A stretch of 64,000 bases of DNA from Neoarius graeffei (taxonomy: Eukaryota > Chordata > Actinopteri > Siluriformes > Ariidae): contig NC_083569.1 in the NCBI RefSeq assembly GCF_027579695.1, positions 75,064,649 to 75,128,648 on the forward strand, in the 5' to 3' direction. Numbering within the stretch: position 1 is the first letter of the stretch; every line of letters starts with the position of its first letter. Positions 1-64,000 of the stretch are shown here, one piece after another. Below the pieces are notes generated by a model. That model saw only the letters and a list, made by a program, of their open reading frames with translations, was not told the origin of the DNA and made no database searches. The position numbers and the translations under genes were made by a program.

Positions 1-656
1 ATTTGGATGGTAAACCTGTTGGTACAGTTAAACGCAGCACATGAATCTTTATTCTCCGCTTTGACCTATCCAATATGGCGGCGAGGATGACGTATGATTC
101 TACGCGGAAGGCGGCGTCTTTAATGGTCCGGAATAAATTGAATGCTACACGTTGATGGATTAATTTGCTCTTCTACGCCCTTTTTGAGGAATGTATTGTA
201 GGACTTAAACCAACATATGAAGAGGTGAGATCGCTCCTTTTTTTTTCCCTATTTTTGCTGGTGGGATTGACTCTGCCCTAAGGGCAGAGTCTCTCTCTCT
301 CTCTCTCTCTCTCACTTTGCACCATTACACAAATATACACAGTGAAAATATTTTGTAAGCACGTTTCATGAACCAAGTTATAGGATTTGTTGACAACTTG
401 CATCGAGTTCGTTACACTTCTACCCGGCGTGAAGCACTCACAGTCATGTGGTTGTGACGTCATCGTAAACAAATCCGTTCTACTCATCCAGATGACTTCG
501 CAACGGCAACGTTGCCAGATCTTTCCATTCTGGAACCCGTTCTCAAAAAGATTGCGTTTTGGGCACCCAAAACGCCAGTGCCGTGTGGATGCCAGGCCTA
601 AACGATAAGCAATTGTATCGGAGTCACCTGAATCCGTTGCCGTGTGGACAGGGCCT
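1..656. mobile_element. hAT-like non-autonomous DNA transposon, right part (cut by window edge)
   Basis: This stretch matches the internal and right-terminal parts of the larger element at 3366-6409. Shared landmarks are the GC-rich 'atggcggcgaggatgacg' block, a (CT)n run at 292-312, and the terminal sequence ending 'gtgtggacagggcct'. Compared with the second copy it lacks about 240 bases of the middle and has no internal tandem duplication and no Tc1 insertion. The left end lies outside the window. No transposase is seen. The superfamily assignment rests on the terminal inverted repeat style only. Confidence 0.6.
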
Positions 657-936
657 CAGACCACCTCCTCTGTTCAGTGATGGTTGTTCCAGGTTGATGA
701 AGATGGCTTCTTTTATACTCCTCTTTCAAACCACTGGTCTTCTCTGACACAGGAGCTCCAGTTCCTCAGGCAAGGACTCTGCAGTCTATCTTCATCTTAA
801 TAACAAAGGGCACTCATTTCAGGACTGCAATGGACGCAATTTAGCCAGAGAAGACCAGTTGTTTGAAAGAGAAGTAAAAGAAGCCATCTTTGTCAACCCA
901 GAACAACCATCACTGAACATAGGAGGTGGTCTGAGA
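655..936. repeat. Inverted duplication, arms of about 90 bp around a 100-bp spacer
   Basis: Bases 655-749 are, read on the other strand, a close copy of 847-936 (landmarks: 'gagaagaccagt', 'gaagccatctt', 'aacaaccatcactgaaca', 'ggaggtggtctgag'). The spacer is 750-846. The arms come from the retroelement fragment described at 750-1325, so part of that fragment was copied in inverted orientation next to itself, exactly at the edge of the hAT-like element. The DNA could form a long hairpin. Confidence 0.8.
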
Positions 937-1325
937 CACCACTTATCTGCCACCTATAATGGCCTTGGCACACTTCCCAGAAAACTGAACACACATCCAC
1001 ACCAAAACTCAGCTGACTTCAATGACTCACATGATCGCAGAGAGAGCCAATGACCCACAGATCACCCTAATGTTTCTCTAGGCTGCTAACACCGTTCACA
1101 CCCGGCCCCCAGTGACCTACACCTACAGGATGACTCAATGACCTAGGTGACCTCAACGACTCTCCTTACGGTTGCTTTTGATCCACGAGAGGATAAATAC
1201 CTGAAACTCCCCACTCGTCAGACAGAACTGAAGAAGCTTTTTGGATGAGAGGTGAAATGTCTTCAAGAATTTCAAGCAATTCCAGTTGCCTTCTGTACCA
1301 ACCATGTTTTTCAAAAGGGTATCTA
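750..1325 (+). mobile_element. 3' fragment of a Penelope-like (GIY-YIG) retroelement
   Basis: An open frame from about 787 to 1053 reads LHLNNKGHSFQD, then AREDQLFEREVKEAIFV, then PSLNIGGGLRHHLSATYN. This closely resembles the C-terminal endonuclease region (KGHSFED / REDRWFERGVKEAIYV type) that I associate with fish Penelope-like elements carrying a GIY-YIG nuclease. Downstream, around 1230-1300, lies the usual 3' tail with 'ttggatgagaggtgaaatgtcttcaag'. No reverse transcriptase precedes it, so only the end is present. The exact retroelement class is from memory; the repetitive nature is firmer. Confidence 0.5.
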
Positions 1326-1474
1326 ACTGATTAGTACAATGCCTTCTCATAAAGCAGTCAGTAATAAAGATAAAGAAAACAAATACATACAAAAAACAGA
1401 GACAGCACACTGCTAAAATGAAAAAAAAAAGTCATAAGACTGACAAATTGATTATATAAATCTAGTTTGACATT

Positions 1475-1835
1475 GGGCAGCATGGTGGTGTAGCGGTTAG
1501 CACTGTTGCCTCACAACAAGGTAGTTCTGGGTTCGAGCCCAGTGGCTGACAAGGGCCTTTCTGTCTGAAGTTTGCATGTTCTCCCCGTGTCTGCATGGAT
1601 TTCCTCCGGGTGCTCTGGTCTCCTCCATAGTCCAAAGACCTGCAGGTTAGGCTAATTGGTGGCTCTAAATTGACTGTCAGTGTGAATGGTTGTTTGTCTC
1701 TGTGTCAGCCCTGTGATAACCTGGCGATTTGTCCAGGGTATATCTTGCCTCTCGCCCATAGTCAGCTGGGATAGGCTCCAGCTTGCCTGTGACCCTGTAC
1801 AGGATAAGCAGTTATGGATAATGGATGGATGGATA
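1475..1835 (+). mobile_element. tRNA-derived SINE (DANA/Mermaid-like), full length
   Basis: The head carries Pol III promoter-like boxes (box A 'tggtggtgtagcggttagc', box B 'gggttcgagccc'), followed by the conserved central domain 'tttgcatgttctccccgtgt' shared by V-SINE type elements. The body ends with the LINE-like 3' part 'tgtccagggtatatc' to 'gataatggatgga'. Imperfect flanking repeats 'gtttgacatt' and 'gtctgacaatgtt' suggest target-site duplication. Diverged relative to the copies at 53265 and 53892, so older. Confidence 0.85.
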
Positions 1836-3365
1836 GTCTGACAATGTTGTGCAGAACTTATAGGTGAAATGGGTGATAGTCTGGTTAAATTTTAATTACT
1901 CATCACCTACAGTCCCGATACTATTTCTGGCTCACCTTGATTGATTATGTAATGCATTGAGTTTGATGGATGTGTTATGGGTGAAACTTGTGTTCCACAA
2001 GGTGATTGGAGATTAAATCAACCAAATATTTGACAAAAAAAAAACTTAACCAAATTAAAACCACATAACGTACTGATATAAACAGCACCTTACATACCTA
2101 CATTGTCATTTTTTCTACATGGAAACACTCAGATATTTTTAGCCTTGCCTGTTGCTCTTGGCAGCAGCAGGAAAATAAATAAACACTGCATTATCTATGG
2201 CTCTAATGAGAACATTTGTATTAAAAGGTTAACATCACCATTGTAGCAAGGTGAAAGTGAGATTCCTGAGACAACTCTAACAACAGGCGCACTCCAGAGG
2301 TCAGTGTGTTACTAAATATACTCCATATAAATCTAATATGTTGAATAATCCTTTCTATAAAAAGAGTAAGCATGGATTAAACTGAATAAAACTGATAACC
2401 GTTTTCACAAGCATTTTTGTGTTTTACTGCCTTGCAGTTACCACAACTTGAGATTCATTGATTTATTATTTTTTTTAAAGTAATCAATAAGGGGTATGAT
2501 GACCTGGACATTGCCACATTTCTATCGCCTACGTTTAGTTCTTATTGTGAAACTCTTTTCTCTGAGTTGTTCAGTTCCTAGTGCACTACTAGGTCACATT
2601 TTTGTGCAAACACAACACGACAGGGGGGCACATACATATGTTTGGAGAACGAAATGTACTTTCCACCACTGAAAGTTTGGACCAAAACTAAAGTTCAAGA
2701 AATCCACAGAAAAGCTCAATCCCTTTTGAGCACATGATTGGAAGCTAGTATGAAAATACTGTGCATAAAAACCACAAGCAACACGTTCTAAACTTTTATA
2801 AATGCTTCGTACCTATTAAATAATTGCAGTGCAACTCCTTTGATACTCAGCAGATATATTTAATGATCTGAAAATGTGAGATCTTACATATTTCAACTAC
2901 TTATTGCTGCACTATTAATAATCAGCAGTCATTAAATTTCAGTATGTGAATGCAAACATGTAATTACTTTGCAATACATTAACATACATTGGATAGAGTG
3001 AGATTTGATTCCCTTACTTTAAAAATGAAAATGCAGCAAAATGCAAACTCCAATCCACAGACCAAACCTTACTAAGGATCCCAACTAACAACGTAAAACT
3101 CCTTATTAAATGAAGACTCCACCATGAAAAACATGATCTTTATAATTAACATTTGATCTTCATTGGAATCCATTATTTTATAATGAAATTCTGAAATTTG
3201 TAACTTTTACTTTTTTTTTAGTTAACTCATTTTAGTTACTTCTTTCGTCAATATGGTCTTTCACTTTCAGCAGTTTTTGACGTTACCCACAAGGCCTTTC
3301 AAATACTGATAGTGGTGCTGGTGCTGCTAACCTCTGTACTTAATGAGACCAGTGTAGTGTCACTT
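1836..3365. other. AT-rich intergenic stretch, nothing recognised
   Basis: No long open frame, no repeat family that I recognise, and no splice-linked coding signal on either strand. Several short A or T runs are present. Confidence 0.6.
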
Positions 3366-3682
3366 TAGGCTACATCCACACGACAACGGCAACGAGATGT
3401 TATTTAAAAATATATCGCGTCCAAATGGGCAACAATCAGTAAAATATCAGGTCCATATGGCAACGCAACGCTTGCTGAAAACGATGCAATACACATGCCA
3501 CACCTCTAGGGGCGCTGTAAGACGGTCCCTTTGGAGACACCAGAACAATAGAAGAAGTAAGGACGCATGCGCATAAACTATTATGCGCGAGACTTCATAT
3601 TAGCCACAAAGTCAGGAAAATCTGTTCGTAAAATTACATTATAATGACCAAATACAATGAAAAGTATTTTTCCAGTCTCACC

Positions 3683-4082
3683 TGTGAAAGGTAATCCCAT
3701 GTGATCTCGTTTGGACGGCAAACCTGTTGGTACAGTTAAACGCAGCTAATCTTTATTCTCCGCTTTGACCTATCCAATATGGCGGCGAGGATGACGTATG
3801 ATTCTACGCGGAAGGCGGCGTCTTTAATGGTCCGGAATAAATTGAATGATACACGTTGATGGATTAATTTGTCGTTTCTCACCTGTGAAAGGTAATCCCA
3901 TGTGATCTCGTTTGGATGGTAAACCTGTTGGTACAGTTAAAGGCAGCACATGAATCTTTATTCTCCGCTTTGACCTATCCAATATGGCGGCGAGGATGAC
4001 GTATGATTCTACGCGGAAGGCGGCGTCTTTAATGGTCCGGAATAAATTGAATGATACACGTTGATGGATTAATTTGCTCCTC
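3683..4082. repeat. Tandem duplication of a ~197-bp unit inside the hAT-like element
   Basis: Two adjacent units both begin 'tcacctgtgaaaggtaatcc' (about 3680 and 3882) and both contain the 'atggcggcgaggatgacg' block and 'gatacacgttgatgg'. They differ at a few sites, for example 'cggcaaacc' versus 'tggtaaacc' and a short deletion in the first unit. Confidence 0.85.
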
Positions 4083-4472
4083 TACACCCTTTTTGAGGAA
4101 TGTATTGTCGGACTTAAACCAGCATCTGAAGAGGTGAGATCGCTCCTTTTTTTCCCTATTTTTGCTGGTGGGATTGACTCTGCCCTAAGGGCAGAGTCTC
4201 TCTCTCTCTCACTTTGCACCATTACACAATAAATATTCACAGTGAAAATATTTCGTAAGCGCGTTTCATGAACCAAGTTATAGGATTTGTTGACAACTCG
4301 CATCGCAATGAGAAGATCATTGGCACTACTGGTGTTAAGAATCAGACCATTTTATAAATGAATATTTTGCTGTAGAGCTGCAGTGTTTGTACAATTGCAT
4401 GTTTTTGCTTCACTATTACTGTCACTATTCTGCTTCTTGCATTACTACTGTGAACTAACACTGAACATAATA

Positions 4473-6077
4473 CAACCCCAATTCCAAAAAAGTTGGGACA
4501 AAGTACAAATTGTAAATAAAAACGGAATGCAATAATTTACAAATCTCAAAAACTGATATTGTATTCACAGTAGAACATAGACAACATATCAAATGTCGAA
4601 AGTGAGACATTTTGAAATTTCATGCCAAATATTGGCTCATTTGAAATTTCATGACAGCAACACATCTCAAAAAAGTTGGGACAGGGGCAATAAGAGGCTG
4701 GAAAAGTTAAAGGTACAAAAAAGGAACAGCTGGAGGACCAAATTGCAACTCATTAGGTCAATTGGCAATAGGTCATTAACATGACTGGGTATAAAAAGAG
4801 CATCTTGGAGTGGCAGCGGCTCTCAGAAGTAAAGATGGGAAGAGGATCACCAATCCCCCTAATTCTGTGCCAACAAATAGTGGAGCAATATCAGAAAGGA
4901 GTTCGACAGTGTAAAATTGCAAAGAGTTTGAACATATCATCATCTACAGTGCATATCATCATCAAAAGATTCAGAGAATCTGGAAGAATCTCTGTGTGTA
5001 AGGGTCAAGGCCGGAAAACCATACTGGGTGCCCGTGATCTTCGGGCCCTTAGACGGCACTGCATCACATACAGGCATGCTTCTGTATTGGAAATCACAAA
5101 ATGGGCTCAGGAATATTTCCAGAGAACATTATCTGTAAACACAATTCACCGTGCCATCCGCCGTTGCCAGCTAAAACTGTATAGTTCAAAGTAGAAGCCT
5201 TATCTAAACATGATCCAGAAGCGCAGACGTCTTCTCTGGGCCAAGGCTCATTTAAAATGGACTGTGGCAAAGTGGAAAACTGTTCTGTGGTCAGACGAAT
5301 CAAAATGTGAAGTTCTTTATGGAAATCAGGGATGCCGTGTCATTCAGACTAAAGAGGAGAAGGACGACCCAAGTTGTTATCAGCGCTCAGTTCAGAAGCC
5401 TGCATCTCTGATGGTATGGGGTTGCATTAGTGCATGTGGCATGGGCAGCTTACACATCTGGAAAGACACCATCAATGCTGAAAGGTATATCCAGGTTCTA
5501 GAGCAACATATACTCCCATCCAGGTGACGTCTCTTTCAGGGAAGACCTTGCATTTTCCAACATGACAATGCCAAACCACATACTGCATCAATTACAGCAT
5601 CATGGCTGCGTAGAAGAAGGGTCCGGGTACTGAACTGGCCAGCCTGCAGTCCAGATCTTTCACCCATAGAAAACATTTGGCGCATCATAAAACGGAAGAT
5701 ACGACAGAAAATACCCAAGACAGTTGGGCAACTAGAATCCTACATTAGACAAGAATGGGTTAACATTCCTATCCCTAAACTTGAGCAACTTGTCTCCTCA
5801 GTCCCCAGACGTTTACAGACTGTTGTAAAGAGAAAAGGGGATGTCTCACAGTGGGAAACATGGCCTTGTCCCAACTTTTTTGAGATGTGTTGTCGTCATG
5901 AAATTTAAAATCACCTAATTTTTCTCTTTAAATGATACATTTTCTCAGTTTAAACATTTGATATGTCATCTATGTTCTATTCTGAATAAAATATGGAATT
6001 TTGAAACTTCCACATCATTGCATTCTGTTTTCATTTACAATTTGTCCTTTGTCCCAACTTTTTTGGAATCGGGGTTG
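4473..6077 (+). mobile_element. Tc1/mariner element, family 1 (copy 1), broken transposase
   Basis: Terminal inverted repeats 'caaccccaattccaaaaaag' and their complement ending 'ggaatcggggttg' are flanked by the TA target duplication (4471-4472, 6078-6079). Here the target lay in a (TAA)n run. The transposase frame starts near 4781 with a helix-turn-helix region ([14 protein letters not shown]) and a DDE catalytic region. It is broken by stops after LKLYSSK and after HILPSR, so this copy cannot make a full transposase. Near-identical copies lie at 35008 (+) and 38699 (-). Confidence 0.93.
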
Positions 6078-6595
6078 TAATAATAATAATAATAATAATA
6101 ATAATATCCAAGCTCGTGTTTCACTCTCACTAGTGCTCTGTAAGGCTTTTTCCTGGTGATATTCGTTACACTTCTACCCGGTGTGAAGCACTCAGTCATG
6201 TGGTTGTGACGTCATCGTAAACAAATCCGTTCTACTCATCCAGATGACTTCGCAACGGCAACGTTGCCAGATCTTTCCACTCTGGAACCCGTTCTCAAAA
6301 AGATTGCGTTTTGGGCACCCAAAACGCCGGTGCCGTGTGGACGCCAGGCCTAAACGATAAGCAATTGTATCGGAGTCACCTGAATCCGTTGCCGTGTGGA
6401 CAGGGCCTTAGTCTTTGAATTGATCCAATGCTCACCTGCTCATCTGTACTCTGTTCTCAAAGAACTAAAGGGCCAAAGCTTCAACATTCACACCAGTACC
6501 ATCAATGCTATTGTGCTAGTCACCTTGCAGATGGCTAATGAGCAGAGACAAGTCTCTGCCATAATGCAGTGCAGCTGTGTCATATAACTGCATTG

Positions 6596-8239
6596 CAGTG
6601 GCGGCTGGTAGTCTTTTAAACGGGGAGGCTGGTCGGTTACGATATTTCCAGATTTTAAAAGAAAAAAACACATCAATTTTGCCCATACTCTTGCCTCTGA
6701 TCTGGCTGATTGTTGGCAGGGTCACAAACTGTGAAATAACAGGTTCTTTTGGCCCATTAGCCTACTGTCCAATATACATGATGGTGGTGTTGGGGGGGGG
6801 GTATTTTAACATTTGATATTTTAAAATTGTGGCATGTTGTTTAAAAACTGATCATTATTGAAAGCAGGTCTTTGTCAGGAACCTCAGCAGTAACAGCAGA
6901 GTGTTCTGGAATAGGCACAAGCACTGACCTTGGGGAGCCAAACATAGAGCTGGGTGCCACACATTTCATTCAATGACACTTTCCCTATATTTTACTTATT
7001 TTGACTGAGAAATGTTTTATTGACAATTTTGATAACCCTTCACTTTTAATCCAGGTCTGTAGTGTGAAATGTTCTCAGCTGTGTTTTTGTTTAAAAATGT
7101 TTTCCAAATTGTAGCTGTGTTTAATTCATATCCAGAAAAATATATATTCCAATATAATATACTCAGCATAAACATTTTAAAATAGATTCTATATTTTTGG
7201 TCCATCCATGACATATTACTAAAGTAGCCTATTTACTGTTGTTGATGTGGGTCACTTGCTGTTAACCAATTCACTTTCTCGTACCAGGAGAGCTGAAAGG
7301 AACGAGTATTATTCCCTACCTTTTTCACCAAGTCAATTTGAGGCGTTGGTCTACCCTGCTCTTTAATTTTTTCCTCGAAAGGAAGACTGGCAAATGGCTT
7401 CGCCAAAATTAAATCAGCAATGCTTGGCATCCGTGTGCAGCTTTCTTGCTAGCTGACTAGCCCCCTCAAGTTCAGTCACTCAAACGAAATTTCTGGAACT
7501 AAGATAGCAAACTTGACAACACTATATTTACACTATTTACAATGAAAATATATACAAACTAAAAAAGCTGGTAGAAACCATATGTAATGAATGAAATCGA
7601 AATGTAAGCTGATCTCTTACAATACACCACAGCACTTGCGAATCCGCATGGGACTGAACTGAGATTCACCGCTGCCTGTCTATATTTGAAACGAGCTGTC
7701 AATCAAAGAAAATATCCGGCCGCTTTCACCAATCACCAGTCTCCCCGCGGAAAGCTTTGCCATGTCCCTCCCACTGTGAGGCTGGGAGTCCGTGGGTGGG
7801 CGTTTTCGCAGTATTTGTCCAATAACCGTCTTGCATTTTGATATTGAAAAGCGCATAGCTCCCAAATGCCATTGAAGTCCACTGAGGCTGGGAGTCCGTG
7901 GGCAGGTGTTTTCGCAGTATTTGTCCAATAATCATCTTGCATTTTGATATTGAAGAGCGCATAGCTCCCAAATGCCACTGAAGTGCACTGAGGCTGGGCT
8001 GCATCGCGCTGTCACGAGGGGGAAAAACTCACGCACACATTAGGCGAACTGGGGAAAGTTATAACGGGATGATTTTGCACTGTAGTTGGGTTGAGCACAT
8101 ATTTCTATGATTCTGGATCTGAAATAGCAATGTTATAAGGTCGGCTATAACATAAGCCTAGCGCAATTCATCCTACACGATGTTCGTCATTTTTAGAGGA
8201 GGCTGAGCCTCCCTCGTTGTCTTAGAGTAATCGCCCGTG
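6596..8239. mobile_element. hAT-type non-autonomous element with perfect 8-bp target duplication
   Basis: The octamer 'ctgcattg' occurs at 6588-6595 and again at 8240-8247, directly flanking the element. The ends 'cagtggcggctggtagtc' and (inverted) 'cacgggcgattactc' are related. An 8-bp duplication and a CAGTGGCGG-type terminus are typical of the hAT superfamily. The 1644-bp interior holds no recognisable transposase; it includes a 106-bp tandem duplication at 7777-7988 and the phrase 'gaggaggctgagcctccct' near the right end. Confidence 0.8.
7777..7988. repeat. Two tandem 106-bp units inside the hAT element
   Basis: Units 7777-7882 and 7883-7988 both start 'tgaggctgggagtccgtggg' and run through 'ttgcattttgatattga' and 'gcgcatagctcccaaatgcc'. 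A partial third start ('tgaggctgggct') follows at 7989. The minus-strand frame is open across both units only because the unit was copied; I do not think it is coding. Confidence 0.9.
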
Positions 8240-8247
8240 CTGCATTG

Positions 8248-8810
8248 CATTCTGGAACTTTGAACCCAACATTTGCTTCTCTACTACTTCTTAATGGAAT
8301 TTCTTATTAATTGGGGGGAAGAAAATCACTGAAATATGGTGCGGGGGAGGAAAGATTATTTGGTTTTAAAGAGCTGACAATAAAACCTCACTATTAATAC
8401 TTATGTTCTCTCCTATCAAATACCATTGTAACTAAAGCTTTTTCCCCCTTTGTGATGTCAGAGCAGCAGGCCCCTGTTAACTTCTCATGGAATAATAAAA
8501 ATACAGAGCAAACCACCAAATATTTAGTGAAAATCGGTACATTCTCTTTGCAAAGCAAGATCAATGCACAAAACTATGGCCTTAAAGTTAAGTCATATCC
8601 ATGAGTGCGAGGCACACCACCCCAGTTTTCAAGAATATGAAACAATCTGGGATGTAGATTAAAGCAAAAGCTTCTAATACGATAAACTCTAAGGTAGGTT
8701 TATCGATTTCAAATTATTTGTAGGAAGAATTTTTAGCCAAGATCAGCACAATGTTAGATGAGGTAAATACTGAGGATTTGGTTTGATTGCTGATGGAGAA
8801 CAAACAAAAA
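8248..8810. other. Intergenic, nothing recognised
   Basis: AT-rich, no long frame and no repeat family recognised on either strand. Confidence 0.5.
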
Positions 8811-9299
8811 AATATCACCCCTATTCAGGGTTTTCTGTACTTCAACTATTTTCTACAATGTAGAACAATACTGAAGACATCAAAACTATGAAGTACCACA
8901 TGGAATTATATGGTAAACAAAAAAAAAAAGTGTAAAATAAAATCTGTTCCATATTTTAGATTCTTCAGGCATAGCCACTGTTTACCTTGGACACTTTACA
9001 CACTATTGGCATCATCATAACCAGCTTCAGGAGGTAGTAACCTGGAATGCTTTTGAATTAACAGGTGTGCCTCGTCAAAAGTTAATTAGTACAATTTCTT
9101 GCTTTCTTAATCCATTTAAGATCAAAGAGTAAATAACCCTATTCCACAACTGTAGTTACATATTACATCAAGAACCACTCCACCAAGTGAAGAGAAACAG
9201 TCCATTATTTTTACACATGAAGGGCCTTCAAATTAATAAAAAGAAAAAAAAACCCCATTGAATTAGAAAGGGTGTCCAAAATTTTGACTGGCATTGTAT
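8811..9299. mobile_element. Decayed Tc1/mariner-derived fragment
   Basis: The right terminus, 'gtccaaaattttgactggca' followed by 'ttgta', read inverted gives a Tc1-type end (ACAATGCCAGTCAAAA). The interior 'ctacaatgtagaacaatact' and 'gaagacatcaaaactatg' matches a Tc1-related repeat common in fishes. The left terminus is not clear and no transposase frame survives. Confidence 0.6.
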
Positions 9300-11609
9300 A
9301 TCTATAATCTCATTTGATAACATGAACACTTCTCAAAGAGTGAATAGTCCATTGAACAAAATTTGCATCTGTCTCAAAGTAAATCTGCAATACACCAGTT
9401 ATTCCCAAATAAAAATATGATTCCATATTAAGCTGTACTTTCTCATTTAAAAAAAAACAGCAATCAAAATATGTGCCACAATAGTGCATTAAAGAACCCT
9501 TCAGTACACACCAGCAGATCTCTTTGCAGTCTTGGACCTCTCCCTGTGTCCAGTTACATCCATTGCTACACACCTTTGGATGATTCAAGCCATTTGAGTA
9601 TTGCCGGCAGCTCCATTCTCTTTGCAGTGCTTTACCGCATCAAGCTCACTCCAAGTTGTGCTTTCCCCCCCCTCCCTCTCCTTAACTCCATCTCAAGTCA
9701 ATAGGGTAAAATTCTGGAGCAGAAGTGTTCACAGCTCCAATTGTGCTTTGTTTGTGCTGCCCATTGTTATGTCTGCAGTCTGTTTACAGATATTTGTGGA
9801 ATACTTCAAGCCTTTAGGCACCTGTTGTGTAACTTGGTTCATGGTCTCATTTCTCATACAGATTATCAACAGATGACTGAATGAATAAAGGCCAACCACC
9901 AGCAATAATCCAAAGTAACCAATAACTGATTAGTGATGGGTGTACTTGTGCAGATATAGACAGTTATATCTATCTACCTACCAACTGAACAGTAAGAGTC
10001 AAGTGATGCCACAAAACATGGACAACCACAAAAACAGGAGGACTTGGACATCTTTAGTGCAAAACCAAAACAGGTGTCCTTAAAGAAACAAAAACACTCC
10101 TACTGCTACAAGGTTATGAAAACCAATATTGCAGTAGTCCATAGACCTTTGCAACTTATACTAAATAGGAGTTGTGTTGACATTGTTGGTCAACTAAATT
10201 CTCACTTTATAACATCTCTTTAAAGCAAACAAACTCACGAGCAGAAAGACAGGCTTCCTGCTAAGAATCACCAAGCAATGACCAACTTGCTGAACAGCCT
10301 AACTGGGAACATTAAGAGCAGAAGAGACAGAGGTGTAATGGATTTAATAACTATAAATAAATGGGGTGGGGGGTGCTATGCAAGAAAGCTGAAAAGACAT
10401 GCAAGATGAAAACCTTCTAGAAGGATGGGGGTAGTGGAGATGATCCAGCATGTACTACCATTTCAGTGAAGCAGACATAGGACAGGCTTGATAAGGGACT
10501 CATTTGCTGAAATGTGCAGAGCTAGCTTGTTGCCATATTTCTAGGAAAATATAAACTGCTTTACAGGATACCACTTTCCTACATTGCAACATGATTAATC
10601 AAAAAGGCCAAAAATGTATTTGTTGAGAACTCCTTAATATATTTTAAAAGAAAAAAAGCCATCATGACAGACTGTGAAAGGCACAAAACCAGGTTGAAGG
10701 TTTAATGCAGTTTAATGTGCAGGGAGGTCGACAACCAAACACCAGCAAAGCAAACAGTTCGAACAAACATATAGGAGATGGAAAACATGACTATGAGAAA
10801 CAAAGACGACAGTCTAAGCATTTGTCAAATCTCTTTAATCCAAACCATTTGAGCAAACAGAAATACCCATGTATGTATACATGGCTTACACACAAGAACC
10901 AGCACAAGGCATTTTTTCTTCATTTCTGTGCTGATAGCATCCATTTGAGAATATAGCAAGCTTAGGGCACTGCACGGGGGGGGGGGGGGGGGGGGGGGGG
11001 AATACAGATCCTGCAAATCTCTGAGAAAGATCAGAATTCAAAAGACTGAAATGCCATTTCATGAGGCTTCATCACACAATAGTAGATTTAATTAAACAAA
11101 CAAACAAAAAAAAAAAACTACAAATATAGACTAGAATGACAAAGTACAAATAAGCTGGTAATTGCTTAGTGACAATGCAGATCCATTAGGATATACATGA
11201 AAGGAAACCATGTCATTTACATTTAAAACAATCAATAAGTATAATTCAGTATTTTGGTCTCCACATATTTACATTAATTTCTTTTCAGCAGATGCATTTT
11301 TCTAAAGCCATGTACAGGGAAGCAGAATACATTCATGGCACAGAGCTGAGCAGTTGAGGGTTAAAGGCACAGTGGCTCTCTGGCAGTCCTGAGATTTGAA
11401 CTTGTTTTCCAAGCGGGAATATCAGAATGTGAAATTCCTAAAGGTAACAAAGATTCCATTTTGAATAAATTTCCAAACTAAGTCATCTATTAGGAAGATG
11501 GACGTAGATGCCAGCCAACACACTCTTTGCACAAACTATCATGCTGTTCATTTCTATCCACAAATAAGTGAAGTGTAAAATGGTGCATACCTCAGATGAA
11601 GGGCTCAGG
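9300..11609. other. Gene-poor stretch between the hAT cluster and the 3' end of the ZP gene
   Basis: No coding exon or repeat family recognised. It includes a poly-G run at 10977-11000. The part just left of 11610 should contain the 3' untranslated region of the minus-strand ZP gene. Small open frames here (for example 9471-9704) lack homology that I can recognise and look random. Confidence 0.5.
10977..11000. repeat. Poly-G tract (24 G)
   Basis: An uninterrupted run of G on the plus strand (C on the minus strand, the sense strand of the ZP gene ending about 600 bp away). Long G runs can form quadruplexes and are often of uncertain length in assemblies. Confidence 0.9.
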
Positions 11610-14600
11610 TCAGACTCGTATCCCTGCAGTAAGTTTCCCAGTCCAATGAACATCTGAGGGCAGAATCTGAAGGGGGCCAACCACTCTGGTCTGCTCAGCT
11701 TTAAGAGACAAGAGAAGGGATCTGCTGATTAATAAATTCTCCCTCATGCAAACTTCATTATAGCACTGATCCCAGAGAACGTACAATTATTTGCCCTCAA
11801 AACAAACCTAGATATTTGCTGGACATGGCCATCTCAGATTTGCAGTCTGCAGTTTGACAACAAAGACACACACTGCTGCTCCCCTCGACTTCATGCCAAC
11901 TGCAGAAATCAACATTCATGAGTTACAACAGCTCCAGTAACTTCTGAAAACAAAGGAGTCATCCCCCCCCGCAATCAAGATGGTACCAGTGGTCAAGTTT
12001 TACTAAATGAAGTCCTTGTACTCCTTATCTGATGAGCAGTTGAAACCATCATACATCAGTGGACTAACCGAAATGAAGGCTGATGAAAATGGCACGCTTT
12101 CTTTTGGGAGTCAGGCAGACTGTAACCAGGAGCAGCTTTCAAGTGGCAACTGATGAAAACCTAAGAAATGCAAAGTCATAACTGGTAGGTAAAGGTGTAG
12201 TTCATCCATTTCAAATAATATAAACTGCTACATATAACCACCAGTGGAACTGTAAGGCACCTACACGGTGTTGGGTACATGGCTTTATCATATTACAACG
12301 AACTTGGAGCAACCAAATGACCTATGCCTTACTTGCATGAACAGAAAGTCACCTGTTTTCTCTGATCTTGAGGGAAGTAGAATGCCTGTATACTGAACCG
12401 GAGTATATTCTCCTTTGGCCTGCTGTAAAACTTGGATGAGGAGTACGGCAACATGCTGTCTATCAGGCACCTACAACATGAGCAAAGAGCAGCTGGTCAG
12501 AGCAGAACAGTCATTCAGTCAATAATGTTTGGATACACACTGTATCACTAACCCATGGTTGGATATGAACTCATAGCTAGGCCTTGAGAACAGGTCAGAA
12601 TCAATAGTAGCCACACAACGGTCCACATAGATTCGCAATGGACGGTGCATAGGACCATTCACTGCTGCTTCCAGGAGCAATGGCTCTCCCTGCTGGAATA
12701 CAGTGGACTGATGAAGGGAGCTGACCTCACCTGACATGAAACAAACATGGATGCTTCTCATTTCTCAAACTACACAGCAACTCCTTTCCTTGCTTCTTAG
12801 TTTCTCTCTCCAAGGAAGTGAAGAAAGGATACAAAGACAAGGAGTCAAAAACAAACATTTGCCAAATGAAACATCCTTGTTTACTGAAGCATTACTTTAA
12901 AGCCATTGCACCAACTGAGGACATGTTGCCCACCTTTATTGACCATCTTTAGATCTGCATATACACAGTGATGAGACACTGTATAAACCATATCTAATTT
13001 TGCATCCATGTTTCTCACTATGCCATCAATTAATGAAATGTGTTTGGGGAGGTAGAGCATTTATACTGTTGTCCCAAGTCACATGCTACAACAAAATACT
13101 TGTGCATAAGAAGCACCCATGACCCCTTGCTCTCAAAGCCTCCTAGCTCCTCCGTTCCCCTGACTACATTCTTAGAACTTATACATCCTCAAATATACTG
13201 AAGTTCCATAGATTTGAATCACAGTCTGAAACAGTCTGGTACATCTGAAACACAGTCTGGTACATCTCTCCAAATATACATTAGTATGCCTTCAGGAAAT
13301 TTCAATATTTGGATTTGGAGACATATGCAAGATCACTGGGGCATTTGTCTCAGGAGTCCACCTTCAATTCTGCAAACTGCATTTTAAAACCTGGTATATT
13401 CTTAGATGGTGGACTTTTTGATTTCTGGGTCATGGGCTGAAAGATGTAGAATTGAGGAATCAAGGAAGCTTCAAATGGAGTTGAGGAACTTACTACCTCA
13501 CTGAAATGTTACAAAGTAAAAAGCAAGCACTAATCTACTGGCAGCTACATCTAATGCATAACAAAAATGATACAAATGGCAGAAAAGGAGCAGTAGACAT
13601 TGAAAACCAAGGTACATCTGAGCATACAGTTCACCTTTAATAACCCTGAGAGAGAAGTGCAGTAATCCTACTGCTTCAATGGTTGAAGTCATGGGCAGCC
13701 AGGTGGGGCTCAGTGGTTCTGCACTCACTCTAAACTTTCTGTAGAATCCATAGCAAGAGATTAAACATTTGGTAAGAAGGAAGGATGGATACACCACAAG
13801 CCACAACACCATTTCAAATGCAGCAATACAACCCACCTTTGATAACGGCACTCAATAGGAACGACTGCAGGTGGATGTTGTAATACAAGGACACCAGCCA
13901 AGGTTAGAGGTGAACCAGGGGAAAATACCAGCTTATTGGAATAAATGAGCCAGTTGCCATTTACCTGGAAATTAAAAGTGACACAAAAACAATTGTGTTC
14001 ATGTGACAATTTTAAGTTTTTGGATTAATTGCTCAATAAAACCTCTTGCTGATCATCTGGGATTTTCATGCACAGAGTGGACATATGAGAAAAGCCAACC
14101 CACTCACCCACCCATATAGTAGCAATTCCAAGAGAAGAAAGGAGAGAATTCAGAGCAGAATAACCAGACTAGTTGACATGAAGGCTAAGGTAAGGCATAT
14201 ACAGTGGCGCTTGAAAGTTTGTGAACCCTTTAGAATTTTCTATATTTTTGCACAAATATGACCCAAAACATGAGATTTTCACACAAGTCCTTGAAGTAGA
14301 TAAAGAGAACCCAGTTAAACAAAGAAAAAAAGTATTATACTTGGTCATTTATTTATTGAGGAAATGATCCAATATTACATATCTGTGAGTGGCAAAAGTA
14401 GACCATTGTTACCCTCCCCAGGAGTGGTCGACCAACAAAGATCACTCCAAGAGCAAGGCATGCAATAGTCGGTGAGGTCACAAAGGACCCCAAGGTAACT
14501 TCTAAGCAACTGAAGGCCTCTCTCACATTGGCTAATGTTAATGTTCGTGAGTCCACCAATAGGAGAACACTGAACAATGGTGTGCATGGCAGGGTTGCAA

Positions 14601-17366
14601 GGAGAAAGCCACTGCTCTCCAAAAAGAACATTGCTGCTCGTCTGCAGTTTGCTAAAGATAACATGGACAAGCCAGAAGACTACTGGAAAAGTGTTGTGGA
14701 CAGAGGAGACCAAAATAGAACTTTTTGGTTTAAATGAGAAGCGTTATGTTTGGAGAAAGGAAAACACTGCATTCCAGCATAAGAACCTTATCCCATCTGT
14801 GAAACATGGTGGTGGTAGTATCATGGTTTGGGCCTGTTTTGCTGCATCTGGGCCAGGACGGCTTGCCATAATTGATGGAACAATGAATTCTGAATTATAC
14901 CAGTGAATTCTAAAGGAGAGTCAGAACATCTGTCCATGAATTGAATCTCAAGAGAAGGTGGGTCATGCAGCAAGACAACAACCCTAAGCACACAAGTTGT
15001 TCTACCAAAGAATGGTTAAAGAAGAATAAAGTTAATGTTTTGGAATGGCCAAGTCAAAGTCCTGATCTTAATCCATTCAAAATGTTGTGGAAGGACCTGA
15101 AGCGAGCAGTTCACGTGAGGAAACCCACCAACATCCCAGAGCTGAAGCTGTTTTGTACAGAGGAATGGGCTAAAATTCCTCCAAGCCGGTGTGCAGGACT
15201 GATCAACGGTTACCGGAAACGTTTAGTTGCAGTTATTGCTGCACAAGGGGGTCACACCAGACACTGACAGCAAAGGTTCACATACTTGTGTCACTCACAG
15301 AAACACTATATTGCCAAAAGTATTTGCTCACCTGCCTTGACTCACATATGAGCTTAAGTGACATCCCATTCCTAATCCATAGGGTTCAATATGACATCGG
15401 TCCACCCTTTGCTGCTAGAACAGCTTCAACTCTTTTGGGAAGGCTGTCCACAAGGTTTAGGAGTGTGTTTATGGGAATTTTTGACCATTCTTCCAGAAGT
15501 GCATTTGTGAGGTCACACACTGACGTTGGACGAGAAGGCCTGGCTCTCAGTCTCTGGTCCAATTCATCCCAAAGGTGTTCTATCGGGTTGAGGTCAGAAC
15601 TCTGTGCAGGCCAGTCAAGTTCATCCACACCAGACTTGGTCATCCATGTCTTTATGGACCTTGCTTTGTGCACAGTCATGTTGGAAGAGGCCAGCTCCAA
15701 ACTGTAAAAACAGTCTGCATGCCTAGGTGCTTGATTTTATAAACCTGTGGCCATGGAAGTGATTGGAACACCTGATTCCGATAATTTGGATGGGTGAGCA
15801 AATACTTTTGGCAATATAGTGCATGTAATATTGGATCATTTTCCTCAATAAATAAATGACCAAGTATAATATTTTTGTCTCATTTTTTGAACTGGGTTCT
15901 CTTTATCTACTTTTAGGACTTGTGTGAAAATCTGATGAAGCTTTAGATCATATTTATGCAGAAATATAGAAAATTCTAAAGGGTTCACAAACTTCCAAGC
16001 ACCACTGTGACCACTCTTTATAAACTTTTTTTTTTTAAATGGAAAACCAAACATTATACAAAACATTGGAAGGGTGGGGTAGAGAAAGAAAAATACAGTC
16101 ATTAATTAAGAGAAGAAAGAAAATTATAAAGTTGCCATCAAAATAATTGTCCTTTCGGCTTTGCGGTTGTTCAGTCCTTCAAGAGAGTTCATATATGATT
16201 TGACCTCATTTTTAAACACAGCAAATGAGGGTTTCCTTCCCCCCCCCCATTTACATCTATGAATATGATATTTACCCAAAATAATAAAAAGATTCAATAT
16301 AAAAATTATATGGTTCACAAAATATTTTTCTTTCAAAGAAAAACAAAACATCTTTTTTACTAAAGGATACACTACAAGACCATACCTCACAGCACAGATG
16401 CTCAACCTCGACCCAAAAAAACATTCATAAAATAAATGACAAATAGATTCAGACGTAGCACCACAGAAAACACATAAATCTGAAAGGTCTGTTTTAAATC
16501 TTTGCAATAGTGTGTTTGTGGGGTAAATTAAATGTAGCATTTTAAAAGAAACTTCCTTGACTTTGTTATTAAGTATGTAATCACTTAAGCAAACCCAAAT
16601 CTTATCCCAATCAATGTCCACAAAAAGGCCATTCCAGTAACTTTTACACCTTGGAGTAACAGGTGTCTGTATTATCTGTCTTAGCCACTTATTATTACAT
16701 TTCCTATCTCTAATGTTTACACCATTAAGAAATATATTAAAGTGTGGAGAAGCACTCTTTATAAACGTGGTGAGCAGAAAGGCATCCCCCAACACGTCAC
16801 ATCCTGAAGCAGAAGACATTGGGCTCCACTTCTGCTACAGTGAGCACAGACTCAGATGATTGGAATAAAACACCGTCTGGTCTAATCCTACCCAATATTC
16901 TGGAGATTTTATTCAGCCCAATTCGTAAAAAAACCCGGCTTGTGCTACCAATTTGGCTTCTTACCCGAGATTCACTCCCACAGTCTTGTAATCTGGCAGA
17001 AAGGACCATCTCAGTAGAGGTAATGAAGTCTTTAAGAGGACTGCAGTCTCCAGGAGCGCCATCTTCACCCAGCCCAACTGATTCTGGAGATAAAACAACA
17101 CCGCGTCCAAAGTAGTGCCGTTTCACCACAATCCTCCAGTTTTTCTCCTCACATTTAACAACCAGGCCCCCATTCTCAGGCTCAGGGACTTTCCTAACTT
17201 TTGAAAACGAGCGTCCGGAGAATATTTTGGGAGACTCTCGACTAGAAATCTCCATTTCCGGCGTCTTCTGTCCAGAAAAGTGACCAGAGTTCAGACTCTC
17301 GGGTGAAACTCCCAGGACTGACGCTGCAAAAACTCCTAAACTCATAAACAGTAAACTCTGAATCAT
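11610..17366 (-). CDS. Zona pellucida sperm-binding protein 3-like (ZP-domain egg-coat protein), 8 exons
   Basis: Minus-strand exons, read from the start: 17366-16965, 13964-13837, 13738-13635, 12730-12553, 12470-12333, 12149-12069, 11899-11808, 11698-11610. All introns are GT-AG, all phases agree, and the total is 1212 bases (403 residues plus TGA). Residues 1-20 are a signal peptide (MIQSLLFMSLGVFAASVLG). From about residue 65 the ZP-N half reads NGGLVVKCEEKNWRIVVKRH, then the LQDCGSESR and IECRYQRKFRV signatures. The ZP-C half has IYVDRCVAT, NHGCLIDS, CHLKAAPG, KKACHF and a SVCLCC cluster, the order seen in ZP3 proteins, which also usually have eight exons. No C-terminal membrane segment is evident. 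Such proteins are secreted by oocytes (or fish liver) and polymerise into the egg coat. Intron 1 (3 kb) is packed with transposons. The exon 6 start (12149) is the least certain border. Which ZP3 paralogue this is cannot be told from the sequence alone. Confidence 0.9.
14202..16007 (+). mobile_element. Tc1/mariner element, family 2, internally deleted, with a second Tc1-type MITE inside
   Basis: Ends 'cagtggcgcttgaaagtttg' and (inverted) 'cagtggtgcttggaagtttg' match the full-length copy at 47646-49255. A TA precedes the left end; at the right end it reads TG. About 480 bases covering the transposase N-terminus are missing just after 14395, where the sequence jumps to 'gaccattgttaccctccc'. The rest of the transposase is in pieces: a region with KKNIAARLQFAKD at 14528-14737, a middle piece at 14577-14906 in another frame, and 14941-15267 with the QQDNNPKH catalytic Asp motif. 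A separate element (15304-15821) has inserted near the right end. Confidence 0.88.
15304..15821 (-). mobile_element. Tc1-derived MITE (family 4) inside the family 2 copy
   Basis: Perfect-looking 29-bp inverted ends start 'cactatattgccaaaagtat' on both strands. On the minus strand, 15386-15700 still encodes the C-terminal third of a Tc1 transposase (DWPAQSSDLNPIEHLWDELD carries the final acidic residue of the DDE triad). The N-terminal part is absent. The host element reads through normally once this piece is removed ('cactcacaga' then 'tgtaatattgg'); the TA flanks have mutated to AA and CA. Confidence 0.87.
16026..16752 (-). mobile_element. 5'-truncated LINE (Tx1/L1-like ORF2 3' end) with 14-bp target duplication
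   Basis: The minus-strand open frame 16819-16124 contains an L1/Tx1-type ORF2 C-terminus with the motif LCVFCGATSESICHLFYEC. The 3' end has an A-rich tail (T run at 16026-16037 on the plus strand). The 14-mer 'cactctttataaac' occurs at 16012-16025 and 16753-16766, flanking the insertion exactly. The truncation is at the 5' end, as expected for target-primed insertion. It lies in the sense orientation of the ZP gene, inside intron 1. Confidence 0.85.
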
Positions 17367-17821
17367 TGTAGGATTTTAATATAGTATTGTAAGATAAGAA
17401 TGAAGCTTTAAATGTGATATAAACTGTTTGGTTCGAGCTTTATAGGACGCCTGTAATCAGCGTGCATCAGTTTCACCTGTAATCACTACTGTTAGCGCTA
17501 AGGGAGCAGATTTTACTTTTTTTTTTTTTTGGTGATTTACACCTGAAACCTTGTTCCATTTATTTTGCTTCAGCTATGTTGGAAGATTTTGGCAAATGAT
17601 TTGCGATATTTTTCTGGAGACCAAAAGTGAAATGTTCGGTTTTCGAGATGATTTTAATCAGGCAGTAAAGCAATAGTTTTTTTTTTTTTGTATTAATTGA
17701 CTATTCTTAAGATGTAATATGCTCTCATATATATTCTTAACAGCGAGAACTTTATTATTTTTGTCCTTATTGCTGATTTGACACCCTTCTGAACTAATAC
17801 TGCATTTTTTTTTTAAGAGGA
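17367..17821. promoter_or_regulatory. Intergenic region between the ZP start and the ufsp1-like fragment; ZP promoter candidate
   Basis: Upstream of the ZP start codon (17366), on the minus strand, the sequence 'cctataaagctcg' (about 17432-17444) offers a TATA box some 70 bp before the ATG. No other motif can be assigned with confidence. A T-rich stretch at 17515-17530 and AT-rich DNA fill the remainder. Confidence 0.4.
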
Positions 17822-18001
17822 AAGGTTTAAAAACCAACATTCACGACGCGGAACTGTTAAACACAAGCTTTTGCGCACAAGGGAAGGACTTTGTAGTCGG
17901 ACCTCTCGATATTGCGAGATGCACAGAGAATTACACAACACTTTAGATTTATTTATGTGTTAGTGAAAGAGGGTTTTTCTTTTCTTAAACAGTATTTCCA
18001 G
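17822..18001 (+). repeat. Duplicated ufsp1 5' flank (third copy, gene body missing)
   Basis: These 180 bases match 18677-18856 with only a few differences (both start 'aaggtttaaaaaccaacatt' and end 'ttaaacagtatttccag') and also match copy B near 49437-49605. In the other two places the ufsp1 coding region follows within 60 bp. Here the homology stops exactly after 'tttccag' and other DNA follows. It looks like a promoter/leader duplicate left by rearrangement at the left edge of segmental copy A. Confidence 0.85.
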
Positions 18002-18676
18002 ACAGTATTTACAAACATGCACACCCTCCAGAATCCTCACAATTAACATTCTCTGGAAATAAAGGTGCAAACAAGGGACTCAAGGAGAGAAATAGGAGAA
18101 AATGAAATGCGGATGCTGGAAAACAAGTGTAACAGTGTAAAAGAAAATCCCAAGCCCTATTTCACAAGCTGAGAAATGGCTACATACGTGCATCACATGT
18201 GTAACAACTCCGTCTGACTATGATAGTTCACTCGTATTCCGAAGATAAAATACTGCCTCCTACAGTGGCCAAATCTCAAACAATAGCACCAATAATTATA
18301 TACTGATCTGAAAAAATATCAGAGTAACACCACGAATGGCCAAAAATACAGTGGTGTTGTACACAGGAGCAAAACAGGTAAGAAGGTGTTTGAGCTTTTC
18401 TATGAGATGTTAAGAAATTTGCTAAAACAGTGCTATCATGGCCAACATTGCACTTGTTGATAAACAATCAGGCTTTGCCACTGATTTATATATACACAAG
18501 AAGAAAGACACTTAATTTCACTGGTGAAAAAGGGGAACAAATAAGACAAGAGAGATGATAGAGAGTAAGCAGGCTGGCACTTGTAACTTTCTTTCCATTG
18601 CCAGATCAATGTTGTTATTTTCTCAGATGTATTTTTGTATCTTGTGGCAGGAGTACACTATAGTACTTGGCACTAC
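18002..18676. other. Non-coding flank upstream of ufsp1 copy A
   Basis: No gene seen. It is shared with 47160-49430 of copy B except that copy B carries a Tc1 insertion (empty site here at 'actgatttatatatacac', about 18481-18498). Confidence 0.7.
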
Positions 18677-18911
18677 AAGGTTTAAAAACCAACATTCATG
18701 ACACGGAACTATTAAACACAAGCTTTTGCGCAGAAGGGAAGGACTTTGTAGTCGGACCTCTCGATATTGCGAGATGCACAGAGAATTACAGAACACTTTA
18801 GATTTATTTATGTGTTAGTGAAAGAGGGTTTTTCTTTTCTTAAACAGTATTTCCAGAAATATAAATCTGTATAATAGTGGACATGGTGTGGCTGGTTTGT
18901 TGTTGTACTTC
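18677..18911 (+). promoter_or_regulatory. ufsp1 (copy A) promoter and leader
   Basis: This block is conserved in copy B and in the fragment at 17822. It contains 'gggaaggactttgtagtc', which resembles the ACTACAA-type motif bound by ZNF143 in many housekeeping promoters (read inverted), and a near-palindrome 'tctcgatattgcgaga'. No TATA box is evident. A pyrimidine run plus 'aaacag' (about 18831-18847) could be a 3' splice site, but no matching donor is obvious. The frame upstream of the first ATG is open and holds a CTG at 18867; I still choose the ATG. Confidence 0.45.
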
Positions 18912-19637
18912 ATGGAGCGGAAACAGGAAGAAGCTATAGACTGGGGAAAGCGGTTATCCGGAGAGGATCCGCACACAATTGTAAACAAAAGTGTCAAAGA
19001 CGTTTTAGTGAAGAATGCACATGACGGACTGGCTCTGCCATTGACAGAGTATGGGAGATGTTCAGTTATATCGGGACAGTGTGTGTATTATCATTATGGC
19101 TGTGATGGACAGGACGACAGAGGCTGGGGTTGTGGATACCGGACTGTTCAGACCATCGGCTCTTGGCTCAATAATGTCTCTCACGGTGCAAAATCCAGAC
19201 TTCCGCCAAGTCTCTCTGAAATCCAGCAAGCTCTAGTTACAGTAGGAGACAAGCCGGCCTCGTTTTTAGGCTCTAAAGAGTGGATAGGGACTTACGAGGC
19301 TGCTCTGGTCCTTGAGCAGCTCTATGATGTCCCCTGCCGGCTGGTGCATGCGCGCAGTGGGGGGACAGAGCTCGAGCAGGCGGCTCAGGACCTGCACCAA
19401 CATTTCCTCACCCGCGGATCACCAGTGATGATGGGTGGGGACAGGGACAACTCCTCCAAAGGCATTCTGGGTGTGTGCACTGGGAAAGAAGGAAGCTACC
19501 TGCTGGTAATGGATCCGCACTATTACGGTCCTGTCCCGGACAGGGAGTCGCTGCAGAGGAACGGCTGGGTGGCGTGGAGAAGAGTTCACTCTCTCGATCA
19601 CAGCTCCTTCTATAACCTTTGTTTGCCACAAACATAA
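18912..19637 (+). CDS. ufsp1: Ufm1-specific protease 1 (copy A), intact single exon
   Basis: Cysteine protease of the C78 family that matures the ubiquitin-like protein UFM1 and can remove it from substrates. The first ATG in frame is 18912 (context 'ttcatgg'), giving 241 residues. Active site: the DDRGWGCGYRT block with the catalytic Cys at residue 74, and the VMDPHYYG block with Asp201 and His203. The upstream Tyr-rich QCVYYHYG and the MMGGDRDNSSKGILG loop also fit the family. Length fits UFSP1 (around 217 residues in mouse). Human UFSP1 is known to start at a non-AUG codon. The gene is followed 20 bp later by a SINE. Its duplicate at 49663 differs by three residues. Confidence 0.95.
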   Translation: MERKQEEAIDWGKRLSGEDPHTIVNKSVKDVLVKNAHDGLALPLTEYGRCSVISGQCVYYHYGCDGQDDRGWGCGYRTVQTIGSWLNNVSHGAKSRLPPSLSEIQQALVTVGDKPASFLGSKEWIGTYEAALVLEQLYDVPCRLVHARSGGTELEQAAQDLHQHFLTRGSPVMMGGDRDNSSKGILGVCTGKEGSYLLVMDPHYYGPVPDRESLQRNGWVAWRRVHSLDHSSFYNLCLPQT

Positions 19638-19657
19638 CCATGATGTCCATTCCACTT

Positions 19658-19996
19658 GGCGGCACGGTGGTGTAGTGGTAAGCACGGTTGCCTCAAAGCA
19701 AGAAAGTTCCGGGTTCGAACCCAGCAGCCGGCGAGGGCCTTTCTGCGTGGAGTTTGCATGTTTTCTCCGTGTCTGCATGGGTTTCCTCCAGGTGCTCTGG
19801 TTTCCCCCACAGTCCAAACACATGCAGTTAGGTTGACGTGGGGCGGCCTTGGGCTGAGGTGCCCACCTGACCCCTGACTACTCCTTGGGTGCTCTGGTGT
19901 GGTGTGTGTTCACTGCTTCACATGGGTTAAATGCAGAGGATGAATTTCACTGTACTTGAAGTGTGCATGTGACAAATAAAGGTTTCTTCTTCTTCT
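19658..19996 (+). mobile_element. SINE (tRNA-derived) immediately 3' of ufsp1 copy A
   Basis: The head 'ggcggcacggtggtgtagtg' with box B 'gggttcgaaccc' is followed by a distinctive tail 'cttgggctgaggtgcccacc', 'actgcttcacatgggttaaa' and 'gacaaataaaggtttcttc'. It begins 20 bp after the stop codon, and its tail carries an AATAAA that could serve as the polyadenylation signal of ufsp1. The same insertion is present in copy B (50409-50747), so it predates the duplication. Confidence 0.85.
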
Positions 19997-20170
19997 ATGG
20001 CACAGTTTCCCAATCCTGGTCCAGGGACAATACTCAAATGGACAGGGGGTATTCCTAAAACAGGGTATGGAAAGTTTGTGCTCATGTTACCCAGCTGTTT
20101 GGGTTTCTAAATCGTTTGGCATAAATATTCATTCAGTTTCAATAAGCATGTCGTCCTGGTCAGGTGTCCT

Positions 20171-20543
20171 GGCAGCACAGTGGTGTAAGTGGTTAGCATG
20201 GTCGCCTCACAGCAAGAAGTTTCTGGGTTCGAGCCCAGTGGGGGTCTTTCTGTGTGAAGTCTGCATGTTCTCCCCGTGTCTGGGTGGGTTTCCCCCACAG
20301 TCCAAAGACACGCGGTTAGGTTAATATGAGACGGCCTTGGGCTGAGGTGCCCTTGAGCGAGGCACCTAACTCCCAACTGCTCCCCGGGTGCTGTTAGCAT
20401 GGCTGCCCACTGCTCTGGGTATGTGTGTGTGCTCCTTGTTCACGTGTGTGTGTTCACTGCTTCAGATGGGTTAAATTCAGAGAGGAATTTCACAAGTGTG
20501 TGATGAATAAAGTTGTGCTTTCTTTCTTTCTTTCTTTTCTTCT
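20171..20543 (+). mobile_element. SINE (tRNA-derived, (CTTT)n-tailed subtype)
   Basis: Starts 'ggcagcacagtggtgtaagtg' with box B 'gggttcgagccc' and runs through 'gacggccttgggctgaggtg' and 'gctgttagcatggctgccca', ending 'gatgaataaagttgtgcttt' and (CTTT)n. The orthologous duplicate is 50922-51321, where the (CTTT)n is longer. Confidence 0.85.
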
Positions 20544-20790
20544 TGTGGTGATCCTGGAGCGTGTCCCAGAAACACTGAGAGCAAGGTGGGAGAATTCACC
20601 CTGGATGGGATGCCAGTCCATTGTGTCACTCACTCACAACATATCCTGGACAATCTACTGAGCAGCATGGTTTCAGACAGTGGGAGGAAGCCAGAGAAAA
20701 CTCACAGGAACATTCGGTGCTTTGGATCGAACCAGGAATCCTTGAGCTGTGAGGCAGCAATGCTACACACTGTACCTACCATTAATATCA
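20544..20790 (-). mobile_element. Older SINE, minus orientation
   Basis: Reads 'caccctggatgggatgccag' through 'gtgggaggaagccagagaaa' to 'ggatcgaaccaggaatcctt' and 'gagctgtgaggcagcaatgc', which is the complement of a tRNA-derived SINE with its box B at the right. Its duplicate is at 51322-51570. Degenerate. Confidence 0.6.
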
Positions 20791-22676
20791 ATTCTAAAAG
20801 TTCTCTGATGGTCCTTTAAACCATGATCAGGATACTGAACATGCAGATTGTGAATTAGATGATGGATGATGAAAGGAATTCAGTTCACAATCATTTGTGC
20901 TACAGGTAAATGTTTTAACAAAATTGTGAGGTAATTACGGTGATGATAAATTCTTCTGATTATCACTGCTTTTTTTTAAGGACTTCGACCACATGTGTGA
21001 TGTTTGCTGGACTGCAAGAAGTATTTCTTTTTGGGATTTTAACAGAAACTCTCATGCCCTCTTGTGGGCAAAATAATACACAGTCCATCGTAATTTTAAC
21101 ACAATGGAACTGAAATATTTATACTTTTAGAAAGAAGAACAAAAAACAATCATGTTGTGAGCTTAAAACAGTGCTCTTGTAATAGGAGTATTTCTGTCAA
21201 TGAGATGACGACGGTAAAAAATAAAGGTGTTTCTGTAGCCTATTAATTTGTTTCCCGTTTATCCATGTGTATCAGTACAATTCAATAGATTGATGTTTTG
21301 TTTAGCACATGATTGCACCAGGAGGAGGGATTTAGGGACAAGCAGGAGATAGCGGGGCTGCTTTTCCTTCTTTGTTTGGGAACAGGAACCTGTGTGTGAG
21401 GTGGAGTGAGTTGCCAAATTTCACTGAGCAACTGAGATGAGATTGGTGTCGATAGTCAAACACGTGACTGAAATAGCCTCACATCCTTCTACACTCTCAA
21501 AAACCCTTCACGGTTCTTAAATCTTCCCCCTGGGGGACCCTACAACAATGTGTTTCATATAAAAAATAGTGTTCCTAATATATAATTTTATGATTAAGTG
21601 TGTGGAACAAATCCCAATTTATTGGTAATTATATTTCCTTCTTAATGTTGTTAATACCCAGAGTCCATCAGGCATGTATAACTGAGCTAAACTGTCTTGG
21701 TACTTGCTACCTTCGAAGAAAAATAATGATAATCGTAGGGTTCATGAGATACTTAAGGGTTCTGAACCTCTGAAACACTTTCTGATAAAAACATGCACTG
21801 TTGTAGGATCCTACATTTAAAGGCTCTATGTAGACACCCAAGTTGTCTCTGAGGGACAATCTGGAGGGCTCTAAACTTTGGAACAGCGCTGTAGCACCTC
21901 CCAGTAACCACAGAGCAAAGTCCATTAGTATTAAAAAGACAGCTAAGGTTTGAGCTCCATATGGAAAACCACTAGATATGACATCACTTCCTATTTGGCA
22001 GTTTTGTGCATGATGGACCATTGTACCTCACTCACTTTTACTAACCACTTTATCTTGGTCATACTCACGATGCTACACACTCACTCACTCACACCTTGGG
22101 GCAAGTGATCCGAGCCAATCCACCTCCACAGGGAGCACATGCCCTGAAAATTCACACAGACAGGAAGCTCAGGATCAAACTGGGGAAACTGCTGTGTCAC
22201 CTCACTTACAAATATCGAAAGTCCATTTGGTAACTCTCGTGGAGTGTAATCTTCTTTTTACAATGCTAATGATTTTAAATTATTTGTAGGAGGAATACTG
22301 CAAATCAATCCCTAAAATTCAGGACAGACACCTTCTTGTGTAGTGGACTTATAAATCTTAATGTTTGATGAATAAAATATGAGTTTATTTCCAGCTGTCT
22401 AACTGTTATGAATATTTAAATCATGTACGAGGGCTTGAGGGTGTGATCCTAAACCCACCTATTGGCAGCAGCACTATAGAGCATTCAGGGACGCATCTTA
22501 CTGAGAGGAGGGTGAAAGTGTGATTAATCTTTTGGCCTGTGATATTGCCAAAGTCTCAGAAAAATAAATCTGAAACCGAATAATGAGAAGAATAAAGGAA
22601 TAACACAGACATGTCACATCCCCAGTGTCCTCAGTGGCTGTGAGGAGGTATTTTATTATCAGTTTGGGTGTTGGTA
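20791..22676. other. Non-coding interior of copy A
   Basis: No gene recognised. A minus-oriented SINE remnant lies near 22060-22200 ('cactcactcacaccttggg' to 'ggatcaaactggggaaactg'). The rest is matched by 51571-53252 and 53659-53880 in copy B with small indels. Confidence 0.6.
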
Positions 22677-23191
22677 CACTACCGTTCAAAAGTTTGGGAT
22701 CACCCAGACATTTTTGTGTTTTCCATGAAAAGTCACACTTTTATTTACCACCATAAGTTTTAAAATGAATAAGACATTTTTCTGGCCATTTTGAGCATTT
22801 AATCGACCCCACAAACGTGATGCTCCAGAAAGTCAATCTGCTCAAAGGAAGGTCAGTTTTATAGCTTCTCTAAAGAGCTAAACTGTTTTCAGCTGTGCTA
22901 ACATGATTGTACAAGGGTTTTCTAATCATCCATTAGCCTTCTGAGGCAATGAGCAAACCCATTGTACCATTAGAACACTGGAGTGATAGTTGCTGGAAAT
23001 GGGCCTCTATACACCTATGGAGATATTGCACCAAAAACCACACATTTGCAGCTAGAATAGTCATTTACCACATTAGCAATGTATAGAGTGGATTTCTGAT
23101 TAGTTTAAAGCGATCTTCATTGAAAAGAACAGTGCTTTTCTTTCAGAAATAAGGAAATTTCAAAGTGACCCCAAACTTTTGAACGGTAGTG
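22677..23191. mobile_element. Tc1-derived MITE (family 5), present only in copy A
   Basis: Inverted ends 'cactaccgttcaaaagtttg' on both strands are flanked by TA (22675-22676 and 23192-23193). This is a common fish Tc1-related MITE without a transposase. The matching place in copy B (about 54313-54320, 'cagtatgtctgaa') has a single TA and no insert, so this is a filled/empty site pair. Confidence 0.93.
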
Positions 23192-24200
23192 TATGTCTGA
23201 AAGCAAAAAGGAAAAACAAAACAAAAACTTTGCTGTTTTCATAATATTTTCAGTGTATCCTTGTGAGATTTACTTTCACAAACTCCAGACCAGAATCAAA
23301 ATCTTAAATTCTTGCGACATGATTAACTTTTCTGTGGTGGTCTGTGACTAGGGTTTGAATTCTGTCTCTGTGGGATATCTTTTGTGTATGTTATGGAGAT
23401 CATAGTTGGGACAGAGTTCAGACTATTTGGACCAGTACTCACTCAAATCCTGGAGTGGGTAACTAGGGGCAACGGTGCGCGCGAGATGTCAGGGGCTGAA
23501 TACAAGAAAAGGAGAACAGATCAAGTGCAGGATGAGGTGGAAGAAATAGACCAGTATAGTTAAAATGCAGTCACAGTCTATTTTCTTGGTTGCCTTTCAT
23601 TGCTGTCTGTGCTTATTTCATTTAACGTTTGCTATCTGGCCCTTTGCTAAGTGTTAGCTACCTGTGTGACGGAGTGTAACGTTCCCTCAAGTGATTGTAG
23701 ATAAACTGGTGCCACATTTAACTCCGGGACAGAGACTGAGGATGAAGCAACGAGGGCTTATATCCATTTGTTAATGTGTCAGTTACAGACATCCCAACTC
23801 TCCCGGAAGTTCTGGGAGTCTCCCGCATATTGATAGCGGCTCCCTGACACCCGTAAATTACATACATTATTATACACACAGGACACTTTTCGATGGAATT
23901 AAAACATGTGTTCTATTCCCTTCTTGCAGGTTCCGTTCATTTGGTTCAATAGCATGCAATATTGTTAGCATATCACCTTATCCTATGTGTATTACGCCAC
24001 TTTACCCAATGGAGAATGAGCGTTCAATATGGTTTATGATATTGCATGGTTGTCAAGACAACATGACGTCACACCTCAGAGCTGACGCGAATATCCGGTG
24101 AGAAATTTTTCTGCTGTGCATGCGCAGAAGCATTTCTTTGTTCACCGGGAAAGAGAAAGATGCGTTGAACACCTGAAAGGCTACATTAGCTATTCTTCAC
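23192..24200. other. Non-coding interior of copy A
   Basis: Nothing recognised. It aligns with 54320-55323 of copy B at high identity. The short GC-richer stretch around 23460-23560 has no coding pattern. Confidence 0.6.
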
Positions 24201-24556
24201 GCACAGCATGGTGGTGTAGTGGTTAGCACTGTTGCCTCACAGCAAGAAGGTCCTGGGTTCGAGCCCAGTGGCCGACGAGGGCCTTTCGGTGTGGAGTTTG
24301 CATGTTCTTCCCGTGTCTGTCTGGGTTTCCTCCGGGTGCTCTGGTTTCCCCCACAGACCAAAGACATGCAGGTTAGACTAATTGGAGGCTCTAAATTGAC
24401 CGTTGGTGTGAATGGTTGTTTGTCTCTATGTGTCAGCCCTGTGATAACCTGGTGACTTGTCCAGGGTGTACCCCGCCTCTCGCCCATAGTCAGTTGGGAT
24501 AGGCTCCAGCTTGCCCGTGACCCTGCACAGGATGGTTATGGATAATGGATGGATAA
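24201..24556 (+). mobile_element. SINE (DANA/Mermaid-like), shared by copies A and B
   Basis: 'gcatggtggtgtagtggtta' and box B 'gggttcgagccc' at the head, 'gcctctcgcccatagtcag' and 'gataatggatgga' at the tail. The copy B counterpart is 55324-55703, which has a small rearrangement of its head. Confidence 0.87.
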
Positions 24557-24940
24557 TTCACCTACTTGGTATTTTTTTTAAACCTATTGACACATGCTCT
24601 AATGCAAATGTGAATGAGAGAGTGATTGGGCATCAGGAGATTTCTGTTATTCTTATTGGTTTTAAGTTCTTCTAGATTTTTATCTTTCCAATGTCATCTT
24701 AAGGTCTAATGGTATTTATCGATTCATACAGAGAGATTTCAGAGTATTTAATAACTACTGAAGCAAATATATTTCATGATTATTTAGCTATTATTTAAAT
24801 TGCTGTTCATTATTAAATATTTGTAAATTTCTACCGATAAGCTGGTTTTGTTTTTTTTTTTTTGGGTAAGTGTCCTGTCCAGAGGGGAATCTCTTCATAG
24901 CACACACAGCCACATGAGCTACAGGATTAGTATTGCTATG

Positions 24941-24974
<34 letters not shown>

Positions 24975-25245
24975 CGGAGTTATGAGCCCACTACATTTAG
25001 GGGGAAAAAGATTATTAGTTTTATACAAATGGAACAGAAATAGTGGCTCGAATAAACGATACATTAACTGTGCGACGCTCCCGAGTATCATTTATTATTA
25101 TTATTATTATTATTACACCACTGAGCCTTGATATGCACAGATAATTTCCTCTGTTATTTAAAGCCGAACTGTTTGTATATTACAATTAAAAAAACCCCCC
25201 AAACCCGTAGGCCGACACGTGTATTCATTTCCTCAGAAATGAAAC
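24557..25245. other. Upstream flank of the GTPase promoter, with (CT)n and (TTA)n runs
   Basis: A (CT)n run occupies about 24941-24971 and a (TTA)n run about 25089-25114. No gene. Copy B differs mainly in the lengths of these runs. Confidence 0.7.
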
Positions 25246-25255
25246 TTTCGGTTTC
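25246..25255 (-). promoter_or_regulatory. Interferon-stimulated response element (ISRE), copy A
   Basis: The plus strand reads TTTCGGTTTC, an exact TTTCNNTTTC core; the minus strand reads GAAACCGAAA, the GAAANNGAAA site bound by IRF factors and ISGF3. It lies about 215 bp upstream of a TATA box and is retained unchanged in copy B (56925-56934). The position fits interferon control of the downstream GTPase gene. Confidence 0.7.
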
Positions 25256-25469
25256 TGTTCTGCTGGGACGAAACCATCACCAAGACCCACTTTATTTTAT
25301 TTCACGTTATTTTGGACAGGAAATCCTTCACACACAAAACAGGACACAGAATAATAAACCCCAAAGGATGTCAAGGAGGAACGAGCTGCACTTAATAATA
25401 CTGGATAGGGAAATCGATATGAATGAATAATAAACTAAATAAAATGGTTTAGTCCTTCTGGAACATCTT

Positions 25470-25550
25470 TATAAAGGGGAGTCCTGAAGGCAGGCGGTGA
25501 CTCTTTGAAGTGACTTCCAAAGGACCGAACAAAACTCCAGACGAGTAAGT
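25470..25550 (+). promoter_or_regulatory. TATA box and non-coding first exon with splice donor of the GTPase gene
   Basis: TATAAA at 25470-25475 is followed about 30 bp later by the expected start site. A consensus 5' splice site GTAAGT at 25545-25550 ends a short leader exon (about 25500-25544) with no ATG. The coding exon begins after the acceptor at 26176, so the first intron is about 630 bp. The same arrangement is repeated at 57151-57244. Confidence 0.65.
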
Positions 25551-25589
25551 AGAGCCTCGCGCTTAAATATATGGTTTATTATCAAATAA

Positions 25590-25653
<64 letters not shown>

Positions 25654-26176
25654 GGTTATGGTTTCATGAGGAAAACAGAGTTTTTAAATTGACGTACTTT
25701 CCCCAGACTTGAGCACAAATACTCAAAAGCCTGTTAAAAAAGACGAGAAATTGCTTCAATGTACAACTGATGTGCTTAATTTTTGCTGGCTAGTATGTTT
25801 ACTTTGTATTGTGTTAATGTTTTTTTGCAGTTCAAAAAGTGACAATATTAAATCTATAATCCACCATTTGCCAATACTAGTATCTTGCTTTGATACAAGC
25901 CCAAGATGCCTTTAAACCCAGATCATGTTGATTTTCACTACAAGAGGAGTTTGTAGATTAAGATATGTCATAGTGTAATGTGAAAGCTAATCTTCTGGAT
26001 ACATAATCAACACAGAACACTTTCTGCATGCTAGTTAATATTGCAAAGGCGAGAAAGTCCAAAACTTACATCTCGGGCAATTCCGTGTTCATATTCTTCT
26101 CCCATACTGAATGTTTAGGGGAAGTGACTGGATGTACTGTATAACTCAAACTGAAGCAGTGTGGTTTCTCTTACAG
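25551..26176 (+). other. Intron 1 of the GTPase gene
   Basis: Runs from the GTAAGT donor to 'ttctcttacag'. It contains the (TA)n run and otherwise nothing recognisable. Confidence 0.6.
25583..25650. repeat. (TA)n microsatellite in GTPase intron 1
   Basis: About 34 TA units. It marks the right edge of the similarity between segmental copies A and B: the duplicates are alike up to 'tatcaaataagga' and then part. Confidence 0.95.
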
Positions 26177-29100
26177 ATGCTTCAAATGTCTCATCAGGCC
26201 AAACTTCGGATCATTCTTCAGGACCATGACATTCGCAAACTGGACTTACCTCATGGAATCCCTGGGACTGTGGGTGAACTTCAGTCTATTGTGAGAGAGA
26301 CATTTGGGCTTGATGGAAGCTTTACTTTGCATTATAAAGATGCTGATTTTGGAGAGGAATATTTTTCTCTTACCTCAACAAGTGACATCAAGGACAAGGA
26401 CACAATTAAGGTGATTCACATTGTTGAACCTCCCTCAATTACTCTGAACTTAACTGATCTGGATAGTTCCAATGAAAGTACATCAGAGACCTCCATCCAT
26501 AGCTCATCAGCCTTGGCCCATACTTCAGTGACCTCCATCCATCCTTCCATCAGCAGTTGTTCCTCTGGATCACAGGACACACTGATTCTTTCGTCACCCG
26601 AACATGTTACCCAGCGTTCACAGTGTTGGCCTACTGAATTTCCAGTACCTCGCTTTGCTTATGACACAGAGCTTGTGCTTGCCTCAGGAGATGAAGATTT
26701 CAAGAAGGATGGAATTCAACTCAACTTTACCACAATCCTTCCTGACATCCTTGAGAAACTGGCTGAAAGCATCCTTCAATACGTTGCCTACCCAACTGGT
26801 GCAGAGTTGTCCGATGTTGCTAAGGCACTGATTCAGAAGCATCCTTGCCTTAAAGAACCTGGATCATATAATGGATGCTGTGGATGGCAACAAAGACTAA
26901 AATATAAAATGGGGAACTATAGATCTAAATTGAGAGGGCTTGGATGCCCTGAGCTTGATGTGAACTCTCTCAAAAAGAATCAAGCACATGAGAAAGCGCC
27001 GGCAAAGAATATTAAAAAGCCAAGAAAGGCAGAAGTGAACTCTTTACCCCCTCACCCACAAGGAATAACAGAAGGAACATTGGAACAAGAAAGAGTGGAG
27101 CTCCTTAATGAAGTTAAGAAGAGGAACAACTGTCAGATTATCAATGATAAAATGGCAAAGACATTCTCCCTTCGCGGAAAGGAAGTTGTCAGTCAAGCAT
27201 CACCAGTCAGTGACCTAAAAGACAGATGGCATGCTCTTTTTAATGCAGCTCAGGTAAATATTTTTTTCATAAAGTGGTTCACAGTATGTGCTATGTTGGT
27301 TGTTTCAGTTGTTTACAGTCAGTTGTTAACCCTAACAAATAAATCATATCGGCATGAATGTTACACTGGTCACTCTTCTTAAGACAGTTTTACAGGTTTG
27401 TTATTTTAACTTAATGGTCATCTGTAATTTGACGTTGAACTGACGTGTCTGCTCTCACTGAGATACATGTAAATGGGGTGGACTAAACAAGCAGATCAGT
27501 ATAATAATTTTTTTCTCCACCGCCAGCAACACTATGTTTTACTTTTCACATGGTGGGCTTTTTTTATTTTTTAAAAATTCTTTAACATGCATACAGAGTG
27601 CAGTGTTTTCATTCAGTTATTTAATTAATTTGATCATTCTGATTTTTTTATTTTAATTTTTTTAAATAATTCAGTTTTTTTGTCCAAGTATTTTTGAAAG
27701 TTTGCAGGTTTATTTTGTGTATGGCTGGTGGTATAAAATTATCTGCAGTTAAAAATCATTTGGACAAAAGTTGGCATTGGTTTTATAATAAACCGTTTAT
27801 GATAAAATTGGAATTGCATGTAATTTATCCTGACTGAAGAGCAATAAGTTACACTCACTTAACAAACAAACAAACAAACAAACAAACAAACAAACAAAAC
27901 ACTGGCTTAAGTTAAAAAATAATAATAACTCAATAAAGTTGGAATTACTTAAAAAGATCCATGCAAATTGTTACCTTAATTTTTTTAAGTTGAGCCAGAG
28001 GTAAGCATTGAGCAGAGCATTTTATTGATTTGATTTTATGATTTACACACCAGACTGTTATCCTTATTCATATCCTTGTTCAAATATTCCCAACTCAAGC
28101 AAGTTGAAGATCCCAGAGATTTCTTTGACAAAGAGCTACAACAAGATCTTTCTGAAAAACAGTCTGCAGAACCAGATGTAGAAGAGGAGACAGACACTTC
28201 AGAAGGTACTGTGATCAAATTTTCGGCAGATCGATTTCCTACACAAACATGGTGTTTGATCACATTTGCTGAGTTGAATTATTCTTGTTCTACACAGATG
28301 TTCCTGCACCATATGACATTTCAGTGCAGTCCATTGGGACTGATTTTGCTAGACTTGGGTGGAAATGCCGAGAGAACACATCAACATTTGAGCTGAGGTG
28401 CACCAGCAGCACATCTTCAAGCATCCAGACCCTTTCACAGAATTACGCTGAAGTGTTGGGCCTGTGCCCAGGCACCGAGTACACTTTTACACTGGTTGCA
28501 GTTTCAGAAAATGGAATCCAGAGTTCAAGAGCCGAAGTATCTGCATACACAAGTAATAATCAGTCTAATGTTTTGGACTGACATATGCTGAATAATATCT
28601 CAATGTAACTTACCATGTCATTACTCCATCTTTCTTTTCATTACAGTTCCAAACCCACCTGAAAGCATCGAGGTTAAGAATATTGGTAGCACATCAGTTA
28701 CTCTAACCTGGCAGCCACCTGCTTCCTTAGAGAAGAAGTACCATGTGGTGTGTTCCCACAATGGTATAACTGTTCATGAAGAAGAAACAGAAATTAACAC
28801 AATTGTTTTCAGTAATCTGACTCCAGGAAAAAATTATTCCTTCCACATTGCAACAGTACTTAAAAATGGCAGCACAAGCAAGACGGCCGAGTTATTTGCC
28901 AGCACTAGTAAGTATTTATCTACATTTTGTAAGTCTTTAAACCTCATGACAACTGGTTTTATTTCAAACCTTTGATTGGGATGTGCATTTTTTTTTAATT
29001 TAAATTAATAGAAACCAATCTCAAGAGCTTTCTTCAGGATGTGGGGCTGAATCAACACCTCACTAAACTCTCACTGAGTGCTGTACTACAGATTGATAAG

Positions 29101-32100
29101 AGCACAGTGACAGATGATCCAGCATGTTCTCAATCAGATTTACCATGGCTTTTCCTCAAGAAAATTATGATGGTGAATGTGACTGCAAGAAGTGTCAAAT
29201 GTGCTCCATCAGCTGATGAGGATGAAGATATGAGTTTAGATCTGTGTAGTGATCTGGAACGTCTTGTCCTCAACGAAGACTCTGATGTGAAAGTAAATCC
29301 TTTAGACATCATAACTGCACTCTTCCTTTGCTCAGACAGTTTTCTTCAACAAGAGATTGCTTTGAAAATGTCTATGTGCCAGTTCTCTGTGCCTTTACTG
29401 CTTCCTAATTGTGACACACAGCAGAGCACGCTCATGCTTTGGGCCTTAAGAGATATTGTGAAGAAGTTTAGACCACACTCCTTGTCTGATCCAAGAGGGT
29501 TTGTGGAAGAAAGGATTGTTCTAGCAGACTTACCCTTAGTGTCCTTTGTAAGACTTGGAGACTGCAGCATTTCTAAATCTCAAATCTTGAACAAGCTGCT
29601 CAGTAATCCACAGCAATATCATGATACATTTGTGCACCGTGACATGGACTGTGGAGACATCCCAAGAAAAATATCAAATGGTTTGGTGGAGATCAGCTGG
29701 TACCTACCTTGTGGAAGTAAAAACATAGACATCTTCCCCGAACCTGTGGCTATTGCAAACTTGAGAGGGGACATAAGTACATTTGTTACTCAGTACTCAT
29801 TCCTTTGTCAGATTTCTACAGCAGTTTTTGTATTCTTTGACAATTTTGAATCAAACTATCAACTACTCACCAATACACATGTAAAAGCACAATTGTTTTT
29901 GGTGGGTAATGCAGACACCAAAGCCTACAAATTGGATTTGCTGAAAAGAACAGCTGCTGCACTGAAATTGAACAAAAGAAGGATCATTCTGAAGACCAAA
30001 CAAAATGATGCAGATTTTGTCAAAAATCTGTGTTCTGCAGTGAGAGATGTTGTGAAAAACAGGCCTATGACTGTACAACTTGAGAAGATGACCACAGTTG
30101 CACATGAATTTGGAATTTGGATTGATGAAGACTGTAAGGAGTGCCAAAATGCAAAAGAAAATGCAGAGGCAATCACGAGTAAAATACAGGACACACTAAA
30201 GTTTAAGAAAGAACAGCTCCCTTTGCAGGGTGAGATCTGGAAGAAATTAGGCAAATTAGAGAAAGAGGAGTGTAGGCTTCGTAAAGCTGGGGACAAGAAC
30301 ATTGAGATGTATAAAAGTGAACTGAAACAACAGAAGATGGAACTCAGGAAGCAGCAAAGGAGCTATGAAATGTCAGAAGCCATGACATGCTTCATAACTG
30401 CACTGTCAAGTTCACCTCTTGAGAGATCGTACTTCCTGAAATGGATGCGAATGAATCTGGACAACCTTTCCCGCAAAAAACTAACATGTCTTAGAGAATT
30501 GTACAAGGAGAAATGTCAAGAATCATCTGAGAAGAAGGAGGAGATTGCATTACTTGACAGACAGATCTCAAACAGTGCTTTGGGAACTGAACACTTTCTG
30601 AGGGAAATGGGTCAGCTGTATGAAGCTGCTGTCATCCTTCCAGAAAATATACAAGCAAGACAACAAATGCTACACTTACCCAGTCTGTGTGCGAGGCTCC
30701 TTTTAGATGGATTTCCTCTTGAACTTGTTGATGGAGATGCTTCAAATATACCTTTAAGATGGATTAGTGATGTACTGACAGAGCTGAATAATTTAGCGCA
30801 ACCCAAGAATAAGATCATGGTAGTCACAGTATTAGGAGTCCAGAGCACAGGAAAGTCTACCCTCCTAAACACCATGTTTGGGGTTCAGTTTGCAGTCAGC
30901 AGTGGAAGATGCACACGAGGAGCTTTCATGTTGCTGATCAAAATCACAGATAGCTTCAGAGAAATACTTAACTGTGATCATTTAGTGATCATTGACACCG
31001 AGGGACTGAAGTCGCCTGAACTGGCACAGCTCGATGACAGCTATGAACATGACAATGAACTGGCCACACTTGTTGTTGGACTGAGTGACATTACCATCAT
31101 CAACATAGCCATGGAGAACTCCACAGAAATGAAGGACATTCTGCAGATTGTGGTGCATGCATTCCTCAGGATGAAGGAAGTGGGCAAAAAACCCATGTGT
31201 GCATTCGTGCATCAGAATGTAGCTGACGTCTCAGCACATGACAAAAACATGAGAGACCGGAAGCTTCTTTTAAAGCAGCTGAATGAGATGACTGAAGCAG
31301 CAGCCAAGATGGAAAATAAGGAAGACTACAAGAAGTTTACTGATGTAATGGAGTATGATCCAGAGACAGGTAACTGGTATATACCTGGGCTGTGGCACGG
31401 TAACCCACCAATGGCACCAGTGAATGCTGGCTACTCCGAGGCTGTCTATGACTTCAAAAAGAACATGATGGACATTCTTGTAAAAAAGAAGATATCTACC
31501 AACAACATTACAGAATTTCTGGAGTGGACAAAAAGCTTATGGAATGCAGTAAAATATGAAAATTTCATATTCAGCTTTAGGAACAGCTTGGTCGCTAATG
31601 CATACATGAAGCTTTGTGCTGAATTCCATAAATGGGAATGGTCTTTCAAAAAGCACATGTACAAGTGGTTAATGTCTGCTGAAACCAGAGTGTCCAATTT
31701 TGAGATGATGAAATCAAAATCTGACAAAACAAACCTGCAAGATTTCCTGAGGACCCTGAAACATGAGGCCTCCTCAGAGCTTGATAACTGGGAAAAGACT
31801 CTTTTGGAAAACATCATCAAATACTTTGAACAAACAGAGGGTCATGTCTATCTCGTAGAAAGGTACAAAGAAGACTTTGTAAACAGTGCAAAATCTCTCA
31901 GGAAGGAAACAGAAAACTCAGTGATGAGTAACCTAGAGGCAGTTATTGAGATTAGGGCAGGAAAGAATAATTTGGACCACATCAAGAAAACAAATACTGA
32001 CAAAATGGAAAAGAAAGTGTTAAACCTTCTGGAGGAGCTCCGGAAAAACAGAAGTTTAGAGGGCATGTCTGAAGAGGAGCTTGACAACCATTTTGAACAC

Positions 32101-33684
32101 ATGTGGAAGGAAACACTTGAAGAGTTGTCATTTAAAGGCTTGCAGAAGCAAACAATATCTGACAGTGTTTTTCGACAATTACGAGAAAACATGAGACAAA
32201 AGGGAAGTTCAGTCTCTAAAGAGCTGAGTAATGTGAATCTGCATGAATATGGCAACGACAAATTCATTGTTCATTCTGAGAGTTTTCTAAAAAAACTTTT
32301 TTTCATGGACAATTCTAACAATCTTCAAAAGTTGGCAGACAGTGTCATTGATGCATGTAAGCAGTCAGTTAGTGACAAAAAAGAGAAAAAATCAGATTAT
32401 CATGACACTTACATTCAGGAGATCCTACACAGAATTGATGATAACTTGACTTTGGGCAAGGAATTGAAATTTTCTGACAAATTTGAACTTTCTCTTAAGC
32501 TACACATTTGTGCTATTTCTGCAAGAGAATTTCAGGCCATGCATGACTGTTTTATTGCAGAGAACGACCCACGCCGATGCCTTGAGCAATTCAAAGAGAA
32601 ATACCGAGCTGATTTTAAAGATCTGTTCAGTAATCGTGATCAGTGCCAGAGGAAGGCTGAAGAATTCACAAAACTCTGCCTGAGTCCTGCAGTTGAGACG
32701 TTCATCTGTAACTCACTGGGACCAGACATTATTGACACAATGCTGCAAGGGGAAAATGCATTTCAGTTCAGCACACGTGCCTTTTTCCAGTACACACTTT
32801 TAGGACAACTTCTGACCGAGAGTGATTTTCAGAAGTATTTGGACTACATACGTTCATATGAACGCTTTGTTAAAGACTGGATATTAAAACAAATTACAGA
32901 CAGATTTTCCAGAGGAAACAAACTTTTTAAGCTGGAAGAGCAGCATCTCAAAGGAGCTATTATGGAGATAAAAGAAGCCATCAAAAAAGCACAACACAAG
33001 ACAGATAAAAATAAACGCATAAAGATATTCGTTCAGAACATTTGCAGAGAGCTTGGAAAAAAGCTTGTCATTTCAAACGATGCCTTGGAAGCAGTTATGG
33101 CTTTGAGCAATGCCAAACAGGAGCAATTTGCCCACTGGCTCATGCAGTCTGTGGAGGAAATGGAAGCATTGCTGAAGACTAAGTTGCAGAACAAAAATAT
33201 TCAGAGCAAACTGAGAACACTCAAAATCAAACCACAGGATGAGCTGTTCAAGCGTGTGTTTGGCTGTGGAAAACTGTGTCCATTCTGCAAAGCACCATGT
33301 GAGGCAGGAGGAGAGGCTCATACACACCACTCTGCTTCTGTACACAGACCTCAAGGACTTGGTCAATACAGATATGAGCAATCAGAGACATTAGTCACTA
33401 ACATTTGTTCTACTGATGTGAACAGTGATACAAGTTTCAGATGCCTAGAGACCAAACATGAATGGCATCCTTATAAGAAATACAGGGAGATCTTTCCGGA
33501 CTGGCACATCCCTGCAGACCCCAGCATAGAGGCCTCAGACTACTGGAAATATGTGATGGCAAAGTTTAATAATCAGTTTGCAGAAGCGTACAATGCCAAG
33601 CCTGCAGCTATTCCCCTAGTGTGGAAAAAAATCACAAAGCAACAAGCAGAAAATAGTTTGAAGGAGTGTTTTAGTATCAAGTAA
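26177..33684 (+). CDS. gvin1: Very large interferon-inducible GTPase (GVIN/VLIG family) with PB1-like and FN3 N-terminus
   Basis: Coding exons 26177-27253, 28100-28205, 28298-28552, 28647-28907 and 29012-33684 keep frame throughout (6372 bases, 2123 residues). The ATG follows directly after the acceptor 'tctcttacag'. Residues 1-90 resemble a PB1-type fold (LRIILQDHDIRKLDLPHG, KDKDTIKVIHI); 190-300 have the YPTGAELSDVAKALI and CCGWQQRLKYKMGNYRSKLR blocks known from fish SAMD3-like proteins. Residues 395-566 are two fibronectin-III domains (one exon each). The last exon carries the VLIG G domain: P-loop GVQSTGKST at 1175-1183, DTEG at 1228-1231 and the FVHQNV motif. Before it is a coiled-coil-rich stretch (about 930-1110), and near the C-terminus a CGKLCPFCKAPC Cys/His cluster. 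Family members are cytosolic, interferon-induced and poorly understood biochemically. The joining of the first exon to the rest is inferred from splice signals and phase, not from a transcript. An ISRE lies upstream. Confidence 0.88.
27254..28099 (+). other. Intron 2 of the GTPase gene
   Basis: Donor GTAAAT at 27254; acceptor 'actcaag' at 28099. It holds an (AAAC)n microsatellite at about 27861-27899. No exon or transposon recognised inside. The acceptor is weak by eye, but it is the one that keeps the frame open. Confidence 0.6.
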
Positions 33685-34450
33685 ACGCTTGTGAAAAATA
33701 ATCAGGATCAGAGAGTTTAAAGAACACTGATTTTAGGCTTAATGCTAAAATGCTATCAGCTCCTTTCATCTGATACTATCATTTAATCCCACAAGGACAC
33801 CTGGGGTCAACTTAAACACACTTTTTTTTGTTTTTGTTTTTTTTTTTTAACACAAATTATTCTGGTCATTTCTAGTGCCTTTAGTTTTCTATTTAAAAAT
33901 TCCACACAGCAGAGAGAATATGATGCATTTTAATCACAGTGAAACATACAGGTTATAATGTCTTTGATTCATAAACATGGCTAATTATTGATTGCTATTA
34001 TTTCCTATCAGTTGTTGTTCTTTCTGAGGTTGTTGTTTTTGCTTTCTTTTTATTTCATATCAGTTGTTCTTTCTTTCTTACTGGGTGTGTATCTAGATTA
34101 CTTAGCTGGTTTCTCACATGCTGATTATGCTTTAAAGAACAGATTGGCAGTAGTACAGGGCTATTCGCAATGCCATTTAAACCAACACAACATTTATCTA
34201 CATCTGGAAAACTCACACTGTACTTCATTATATTTCACTGATTTATCCAGGATTTTAATTGTTTATCTAACTCTTTGTAACATGATTGTCTCAGTAATAT
34301 TTTCTGATATATAAAATGATTAGATAAGTATTACATTTAAATCACAGCTTGTTCTTCGAACAGTGACTGTAAAGAGATGGCACTTTTGCTTTGTAATGAA
34401 AATCAAATAACGTGTTTAACTGTCAATAAATTTGTGGCTGTTTAAAACAA
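33685..34450 (+). terminator. 3' untranslated region and polyadenylation signal of the GTPase gene
   Basis: After the TAA at 33682-33684 the sequence is AT-rich and non-coding. The best poly(A) signal is AATAAA at 34425-34430, followed by a GT/T-rich stretch ('tttgtggctgt'). The SINE at 34498 starts just beyond. Confidence 0.6.
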
Positions 34451-34497
34451 ACTGGATTTAATTTTTTTTTTTTTTTGGGAACAGGGAGATATTACAG

Positions 34498-34885
34498 GGC
34501 GGCATGGTGGTGTAGTGGTTAGCGCTGTCGCCTCACAGCAAGAAGGTCCGGGTTCGAGCCCCGTGGCTGGCGAGGGCCTTTCTGTGTGGAGTTTGCATGT
34601 TCTCCCCGTGGGTTTTCTCCGGGTGCTCCGGTTTCCCCCACAGTCCAAAGACATGCAAGTTAGGTTAACTGGTGACTCTAAATTGACCATAGGTGTGAAT
34701 GAGGAGTTTTTGCCCAACTCCTAAAAACATCCCAGTCAATGGACTGGTTTTGCGACATTATGACTAGCTATGAAGGAGTGTATGAATTTGTTTATTTCTA
34801 GTGATGGCTCAGGACTGCTGTCCAATGCAGGGTGTATTCCTTCCTGAGCAGACTCTGGGCCCAGCACAAACCTGATAGGATGAAG
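34498..34885 (+). mobile_element. SINE (tRNA-derived), diverged tail
   Basis: Head 'ggcggcatggtggtgtagtg' and box B 'gggttcgagccc'. The body matches other copies to 'attgaccataggtgtgaat' and then continues with a different tail ('ctgctgtccaatgcagggtg' and 'cctgataggatgaag'). Confidence 0.8.
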
Positions 34886-35007
34886 TGCCTTCAAATGATC
34901 CATGTCATTTTTAAATTACGGTGACTGAAGTGTTACAAATCATATGTAATGGCTTGCAAAATTATTTAACATAATCAGAATTATATATTTCTGAATCACA
35001 AATAATA

Positions 35008-36613
35008 CAACCCTGATTCCAAAAAAGTTGGGACAAAGTACAAATTATAAATAAAAATGGAATGCAATAATTTACAAATCTCAAAAACTGATATTGTATT
35101 CACAATAGAGCATAGACAACATATCAAATGTCGAAAGTGAGACATTTTGAAATTTCATGCCAAATATTGGCTCATTTGAAATTTCATGACAGCAACACAT
35201 CTCAAAAAAGTTGGGACAGGGGCAATAAGAGGCTGGAAAAGTTAAAGGTACAAAAAAGGAACAGCTGGAGGACCAAATTGCAATTCATTTGGTCAGTTGG
35301 CAATAGGTCATTAACATGACTGGGTATAAAAAGAGCATCTTGGAGTGGCAGCGGCTCTCAGAAGTAAAGATGGGAAGAGGATCACCAATCCCCCTAATTC
35401 TGTGCCGACAAATAGTGGAGCAATATCAGAAAGGAGTTCGACAGTGTAAAATTGCAAAGAGTTTGAACATATCATCATCTACAGTGCATAATATCATCAA
35501 AAGATTCAGAGAATCTGGAAGAATCTCTGTGCGTAAGGGTCAAGGCTGGAAAACCATACTGGGTGCCCGTGATCTTCGGGCCCTTAGACGGCACTGCATC
35601 ACATACAGGCATGCTTCTGTATTGGAAATCACAAAATGGGCTCAGGAATATTTCCAGAGAACATTATCTGTGAACACAATTCACCGTGCCATCCGCCGTT
35701 GCCAGCTAAAACTCTATAGTTCAAAGAAGAAGCCGTATCTAAACATGATCCAGAAGCACAGACGTCTTCTCTGGGCCAAGGCTCATTTAAAATGGACTGT
35801 GGCAAAGTGGAAAACTGTTCTGTGGTCAGACGAATCAAAATTTGAAGTTCTTTATGGAAATCAGGGACGCCCTGTCATTCGGACTAAAGAGGAGAAGGAC
35901 GACCCGAGTTGTTATCAGCGCTCAGTTCAGAAGCCTGCATCTCTGATGGTATGGGGTTGCATTAGTGCATGTGGCATGGGCAGCTTACACATCTGGAAAG
36001 ACACCATCAATGCTGAAAGGTATATCCAGGTTCTAGAGCAATATATGCTCCCGTCCAGACGACGTCTCTTTCAGGGAAGACCTTGCATTTTCCAACATGA
36101 CAATGCCAAACCACATACTGCATCAATTACAGCATCATGGCTGCGTAGAAGAAGGGTCCGGGTACTGAACTGGCCAGCCTGCAGTCCAGATCTTTCACCC
36201 GTAGAAAACATTTGGCACATCATAAAACGGAAGATACGACAAAAAAAGACCTAAGACAGTTGAGCAACTAGAATCCTACATTAGACAAGAATGGGTTAAC
36301 ATTCCTATCCCTAAACTTGAGCAACTTGTCTCCTCAGTCCCCAGACGTTTACAGACTGTTGTAAAGAGAAAAGGGGATGTCTCACAGTGGTAAACATGGC
36401 CTTGTCCCAACTTTTTTGAGATGTGTTGTTGTCATGAAATTTAAAATCACCTAATTTTTCTCTTTAAATGATACATTTTCTCAGTTTAAACATTTGATAT
36501 GTCATCTATGTTCTATTCTGAATAAAATATGGAATTTTGAAACTTCCACATCATTGCATTCCGTTTTTATTTACAATTTGTACTTTGTCCCAACTTTTTT
36601 GGAATCGGGGTTG
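35008..36613 (+). mobile_element. Tc1/mariner element, family 1 (copy 2), almost intact
   Basis: Ends 'caaccctgattccaaaaaag' and (inverted) 'caaccccgattccaaaaaag', TA duplication at 35006-35007 and 36614-36615. It carries the transposase frame 35316-36254. Nearly identical to 4473-6077 and 38699-43744, implying recent activity of this family. Confidence 0.95.
35316..36254 (+). CDS. Tc1-family transposase, C-terminus frameshifted
   Basis: The 312-residue frame has paired-like helix-turn-helix DNA-binding motifs ([20 protein letters not shown] and a second one near residue 100) and the full DD34E catalytic set: Asp in [10 protein letters not shown], Asp in FQHDNAKPH and Glu in LSPVENIWH. The frame stops early because an A run (7 A at about 36241-36247) has one base more than in the sister copy at 38699, where [14 protein letters not shown] continues. 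About 45 C-terminal residues are lost, so activity is doubtful. The true start may be the in-frame MGRGSPIPL 18 residues in. Confidence 0.9.
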
Positions 36614-36734
36614 TAAATACACATTCTACCTGTCAGTATTTTATTGCAAACTTGTGTTCTCTTCCACTGAATTTAATCTAGAATTAATTATTGGTCAGCA
36701 AGCATTTCAAAGAAAATCAAAAACCAAAATTCTG

Positions 36735-37328
36735 TTTGCATAATTATTCACCCCTCCAGGTTCTGGAAGATCCAGATGAAAGATATTGTCTTCACAAGGA
36801 CACAATTGACTTATAATTGGCCTTCACCTGTGAAATATTAAAATAACTCCCACTGTCTGAACAAAATCCATCTCAGTTGAAGTGTCTTTGAAAAAACTAT
36901 CAATCAAGTAAATGAGTGAAAATGAAAACTAAAGCACATTCTTAGGAAGTTAAAGAGAAGGTAACAGAATTTCATAAATAAGGAATGGAGTGTAAAATAC
37001 CATAGAAGAGATTGAACACCCCAGTAAACCCTGTTGACTCAATAGTGAGGAAGTAGAAACTACATCACAGTACCCAAGTGTGATCTACACAAGGCCATCC
37101 CTCAAAATTCAGCATAAAAACATGACTGATTTAGGATGCCACAGCAAGGCCAGCAGTCACTCTGACAAAGTAAAGACTACAGTGGCTGAGAGTAGAGTGA
37201 AGTTGCACTATACAACCATTTGAAAATGTTTGGGAGAGTGGCAATCATGAAACCAGTCCTCAAGTAGATCCATATGAAAATACGACAGACCCAGGGTTGG
37301 TTGGTTGGTTATGTACGTCTGTATGTAT
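36735..37328 (+). mobile_element. Decayed Tc1-like transposon fragment (another family)
   Basis: 'gcataattattcacccctcc' resembles the TTGCATAAGTATTCACCCC terminal sequence of a common fish Tc1 family. Further on, 'aaggccatccctcaaaattc' and 'gtggctgagagtagagtgaa' match its transposase gene in order. No open frame is left; the right end is cut off by the next fragment. Confidence 0.5.
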
Positions 37329-37879
37329 GTTGGTTGACCACTCCTGGGGAGGGTAACAATGGTCTTGAATTTCCTCCATTTGTACACAATCTGTCTGTCT
37401 GTGGATTGGTGGAGTCCAAACTCCTAAGAGATGATTTTGTAACCTTTTCCAGCCTGATGAGCATCAACAATGCTTTTTCTGAGGTCCTCAGAAATCTCCT
37501 TTGTTCGTGCCATGATACACTTCCACAAACATGTGTTGTGAAGATTAGACTTTGATAGATCCCTGTTCTTTCAATAAAACAGGGTGCCCACTCACACCTG
37601 ATTGTCAGCCAATTGATTGAAAACACCTGACTCTAATTTCACCTTCAAATTAACTGCTAATCCTAGATGTTCACATACTTTTGCCACCCACAGATATGTA
37701 ATATTGGATCATTTTCCTCAGTAAATAAATGACCAAGTATAATATTTTGTCTCATTTGTTTAACTGGGTTTTCTTTATCTACTTTTAGGACTTGTGTGAA
37801 AATCTGATGATGTTTTAGGTCATATTTATGCAGAAATATAGAAAATTCTAAAGGGTACACAAAATTTAAAGCACCGCTG
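37329..37879 (-). mobile_element. Tc1/mariner element, family 2, terminal fragment
   Basis: Matches the right part of 47646-49255: transposase N-terminus on the minus strand (about 37513-37370) and the terminal repeat ending 'gcaccgctg' followed by TA at 37880-37881. The left part is absent; the break point 'ggttgaccactcctggggag' is at nearly the same place where the ZP-intron copy of this family is broken. Confidence 0.8.
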
Positions 37880-38540
37880 TATATATTTTCTTTTTTAATA
37901 ATCATCCATTTTATATCCAGTATTAACACTCTTCATCTTATTAGGTTTCTGATTTTCAACAAAGAACTTAAGAACAAGACAACAGGCACAGGTCTGGGAC
38001 ACAGCAGATCTCAAAGTTTTCCCCAACGGGATTTTATGGGTTTTTTTTCCTTTTTTGTTATTTAAGCCACAAGGCTGCCAGGATTACCAAATGGTCGTCA
38101 TAAAAGTTGGTGCATTTGAAATTCAAAGCAGAAAAATTTCTCCTTTTGGAAATGAATGTCACAAAAATGAGATATACAAAAACTGACCAGTGCTTATTTA
38201 AGCAGAGGTAAAATGAATTTTCTTTCTTAATCAAGTGGAGGCAATCTTACACACCCACCATGCTGCTCTTTTGCTCAAATGCTACTGTAAGAGGCCCAAG
38301 GAGCAGAGGTCTTCATTCCATCCTCCATTACTCACACAGTGACTCATTATCTGAAAACAGAGTGATTACAACTTACTGAATGAACAGTCAGAAGAAGATT
38401 CATGCTAGGGGTTTGCTAACTGATGAAGCATAGTAGTGCAAGTATGAAACTGTCAGACAGGCGAATATTCACTTTGAAATGGATCTAACTTTCCTGTAAG
38501 ATTGCAGTTAATTGTTAATTCCTTAAACTGAATAAACAGC
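37880..38540. other. Intergenic, nothing recognised
   Basis: AT-rich, no long frame. The right end grades into the LINE described next; its first residues there are hard to place. Confidence 0.5.
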
Positions 38541-39832
38541 AGAAGGACAGATTTATACAATGATGTCTGTGGGAATGGCCAAAACCATGGACACAATCTC
38601 TCATTATCACCCTCCCCAAAATGGGCAACCTGCAACAATTTAACAACGATCGTACCATAAGCCTAATCAGTCACCCCAGCAAAGTAGTGTTGCAAATACA
38701 ACCCCGATTCCAAAAAAGTTGGGACAAAGTACAAATTGCAAATAAAAACGGAATGCAATGATGTGAAAGTTTCAAAATTCCATATTTTATTCAGAATAGA
38801 ACATAGATGACATATCAAATGTTTAAACTGAGAAAATGTATCATTTAAAGAGAAAAATTAGGTGATTTTTAATTTCATGACAACAACACATCTCAAAAAA
38901 GTTGGGACAAGGCCATGTTTACCACTGTGAGACATCCCCTTTTCTCTTTACAACAGTCTGCAAACGTCTGGGGACTGAAGAGACAAGTTGCTCAAGTTTA
39001 GGGATAGGAATGTTAACCCATTCTTGTCTAATGTAAGATTCTAGTTGCTCAACTGTCTTAGGTCTTTTTTGTCGTATCTTCTGTTTTATGATGCACCAAA
39101 TGTTTTCTATGAGTGAAAGATCTGGACTGCAGGCTGGCCAGTTCAGTACCCGGACCCTTCTTCTACGCAGCCATGATGCTGTAATTGATGCAGTATGTGG
39201 TTTGGCATTGCCATGTTGGAAAATGCAAGGTCTTCCCTGAAAGAGACATCGTCTGGATGGGAGCATATGTTGCTCTAGAACCTGGATATACCTTTCAGCA
39301 TTGATGGTGTCTTTCCAGATGTGTAAGCTGCCCATGCCACACGCACTAATGCAACCCCATACCATCAGAGATGCAGGCTTCTGAACTGAGCGCTGATAAC
39401 AACTCGGGTCGTCCTTCTCCTCTTTAGTCCGAATGACACGGCGTCCCTGATTTCCATAAAGAACTTCAAATTTTGATTTGTCTGACCACAGAGCAGTTTT
39501 CCACTTTGCCACAGTCCATTTTAAATTAACCTTGGCCCAGAGAAGACGTCTGCGCTTCTGGATCATGTTTAGATATGGCTTCTTCTTTGAACTATAGAGT
39601 TTTAGCTGGCAACGGTGGATGGCACGGTGAATTGTGTTCACAGATAATGTTCTCTGGAAATATTCCTGAGCCCATTTTATGATTTCCAATACAGAAGCAT
39701 GCCTGTATGTGATGCAATGCCGTCTAAAGGCCCGAAGATCACGGGCACCCAGTATGGTTTACCGGCCTTGACCCTTACGCACAGAGATTCTTCCAGATTC
39801 TCTGAATCTTTTGATGATATTATGCACTGTAG

Positions 39833-42800
39833 GCATCCTGGGTAAGACGTTAAACTGCATCCAGGCAGAGAGAGAAGGTCATGCGTGGACTTAGTTGTGG
39901 CCTCAGCTGAGTTCTATAAAATGCGCGTAAGAGACCATTAGTACCCTCTCTGTAACTGGCGAGTTATCGGTGCCACAAAGCCGAGAAGGCCCTCGTTGGC
40001 AGCAGGACGCGGATCCAGTAAGCAGCATGCAGTGATAGACTATTGACACGGTGACTGGATTTTAGTGGCAGGCGGATGAACTGGAATGGTCAACGGCTGG
40101 CATTACTGCCCTAGTTAGTTGGGTACTGCGAATGTGGAAAGTAATGGCGACCTACCACATTTACTATCACCTACACACTCTAATGGCAGTATGTAGAAAT
40201 GGAAATCGAGTTTCTAGGACGACAGGTGGCTCCACCAGGCCTGAGGTTCTTCAAATTGCTACTGGCGAAGAGTCTATCGTGGATGTAAATTCCACTGCTC
40301 AAGATGACGGGCGTGCACCAAATCCTCAGGGAAGTTCACGACTTGAAGGCGAGAGTGAGGAAAGCCCCAGAATACGGCTACGAAATCACATGCGAATTGC
40401 AACATGGAATGTCAGGAGTCTAATGGCAGGACAGCTCAATATGGTCATCGGAGAAGCACAGCACTATAACATCAGCATTATGGGTATCGCAGAGCACAGA
40501 TGGGCAGGTCAAGGTCATTTCCGACCCGATGAAGGAGGTATGCTGATATACTCTGGAGGAGAAAAATCAGGACTGGGAGGCGTTGGAATATATCTGAATG
40601 ATACTGTCGCCAAGTCTCTCCTGGGATATAATCCAGTTAGTGATAGGGTACTGACACTGAAATTGCAAGGTCACCCAGCAAATATCACAGTCATCCAAGC
40701 CTATGCACCAGCTAGCACTGCATCTGATGAGGAGACTGATCAGTTTTATGAGAGTGTACAGCAAGTGCTTGATTCAACTCCAGCAAGTGAAATGGTTATA
40801 CTAATGGGAGACTTTAATGCAAAAGTAGGAGAAGGATTTGAACTGGGAGAAGAGACTGCAGTTGGAAGTTTCGGGCTTGGACAGAGAAATGACAGGGGAG
40901 AACAACTTGTATCGTTTGCTGTGTCAAATGAACTGAGCATATGCAACACTCTGTTTAAACACCATAAGCGCCAACTGTACACATGGACAGCTCCAAATGG
41001 AATAACACTGAACCAGACTGACTACATTCTCATACACAAGACCATGAGATCAAGTGTCTGCAACACCCGCACCTTCCCTGGAGCTGATTGTGGATCAGAT
41101 CACCAGTTGTTGTGCATGGACATGAGATGCAAAGTCAAAGCTAAGAAGAAATGTGCACCTGTGGTGAGGTTTGACGTGTCAAAGATACCAGGTGTCTTAT
41201 CAGTAGAGGTACACAACCAGTCTGAGGCATTGGCAGCTGCGGCAGAAGAAATGACACCAAATGAACTTTGGGAAAGAACAAAGGAGGCAACTCTCACAAC
41301 AGCCAAGCAACACTTACCTCAGCGAAAGAGGAAGAGATCAGCCTGGATAACTGAAGAGACTCTCAAACTTATTGAGAAAAAGAGAAGTATGAAGGAGGGA
41401 AGTGTTAGTGTTGCCAGCTTGGCGTATTGTGAAGCAACCAAAGAGATTCAGAAGGCATGCAGAAAGGACAAAAAACAACATCTTTTGGAAAAATGCAGTA
41501 GTATTGAGGTTCACAGTAAAGCAGGCAACAGCAAAGCCATGTATGGTGAAATAAAGAACCTGACCAGGAAGTTTAAACCCAGCTTGAATGTCATAAAGAC
41601 TAAAGATGGAAGAACATTAACAGAAGCTGTGGACATCCTAGGTCACTGGAAAGAGTACTGTAGTGAACTGTATGAGGATGAAGAGATCGAGGAAGAAGTA
41701 GGAGAGAGTTTGTTGATGGCGGAGCCAACAGAAGATAGTTTGCTAACTCCTTTGCGATCGGAAGTAGATCATGTAATGAAAGCTCTTAAGGGAGGGAAGT
41801 CACCAGGATGCGATGGTCTTCAAGCAGAACTACTACTTGCTGGTGGAGAAGCAGCTGTTAATCTGATGTATAAGCTCTGCGTAAAGATCTGGCAGAAAGG
41901 AGAGTGGCCTGTTGACTGGTGTCGTGCCCTGTTTGTGCCTTTGCCCAAGAAGGGAGACCTGCAATGCTGTGAAAATTACAGAACAATATCCCTCATCTGT
42001 CACGCAAGCAAAAGTATGCTGAAAATACTTCTCAACAGAATGACTCAGAATCTGGAGATGGAAATGGATGCTGCACAGGCTGGTTTTATGAAACATCGAG
42101 GTACCAGAGACCACATATTTAACCTCCAGCTACTGATCCAGAAATGCCGTGAAATGAACCAAGATTTGTACATCTGTTTTGTGGACTACTCCAAAGCCTT
42201 TGATAATGTCAGATACAAGCAACTGTGGACTGTGATGTTGAAGATGGGTTTTCCACCACATGTGATTAAGTTAATTATATCTCTGTATGGGGATCAGCAG
42301 TCAGGCTGGAGTGTGGCACTACAGACTGGTTTGGTATCAAGAAGGGTGTCCGACAAGGATGTATACTCTCTCCGGCGCTCTTTAACAGCTACACAGAGAA
42401 CATAATGAGGGAGGTGTTGGATGACGACGCAACAGAACAGTTTGATTTGCTTCATGTAGGAGGGTCAAAGATGGGGGATCTCAGATACGCAGATGATGCA
42501 GCTCTGATCTCCAAGTCAAGATCCGGACTGAAGAAATATGTTGCCTCACTAAATGAGAAGAGCAAAGAGTATGGTTTGAAAATGAATGCTTCCAAAAGAA
42601 ATATTATGGCAGTGGTCAGTAAGGATGACAGGAATGATGAAAGTGTTAGTGTTGATGGATCAATATTAGAGGAAGTTGATAATTTCAAATATCTTGGTGC
42701 AAGAATCCAGAATGATGGTGATGTTAGCAAGGAAATCAAGAGTAGACTGGCCATGGGTTTGAAAGCCTTGAATGGGATGAAGAAGTTATGGACAGGACAG

Positions 42801-43265
42801 GATAAGGAGACAAAGCTCAGAGTTCTCAGAGCCTGCATCTTCCCAATAGCAACTTATGCTTGTGAGGCTTGGGTCCTTCGGAAGACAGATGAGCAAAGAA
42901 TCACATCTTTTGAAAACAAATGCTACCGCAGGATTTTGAGAGTCCTCTGGGTGGAAAGGCGCACAAATGAAGACATCAGGAAGGAGCTACAAGTAACCGG
43001 TGGCTGGCTGCTACAATATGTTCGGAGACAGAAGCTGAAATACTTTGGTCACATAGTGAGGCATGATGGAATGGAGAAGCGAGTTCTTGAGGCACACATT
43101 CCGGGGAAGCATAGCAGAGGAAGGCCAAGATGTAGATGGGATAGAACTATGAAAGAGGTTTTTGGGTCTATGGAAAAGGCAACTAGGGTTGCTCAGAATA
43201 GACATTTTTACCACACTGCCGTAAGAGAAGCAACGCTCTGATCAGAGTATGCTGCGATGATGATG
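39833..43265 (+). mobile_element. RTE-clade LINE, nearly full length, innermost layer
   Basis: The flanking 11-mer 'atgcactgtag' at 39822-39832 and 43266-43276 is a perfect target duplication. The Tc1 sequence on both sides reads on exactly as in the uninterrupted copies. The element has a 300-bp 5' leader, one long ORF and a (GAT)n-type 3' tail, all typical of the RTE group (BovB, Rex3 relatives; proteins often mislabelled craniofacial development protein 2). Length 3.4 kb. One frameshift separates the two parts of the ORF. Confidence 0.93.
40132..43241 (+). pseudogene. RTE endonuclease-reverse transcriptase, one frameshift
   Basis: The first part, 40132-42405, contains an APE-type endonuclease from about residue 87: MRIATWNVRSLMAG, AEHRWAGQG, MGDFNAKVGEG and GSDHQLL. 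The reverse transcriptase follows (KGGKSPGCDGLQAELL, FVDYSKAFDNVRY). The second part, 42405-43241, has RYADDAALISK (the catalytic YADD) and the C-terminal ENKCYRRILRV region. Near 42320-42340 the frame slips by one: the other frame continues WFGIKKGVRQGCILSPALFN. Together about 1030 residues, the usual size for the family. No other break was seen. Confidence 0.92.
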
Positions 43266-44867
43266 ATGCACTGTAGATGATGATATGATCAAACTCTTTG
43301 CAATTTTACACTGTCAAACTCCTTTCTGATATTGCTCCACTATTTGTCGGCGTAGAATTAGGGGGATTGGTGATCCTCTTCCCATCTTTACTTCTGAGAG
43401 CTGCTGCCACTCCAAGATGCTCTTTTTATACCCAGTCATGTTAATGACCTATTGCCAATTGACCTAATGAGTTGCAATTTGGTCCGCCAGCTGTTCCTTT
43501 TTTGTACCTTTACCTTTTCCAGCCTCTTATTGCCCCTGTCCCAACTTTGAGTTGTGTTGCTGTCATGAAATTTCAAATGAGCCAATATTTGGCATGAGAT
43601 TTCAAAATGTCTCACTTTCGACATTTGATATGTTGTCTATGTTCTATTGTGAATACAATATCAGTTTTTGAGATTTGTAAATTATTGCATTCTGTTTTTA
43701 TTTACAATTTGTACTTTGTCCCAACTTTTTTGGAATTGGGGTTGTAATATTGAACAGACTAAAACCACAAGCCAAAAACAAATAATAGCAGAAGAACAAG
43801 CAGGGTTCAGAAAGGGCAGGAGTACCACAGAACAGATATTCAACCTCAGAATCCTGTGTGAAAAATACCTACAGCACACAGCAACAAGTGCACCAATGCA
43901 GTGTACTACAACAGGGCAATTGGAAATTGATTTCGCATGACAGTTGGCATCCGCCAAGGTTGTTTGCTCTCACCCACACTCTTCAACATCTTTCTGGAAA
44001 GGATAATGACAGATGCGCTGGAAGATCACAAAGGAACAGTCAGCATCAGGGGCAGAACAATCAGCAATCTCCGTTTTGCTGATGACATAGATGGCCTGGC
44101 AGGAGATGAGCAAGAGCTAACAAGCCTGGTCCACCACCTAGACAAGACATCAAGTTCATATGGCTTTGAGATCAGTGCTGAGAAAACCAAAATTATGACC
44201 AACAACACAAAGGGTATCACTAGAGACATAAAAGTTAAGGGACAGACACTTGAAATAGTCAATCAATTTAAGTACCTCGGTGCCATTGTTACAGATGAGG
44301 GGTCCAAACCCAAAGTTCTCTCTCGTATTGCCCAAGCCACTACAGCACTGACAAAACTAAAAGCAATCTGGCGGGACAAGAACATCACCATTGGCTCAAA
44401 AATAAGACTAATGCGCTCACTTGTCACCTCAATTTTCTTATATGCCTGTGAAACATGGACAGTTACAGCAAAGCTACAAAGACGAATACGTGCAATGGAA
44501 ATGAGATGCTACAGGAAACTGCTAGGAATCTCATATATGGACCATGTCACAAATGAGGAAGTGAGGAGAAAGGTTACAGAAGCCATTGGCCCACACAGAG
44601 ACTTGATCACAACAGTCAAAAGAAGAAAACTAACATGGTTTGGCCATGTCACCAGAAGCTCTGGCCTAACAAAAACAGTACTACAAGGAACAGTAAATGG
44701 CAGCAGAAAGAGGGGACGACAAAAGAAGCGATGGCAGGACAACATAAAAGAGTCACGACTTTGTAGCGGCACAGAGGCTGGCTGAAAACCGGTCAAGGTG
44801 GAGGAAACTGGTTGCAAACTCATGGTGCCCCAACGATCCCAGGTTAAGGGATAGGTGAGGTGAGGTC

Positions 44868-45650
44868 TGTGGTGGCTGAATTAACACTTCCACCTGTTGT
44901 CTTGTTCACAAAGTAAGTATTTCATTTACTCATAAAACAAACAAACAAACAAACAAGAAAGAATATTTACAAATATTTTTGTTGTTTTTTTCTTACACTG
45001 AAAAATGTACAGATGAGTCCGCTTCGATGTTTATTATCTTTACTTAGCATATGCTTTCTGAGAACCCAGCGCTTCATCGGAAGAAGAAAGTCTCCACTGT
45101 TTACAGTGTCACCCAGCATACAAAAACTGAGAGAAATAAAGGCAAACTTCATGGTTTGTTTGTTTGTTTTATTTATTTTTTAAATACACCTCTTGTCCAC
45201 TCCCATTCTGGTATTCTTCAATAAGGTTAGCCTTGTTTCCTAACACAAGGAGTGATCTTGTGGGCACAGGATTCCAACAAGTAAAACTCTGAATCATTAT
45301 TCACGGTTGTTTTTCCATGAAAAAAAGTCTTTTATTTATGTCTTCATTTTGTGTGCCTCTAAGTTTGAATCCAATATGAACTGAATCCAATTTGTTGTTG
45401 TCCAGCATACAAGTTCTCTAGTATGCTAGTCAGGCAATGCTAGACATTTCTATATGTTACAATGCACTGTGTAGCGTTAGACTTTAGCCTGCTTTCAGGC
45501 TTTTCAGTCTCAGATAGCTACAGCAGCAGTCTATAAGTTCTTCCACATATGAGCTTGTAGATAAAAGTGCACAGCTCCCCCTTATCACTCTCACAGAACT
45601 CAGAATAGGACAAACAACTGATATGGCAGTAAACAATAATGGATAAATAA
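44868..45650. other. Intergenic, nothing firmly recognised
   Basis: AT-rich with an (AAAC)n run near 44937-44957. A 61-codon minus-strand frame (45152-44967) begins with a hydrophobic stretch and continues with a basic tail; see findings. No homology recognised. Confidence 0.5.
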
Positions 45651-45661
45651 GGTGTTCAATA

Positions 45662-46536
45662 GGCAGCACGGTGGTGTAGTGGTTAGCGCTGTTGCCTCAC
45701 AGCAAGAAGGTCCGGGTTCGAGCCCCGTGGCCGACGAGGGCCTTTCTGTGCGGAGTTCGCATGTCCTGTCCGTGTGGGTTTCCTCCGGGTGCTCCGGTTT
45801 CTCCCACAGTACAAAGATATGCAGGTTAGGTTAACTGGTGACTCTAAATTGACCGTAGGTGTGAATGGTTGTCTATTGCCTCTTTTCCACCAAATCAGTT
45901 CCAGGGCTGGTTCGGGGCCAGTGCTGGTGCTGGTTCACAACTCGTTCAACTTGCGAGCCAGCTGAGAACCAGTTTGCTTTTCCATAGCTCGTGGTGATAA
46001 AGGAAGCCACGTCATTACGTCGCGGTATACGTCAGTTACATCGCTACGTTTGCATAAACCTTAGCGCGAATATTGGAGCAAAAACAACACGGAAGCAGCA
46101 GCAACAACAACAATAATAATGGATGACTTCGCGTTTGTACAGCTGCTGCTTCTCGTCGCTTAAAAATGGCGATCTTTCGCGGTCTTGTTATTGTTGTTGG
46201 TCTTAACAACTCCGCCCCCCCCCCGCTGACATAAGCGGTTCTTTCCTCTGGCCCAGCAGAGAGTTGGTGCTAGCCTGGAACCAGTTTTTCTGGCCCCAGA
46301 GCCAGTTCTTTGTCAGTGGAAACAGAAAACCCGGTTCCAAACTAAGCACTGGCCCCGAACCAGCCCTGGAACTGCTTTGGTGGAAAAGGGGCATATGTGT
46401 CAGCCCTGTGATGACCTGGCGACTTGTCCAGGGTGTACCCCGCCTTTCGTCTGTAGTCAGCTGGGATAGGCTCCAGCTTGCCTGCGACCCTGTAGAACAC
46501 GATAAAGTGGCTAGAGATAATGAGATGAGATGAGAT
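45662..46536 (+). mobile_element. SINE (DANA/Mermaid-like) with a MITE inserted in it
   Basis: SINE head at 45662 ('ggcagcacggtggtgtagtg'), tail ending 'gataatgagatgagatgag' at 46536. The 11-mer 'ggtgttcaata' at 45651-45661 and 46537-46547 is the target duplication. The central part is interrupted by the MITE at 45877-46393. Confidence 0.93.
45877..46393. mobile_element. MITE with ~50-bp inverted ends, inside the SINE
   Basis: Ends 'tgcctcttttccaccaaatc' and (inverted) 'tgccccttttccaccaaagc', both continuing 'agttccagggctggttcggg'. It is flanked by TAT on both sides (45874-45876, 46394-46396), a 3-bp duplication as in PIF/Harbinger-like elements. It has no coding capacity. The interior has an 'acgtcattacgtcgcgg' CpG-rich patch and a C run at 46214-46223. 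Confidence 0.8.
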
Positions 46537-46547
46537 GGTGTTCAATA

Positions 46548-47171
46548 ATTCTGTGTGTGTGTGAGGCCTATCTTCTCTGATGGACACATGTATAACTCAT
46601 CTCATGAGAACATCGATATCAGGCTATACCGTACATTGAAATACTAAAGAGAAAAAAAAAGCAAGCTTCAACCTGACCGATGTATCCTCGTTTCTATGCC
46701 TTTTTTGTCTGCCTTGATTGCACGGTCATCTTGGATGGTCCACCTGCTCTTATCCAATTAATATTCAATGCCATGCCCTTTCTTCTCTGTGCTTATTGTA
46801 ACCATACTGAAGGAGTGTACAGCACTACATCACACAGTTATGAATTAGATGTTTAGGGATCTGCTCCACTGAAAATCGCCCACAAATAAAAAGATTTACT
46901 ACTTACTCAGCAGCAGCTTGTGTAACAGTGTACCTGAATGCTGACAAAAAGCTAACAAGGGAGTAATTTCAAAAGATAAATGCAAATGCCATGTGGTGAA
47001 ATTTACTCTGGAGGTCTGCAACTTGTCTCGCTGTCTTTTTAGTGCTCCTTCTCGTTTTCCTGCTTTCTTAAACTTCTCTGCAGTTCGAAGTTTTCTTGTA
47101 AGGTGCTGCTAACATGCATCTCACAGCTCATACACACAGTTCTGCACATGCTCACATGCTCATGCACACAA
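46548..47171. other. Intergenic, up to the start of segmental copy B
   Basis: Nothing recognised. This is the sequence joined to the left border of copy B and it does not resemble the sequence left of copy A (17360-18015). Confidence 0.55.
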
Positions 47172-47645
47172 ATGTGCACACCCTCCAGAATCCTCACAAT
47201 TAGCATTCTCTGGAAATAAAGGTGTAAACAAGGGACTCAAGGAGAGAAATAGGAGAAAATGAAATGCGGATGCTGGAAAACAAGTGTAACAGTGTAAAAG
47301 AAAATCCCAAGCCCTATTTCACAAGCTGAGAAATGGCTACATACGTGCATCACATGTGTAACAACTCCATCTGACTATGATAGTTCACTCGTATTCCGAA
47401 GATAAAATACTGCCTCCTACAGTGGCCAAATCTCAAACAATAGCACCAATAATTATATATTGATCTGAAAAAATATCAGCGCAACACCACAAATGGCCAA
47501 AAATACAGTGTTGTTTTACACAGGAGCAAAACAGGTAAGAAGGTGTTTGAGCTTTTCTATGAGATGTTAAGAAATTTGCTAAAACAGTGCTATCATGGCC
47601 AACATTGCACTTGTTGATAAACAATCAGGCTTTGCCACTGATTTA

Positions 47646-49255
47646 CAGTGGTGCTTGAAAGTTTGTGAACCCTTTGGAATTTTCTATATTTCTGCATAAA
47701 TGTGACCTAAAACATCATCAGATTTTCACATAAGTCCTAAAAGTAGATAAAGAGAACCCAGTTAAACAAATGAGACAAAAATATTATACCTGGTCATTTA
47801 TTGATTGAGGAAAATGATCCAATATTACATATCTATGAGTGGCAAAAGTATGTGAACCTTTGCTTTGAGCATCTGGTGTGACCCCCTTGTGCAGCAATAA
47901 CTGCAACTAAATGTTTCCAGTAACTGTTGATCAGTCCTGCACACTGGCTTGGAGGAATTTTAGCCCATTCTTCCATACAGAACAGCTTCAACTCTGGGAT
48001 GTTGGTGGGTTTCCTTACATGAACTGCTCGCTTCAGGTCCTTCCACAACATTTCCATTAGATTAAGGTCAGGACTTTGACTTGGCCATTCCAAAACATTA
48101 ACTTTATTCTTCTTTAACCATTCTTTGGTAGAACGACTTGTGTGCTTAGGGTCGTTGTCTTGCTGCTTGACCCACCTTTTCTTGAGATTCAGTTCATGGA
48201 CAGATGTCCTGACATTTTCCTTTAGAATTCGCTGGTATAATTCAGAATTCATTGTTCCATCAATGATGGCAAGCCGTCCTGGCCCAGATGTAGCAAATCA
48301 GGCCCAAACCATGATACTACCACCGCCATGTTGCACAGATGGGATAAGGTTCTTATGCTGAAATGCAGTGTTTTCCTTTCTCCAAACATAACGCTTCTCA
48401 TTTAAACCAAAAAGTTCTATTTTGGTCCCATCTGTCCACAAAACATTTTTCCAATAGCCTTCTGGCTTGTCCACGTGATCTTTAGCAAACTGCATACGAG
48501 CAGCAATGTTCTTTTTGGAGAGCAGTGGCTTTCTCCTTGCAACCCTGCCATGCACACCATTGTTGTTCAGTGTTCTCCTGATGATGGACTCATGAACATT
48601 AACATTAGCCAATGTGAGAGAGACCTTCAGTTGCTTAGAAGTTACCCTGGGATCCTTTGTGACCTCGCCAACTATTACACGCCTTGCTCTTGGAGTGATC
48701 TTTGTTGGTCGACCACTCCTGGAGAGGGTAACAATGGTCTTGAATTTCCTCCATTTGTACACAATCTGTCTGACTGTGAATTGGTGGAGTCCAAACTCTT
48801 TAGAGATGGTTTTGTAACCTTTTCCAGCCTGATAAGCATCAACAACACCTTTTCTGAGGTCCTCAGAAATCTCCTTTGTTCGTGCCATGATACACTTCCA
48901 CAAACATGTGTTGTGAAGGTCAGACTTTGATAGATCCCTGTTCTTGAAATAAAACAGGGTGCCCACTCACACCTGATTGTCATCCCATTGACTGAAAACA
49001 CCTGACTCTAATTTCACCTTCAAATTAACTGCTAATCCTAGAGGTTCACATACTTTTGCCACTCATAGATAAGTAATATTGGATCATTTTCCTCAATAAA
49101 TAAATGACCAAGTATAATATTTTTGTCTCATTTGTTTAACTGGGTTCTCTTTATCTACTTTTAGGACTTGGGTGAAAATCTGATTATGTTTTAGGTCATA
49201 TTTATGCAGAAATATAGAAAATTCTAAAGGGTTCACAAACTTTCAAGCACCACTG
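47646..49255 (-). mobile_element. Tc1/mariner element, family 2, full length, one stop
   Basis: Ends 'cagtggtgcttgaaagtttg' on both strands with TA at 47644-47645 and 49256-49257; the empty site is in copy A. The transposase on the minus strand reads 48966-48298 (MARTKEISEDLRKGVVDAYQ, RTLNNNGVHGRVARR, VLWTDGTKIELFG) and, after one stop (TGA where the sister copy has TGT), 48282-47833 (QQDNDPKHTSRS, LNLMEMLWKDL). All three acidic catalytic positions are still present, though their surroundings (DGT, LME) differ slightly from the usual DET and PIE. Confidence 0.93.
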
Positions 49256-49436
49256 TATATACACACACAAGTAGAAAGACACTGATGAAAAAGGGGAACA
49301 AATAAGACGAGAGATGATAGAAAGTAAGCAGGCTGGCACTTGTAACTTTCTTTCCATTGCCGGATCAATGTTGTTATTTTCTCAGATGTATTTTTGTATC
49401 TTGTGGCAGGAGTACACTATAGTACTTGGCACTACG

Positions 49437-49662
49437 AGGTTTAAAAACCAACATTCACGACACGGAACTGTTAAACACAAGCTTTTGCGCAGAAGGGAAG
49501 GACTTTGTAGTCGGACCTCGCGATATGCACAGAGAATTACAGAACACTTTAGATTTATTTATGTGTTAGTGAAAGAGGGTTTTTCTTTTCTTAAACAGTA
49601 TTTCCAGAAATATAAATCTGTATAATAGTGGACATGGTGTGGCTGGTTTGTTGTTGTACTTC
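49437..49662 (+). promoter_or_regulatory. ufsp1 (copy B) promoter and leader
   Basis: Same blocks as at 18677-18911. It differs by a small deletion that removes half of the near-palindrome ('acctcgcgatatgcac' instead of 'acctctcgatattgcgag'). The 'gactttgtagtc' motif is kept. Confidence 0.45.
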
Positions 49663-50388
49663 ATGGAGCGCAAACAGGAAGAAGATATAGACTGGGGAAA
49701 GCGGTTATCCGGAGAGGATCCGCACACAATTGTAAACAAAAGTGTCAAAGACGTTTTAGTGAAGAATGCACATGACGGACTGGCTCTGCCATTGACAGAG
49801 TATGGGAGATGTTCAGTTATATCGGGACAGTGTGTGTATTATCATTATGGCTGTGATGGACAGGACGACAGAGGCTGGGGTTGTGGATACCGGACTGTTC
49901 AGACCATCGGCTCTTGGCTCAATAATGTCTCTCACGGTGCAAAATCCAGACTTCCGCCAAGTCTCTCTGAAATCCAGCAAGCTCTAGTTACAGTAAGAGA
50001 CAAGCCGGCCTCGTTTTTAGGCTCTAAAGAGTGGATAGGGACTTACGAGGCTGCTCTGGTCCTTGAGCAGCTCTATGATGTCCCCTGCCGGCTGGTGCAC
50101 GCGCGCAGTGGGGGACCAGAGCTCGAGCAGGCGGCTCAGGACCTGCACCAACATTTCCTCACCCGCGGATCGCCAGTGATGATGGGTGGGGACAGGGACA
50201 ACTCCTCCAAAGGCATTCTGGGTGTGTGCACTGGGAAAGAAGGAAGCTACCTGCTGGTAATGGATCCGCACTATTACGGTCCTGTCCCGGACAGGGAGTC
50301 GCTGCAGAGGAACGGCTGGGTGGCGTGGAGAAGAGTTCACTCTCTCGATCACAGCTCCTTCTATAACCTTTGTTTGCCACAAACATAA
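49663..50388 (+). CDS. ufsp1: Ufm1-specific protease 1 (copy B), intact single exon
   Basis: A 241-residue protease with the same active-site blocks as copy A (DDRGWGCGYRT with Cys74, VMDPHYYG with Asp201 and His203). Over the whole protein it differs from copy A at three places: Asp for Ala before IDWG, Arg for Gly in VTVRDKP, and Pro for Thr in SGGPELEQ. None touches the catalytic residues. The open frame and retained promoter suggest a young duplicate that can still be expressed. It is followed by the same SINE as copy A. Confidence 0.94.
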   Translation: MERKQEEDIDWGKRLSGEDPHTIVNKSVKDVLVKNAHDGLALPLTEYGRCSVISGQCVYYHYGCDGQDDRGWGCGYRTVQTIGSWLNNVSHGAKSRLPPSLSEIQQALVTVRDKPASFLGSKEWIGTYEAALVLEQLYDVPCRLVHARSGGPELEQAAQDLHQHFLTRGSPVMMGGDRDNSSKGILGVCTGKEGSYLLVMDPHYYGPVPDRESLQRNGWVAWRRVHSLDHSSFYNLCLPQT

Positions 50389-50408
50389 CCATGATGTCCA
50401 TTCCACTT

Positions 50409-50747
50409 GGCGGCACAGTGGTGTAATGGTAAGCACGGTTGCCTCAAAGCAAGAAAGTTCCAGGTTCGAACCCAGCGGCCGGCGAGGGCCTTTCTGCGTG
50501 GAGTTTGCATGTTCTCTCCGTGTCTGCATGGGTTTCCTCCAGGTGCTCCGGTTTCCCCCACAGTCCAAAGACATGCAGTTAGGTTGATGTGGGGCGGCCT
50601 TGGGCTGAGGTGCCCACCTGACCCCTGACTACTCCTTGGGTGCTCTGGTGTGGTGTGTGTTCACTGCTTCACATGGGTTAAATGCAGAGGATGAATTTCA
50701 CTGTACTTGAAGTGTGCATGTGACAAATAAAGGTTTCTTCTTCTTCT
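50409..50747 (+). mobile_element. SINE 3' of ufsp1 copy B
   Basis: Orthologous to 19658-19996 (same insertion point 20 bp after the stop codon). Its tail again gives an AATAAA usable by the gene. Confidence 0.85.
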
Positions 50748-50921
50748 ATGGCACAGTTTCCCAACCCTGGTCCAGGGACAATACTCAAATGGACAGGGGG
50801 TATTCCTAAACCAGGGTATGGAAAGTTTGTGCTCATGTTACCCAGCTTTTTGGGTTTCTAAATCGTTTGGCATAAATATTCATTCAGTTTCAATAAGCAC
50901 GTCGTCCTGGTCAGGTGTCCT

Positions 50922-51273
50922 GGCAGCACAATGGTATAAGTGGTTAGCACGGTCGCCTCACAGCAAGAAGTTTCTGGGTTCGAGCCCAGTGGGGGCCTTT
51001 CTGTGTGAAGTCTGCATGTTCTCCCCGTGTCTGCGTGGGTTTCCTCCGGGGGCTCTGGTTTCCCCCACAGTCCAAAGACACGCGGTTAGGTTAATATGAG
51101 ACGGCCTTGGGCTGAGGTGCCCTTGAGCGAGGCACCTAACTCCCAACTGCTCCCCGGGTGCTGTTAGCATGGCTGCCCACTGCTCTGGGTATGTGTGTGT
51201 GCTCCTTGTTCACTGCTTCAGATGGGTTAAATTCAGAGAGGAATTTCACAAGTGTGTGATGAATAAAGTTGTG

Positions 51274-51316
<43 letters not shown>

Positions 51317-51321
51317 TTCTT
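50922..51321 (+). mobile_element. SINE ((CTTT)n-tailed subtype), copy B
   Basis: Counterpart of 20171-20543. The tail microsatellite is expanded to about ten CTTT units (51277-51317). Confidence 0.85.
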
Positions 51322-51570
51322 CTTGTGGTGATCCTGGAGCCTGTCCCGGAAACACTGAGAGCAAGGTGGGAGAATTCACCCTGGATGGGATGCCAGTCCA
51401 TTGTGTCACTCACTCACAACATATCCTGGACAATCTACTGAGCAGCACGGTTTCAGACAGTGGGAGGAAGCCAGAGAAAACTCACAGGAACATTCGGTGC
51501 TTTGGATCGAACCAGGAACCCTTGAGCTGTGAGGCAGCAATGCTACACACTGTACCTACCATTAATATCA
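51322..51570 (-). mobile_element. Older SINE, minus orientation, copy B
   Basis: Counterpart of 20544-20790, with the same degenerate box B near 'ggatcgaaccaggaaccctt'. Confidence 0.6.
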
Positions 51571-53252
51571 ATTCTAAAAGTTCTCTGATGGTCCTTTAAA
51601 CCATGATCAGGATACTGAACATGCAGATTGTGAATTAGATCATGGATGATGAAAGGAATTCAGTTCACAATCATTTGTGTTGTAAAATGGTGCACAAAAG
51701 CTACAGGTAAATGTTTTAACAAAATTGTGAAGTAATTATGGTGATATAACAGAAATTCTTCTGATCTTCACTGCTTTTTTCAGGACTTCAATCACGTGTG
51801 ATGTTTGCTGGACTGCAAGAAGAATTTCTTGTTGCGATTTTAACAGAAACTCTCATGCCCTCTTGTGGGCAGAATAATACACAGTCCATCGTAATTTTAA
51901 CTCTATGGAAATGAAATATTTATACTTTTATTAAGAAGAACAAAAAACAATCATGTGAGCAGTAACCCCTAAAACATGATTCTTGACAAAATTTATCGGG
52001 ATCTGCACTCAGATGACACTTTGAGCACAGCACATGCACACAATATACTGTTTTAAACAGAGTGCTTAAAACAGTGCTCTTGTAATAGGAGTAATTCTGT
52101 CAATGAGATGACTACAGGGTAAAAAATAAAGGTGTTTCTGTAGCCTATTAATTTTTTTTCCTGTTTATCCATGTGTATCAGTACAATTCAACAGATTGAT
52201 GTTTTGTTCAGCACATGATTGCACCAAGAGGAGGGATTTTGGGACAAGCAGGAGATAGCGGGGCTTTTCCTTCTCTGTTTTGGTGCAGCAAACAGGAACA
52301 TATGTGTGAGGTGGTGTGAGTTGGTAAATTTCACTGAGCAACTGAGATGAGATTGGTGTCGATACTCAAACGCGCTGCTGAAATGGCCTCACATCCTTCT
52401 ACACTCTCAAAAACCCTTCAGGGTTCTTAAATCTTCCCCCTGGGGGACCCTACAACAATGTGTTTCATAGAAGAAAAGTGTTCCTAATATATAATTTTAT
52501 GATTGTGTGGAACAAATCCCAAATTATTGGTAATTATATTTCCTTCTGAATGTTCTTAATACCCAGAATCTGTCAGGCATGTATAATTGACCTAAACTGT
52601 CTTGATACTTGCTACCTTCTAAGAAAAATAATGGTTCTCGTGGGGTTCATGAGATACTTAAGGGTTCTGAGCCTCTGAAACACTTTCTGATAAAAACATG
52701 CACTGTTGTAGGATCCTATATTTAAAGGCTCGATGTAGACACCCAAGTGATTTGGAAGGCTCTAAACTTTGGAACAGCGCTGTAGCACCTCCCAGTGACC
52801 ACAGAGCAAAGTCCATTCGTGTGAAAAAGACAGCTAAGGTTTGAGCTCCATATGGAAAACCATTAGATATGACATCACTTCCTATTTGGCAGTTTTGTGC
52901 ATGATGGACTATTGTACCTCACTCACTCACTCACTCACTCACTCACACCTTGGGGCAAGTGATCCGAGCCAATCCACCTCCACAGGGAGCACATGCCCTG
53001 AAAATTCACACAGACAGGAAGCTCAGGATCAAACTGGGGAAACTGCTGTGTCACCTCACAAATATCAAAAGTCCATTTGTTAACTCTTGTGGAGTGTAAT
53101 CTGAATATCTTCTTTTTACAGTGCTAATGATTTGAAATTATGTGTAGGAGGAATATTATAAATCAATCCCTAAAATTCAGGACAGACACCTTCTTGTGTA
53201 GTGGACTTACAAATCATAATGTTTGATGAATAAAATATCATGAGTTTATTTC
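51571..53252. other. Non-coding interior of copy B
   Basis: Aligns with 20791-22400. It includes a roughly 90-bp stretch missing from copy A near 51960-52060 and an (ACTC)n run at about 52919-52947 that sits in an old minus-oriented SINE remnant (to about 53055). No gene. Confidence 0.6.
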
Positions 53253-53264
53253 CAGCTGTCTAAA

Positions 53265-53646
53265 TCACATCACACACATCACATTATCTCTAGCCGCTTT
53301 ATCCTTCTACAGGGTCGCAGGCAAGCTGGAGCCTATCCCAGCTGACTACGGGCGAAAGGTGGGGTACACCCTGGACAAGTCGCCAGGTCATCACAGGGCT
53401 GACACATAGACACAGACAACCATTCACACTCACATTCACACCTACGGTCAATTTAGAGTCACCAGTTAACCTAACCTGCATGTCTTTGGACTGTGGGGGA
53501 AACCGGAGCACCCGGAGGAAACCCACGCGGACACGGGGAGAACATGCAAACTCCACACAGAAAGGCCCTCGCCGGCCCCGGGGCTCGAACCCAGGACCTT
53601 CTTGCTGTGAGGCGACAGCGCTAACCACTACACCACCGTGCCGCCC
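53265..53646 (-). mobile_element. SINE, young, copy B only, 12-bp target duplication
   Basis: Full-length element in minus orientation with box B (inverted) 'gggctcgaacccaggac' and head at the right end ('caccaccgtgccgcc'). Target duplication 'cagctgtctaaa' at 53253-53264 and 53647-53658; the empty site in copy A is 'ttccagctgtctaactg' (about 22391-22407). Confidence 0.95.
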
Positions 53647-53891
53647 CAGCTGTCTAAATATTATGAGTATTTAAATCACAATATTTAAATCATGTACGAG
53701 GGTTTGAGGGTGTGATCCTAAACCCACCTATTGGCAGCAGCACTATACAGCATTCAGGGGCACATCTTACTGAGAGGAGGGTGAAAGTGTGATTAATCTT
53801 TTGGCCTGTGATATTGCCAAAGTCTCAGAAAAGTAAACCTAAAACTGAATAATGAGAAGAATAAAGGAATAACACAGACATGTTACATCCC

Positions 53892-54251
53892 GGCGGCATG
53901 GTGGTGTAGTGGTTAGCGCTGTCGCCTCACAGCAAAAAGGTCCTGGGTTTGAGCCCCGTGGCCAGCGAGGGCCTTTCTGTGTGGGGTTTGCATGTTCTCC
54001 CCGTGTCCGCGTGGGTTTCCTCCAGGTGCTCCGGTTTCCCCCACAGTCCAAAGACATGCAGGTTAGGTTAACTGGTGACTCTAAATTGACCGTAGGTGTG
54101 AGTGTGAATGGTTGTCTGTGTCTATGTGTCAGCCCTGTGATGACCTGGCGACTTGTCCAGGGTGTACCCCGCCTTTCGCCCGTAGTCAGCTGGGATAGGC
54201 TCCAGCTTGCCTGCGTCCCTGTAGAAGGATAAAGCGACTAGAGATAATGAG
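53892..54251 (+). mobile_element. SINE, young, copy B only, 12-bp target duplication
   Basis: Full length, plus orientation. Target duplication 'atgttacatccc' at 53880-53891 and 54252-54263; copy A has the single sequence 'atgtcacatcccc' near 22611. Very similar to 53265-53646, so the same active subfamily. Confidence 0.95.
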
Positions 54252-54263
54252 ATGTTACATCCC

Positions 54264-55323
54264 CAGTGTCCTCAGTGGCTGTGAGGTGGTATTTTATTAT
54301 CTGTTTGGATTTCAGTATGTCTGAAAAAAAAAAGGAAAAACAAAACAAAAACTTTGCTGTTTTCATAACATTTTCAGTGTATCCTTGTGAGATTTACTTT
54401 CACAAACTCCAGACCAGAATCAAAATCTTAAATTCTCGCAACATGATTAACTTTTCTGTGGTGGTCTGTGACTAGGGTTTGAATCCTGTCTCTGTGGGAT
54501 ATCTTTTGTGTATGTTATGGAGACCATAGTTGGGACAGAGTTCAGACTATTTTGACCAGTATTCACTCAAATTCTGGAGTGGGTAACTAGGGGCAACGGT
54601 GCACGCGAGATGTCAGGGGCTGAATACAAGAAAAGGAGAACAGATCAAGTGCAGGATGAGGTGGAAGAAATAGACCAGTATCGTTAAAATGCAGTCGCAG
54701 TCTATTTTCTTGGTTGCCTTTCATTGCTGTCTGTGCTTATTTCATTTAATGTTTGCTATCTGATGTTTTGCTAAGTGTTAGCTACCTGTGTGACGGAGTG
54801 TAACGTTCCCTCAAGTGATTGTAGTTAAACCGGTGCCACATTTAACTCCAGGACAGAGACCAAGGATGAAGCAACGAGGGCTTACATCCATTTGTTAATG
54901 TGTCAGTTACAGACATCCCAACTCTCCCGGAAGTTCTGGGAGTCTCCCGCATATTGATAGCGGCTCCCTGACACCGTAAATTACATGCATTATTATACAT
55001 ACAGGACACTTTTCGATGGAATTAAAACATGTGTTCTATTCCCTTCTAGCAGGTTCCGTTCATTTGGTTCGATAGCATGCAATATTGTTAGCATATGACC
55101 TTATCCTATGTGTATTATGCCACTTTACCCAATGGAGAATGAGCGTTCAATATGGTTTATGATATTGCATTGATGCCAAGGCAACATGACGTCACACCTC
55201 AGAGCTGATGTGAATATCCGATGAGAAAGTTTTCTGCTGTGCAAGCGCAGAAGCATTTCTTTGTTCACCGGGAAAGAGAAAGATGCGTTGAACACCTGAA
55301 AGGCTACATTAGCTATTCTTCAC
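54264..55323. other. Non-coding interior of copy B
   Basis: Aligns with 22630-22676 and 23192-24200 of copy A; contains the empty MITE site. No gene recognised. Confidence 0.6.
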
Positions 55324-55703
55324 GCACAGCATGGTGGTGTAGTGGTTGCTTCTTGCTGTTGCCTCACAGCAAGAAGGTTCTGGGTTTGAGCCAAGTGGCC
55401 AATGAGGGCCTTTCGTTGTGGAGTTTGCATGTTCTTCCCGTGTCTGTGTGGGTTTCCTCTGGGTACTCTCGTTACCCCCACAGTCCAAAAACATGCAGGT
55501 TAGACTAATTGGTGGCTCTAAATTGACTGTAGGTGTGAATGTAAAGGTGTGTGAATGGTTGTTTGTCTCTGTGTGTCAGCCCTGTGATGACCTGGCGACT
55601 TGTCCAGGGTGTACCCCGCCTCTCGCCCATAGTCAGCTGGGATAGGATCCAGCTTGCCCGTGACCCTGCACAGGATAAGTGGTTATGGATAATGGATGGA
55701 TGA
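55324..55703 (+). mobile_element. SINE (counterpart of 24201-24556)
   Basis: The same insertion as in copy A. The head carries a small local rearrangement: 'gtggttgcttcttgctgttg' replaces the normal box A region, with the word 'cttgctg' repeated from the complement of the neighbouring 'cagcaag'. The Pol III promoter is therefore damaged. Confidence 0.85.
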
Positions 55704-56420
55704 TATTCCTACTTGGTATTTTTTTTAAACCTATTGACACATGCTCTAATGCAAATGTGAATGAGAGAGTGATTGGGCATCAGGAGATTTCTGTTATTCT
55801 TATTGATTTTAAGTTCTTCTAGATTTTTATCTTTCCAATGTCATCTTAATGTCTAGGATAAGTGGTTATGGATAATGGATGGATGACATACCTACTTGGG
55901 CAGTACGGTGGTGTAGTGGTTAGCACGGTCGCCTCACAGCAAGAAGGCTGTGGGTTCGAACCCAGTGGCCGGCGAGGGCCTTTCTGTGTGGAGTTTGCAT
56001 GTTCTCCCCATGTCTGCGTGGGTTTCCTCCGGGTGCTCCGGTTTCCCCCACAGTTCAAAGACATGCGGTTAGGTTAATATGGGACGACCTTGGGCTGAGG
56101 TGCCCTTGAGTGAGGCAACTAACCCCCAACTGCTCCCTGGGCGCTGTTAGCATGGCTGCCCACTGCTCTGGGTATGTGTGTGTGCTCATTGCTCACGTGC
56201 GTGTGTGTTTACTGCTTCAGATGGGTTAAATGCAGAGAGGAAATTTCACAAGTGTGTGATGAATAAAGTTGTGCTTTCTTTTTCTTTCTTTATTTTTTTA
56301 AACCTATTGACACATGCTCTAATGCAAATGTGAATGAGAGTGTGATTGGGCATCAGGAGATTTCTGTTATTCTTACTGATTTTAAGTTCTTCTAGATTTT
56401 TATCTTTTAATGTCATCGTA
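55675..56420. repeat. Local tandem duplication in copy B, second unit carrying a SINE
   Basis: The stretch 'aggataagtggttatggata' through 'cctacttgg' and on to 'ttctagatttttatctttc' occurs twice (about 55671-55852 and 55856-56413); copy A has it once (24530-24690). Within the second unit a (CTTT)n-tailed SINE sits at 55898-56292. Confidence 0.8.
55898..56292 (+). mobile_element. SINE ((CTTT)n-tailed subtype), copy B only
   Basis: Starts 'ggcagtacggtggtgtagtg', box B 'gggttcgaaccc', tail 'gatgaataaagttgtgcttt' plus a short (CTTT)n. Confidence 0.87.
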
Positions 56421-56772
56421 AGGTCTAATGGTATTTACTGATTCATACAGAGATTTCAGAGTATTTAATAACGACTGAAGCAAATATATTTCATGATTAT
56501 TTAGCTGTTAAATTGCTGTTCATTATTAAATATTTGTAAATTTCTACCGATAAGCTGCTTTTTTTTTCGGGGAGGGGTCCTGTCCAGAGGGGAATCTCTT
56601 CATAGCCACATGAGCTACAGGATTAGTATTGCGATTATCTATTCTCTCTCTGAGCGGAGTTATGAGCCCACTACATTTAGGGGGAAAAAAAAGATGATCA
56701 GTTTTATACAAATAGAACAGAAATGGTGGCTCGAATAGACGATACATTAACTGTGCGACACTCCCGAGTATC

Positions 56773-56824
<52 letters not shown>

Positions 56825-56924
56825 TTTACTCCACCATTTAAAGCAGAACTGTTTGTATATTACAATCAATCAATAAAAACAAACAAACAAAACCCGTCGG
56901 TTTTCATTTCCTCAGAAACGAAAC

Positions 56925-57244
56925 TTTCGGTTTCTATTCTGTTGGGACGAAACCATCACCAAGACCCACTTTATTTTATTTCACATGTTATATTGGACAG
57001 GAAATCCTTCACACACAAAACAGGACACAGACTAATAAACCCCAAAGGATGTCAAGGAGGAACGAGCTGCACTTAATAATACTGGATAGGGAAATCGATA
57101 TGAATGAATAATAAACTAAATAAAATGGTTTAGTCCTTCTGGAACATCTTTATAAAGGGGAGCCCTGAAGGCAGGCGGTGACTCTTTGAAATGACTTCCA
57201 AAGGACCGAACAAAACTCCACCCACTTTCTCCAGACGAGTAAGT
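56925..57244 (+). promoter_or_regulatory. Second copy of the GTPase promoter: ISRE, TATA box, exon 1 donor
   Basis: TTTCGGTTTC (ISRE core) at 56925-56934, TATAAA at 57151-57156 and the GTAAGT donor at 57239-57244, in the same order and spacing as copy A apart from an 11-bp insert in the leader exon. No GTPase coding exon follows inside the window; a LINE on the opposite strand begins about 330 bp downstream. A long (TTA)n run sits at 56768-56826, upstream of the ISRE. Confidence 0.6.
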
Positions 57245-57574
57245 AGAGCCTCACGCTTAAATATATGGTTTATTATCAAATAAGGAGAATACAATTTTAC
57301 ATGTATATCTAAAAAGGCTGATTGCTTAAATACCTTTTAGAGAAGATATAATAAACTTTGAAAGAACATTTTAAGATTCACACCGAAGCCTGAAAGACAT
57401 TCAGAGATATTGCAACATCAGGTGAATTGGAACAGCAGAAGTAAACAGCATTTATTTTCTGTCCTGATAAATTTAAATTACTGAGCCCTTCCAGTAGAAC
57501 TGAACTAATGCTGCCACTTGTGTATTTGATAATGTTAGAAATCTCGACGAATATTTGACCCATTTATGATACTC
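57245..57574. other. Sequence between promoter copy B and the LINE
   Basis: It follows intron 1 of copy A for about 40 bp and then is unique. It may be GTPase intron sequence lost from copy A, or the 3' tail of the adjoining LINE. No exon recognised. Confidence 0.45.
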
Positions 57575-60500
57575 TTCCCTTGACTCCCATATGATTTAAC
57601 TTAATCAAAAGGCCCTCCTTCCACATCATGTCATACGCCTTCTCAATATCAAAAAAGACAGCCACAACCGATTCCTTATTCACATGGGCTCTTCTTATGG
57701 TATCCTCTAAATATACTAAAGGATCCATGGTGCCTCTGCCTCTTCTAAAACCACTCTGATAATTTTGTATCAATCCTTTAGTCTATATTAGCCTGTCATT
57801 TATTATTCTTTCCATTGTTTTCCCCATCTGAGATGTTCGTGCTATTGGTCTGTAGTTGCTAGGGATCTTTGGGTCTTTCCCAGGCTTTTTAATAGGGATA
57901 ATTATAGATTCTTTCTATACTTTTGGTATTATTCCCTCTGTTCAGACCCTATTGTAAAGACCCAATAGAACGTCCTTTCCTTTATCAGTTAGGTTCTCTA
58001 ACATAGAATAACAAATCCCATCCCCCCCCGGAGAAGACTTACATAACTTTAATAGTGCATTATTAAGTTCAGTGATTGTGAGTAGTTCATTCAACACCTC
58101 ACCTATCACCTCTTCACTCTCAAAGTCATGCTGATAATTTTTAACTGTTTCTGTTCTTGCTCTCTCTTCCTGATGGCTAAGATTTTCAGTGCTGTGTACC
58201 TTACTTAATGTCTTTGCCATTATCTCTGCTTTATCAATACTACTAATGACTGTATTTTGACCGTCAGTCAACACAGGATAACCATATTCTTTCCCACTTC
58301 CTTTCATTTTCTTTATCATGCCCCAGACTCTCTCCACTGGAGTAGTTCTTCCTATAGAGTCACAAAACTTTCTCCAGTAACCATTCTTAGCCTCCCTTAT
58401 GGTTTTCCTTACGACCGCTTGAGATTTCTTAAATTCAATAAAATTTTGGAAATTGTGCATTCTTTTCAAAACTCAAAATGCTTTATTCCTATCTTTTATT
58501 GCTTTTTTGCATTCATTAGACCACCATGGAACTATCTTACTTAAATGCTTAGGTTTAGACTTAGGAATGGCTAAACTTGCTGCACTAATTATGCTGACAC
58601 TAATATCTTTGCATAAGCTTTCAATATCTTTATTTATATCTATTACTGACAGCATTTCATCACTGATCTCTCTAAATTTGTCCCAATCCGCTTTCTCTAA
58701 AATCCATCTCTCATTTTTAACTTCATATTCAAATGCAACTTCCATACCCACTTGAATTTTAATAGGGAAGTGACCACTACCTATAGCATTATCATTCAAT
58801 ACCTCCCACTCACACTTATCTGCTAATGATATTGTAGCTAATGTCAGGTCTATTACTGACTCTGTGCCCCAACAACATCCAATCTAGTACTTGACCCATC
58901 ATTCAAACAAACTAATTCTTCCTCATCCATAAATTCTAAAATCACATCCCCATTAACATCATTCTTATCCCCCCATAATGTACTATGTGCATTAAAGTCA
59001 CCACACCATACCACTCTCCCCTTTGTATCTTTCCAAATTTCTGCCAATTGACTTAATTCTAATTGCCGACATGGATTATAGAAAGTTATTATTTCTATAT
59101 TGCCTTCATTTGACCAGACCTCTATTATAGTGTATTCTAGATCTTTCCCTCTTAATTTCCCTATATTGAATAGCTTTTTGTATGAATGTGTAGGAATGAG
59201 AGCGGGTGGGTGGAGCACAGAAGTACGGCAGGCCAGAACTGAGTTCCAAAAACTCTTTATTTTGCACTTTTCAGTGACTAATGTTCACTCTCCCAGCCAC
59301 AGACGCACGCACACACATAAGTCGTCTGGTCGGGGAGAGAGCTCCCTTCCTCTGCTCTCTCTCCTTTTATAGGGCGTGGTCACTGGGGAAGACACACAAA
59401 CATAGGTTAACTAACATCAGGTGTAGTGATTCTGCCACTTACCTTCCCTGACTCTGCCCTCCGTTCACAGACCGATGCTTGACCACGCCCCCGTTGCCAC
59501 ATACCCCCTCCTCCCAATTTTCCTGCAGCACATCTAGGATGCCACGTGGCATACGCCCATATAATAATTCGAACTGGGAGAACCCCGTGGAGGCTTGTGG
59601 GACCTCTCGCACTGCGAATAGCAGGGCCTCGAGTCATTTATCCCAGTTACGTGCATCTGCTTACAAATTTTTTAATTATGGTTTTGAGGGTGCGATTAAA
59701 CCGTTCGACTAAGCCGTCCGTTTGTGGGTGATAAACGCTAGTGTGGATCGGCTTAATTCCTAGTAACCCATACAGTTCGCGCAATGTGCGTGACATAAAT
59801 GTAGTGCCTTGATCAGTCAGAATCTCTTTGGGGATTCCAACTCGGGAGATGACATGGAAGAGTGCTTCCACAATACTATGTGCTGAGATATTGCGAAGCG
59901 GCACTGCTTCCAGATATCGCGTTGCATAGTCCACCAGAACTAAAATAAAGCGATATCCTCGTGTTGACCGCTCTAATGGCCTGACAAGATCCATCCCAAT
60001 TCTTTCGAACGGGGTCTCGATTAATGGCAGAGGGCGCAAAGGCGCTTTTGGAATGGCCGCTGGGTTTACTAACTGGCATTTGCGGTTTGCTGTACACCAC
60101 TTACGGACATCGCCGCGAATCCCTGGCCAATAGAACCGGGCCATTATTCGGGCTAGTGTCTTATCCTGCCCCAAGTGTCCAGCCATGGGATTAAAGTGAG
60201 CCACCTGGAATACCAATTCCCAGCGGCTCTTTGGGATCAAAAGCTGTGTTATCGGCTCTTTAGTCTGAGTGTCCTGTGTCACTCAGAATAATCCATCCTT
60301 CAAAATGGAAAAATAGGGGAAGGACGGGGTGGCATTTGCCTGGAGCATTTGACCATCGATTACTCTCACTTGGTCAAATGCATGCCGCAGAGTCTCATCT
60401 CGCGACTGCTCTAACGGGAAATCCGCGAGGGATTCCCCGAGAGAGGGAGGAGGAGCCTGCTGCTCCTCACTCTGACGCAGAGATGACGTAGACAGCTCTG

Positions 60501-63500
60501 TGACAGCTGCTCCCGCCAATGCCACACCGGGACCTCCCCCTGCTGAACTATGGCAGGCCCCACTCTTCACTAAATGAGTCATTAATTCCCGAAATCCTGG
60601 CCAATCAGTCCCCAAAATTATTGAGTGGGTAAGACGAGGATTAACCACCACCTTTACACTCAATTTCTCCCCTCGAAATAGAATGTGGACCGACACTAAA
60701 GGGTAGTTGTGAACATCCCCGTGCACACACAACACCTTCACCAATTGTGCTCTCCCCAATGCCTCGTCTTGCACCAGGCTTTGGTGGATTGAGGTCTGAT
60801 TACAGCCGGAGACCACCAAAACCTGATACGTATCCCCTTGGATGCTCACCGGTATGCGATACGCTCCGGCCCGATCGAGGATGGTCCCGGGCGCGTCGGG
60901 GATCCGGACCACCGCGCCCACCTCCATTGCCGAGAATTGATGCTGGAGGTGCCCCGGCTCCCTGCAGCGCCAGCAAACCGGCCCGGGCTCTCTCTCTGCA
61001 CCGGCGTTCTGGAACTCATTCACCTGAGGGGGGGGAGAGACAGACACGGAAGTGGGAAATGGGAGGGCACTGCGGGTGCGGTGGGCCGGCTGGGGTGGAG
61101 CCGGCCCCCGGCTCTGCGGTGGGGGAATGGGGCGAAGATGAGGAACAGAAGGGGAGAGAGAGAGAGAGAGAGGAGAGGGGAGAAGAGAAGAGGAGACATA
61201 CTGTCCTGCTGTCGGAACAGCTGCCAAATGGTCCTCAGCCAGCTCGATGGCCTGATCCAGTGATGCCGGGCGATGGCACTGGACCCACTCTGCGGTTCCT
61301 TCGGGAAGTCGGGCGATAAACTGTTCCAGTACCACCAGATCGATGATTCCCTTGGCGTTGCGGTTGTCAGCCCTCAGCCACCGCCGGCAGGCGTCCCGGA
61401 GTTGCTGGCCAAACACAAACGGCCAGCCAACCTCCTCTAAGCGCAGAGCGCGGAAGTGCTGTCATTGTTGCTCTGGGGTGCGCCCCACACGCTGGAGGAC
61501 GGCCCGGCGGAGGTCTGTGTAGACCAGCCGGCTGTCGGCGGGGAGCTGTAGCGCGGCCAGCTGCGCCTCGCCCGTGAGCAGGGGGAGGAGGCGCGCCGCA
61601 TGCTGTTCCACCGGCCAGCCCCAGGCCTCTGCTGCCTGCTCAGAGTGCGAGGAAGGCCTCAGGGTCGTCGTGCGGGCCCATCTTTGTTAAGGTGAGGTGG
61701 GGAGGGCCCGCGGTGGTGGAGGTGGTGGACCCCGCCAACGCGGGGAGATGCCGGAACGCCTGACGATCTTCCTGCTGCGCCAGCACCAGGGCCTCGAACC
61801 TTTGCTCCTGCTCCTTCCGGAGGGCGACCAGCGCCTGGTGCTGGCTCTGTTGGGCCATGGCAAGGGCATGGATGAGGTCCTTGAAGGGGGAGGACTCCAT
61901 GGGGCTGTTCTCCTCTGTGCTCCGGTTCCGGGTTTCGGCACCACTGTAGGAATGAGAGCGGGTGGGTGGAGCACAGAAGTACGGCAAGCCAGAACTGAGT
62001 TCCAAAACTCTTTATTTTGCACTTTTCAGTGACTAATGTTCACTCTCCCAGCCACACGCACACACACACACAAGTCGTCTGGTTGGGGAGAGAGCTCCCT
62101 TCCTCTGCTCTCTCTCTCCTTTTTATAGGGCGTGGTCACTGGGGAAGACACACAAACACAGGTTAACTCACATCAGGTGTAGTGATTCTGCCACTTACCT
62201 TCCCTGACTCTGCCCTCTGTTCACAGACCGACGCTTGACCACGCCCCCGCTGCCACTGAATGTTATGACTCCCCCACCTTTTCCAGATTGTCTATCACTC
62301 CTTATTAAAGTATATCCTTTAATAATAAAATCCAGTTTGGGGATCAACCAAGTTTCCTGTATACATATAACATTAGGTTTTATACATAAATTATCTACAA
62401 TTTTTTAAAATTCCTGCCTGTTCACTATTAAGGTCCTCGCATTCCATTACAATATAAACAAGACCATTATCCTGAGCCAACCCATACTTGAGACTGTTGT
62501 TGTACCTCTTCATTTAAAGTATCCCTGACTGATTCCCACAGCAGTTCTTTTACACCCAAGAATTTCTCAGCAGATTTGACTATAATTTTAATTTTCTCTG
62601 TTCGGCTTGTAGTCTGAACAATTGATGACCTCAGCCATGAACAACATAAAATTACTTTTAGACACAATCAGTGTTTCCTCTTTAATTTTCTCACACTTTA
62701 CACACGGTCTCCCCTCTTTCACAACTGGGGCTGGACCTGCTACTACCCTTTTAACAGTCTTTGTTGCTTCTGCATATGATAACCCTTGAGTTACTTTGAG
62801 CCGCTGTACCTCTTGCATTCTCTTGCTCACTTTACATCCTCTGTAGGCAGAGCTGTGTTCCCCCCCACAATTACTACATTTTAACTTTGCGTCCTTATCG
62901 CACTGCCCATATTCATGCTCTCCACTGCACTTACTACACCTTTGTTTCCCCTTACATACTGCAGCTATATGTCCAAACTTTTGCACTTAAAGCATCTTAG
63001 TGGTGGTGGGATATACATCTTGACTTCATAAATGTATCCTATGAATACCCTCTCAGGAAGTTTATTTTCTTCAAATGTTAGCACAATTGAAAGGCTATTG
63101 GTTATAATTCTACCTCGTCTGGTTTTCAGCTGCTTTGCTTCCTTTACCTTGGCATTAGTTATACTTTCTTTGACATCATCCACTGATTCCCTTAACGGGA
63201 TCCCTGAGATTACACCCCTTACAAGATTCTTGTCAAACACCACCGAACACTTGACTTTGTTACCATTTATTTTATTAACTTTGATTGCATTTCTTTGCTG
63301 CTCTTCATCCTTACATGTAATCAGTAGACAACCATTTCTTAATTTTTTAGCGCTTCTTACCTCACCAAACTCCCTATGTAGTGCTTTGGTTAGTTTTATT
63401 GGACCCCACTCATCAAATGTAGATCCCTCATTACTCAATCTTACAAACACTTTGTACTCCACTCGACTCCTTTCCGCAACATTAGGCATACTCGTTACTG

Positions 63501-63815
63501 TTATTTGTTTTCTCCTTTTTACCCTTAGATATCATCCATGGTTCATAACTCCCACTTTCTTCCATTTCCTCACACTTGCTTCCTGAAACATCACTTCCCT
63601 TTGCAAACTCCTGACCATTCCCAGTCCAGTTGTCACCAACCACCTCCACGACACTTCCTCCACTCATCTCAGCCATCATCCCTGTTCTTTCTCTCTCCTG
63701 TCAACACTCTGGTACCTGCCTTTATACTCCCGTCTAATATTAACGTGGTAACTCCTGCAGCTGCCACACCAGAAATGATGGGGAAGACTGACTTCGCCTG
63801 CCGGTTACATCTGGT
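57575..63815 (-). mobile_element. I/Nimb-type LINE, minus strand, split by an LTR element, 3' part missing
   Basis: ORF1 (63679 to about 62588) has an RRM-like/gag-like part (KVFVRLSNEG, GVISGIPLRESVDDVK, PPPLRCFKC) and two CCHC zinc knuckles (CSKCSGEHEYGQC, CSNCGGEHSSAYRGC). It is broken by a frameshift near 63485 and another near 62970. ORF2 begins near 62440 with an APE endonuclease (IQETWL, GKGGGVITFIQKAIQYRE, VVWCGDFNAHSTLWG), continues at 58799-57942 with the linker, and reaches the first reverse transcriptase motifs (SGFRRGRGTMDP, VAVFFDIEKAYDMMW) before similarity stops at about 57575. The YADD-containing half and RNase H are absent. The LTR element occupies 59189-62256. Confidence 0.82.
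59189..62256 (-). mobile_element. Ty3/Gypsy-like LTR retrotransposon, broken fossil copy
   Basis: Two direct LTRs of about 312 bp (59189-59500 and 61945-62256) are flanked by the target repeat 'tgaatg' (59183-59188, 62257-62262). Between them, on the minus strand, I recognise gag, protease and integrase regions. It is short for the family and broken (a few breaks). The LTRs are very similar to each other, so the insertion is fairly recent and younger than the LINE it sits in. Confidence 0.88.
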
Positions 63816-63826
63816 TTAAAGCAAAA

Positions 63827-64000
63827 ATGATTGTGAATAATGATTTTATTGTTGAAGTGAAAACATGGATATCATATGCTGAACATAATGAAAAAATTGC
63901 AAATGAGGTTATTAATGAGAGAATTCTAACTGAGTTTACTAATGAAAGGATTTTAAATGAGGCCACTAATGATAAAGTTGATCGTATTAACCCAGAGGAC
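63827..64000 (+). CDS. Open frame running off the window edge, unknown
   Basis: ATG at 63827, 58 codons open to the last base. The sequence is acidic and Asn-rich, with an imperfect repeat of about ten residues (ANEVINERIL, TEFTNERILNE, ATNDKV). I do not recognise it. It starts just outside the 5' end of the minus-strand LINE (about 63815) and could be a host exon, another element, or chance in AT-rich DNA. Confidence 0.2.
   Translation, partial: MIVNNDFIVEVKTWISYAEHNEKIANEVINERILTEFTNERILNEATNDKVDRINPED

Follow-up and report, generated by a model that had tools for sequence, protein, structure and literature searches.

We interpret this locus as a local array of tandem segmental duplications that carries a giant GTPase gene of the GVIN/URGCP type with an interferon-type promoter and in which ufsp1 was copied as a passenger, a reading to which we assign a probability of roughly 85%. 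Positions refer to the window, i.e. the whole 64,000-nt stretch of Neoarius graeffei DNA analysed (NC_083569.1), and sites beyond it are given in C1 coordinates or, where stated, in those of a 264-kb region. Two units, A and B, share the order [ufsp1 - ISRE promoter - FN3-FN3-GVIN - X], in which X is a block at the right end of the repeat unit. Hitch-hiking of ufsp1, as proposed in the earlier note, is supported by the alignment: two units align collinearly, and in both of them an open GVIN comes after an open ufsp1. These are the only ufsp1-bearing units at present. Copying of ufsp1 would be accounted for by the repeat unit happening to begin just upstream of it.

The two like blocks described earlier (ufsp1, common SINEs, ISRE, TATA and leader exon) were recovered by self-alignment of the window, in which 18011–18488 matched 47168–47645 (97.7%) and 18519–21155 matched 49280–51956 (94.5%). 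Beyond 21155/51956, collinear A–B pieces extended up to 24573–25592 and 56293–57286, with a similarity by piece of 87–98%. The spacing of ~29 kb suggested in the earlier note holds from X to X (29,157 bp) but not from ufsp1 to ufsp1 (30,751 bp). A SINE-like repeat (19648–19864, +), identified by self-alignment and sequence, directly follows the ufsp1 stop codon and occupies the same site in B. Upstream of unit A, X (18010–18673, +) adjoins Y, the segment just ahead of ufsp1, head-to-tail. This X block is 97.3% identical to region positions 95088–95750 and 95.5% to 215567–216230 (264-kb region), and at both of these sites X continues into a common right flank, not into Y. The X block ahead of unit B (47168–49432, +; self-alignment) is split at about 47645–49257 by a Tc1-like insertion, which was named by eye. 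The right part of unit A (46632–47159, +) is 95.8% identical to region 94548–95074 and collinear with other unit ends, and 46537–47154 is 92.7% identical to region 214938–215546. The idea that X is itself a mobile element was rejected, as a 2-kb query including X returned four matches to X, all within the cluster, a count that is a lower bound with the best 40 of 6022 first-look candidates scored.

The promoters of the two GTPase genes were delimited by promoter alignment and a genome-wide pattern search at 25244–25544 (A, +) and 56923–57238 (B, +). Each comprises an ISRE-like ACTTTCGGTTTC (25244 and 56923), a TATAAA box (25470 and 57151) and a leader exon, whose last base is 25544 in A, where donor GTAAGT follows, and 57238 in B. 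The ISRE is kept in four of the five aligned promoter copies of the cluster. When the 2.34-Gb genome was searched with the 20-mer GAAACTTTCGGTTTCTGTTC, allowing one mismatch at most, all four matches fell inside the cluster; since block A supplied the 20-mer, this result shows common descent of the promoters, not function. Judging from these promoter sequences, we expect interferon to induce the GVIN copies.

In unit A, two FN3 exons (28298–28552 and 28647–28907, +; Pfam fn3 E 8.8e-8 and 6.2e-14, splice sites read by eye) precede the main exon of a giant URGCP/GVIN-type GTPase (29012–33684, +), which is open and without stops, its acceptor likewise read by eye. Matches to PF25683 (E 1.1e-201) and PF25496 (E 6.5e-121) together span residues 85–799 of 1547, i.e. 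URGCP-like N-terminal and GTPase domains within one giant exon. Block A had been described as leading directly into a GVIN gene, and an open GVIN does follow, but a dispersed ORF (26111–27382, +) intervenes between promoter and gene. This ORF belongs to a multicopy element with 109 matches on many contigs, a lower bound from 99 of 963 candidates scored. It was rejected as a part of the unit because of this dispersal and because, in the A–B alignment, nothing corresponds to it in the interval from the B promoter to the B GVIN. The GVIN B main exon, also open and 92% identical in amino acids to GVIN A, lies outside the window at C1:75143530–75148167 behind ~21 kb of largely transposon-like sequence, and the promoter–GVIN gap is ~18 kb longer in B. 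Absence of a GVIN downstream of copy B, which had been named as counting against an array, did not occur: the open GVIN after B is followed by further copies. These lack ufsp1, and one is broken and inverted, while another has a premature stop; the right part of the cluster contains inverted copies together with promoters without an obvious gene. Ka/Ks of GVIN was 0.46–0.60 (three pairs). Further GVIN clusters are found on C11, C14 and C23, and no C78 match was detected on these three contigs.

Head-to-tail units with a common breakpoint, as in tandem segmental duplication, are present here, the identical X|Y breakpoint, TTGGCAC|TAC[A/G]AGGTTTAA, being found before A and before B. Left of the array, a remnant termed Y' (17822–18002, +) duplicates the stretch that immediately precedes ufsp1 (97.2% identical to 18677–18857) and passes directly into X, the joint being marked by an 8-base direct repeat, CAGTATTT. 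Its sequence suggests that it may be what is left of a unit that collapsed. Given that A and B have the X|Y breakpoint in common on their left sides, and given this remnant, at least three units were probably once present. The original order would have been left flank - Y - ufsp1 - promoter - GVIN - X - right flank, with X|Y as the presumed duplication joint, and the units may have gone on undergoing exchange or gene conversion with one another. Non-coding A–B divergence is 2.5% at the X–ufsp1 end (58/2337) versus 5.3% (403/7631) in the remaining aligned A–B pieces, the GVIN piece excluded (Fisher P 2.6e-9). Such a difference is expected if parts of the unit were exchanged later. A different order of duplications could also give the lower divergence at the ufsp1 end. 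As to the unequal exchange by which a [ufsp1 - GVIN] array had been proposed to grow, the X|Y breakpoint and the collapsed unit agree with it, but simple unequal exchange does not explain everything, as only two units keep ufsp1 and the other GVIN copies, some of them inverted, are without it. Inverted copies and geneless promoters in the right part further indicate that exchange was not only head-to-tail.

Both ufsp1 copies (A, 18888–19637, +; B, 49639–50388, +) are open frames of 249 codons that match Pfam Peptidase_C78 (PF07910; E 2.3e-55 and 5.1e-55, respectively), and their best match among solved structures is Ufm1-specific protease 1 (2z84; E 8.3e-58 and 1.5e-56). Copy A is nearer to UFSP1 than to UFSP2 (2z84 E 8e-58 versus 3oqc E 3e-43). 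From the sequence, translation likely starts at the ATG at 18915 in A, which would give 240 aa, and at 49666 in B. The Cys motif DDRGWGCGYR and the Asp-Pro-His motif DPHYYG, whose Cys and Asp-Pro-His residues we take to be catalytic, were aligned and are kept in both copies. These were the two ufsp1 loci found in the genome, both open and with catalytic motifs kept; the remaining C78 matches, located on C3 and C24, are partial. Human UFSP1 adjoins ACHE and SRRT. A neighbourhood of this human type was considered for ufsp1 here and rejected, as the AChE-tetramer domain was located at C1:60.49 Mb, 14.6 Mb from the array, and the ARS2 (srrt) domain on C29, C15 giving a weaker match to the latter that is broken. 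Among the frames listed, which cover the region up to ~112 kb and from ~221 kb onwards, the nearest recognised gene to the right is neuroligin-2/3-like.

The two copies differ at 7 of 750 bases, with four synonymous and three non-synonymous changes. Copy B carries G120R and T160P, which could point to a duplicate in decay, a scenario that would be compatible with passenger copying and that we consider unlikely. Position 120 was rejected as invariant, being G in 2z84 (UFSP1) and 3oqc (UFSP2) but Q in the UFM1 proteases 5ejj and 5xda, and against decay the catalytic motifs of B are kept and no stop is present.

Somewhat less probable is functional co-amplification, in which the importance of deUFMylation for antiviral defence led to selection for extra ufsp1 dosage or for interferon control of ufsp1 within the cluster. 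In keeping with it, both ufsp1 copies are still open, their coding sequence is less diverged than nearby non-coding sequence (7/750 versus 58/2337, P 0.008), and relaxed IRF-like matches lie upstream of both: GAAAATGAAA ~0.8 kb ahead of A (18098), with its B counterpart at 47255 preceding the Tc1-like insertion, and TTTCTTTTC 57 bases ahead of either frame (18831 and 49582). Moreover, passages of PMC9883236 and PMC12282175 tie UFMylation components to antiviral signalling or infection, although the UFL1 effect is given in the former as independent of UFMylation. Against it, no cluster-type ISRE was found near ufsp1, the cluster ISRE being 5.6–6.5 kb downstream, ahead of the GVIN leader. As for the relaxed matches, 42 instances of the core GAAANNGAAA are present across the 264-kb region, and single matches therefore mean little. 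Furthermore, the cluster's other GVIN copies lack ufsp1, the seven changes are too few for selection on both copies to be demonstrated, and a bystander gene would also be under purifying selection. In the favoured passenger reading, we expect ufsp1 to run from its own proximal promoter. A tie between UFMylation and interferon, left open in the earlier note, is not shown, neighbourhood being its sole support here. USP18 serves ISG15, and by analogy ufsp1 might be a dosage-variable immune gene; that the antiviral response includes deUFMylation (or UFM1 maturation), and that a fish lineage amplified ufsp1 for this reason with interferon-driven GTPases, is a little more doubtful again. Finally, an assembly artefact placing two haplotypes of one locus in tandem could explain such long, similar units and a ufsp1 B only seven bases from A, but it is very improbable given the 5.3% non-coding divergence, the private insertions (Tc1-like element in X of B, 26111 ORF in A, ~18 kb extra in B) and the identical joint preceding both units, and it also conflicts with the collapsed remnant and with the additional GVIN copies on the same 131-Mb contig.

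If passenger copying is correct, the location of a conserved enzyme gene inside the repeating segment of a fast-changing immune array can make its copy number variable. The locus would then offer a natural dosage experiment for UFSP1, with the X|Y joint sequence typable in populations; were the link functional, UFMylation would become connected with the interferon responses of fish. In a literature search of titles and abstract beginnings (ufsp1 with GVIN1, duplication, teleost and interferon), the ufsp1–GVIN pairing was not found. The array resembles fish GVIN/VLIG clusters in being multicopy and clustered, with a giant main exon, a URGCP/GVIN-type GTPase domain and an interferon-type promoter. 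A table in PMC4256280 includes GVIN1 genes among the copy-number-variable genes of stickleback, and part of PMC4337061 describes VLIG expression in salmon cells in response to type I interferon. The array differs from the other GVIN clusters of this genome in that its unit includes ufsp1. The enzyme itself is like UFSP1 of peptidase family C78, with a full catalytic domain and both motifs. To our knowledge, UFSP1 is single-copy in mammals, unlike the two copies in tandem units here, which, in contrast to human UFSP1, are also not beside ache or srrt. In mechanism, the array is the same as bystander amplification in tandem segmental duplications, where a gene is copied along with its neighbour because the duplicated unit contains it.

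On the most likely reading, the interferon-type GTPase genes of the cluster form a tandem array, and ufsp1 would have been copied along with them as a passenger. The region examined comprised the window (C1:75064649-75128648) and the adjoining stretch to C1:75328600 (264 kb in all, numbered like the window), and genome-wide searches covered 2.34 Gb in 38 contigs. Because the added region contains a stretch of N, the copy numbers of GVIN and ufsp1 are lower bounds.

Self-alignment confirmed that the duplicated blocks of the earlier note, A and B, are both real and collinear, and their ~29-kb spacing was borne out by the distance between copies of X, the right end of the repeat unit (18011 to 47168; 29,157 bp). 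The following unit was 47,920 bp long. Block B is set apart by a Tc1-like insertion inside X and several indels, and a SINE-like repeat lies directly past the ufsp1 stop codon in A and B alike. The shared promoter, made up of ISRE, TATA and a leader exon whose donor is GTAAGT, was recovered at both A and B, in a forward copy near 173.6 kb and in an inverted copy near 139 kb; a copy near 176 kb kept TATA and leader without the ISRE. A 20-mer from the block-A promoter gave four matches in the whole genome with ≤1 mismatch, all in this cluster; with ≤2 mismatches it gave 8, versus 12 for the reversed control pattern, so that close matches alone are informative.

Block A leads, as previously described, to a GVIN-type GTPase gene; this gene is of the GVIN/URGCP type and comprises two FN3 exons and one giant main exon. 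The GVIN gene downstream of copy B, as expected under the proposed array, was found beyond the window (C1:75143530-75148167), without stops and 92% identical to that of A. The leader exon is separated from the main-exon frame by 21.6 kb in GVIN B versus 3.5 kb in GVIN A, and most open frames read by eye in the B interval look transposon-like. To the right follow one inverted, broken GVIN copy and one forward copy with a single premature stop at codon 588, neither with ufsp1. Further GVIN clusters are carried by contigs C11, C14 and C23, where a genome-wide search (9/9 candidates scored) found no match to peptidase family C78. Over three GVIN pairs, Ka/Ks was 0.46-0.60 (bootstrap ranges within 0.35-0.81), and Ks was uneven along the gene. 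At alignment codons 901-1200, divergence between A and B was raised (Ks 0.14-0.19, Ka 0.06-0.13), adjoining near-identical stretches, a pattern that suggests mosaic evolution by gene conversion.

Other repeats were also observed. A 423-aa open frame at 26111-27382, which fitted no Pfam family at E 0.001, had 109 matches in the genome (99/963 candidates scored; 35-91% identical leaving out the frame itself, several open) and would represent a multicopy element or domesticated family. A 988-bp direct repeat (157147-158134 and 164374-165361; 99.9% identical, 7.2 kb apart) may mark the termini of a very young element. A broken-up inverted duplication (~128-140 kb versus ~172-187 kb, pieces ~92-98% identical) holds a GVIN promoter and sequence matching exons upstream of a GVIN main exon, and would be a second mode of cluster growth beside the head-to-tail one.

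X at 95088 and 215567 continues into one common right flank with identical joint sequence, and X before A and before B joins Y, which lies immediately upstream of ufsp1, at one point with a single A/G difference. From these joints, we infer that X was originally followed by the right flank and that X|Y arose as the joint of the duplication. Left of A, the Y-like remnant Y' (17822..18002) is fused to X, and an 8-base repeat marks the fusion point; this fusion, together with two X|Y joints sharing one breakpoint, implies that the array would once have held at least three units. Non-coding divergence between A and B was 2.5% around ufsp1 and X versus 5.3% in the other aligned pieces, a set that leaves out the GVIN piece but takes in ~100 bases from the end of the GVIN coding sequence. 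This contrast suggests later exchange or gene conversion, although duplications in another order could produce it too.

Each of the two ufsp1 frames is open, belongs to family C78 and has UFSP1 (2z84) as closest solved structure. They differ at 7/750 bases, four changes being silent and three replacing (A16D, G120R, T160P). Only these two loci were found genome-wide (12/12 candidates scored; a lower bound given the N stretch), and the remaining C78 matches (9/9 candidates scored) were partial, on C3 and C24, and are probably ufsp2 and zup1. The ufsp1 coding sequence is less diverged than its non-coding surroundings (P 0.008), consistent with one or both copies being under purifying selection; such selection would require no immune role. 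No cluster-type ISRE, as in the GVIN promoters, was found near either ufsp1 copy; relaxed IRF-like matches occur near both and are common in the 264-kb region. Published work connects UFMylation components with immunity or infection (PMC9883236, PMC12282175), in the first case through an effect of UFL1 independent of UFMylation, so that a functional ufsp1-GVIN link keeps a low probability.

In stickleback, GVIN1 genes are reported among the copy-number variable genes (PMC4256280), and in salmon cells type I interferon reportedly triggers expression of a VLIG (PMC4337061). The literature search found nothing that combined ufsp1 with GVIN1, or with copy number plus gene duplication. Among the frames listed, which lay outside ~112-221 kb, the nearest gene recognised right of the cluster was neuroligin-2/3-like, with minus-strand exons at ~223-237 kb, right of the array; transposon-like frames are interspersed among these exons. 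Here, ufsp1 adjoins neither the ARS2 (srrt) nor the AChE-tetramer domains that were detected in the genome, a setting that differs from that of human UFSP1, whose neighbours are ACHE and SRRT.
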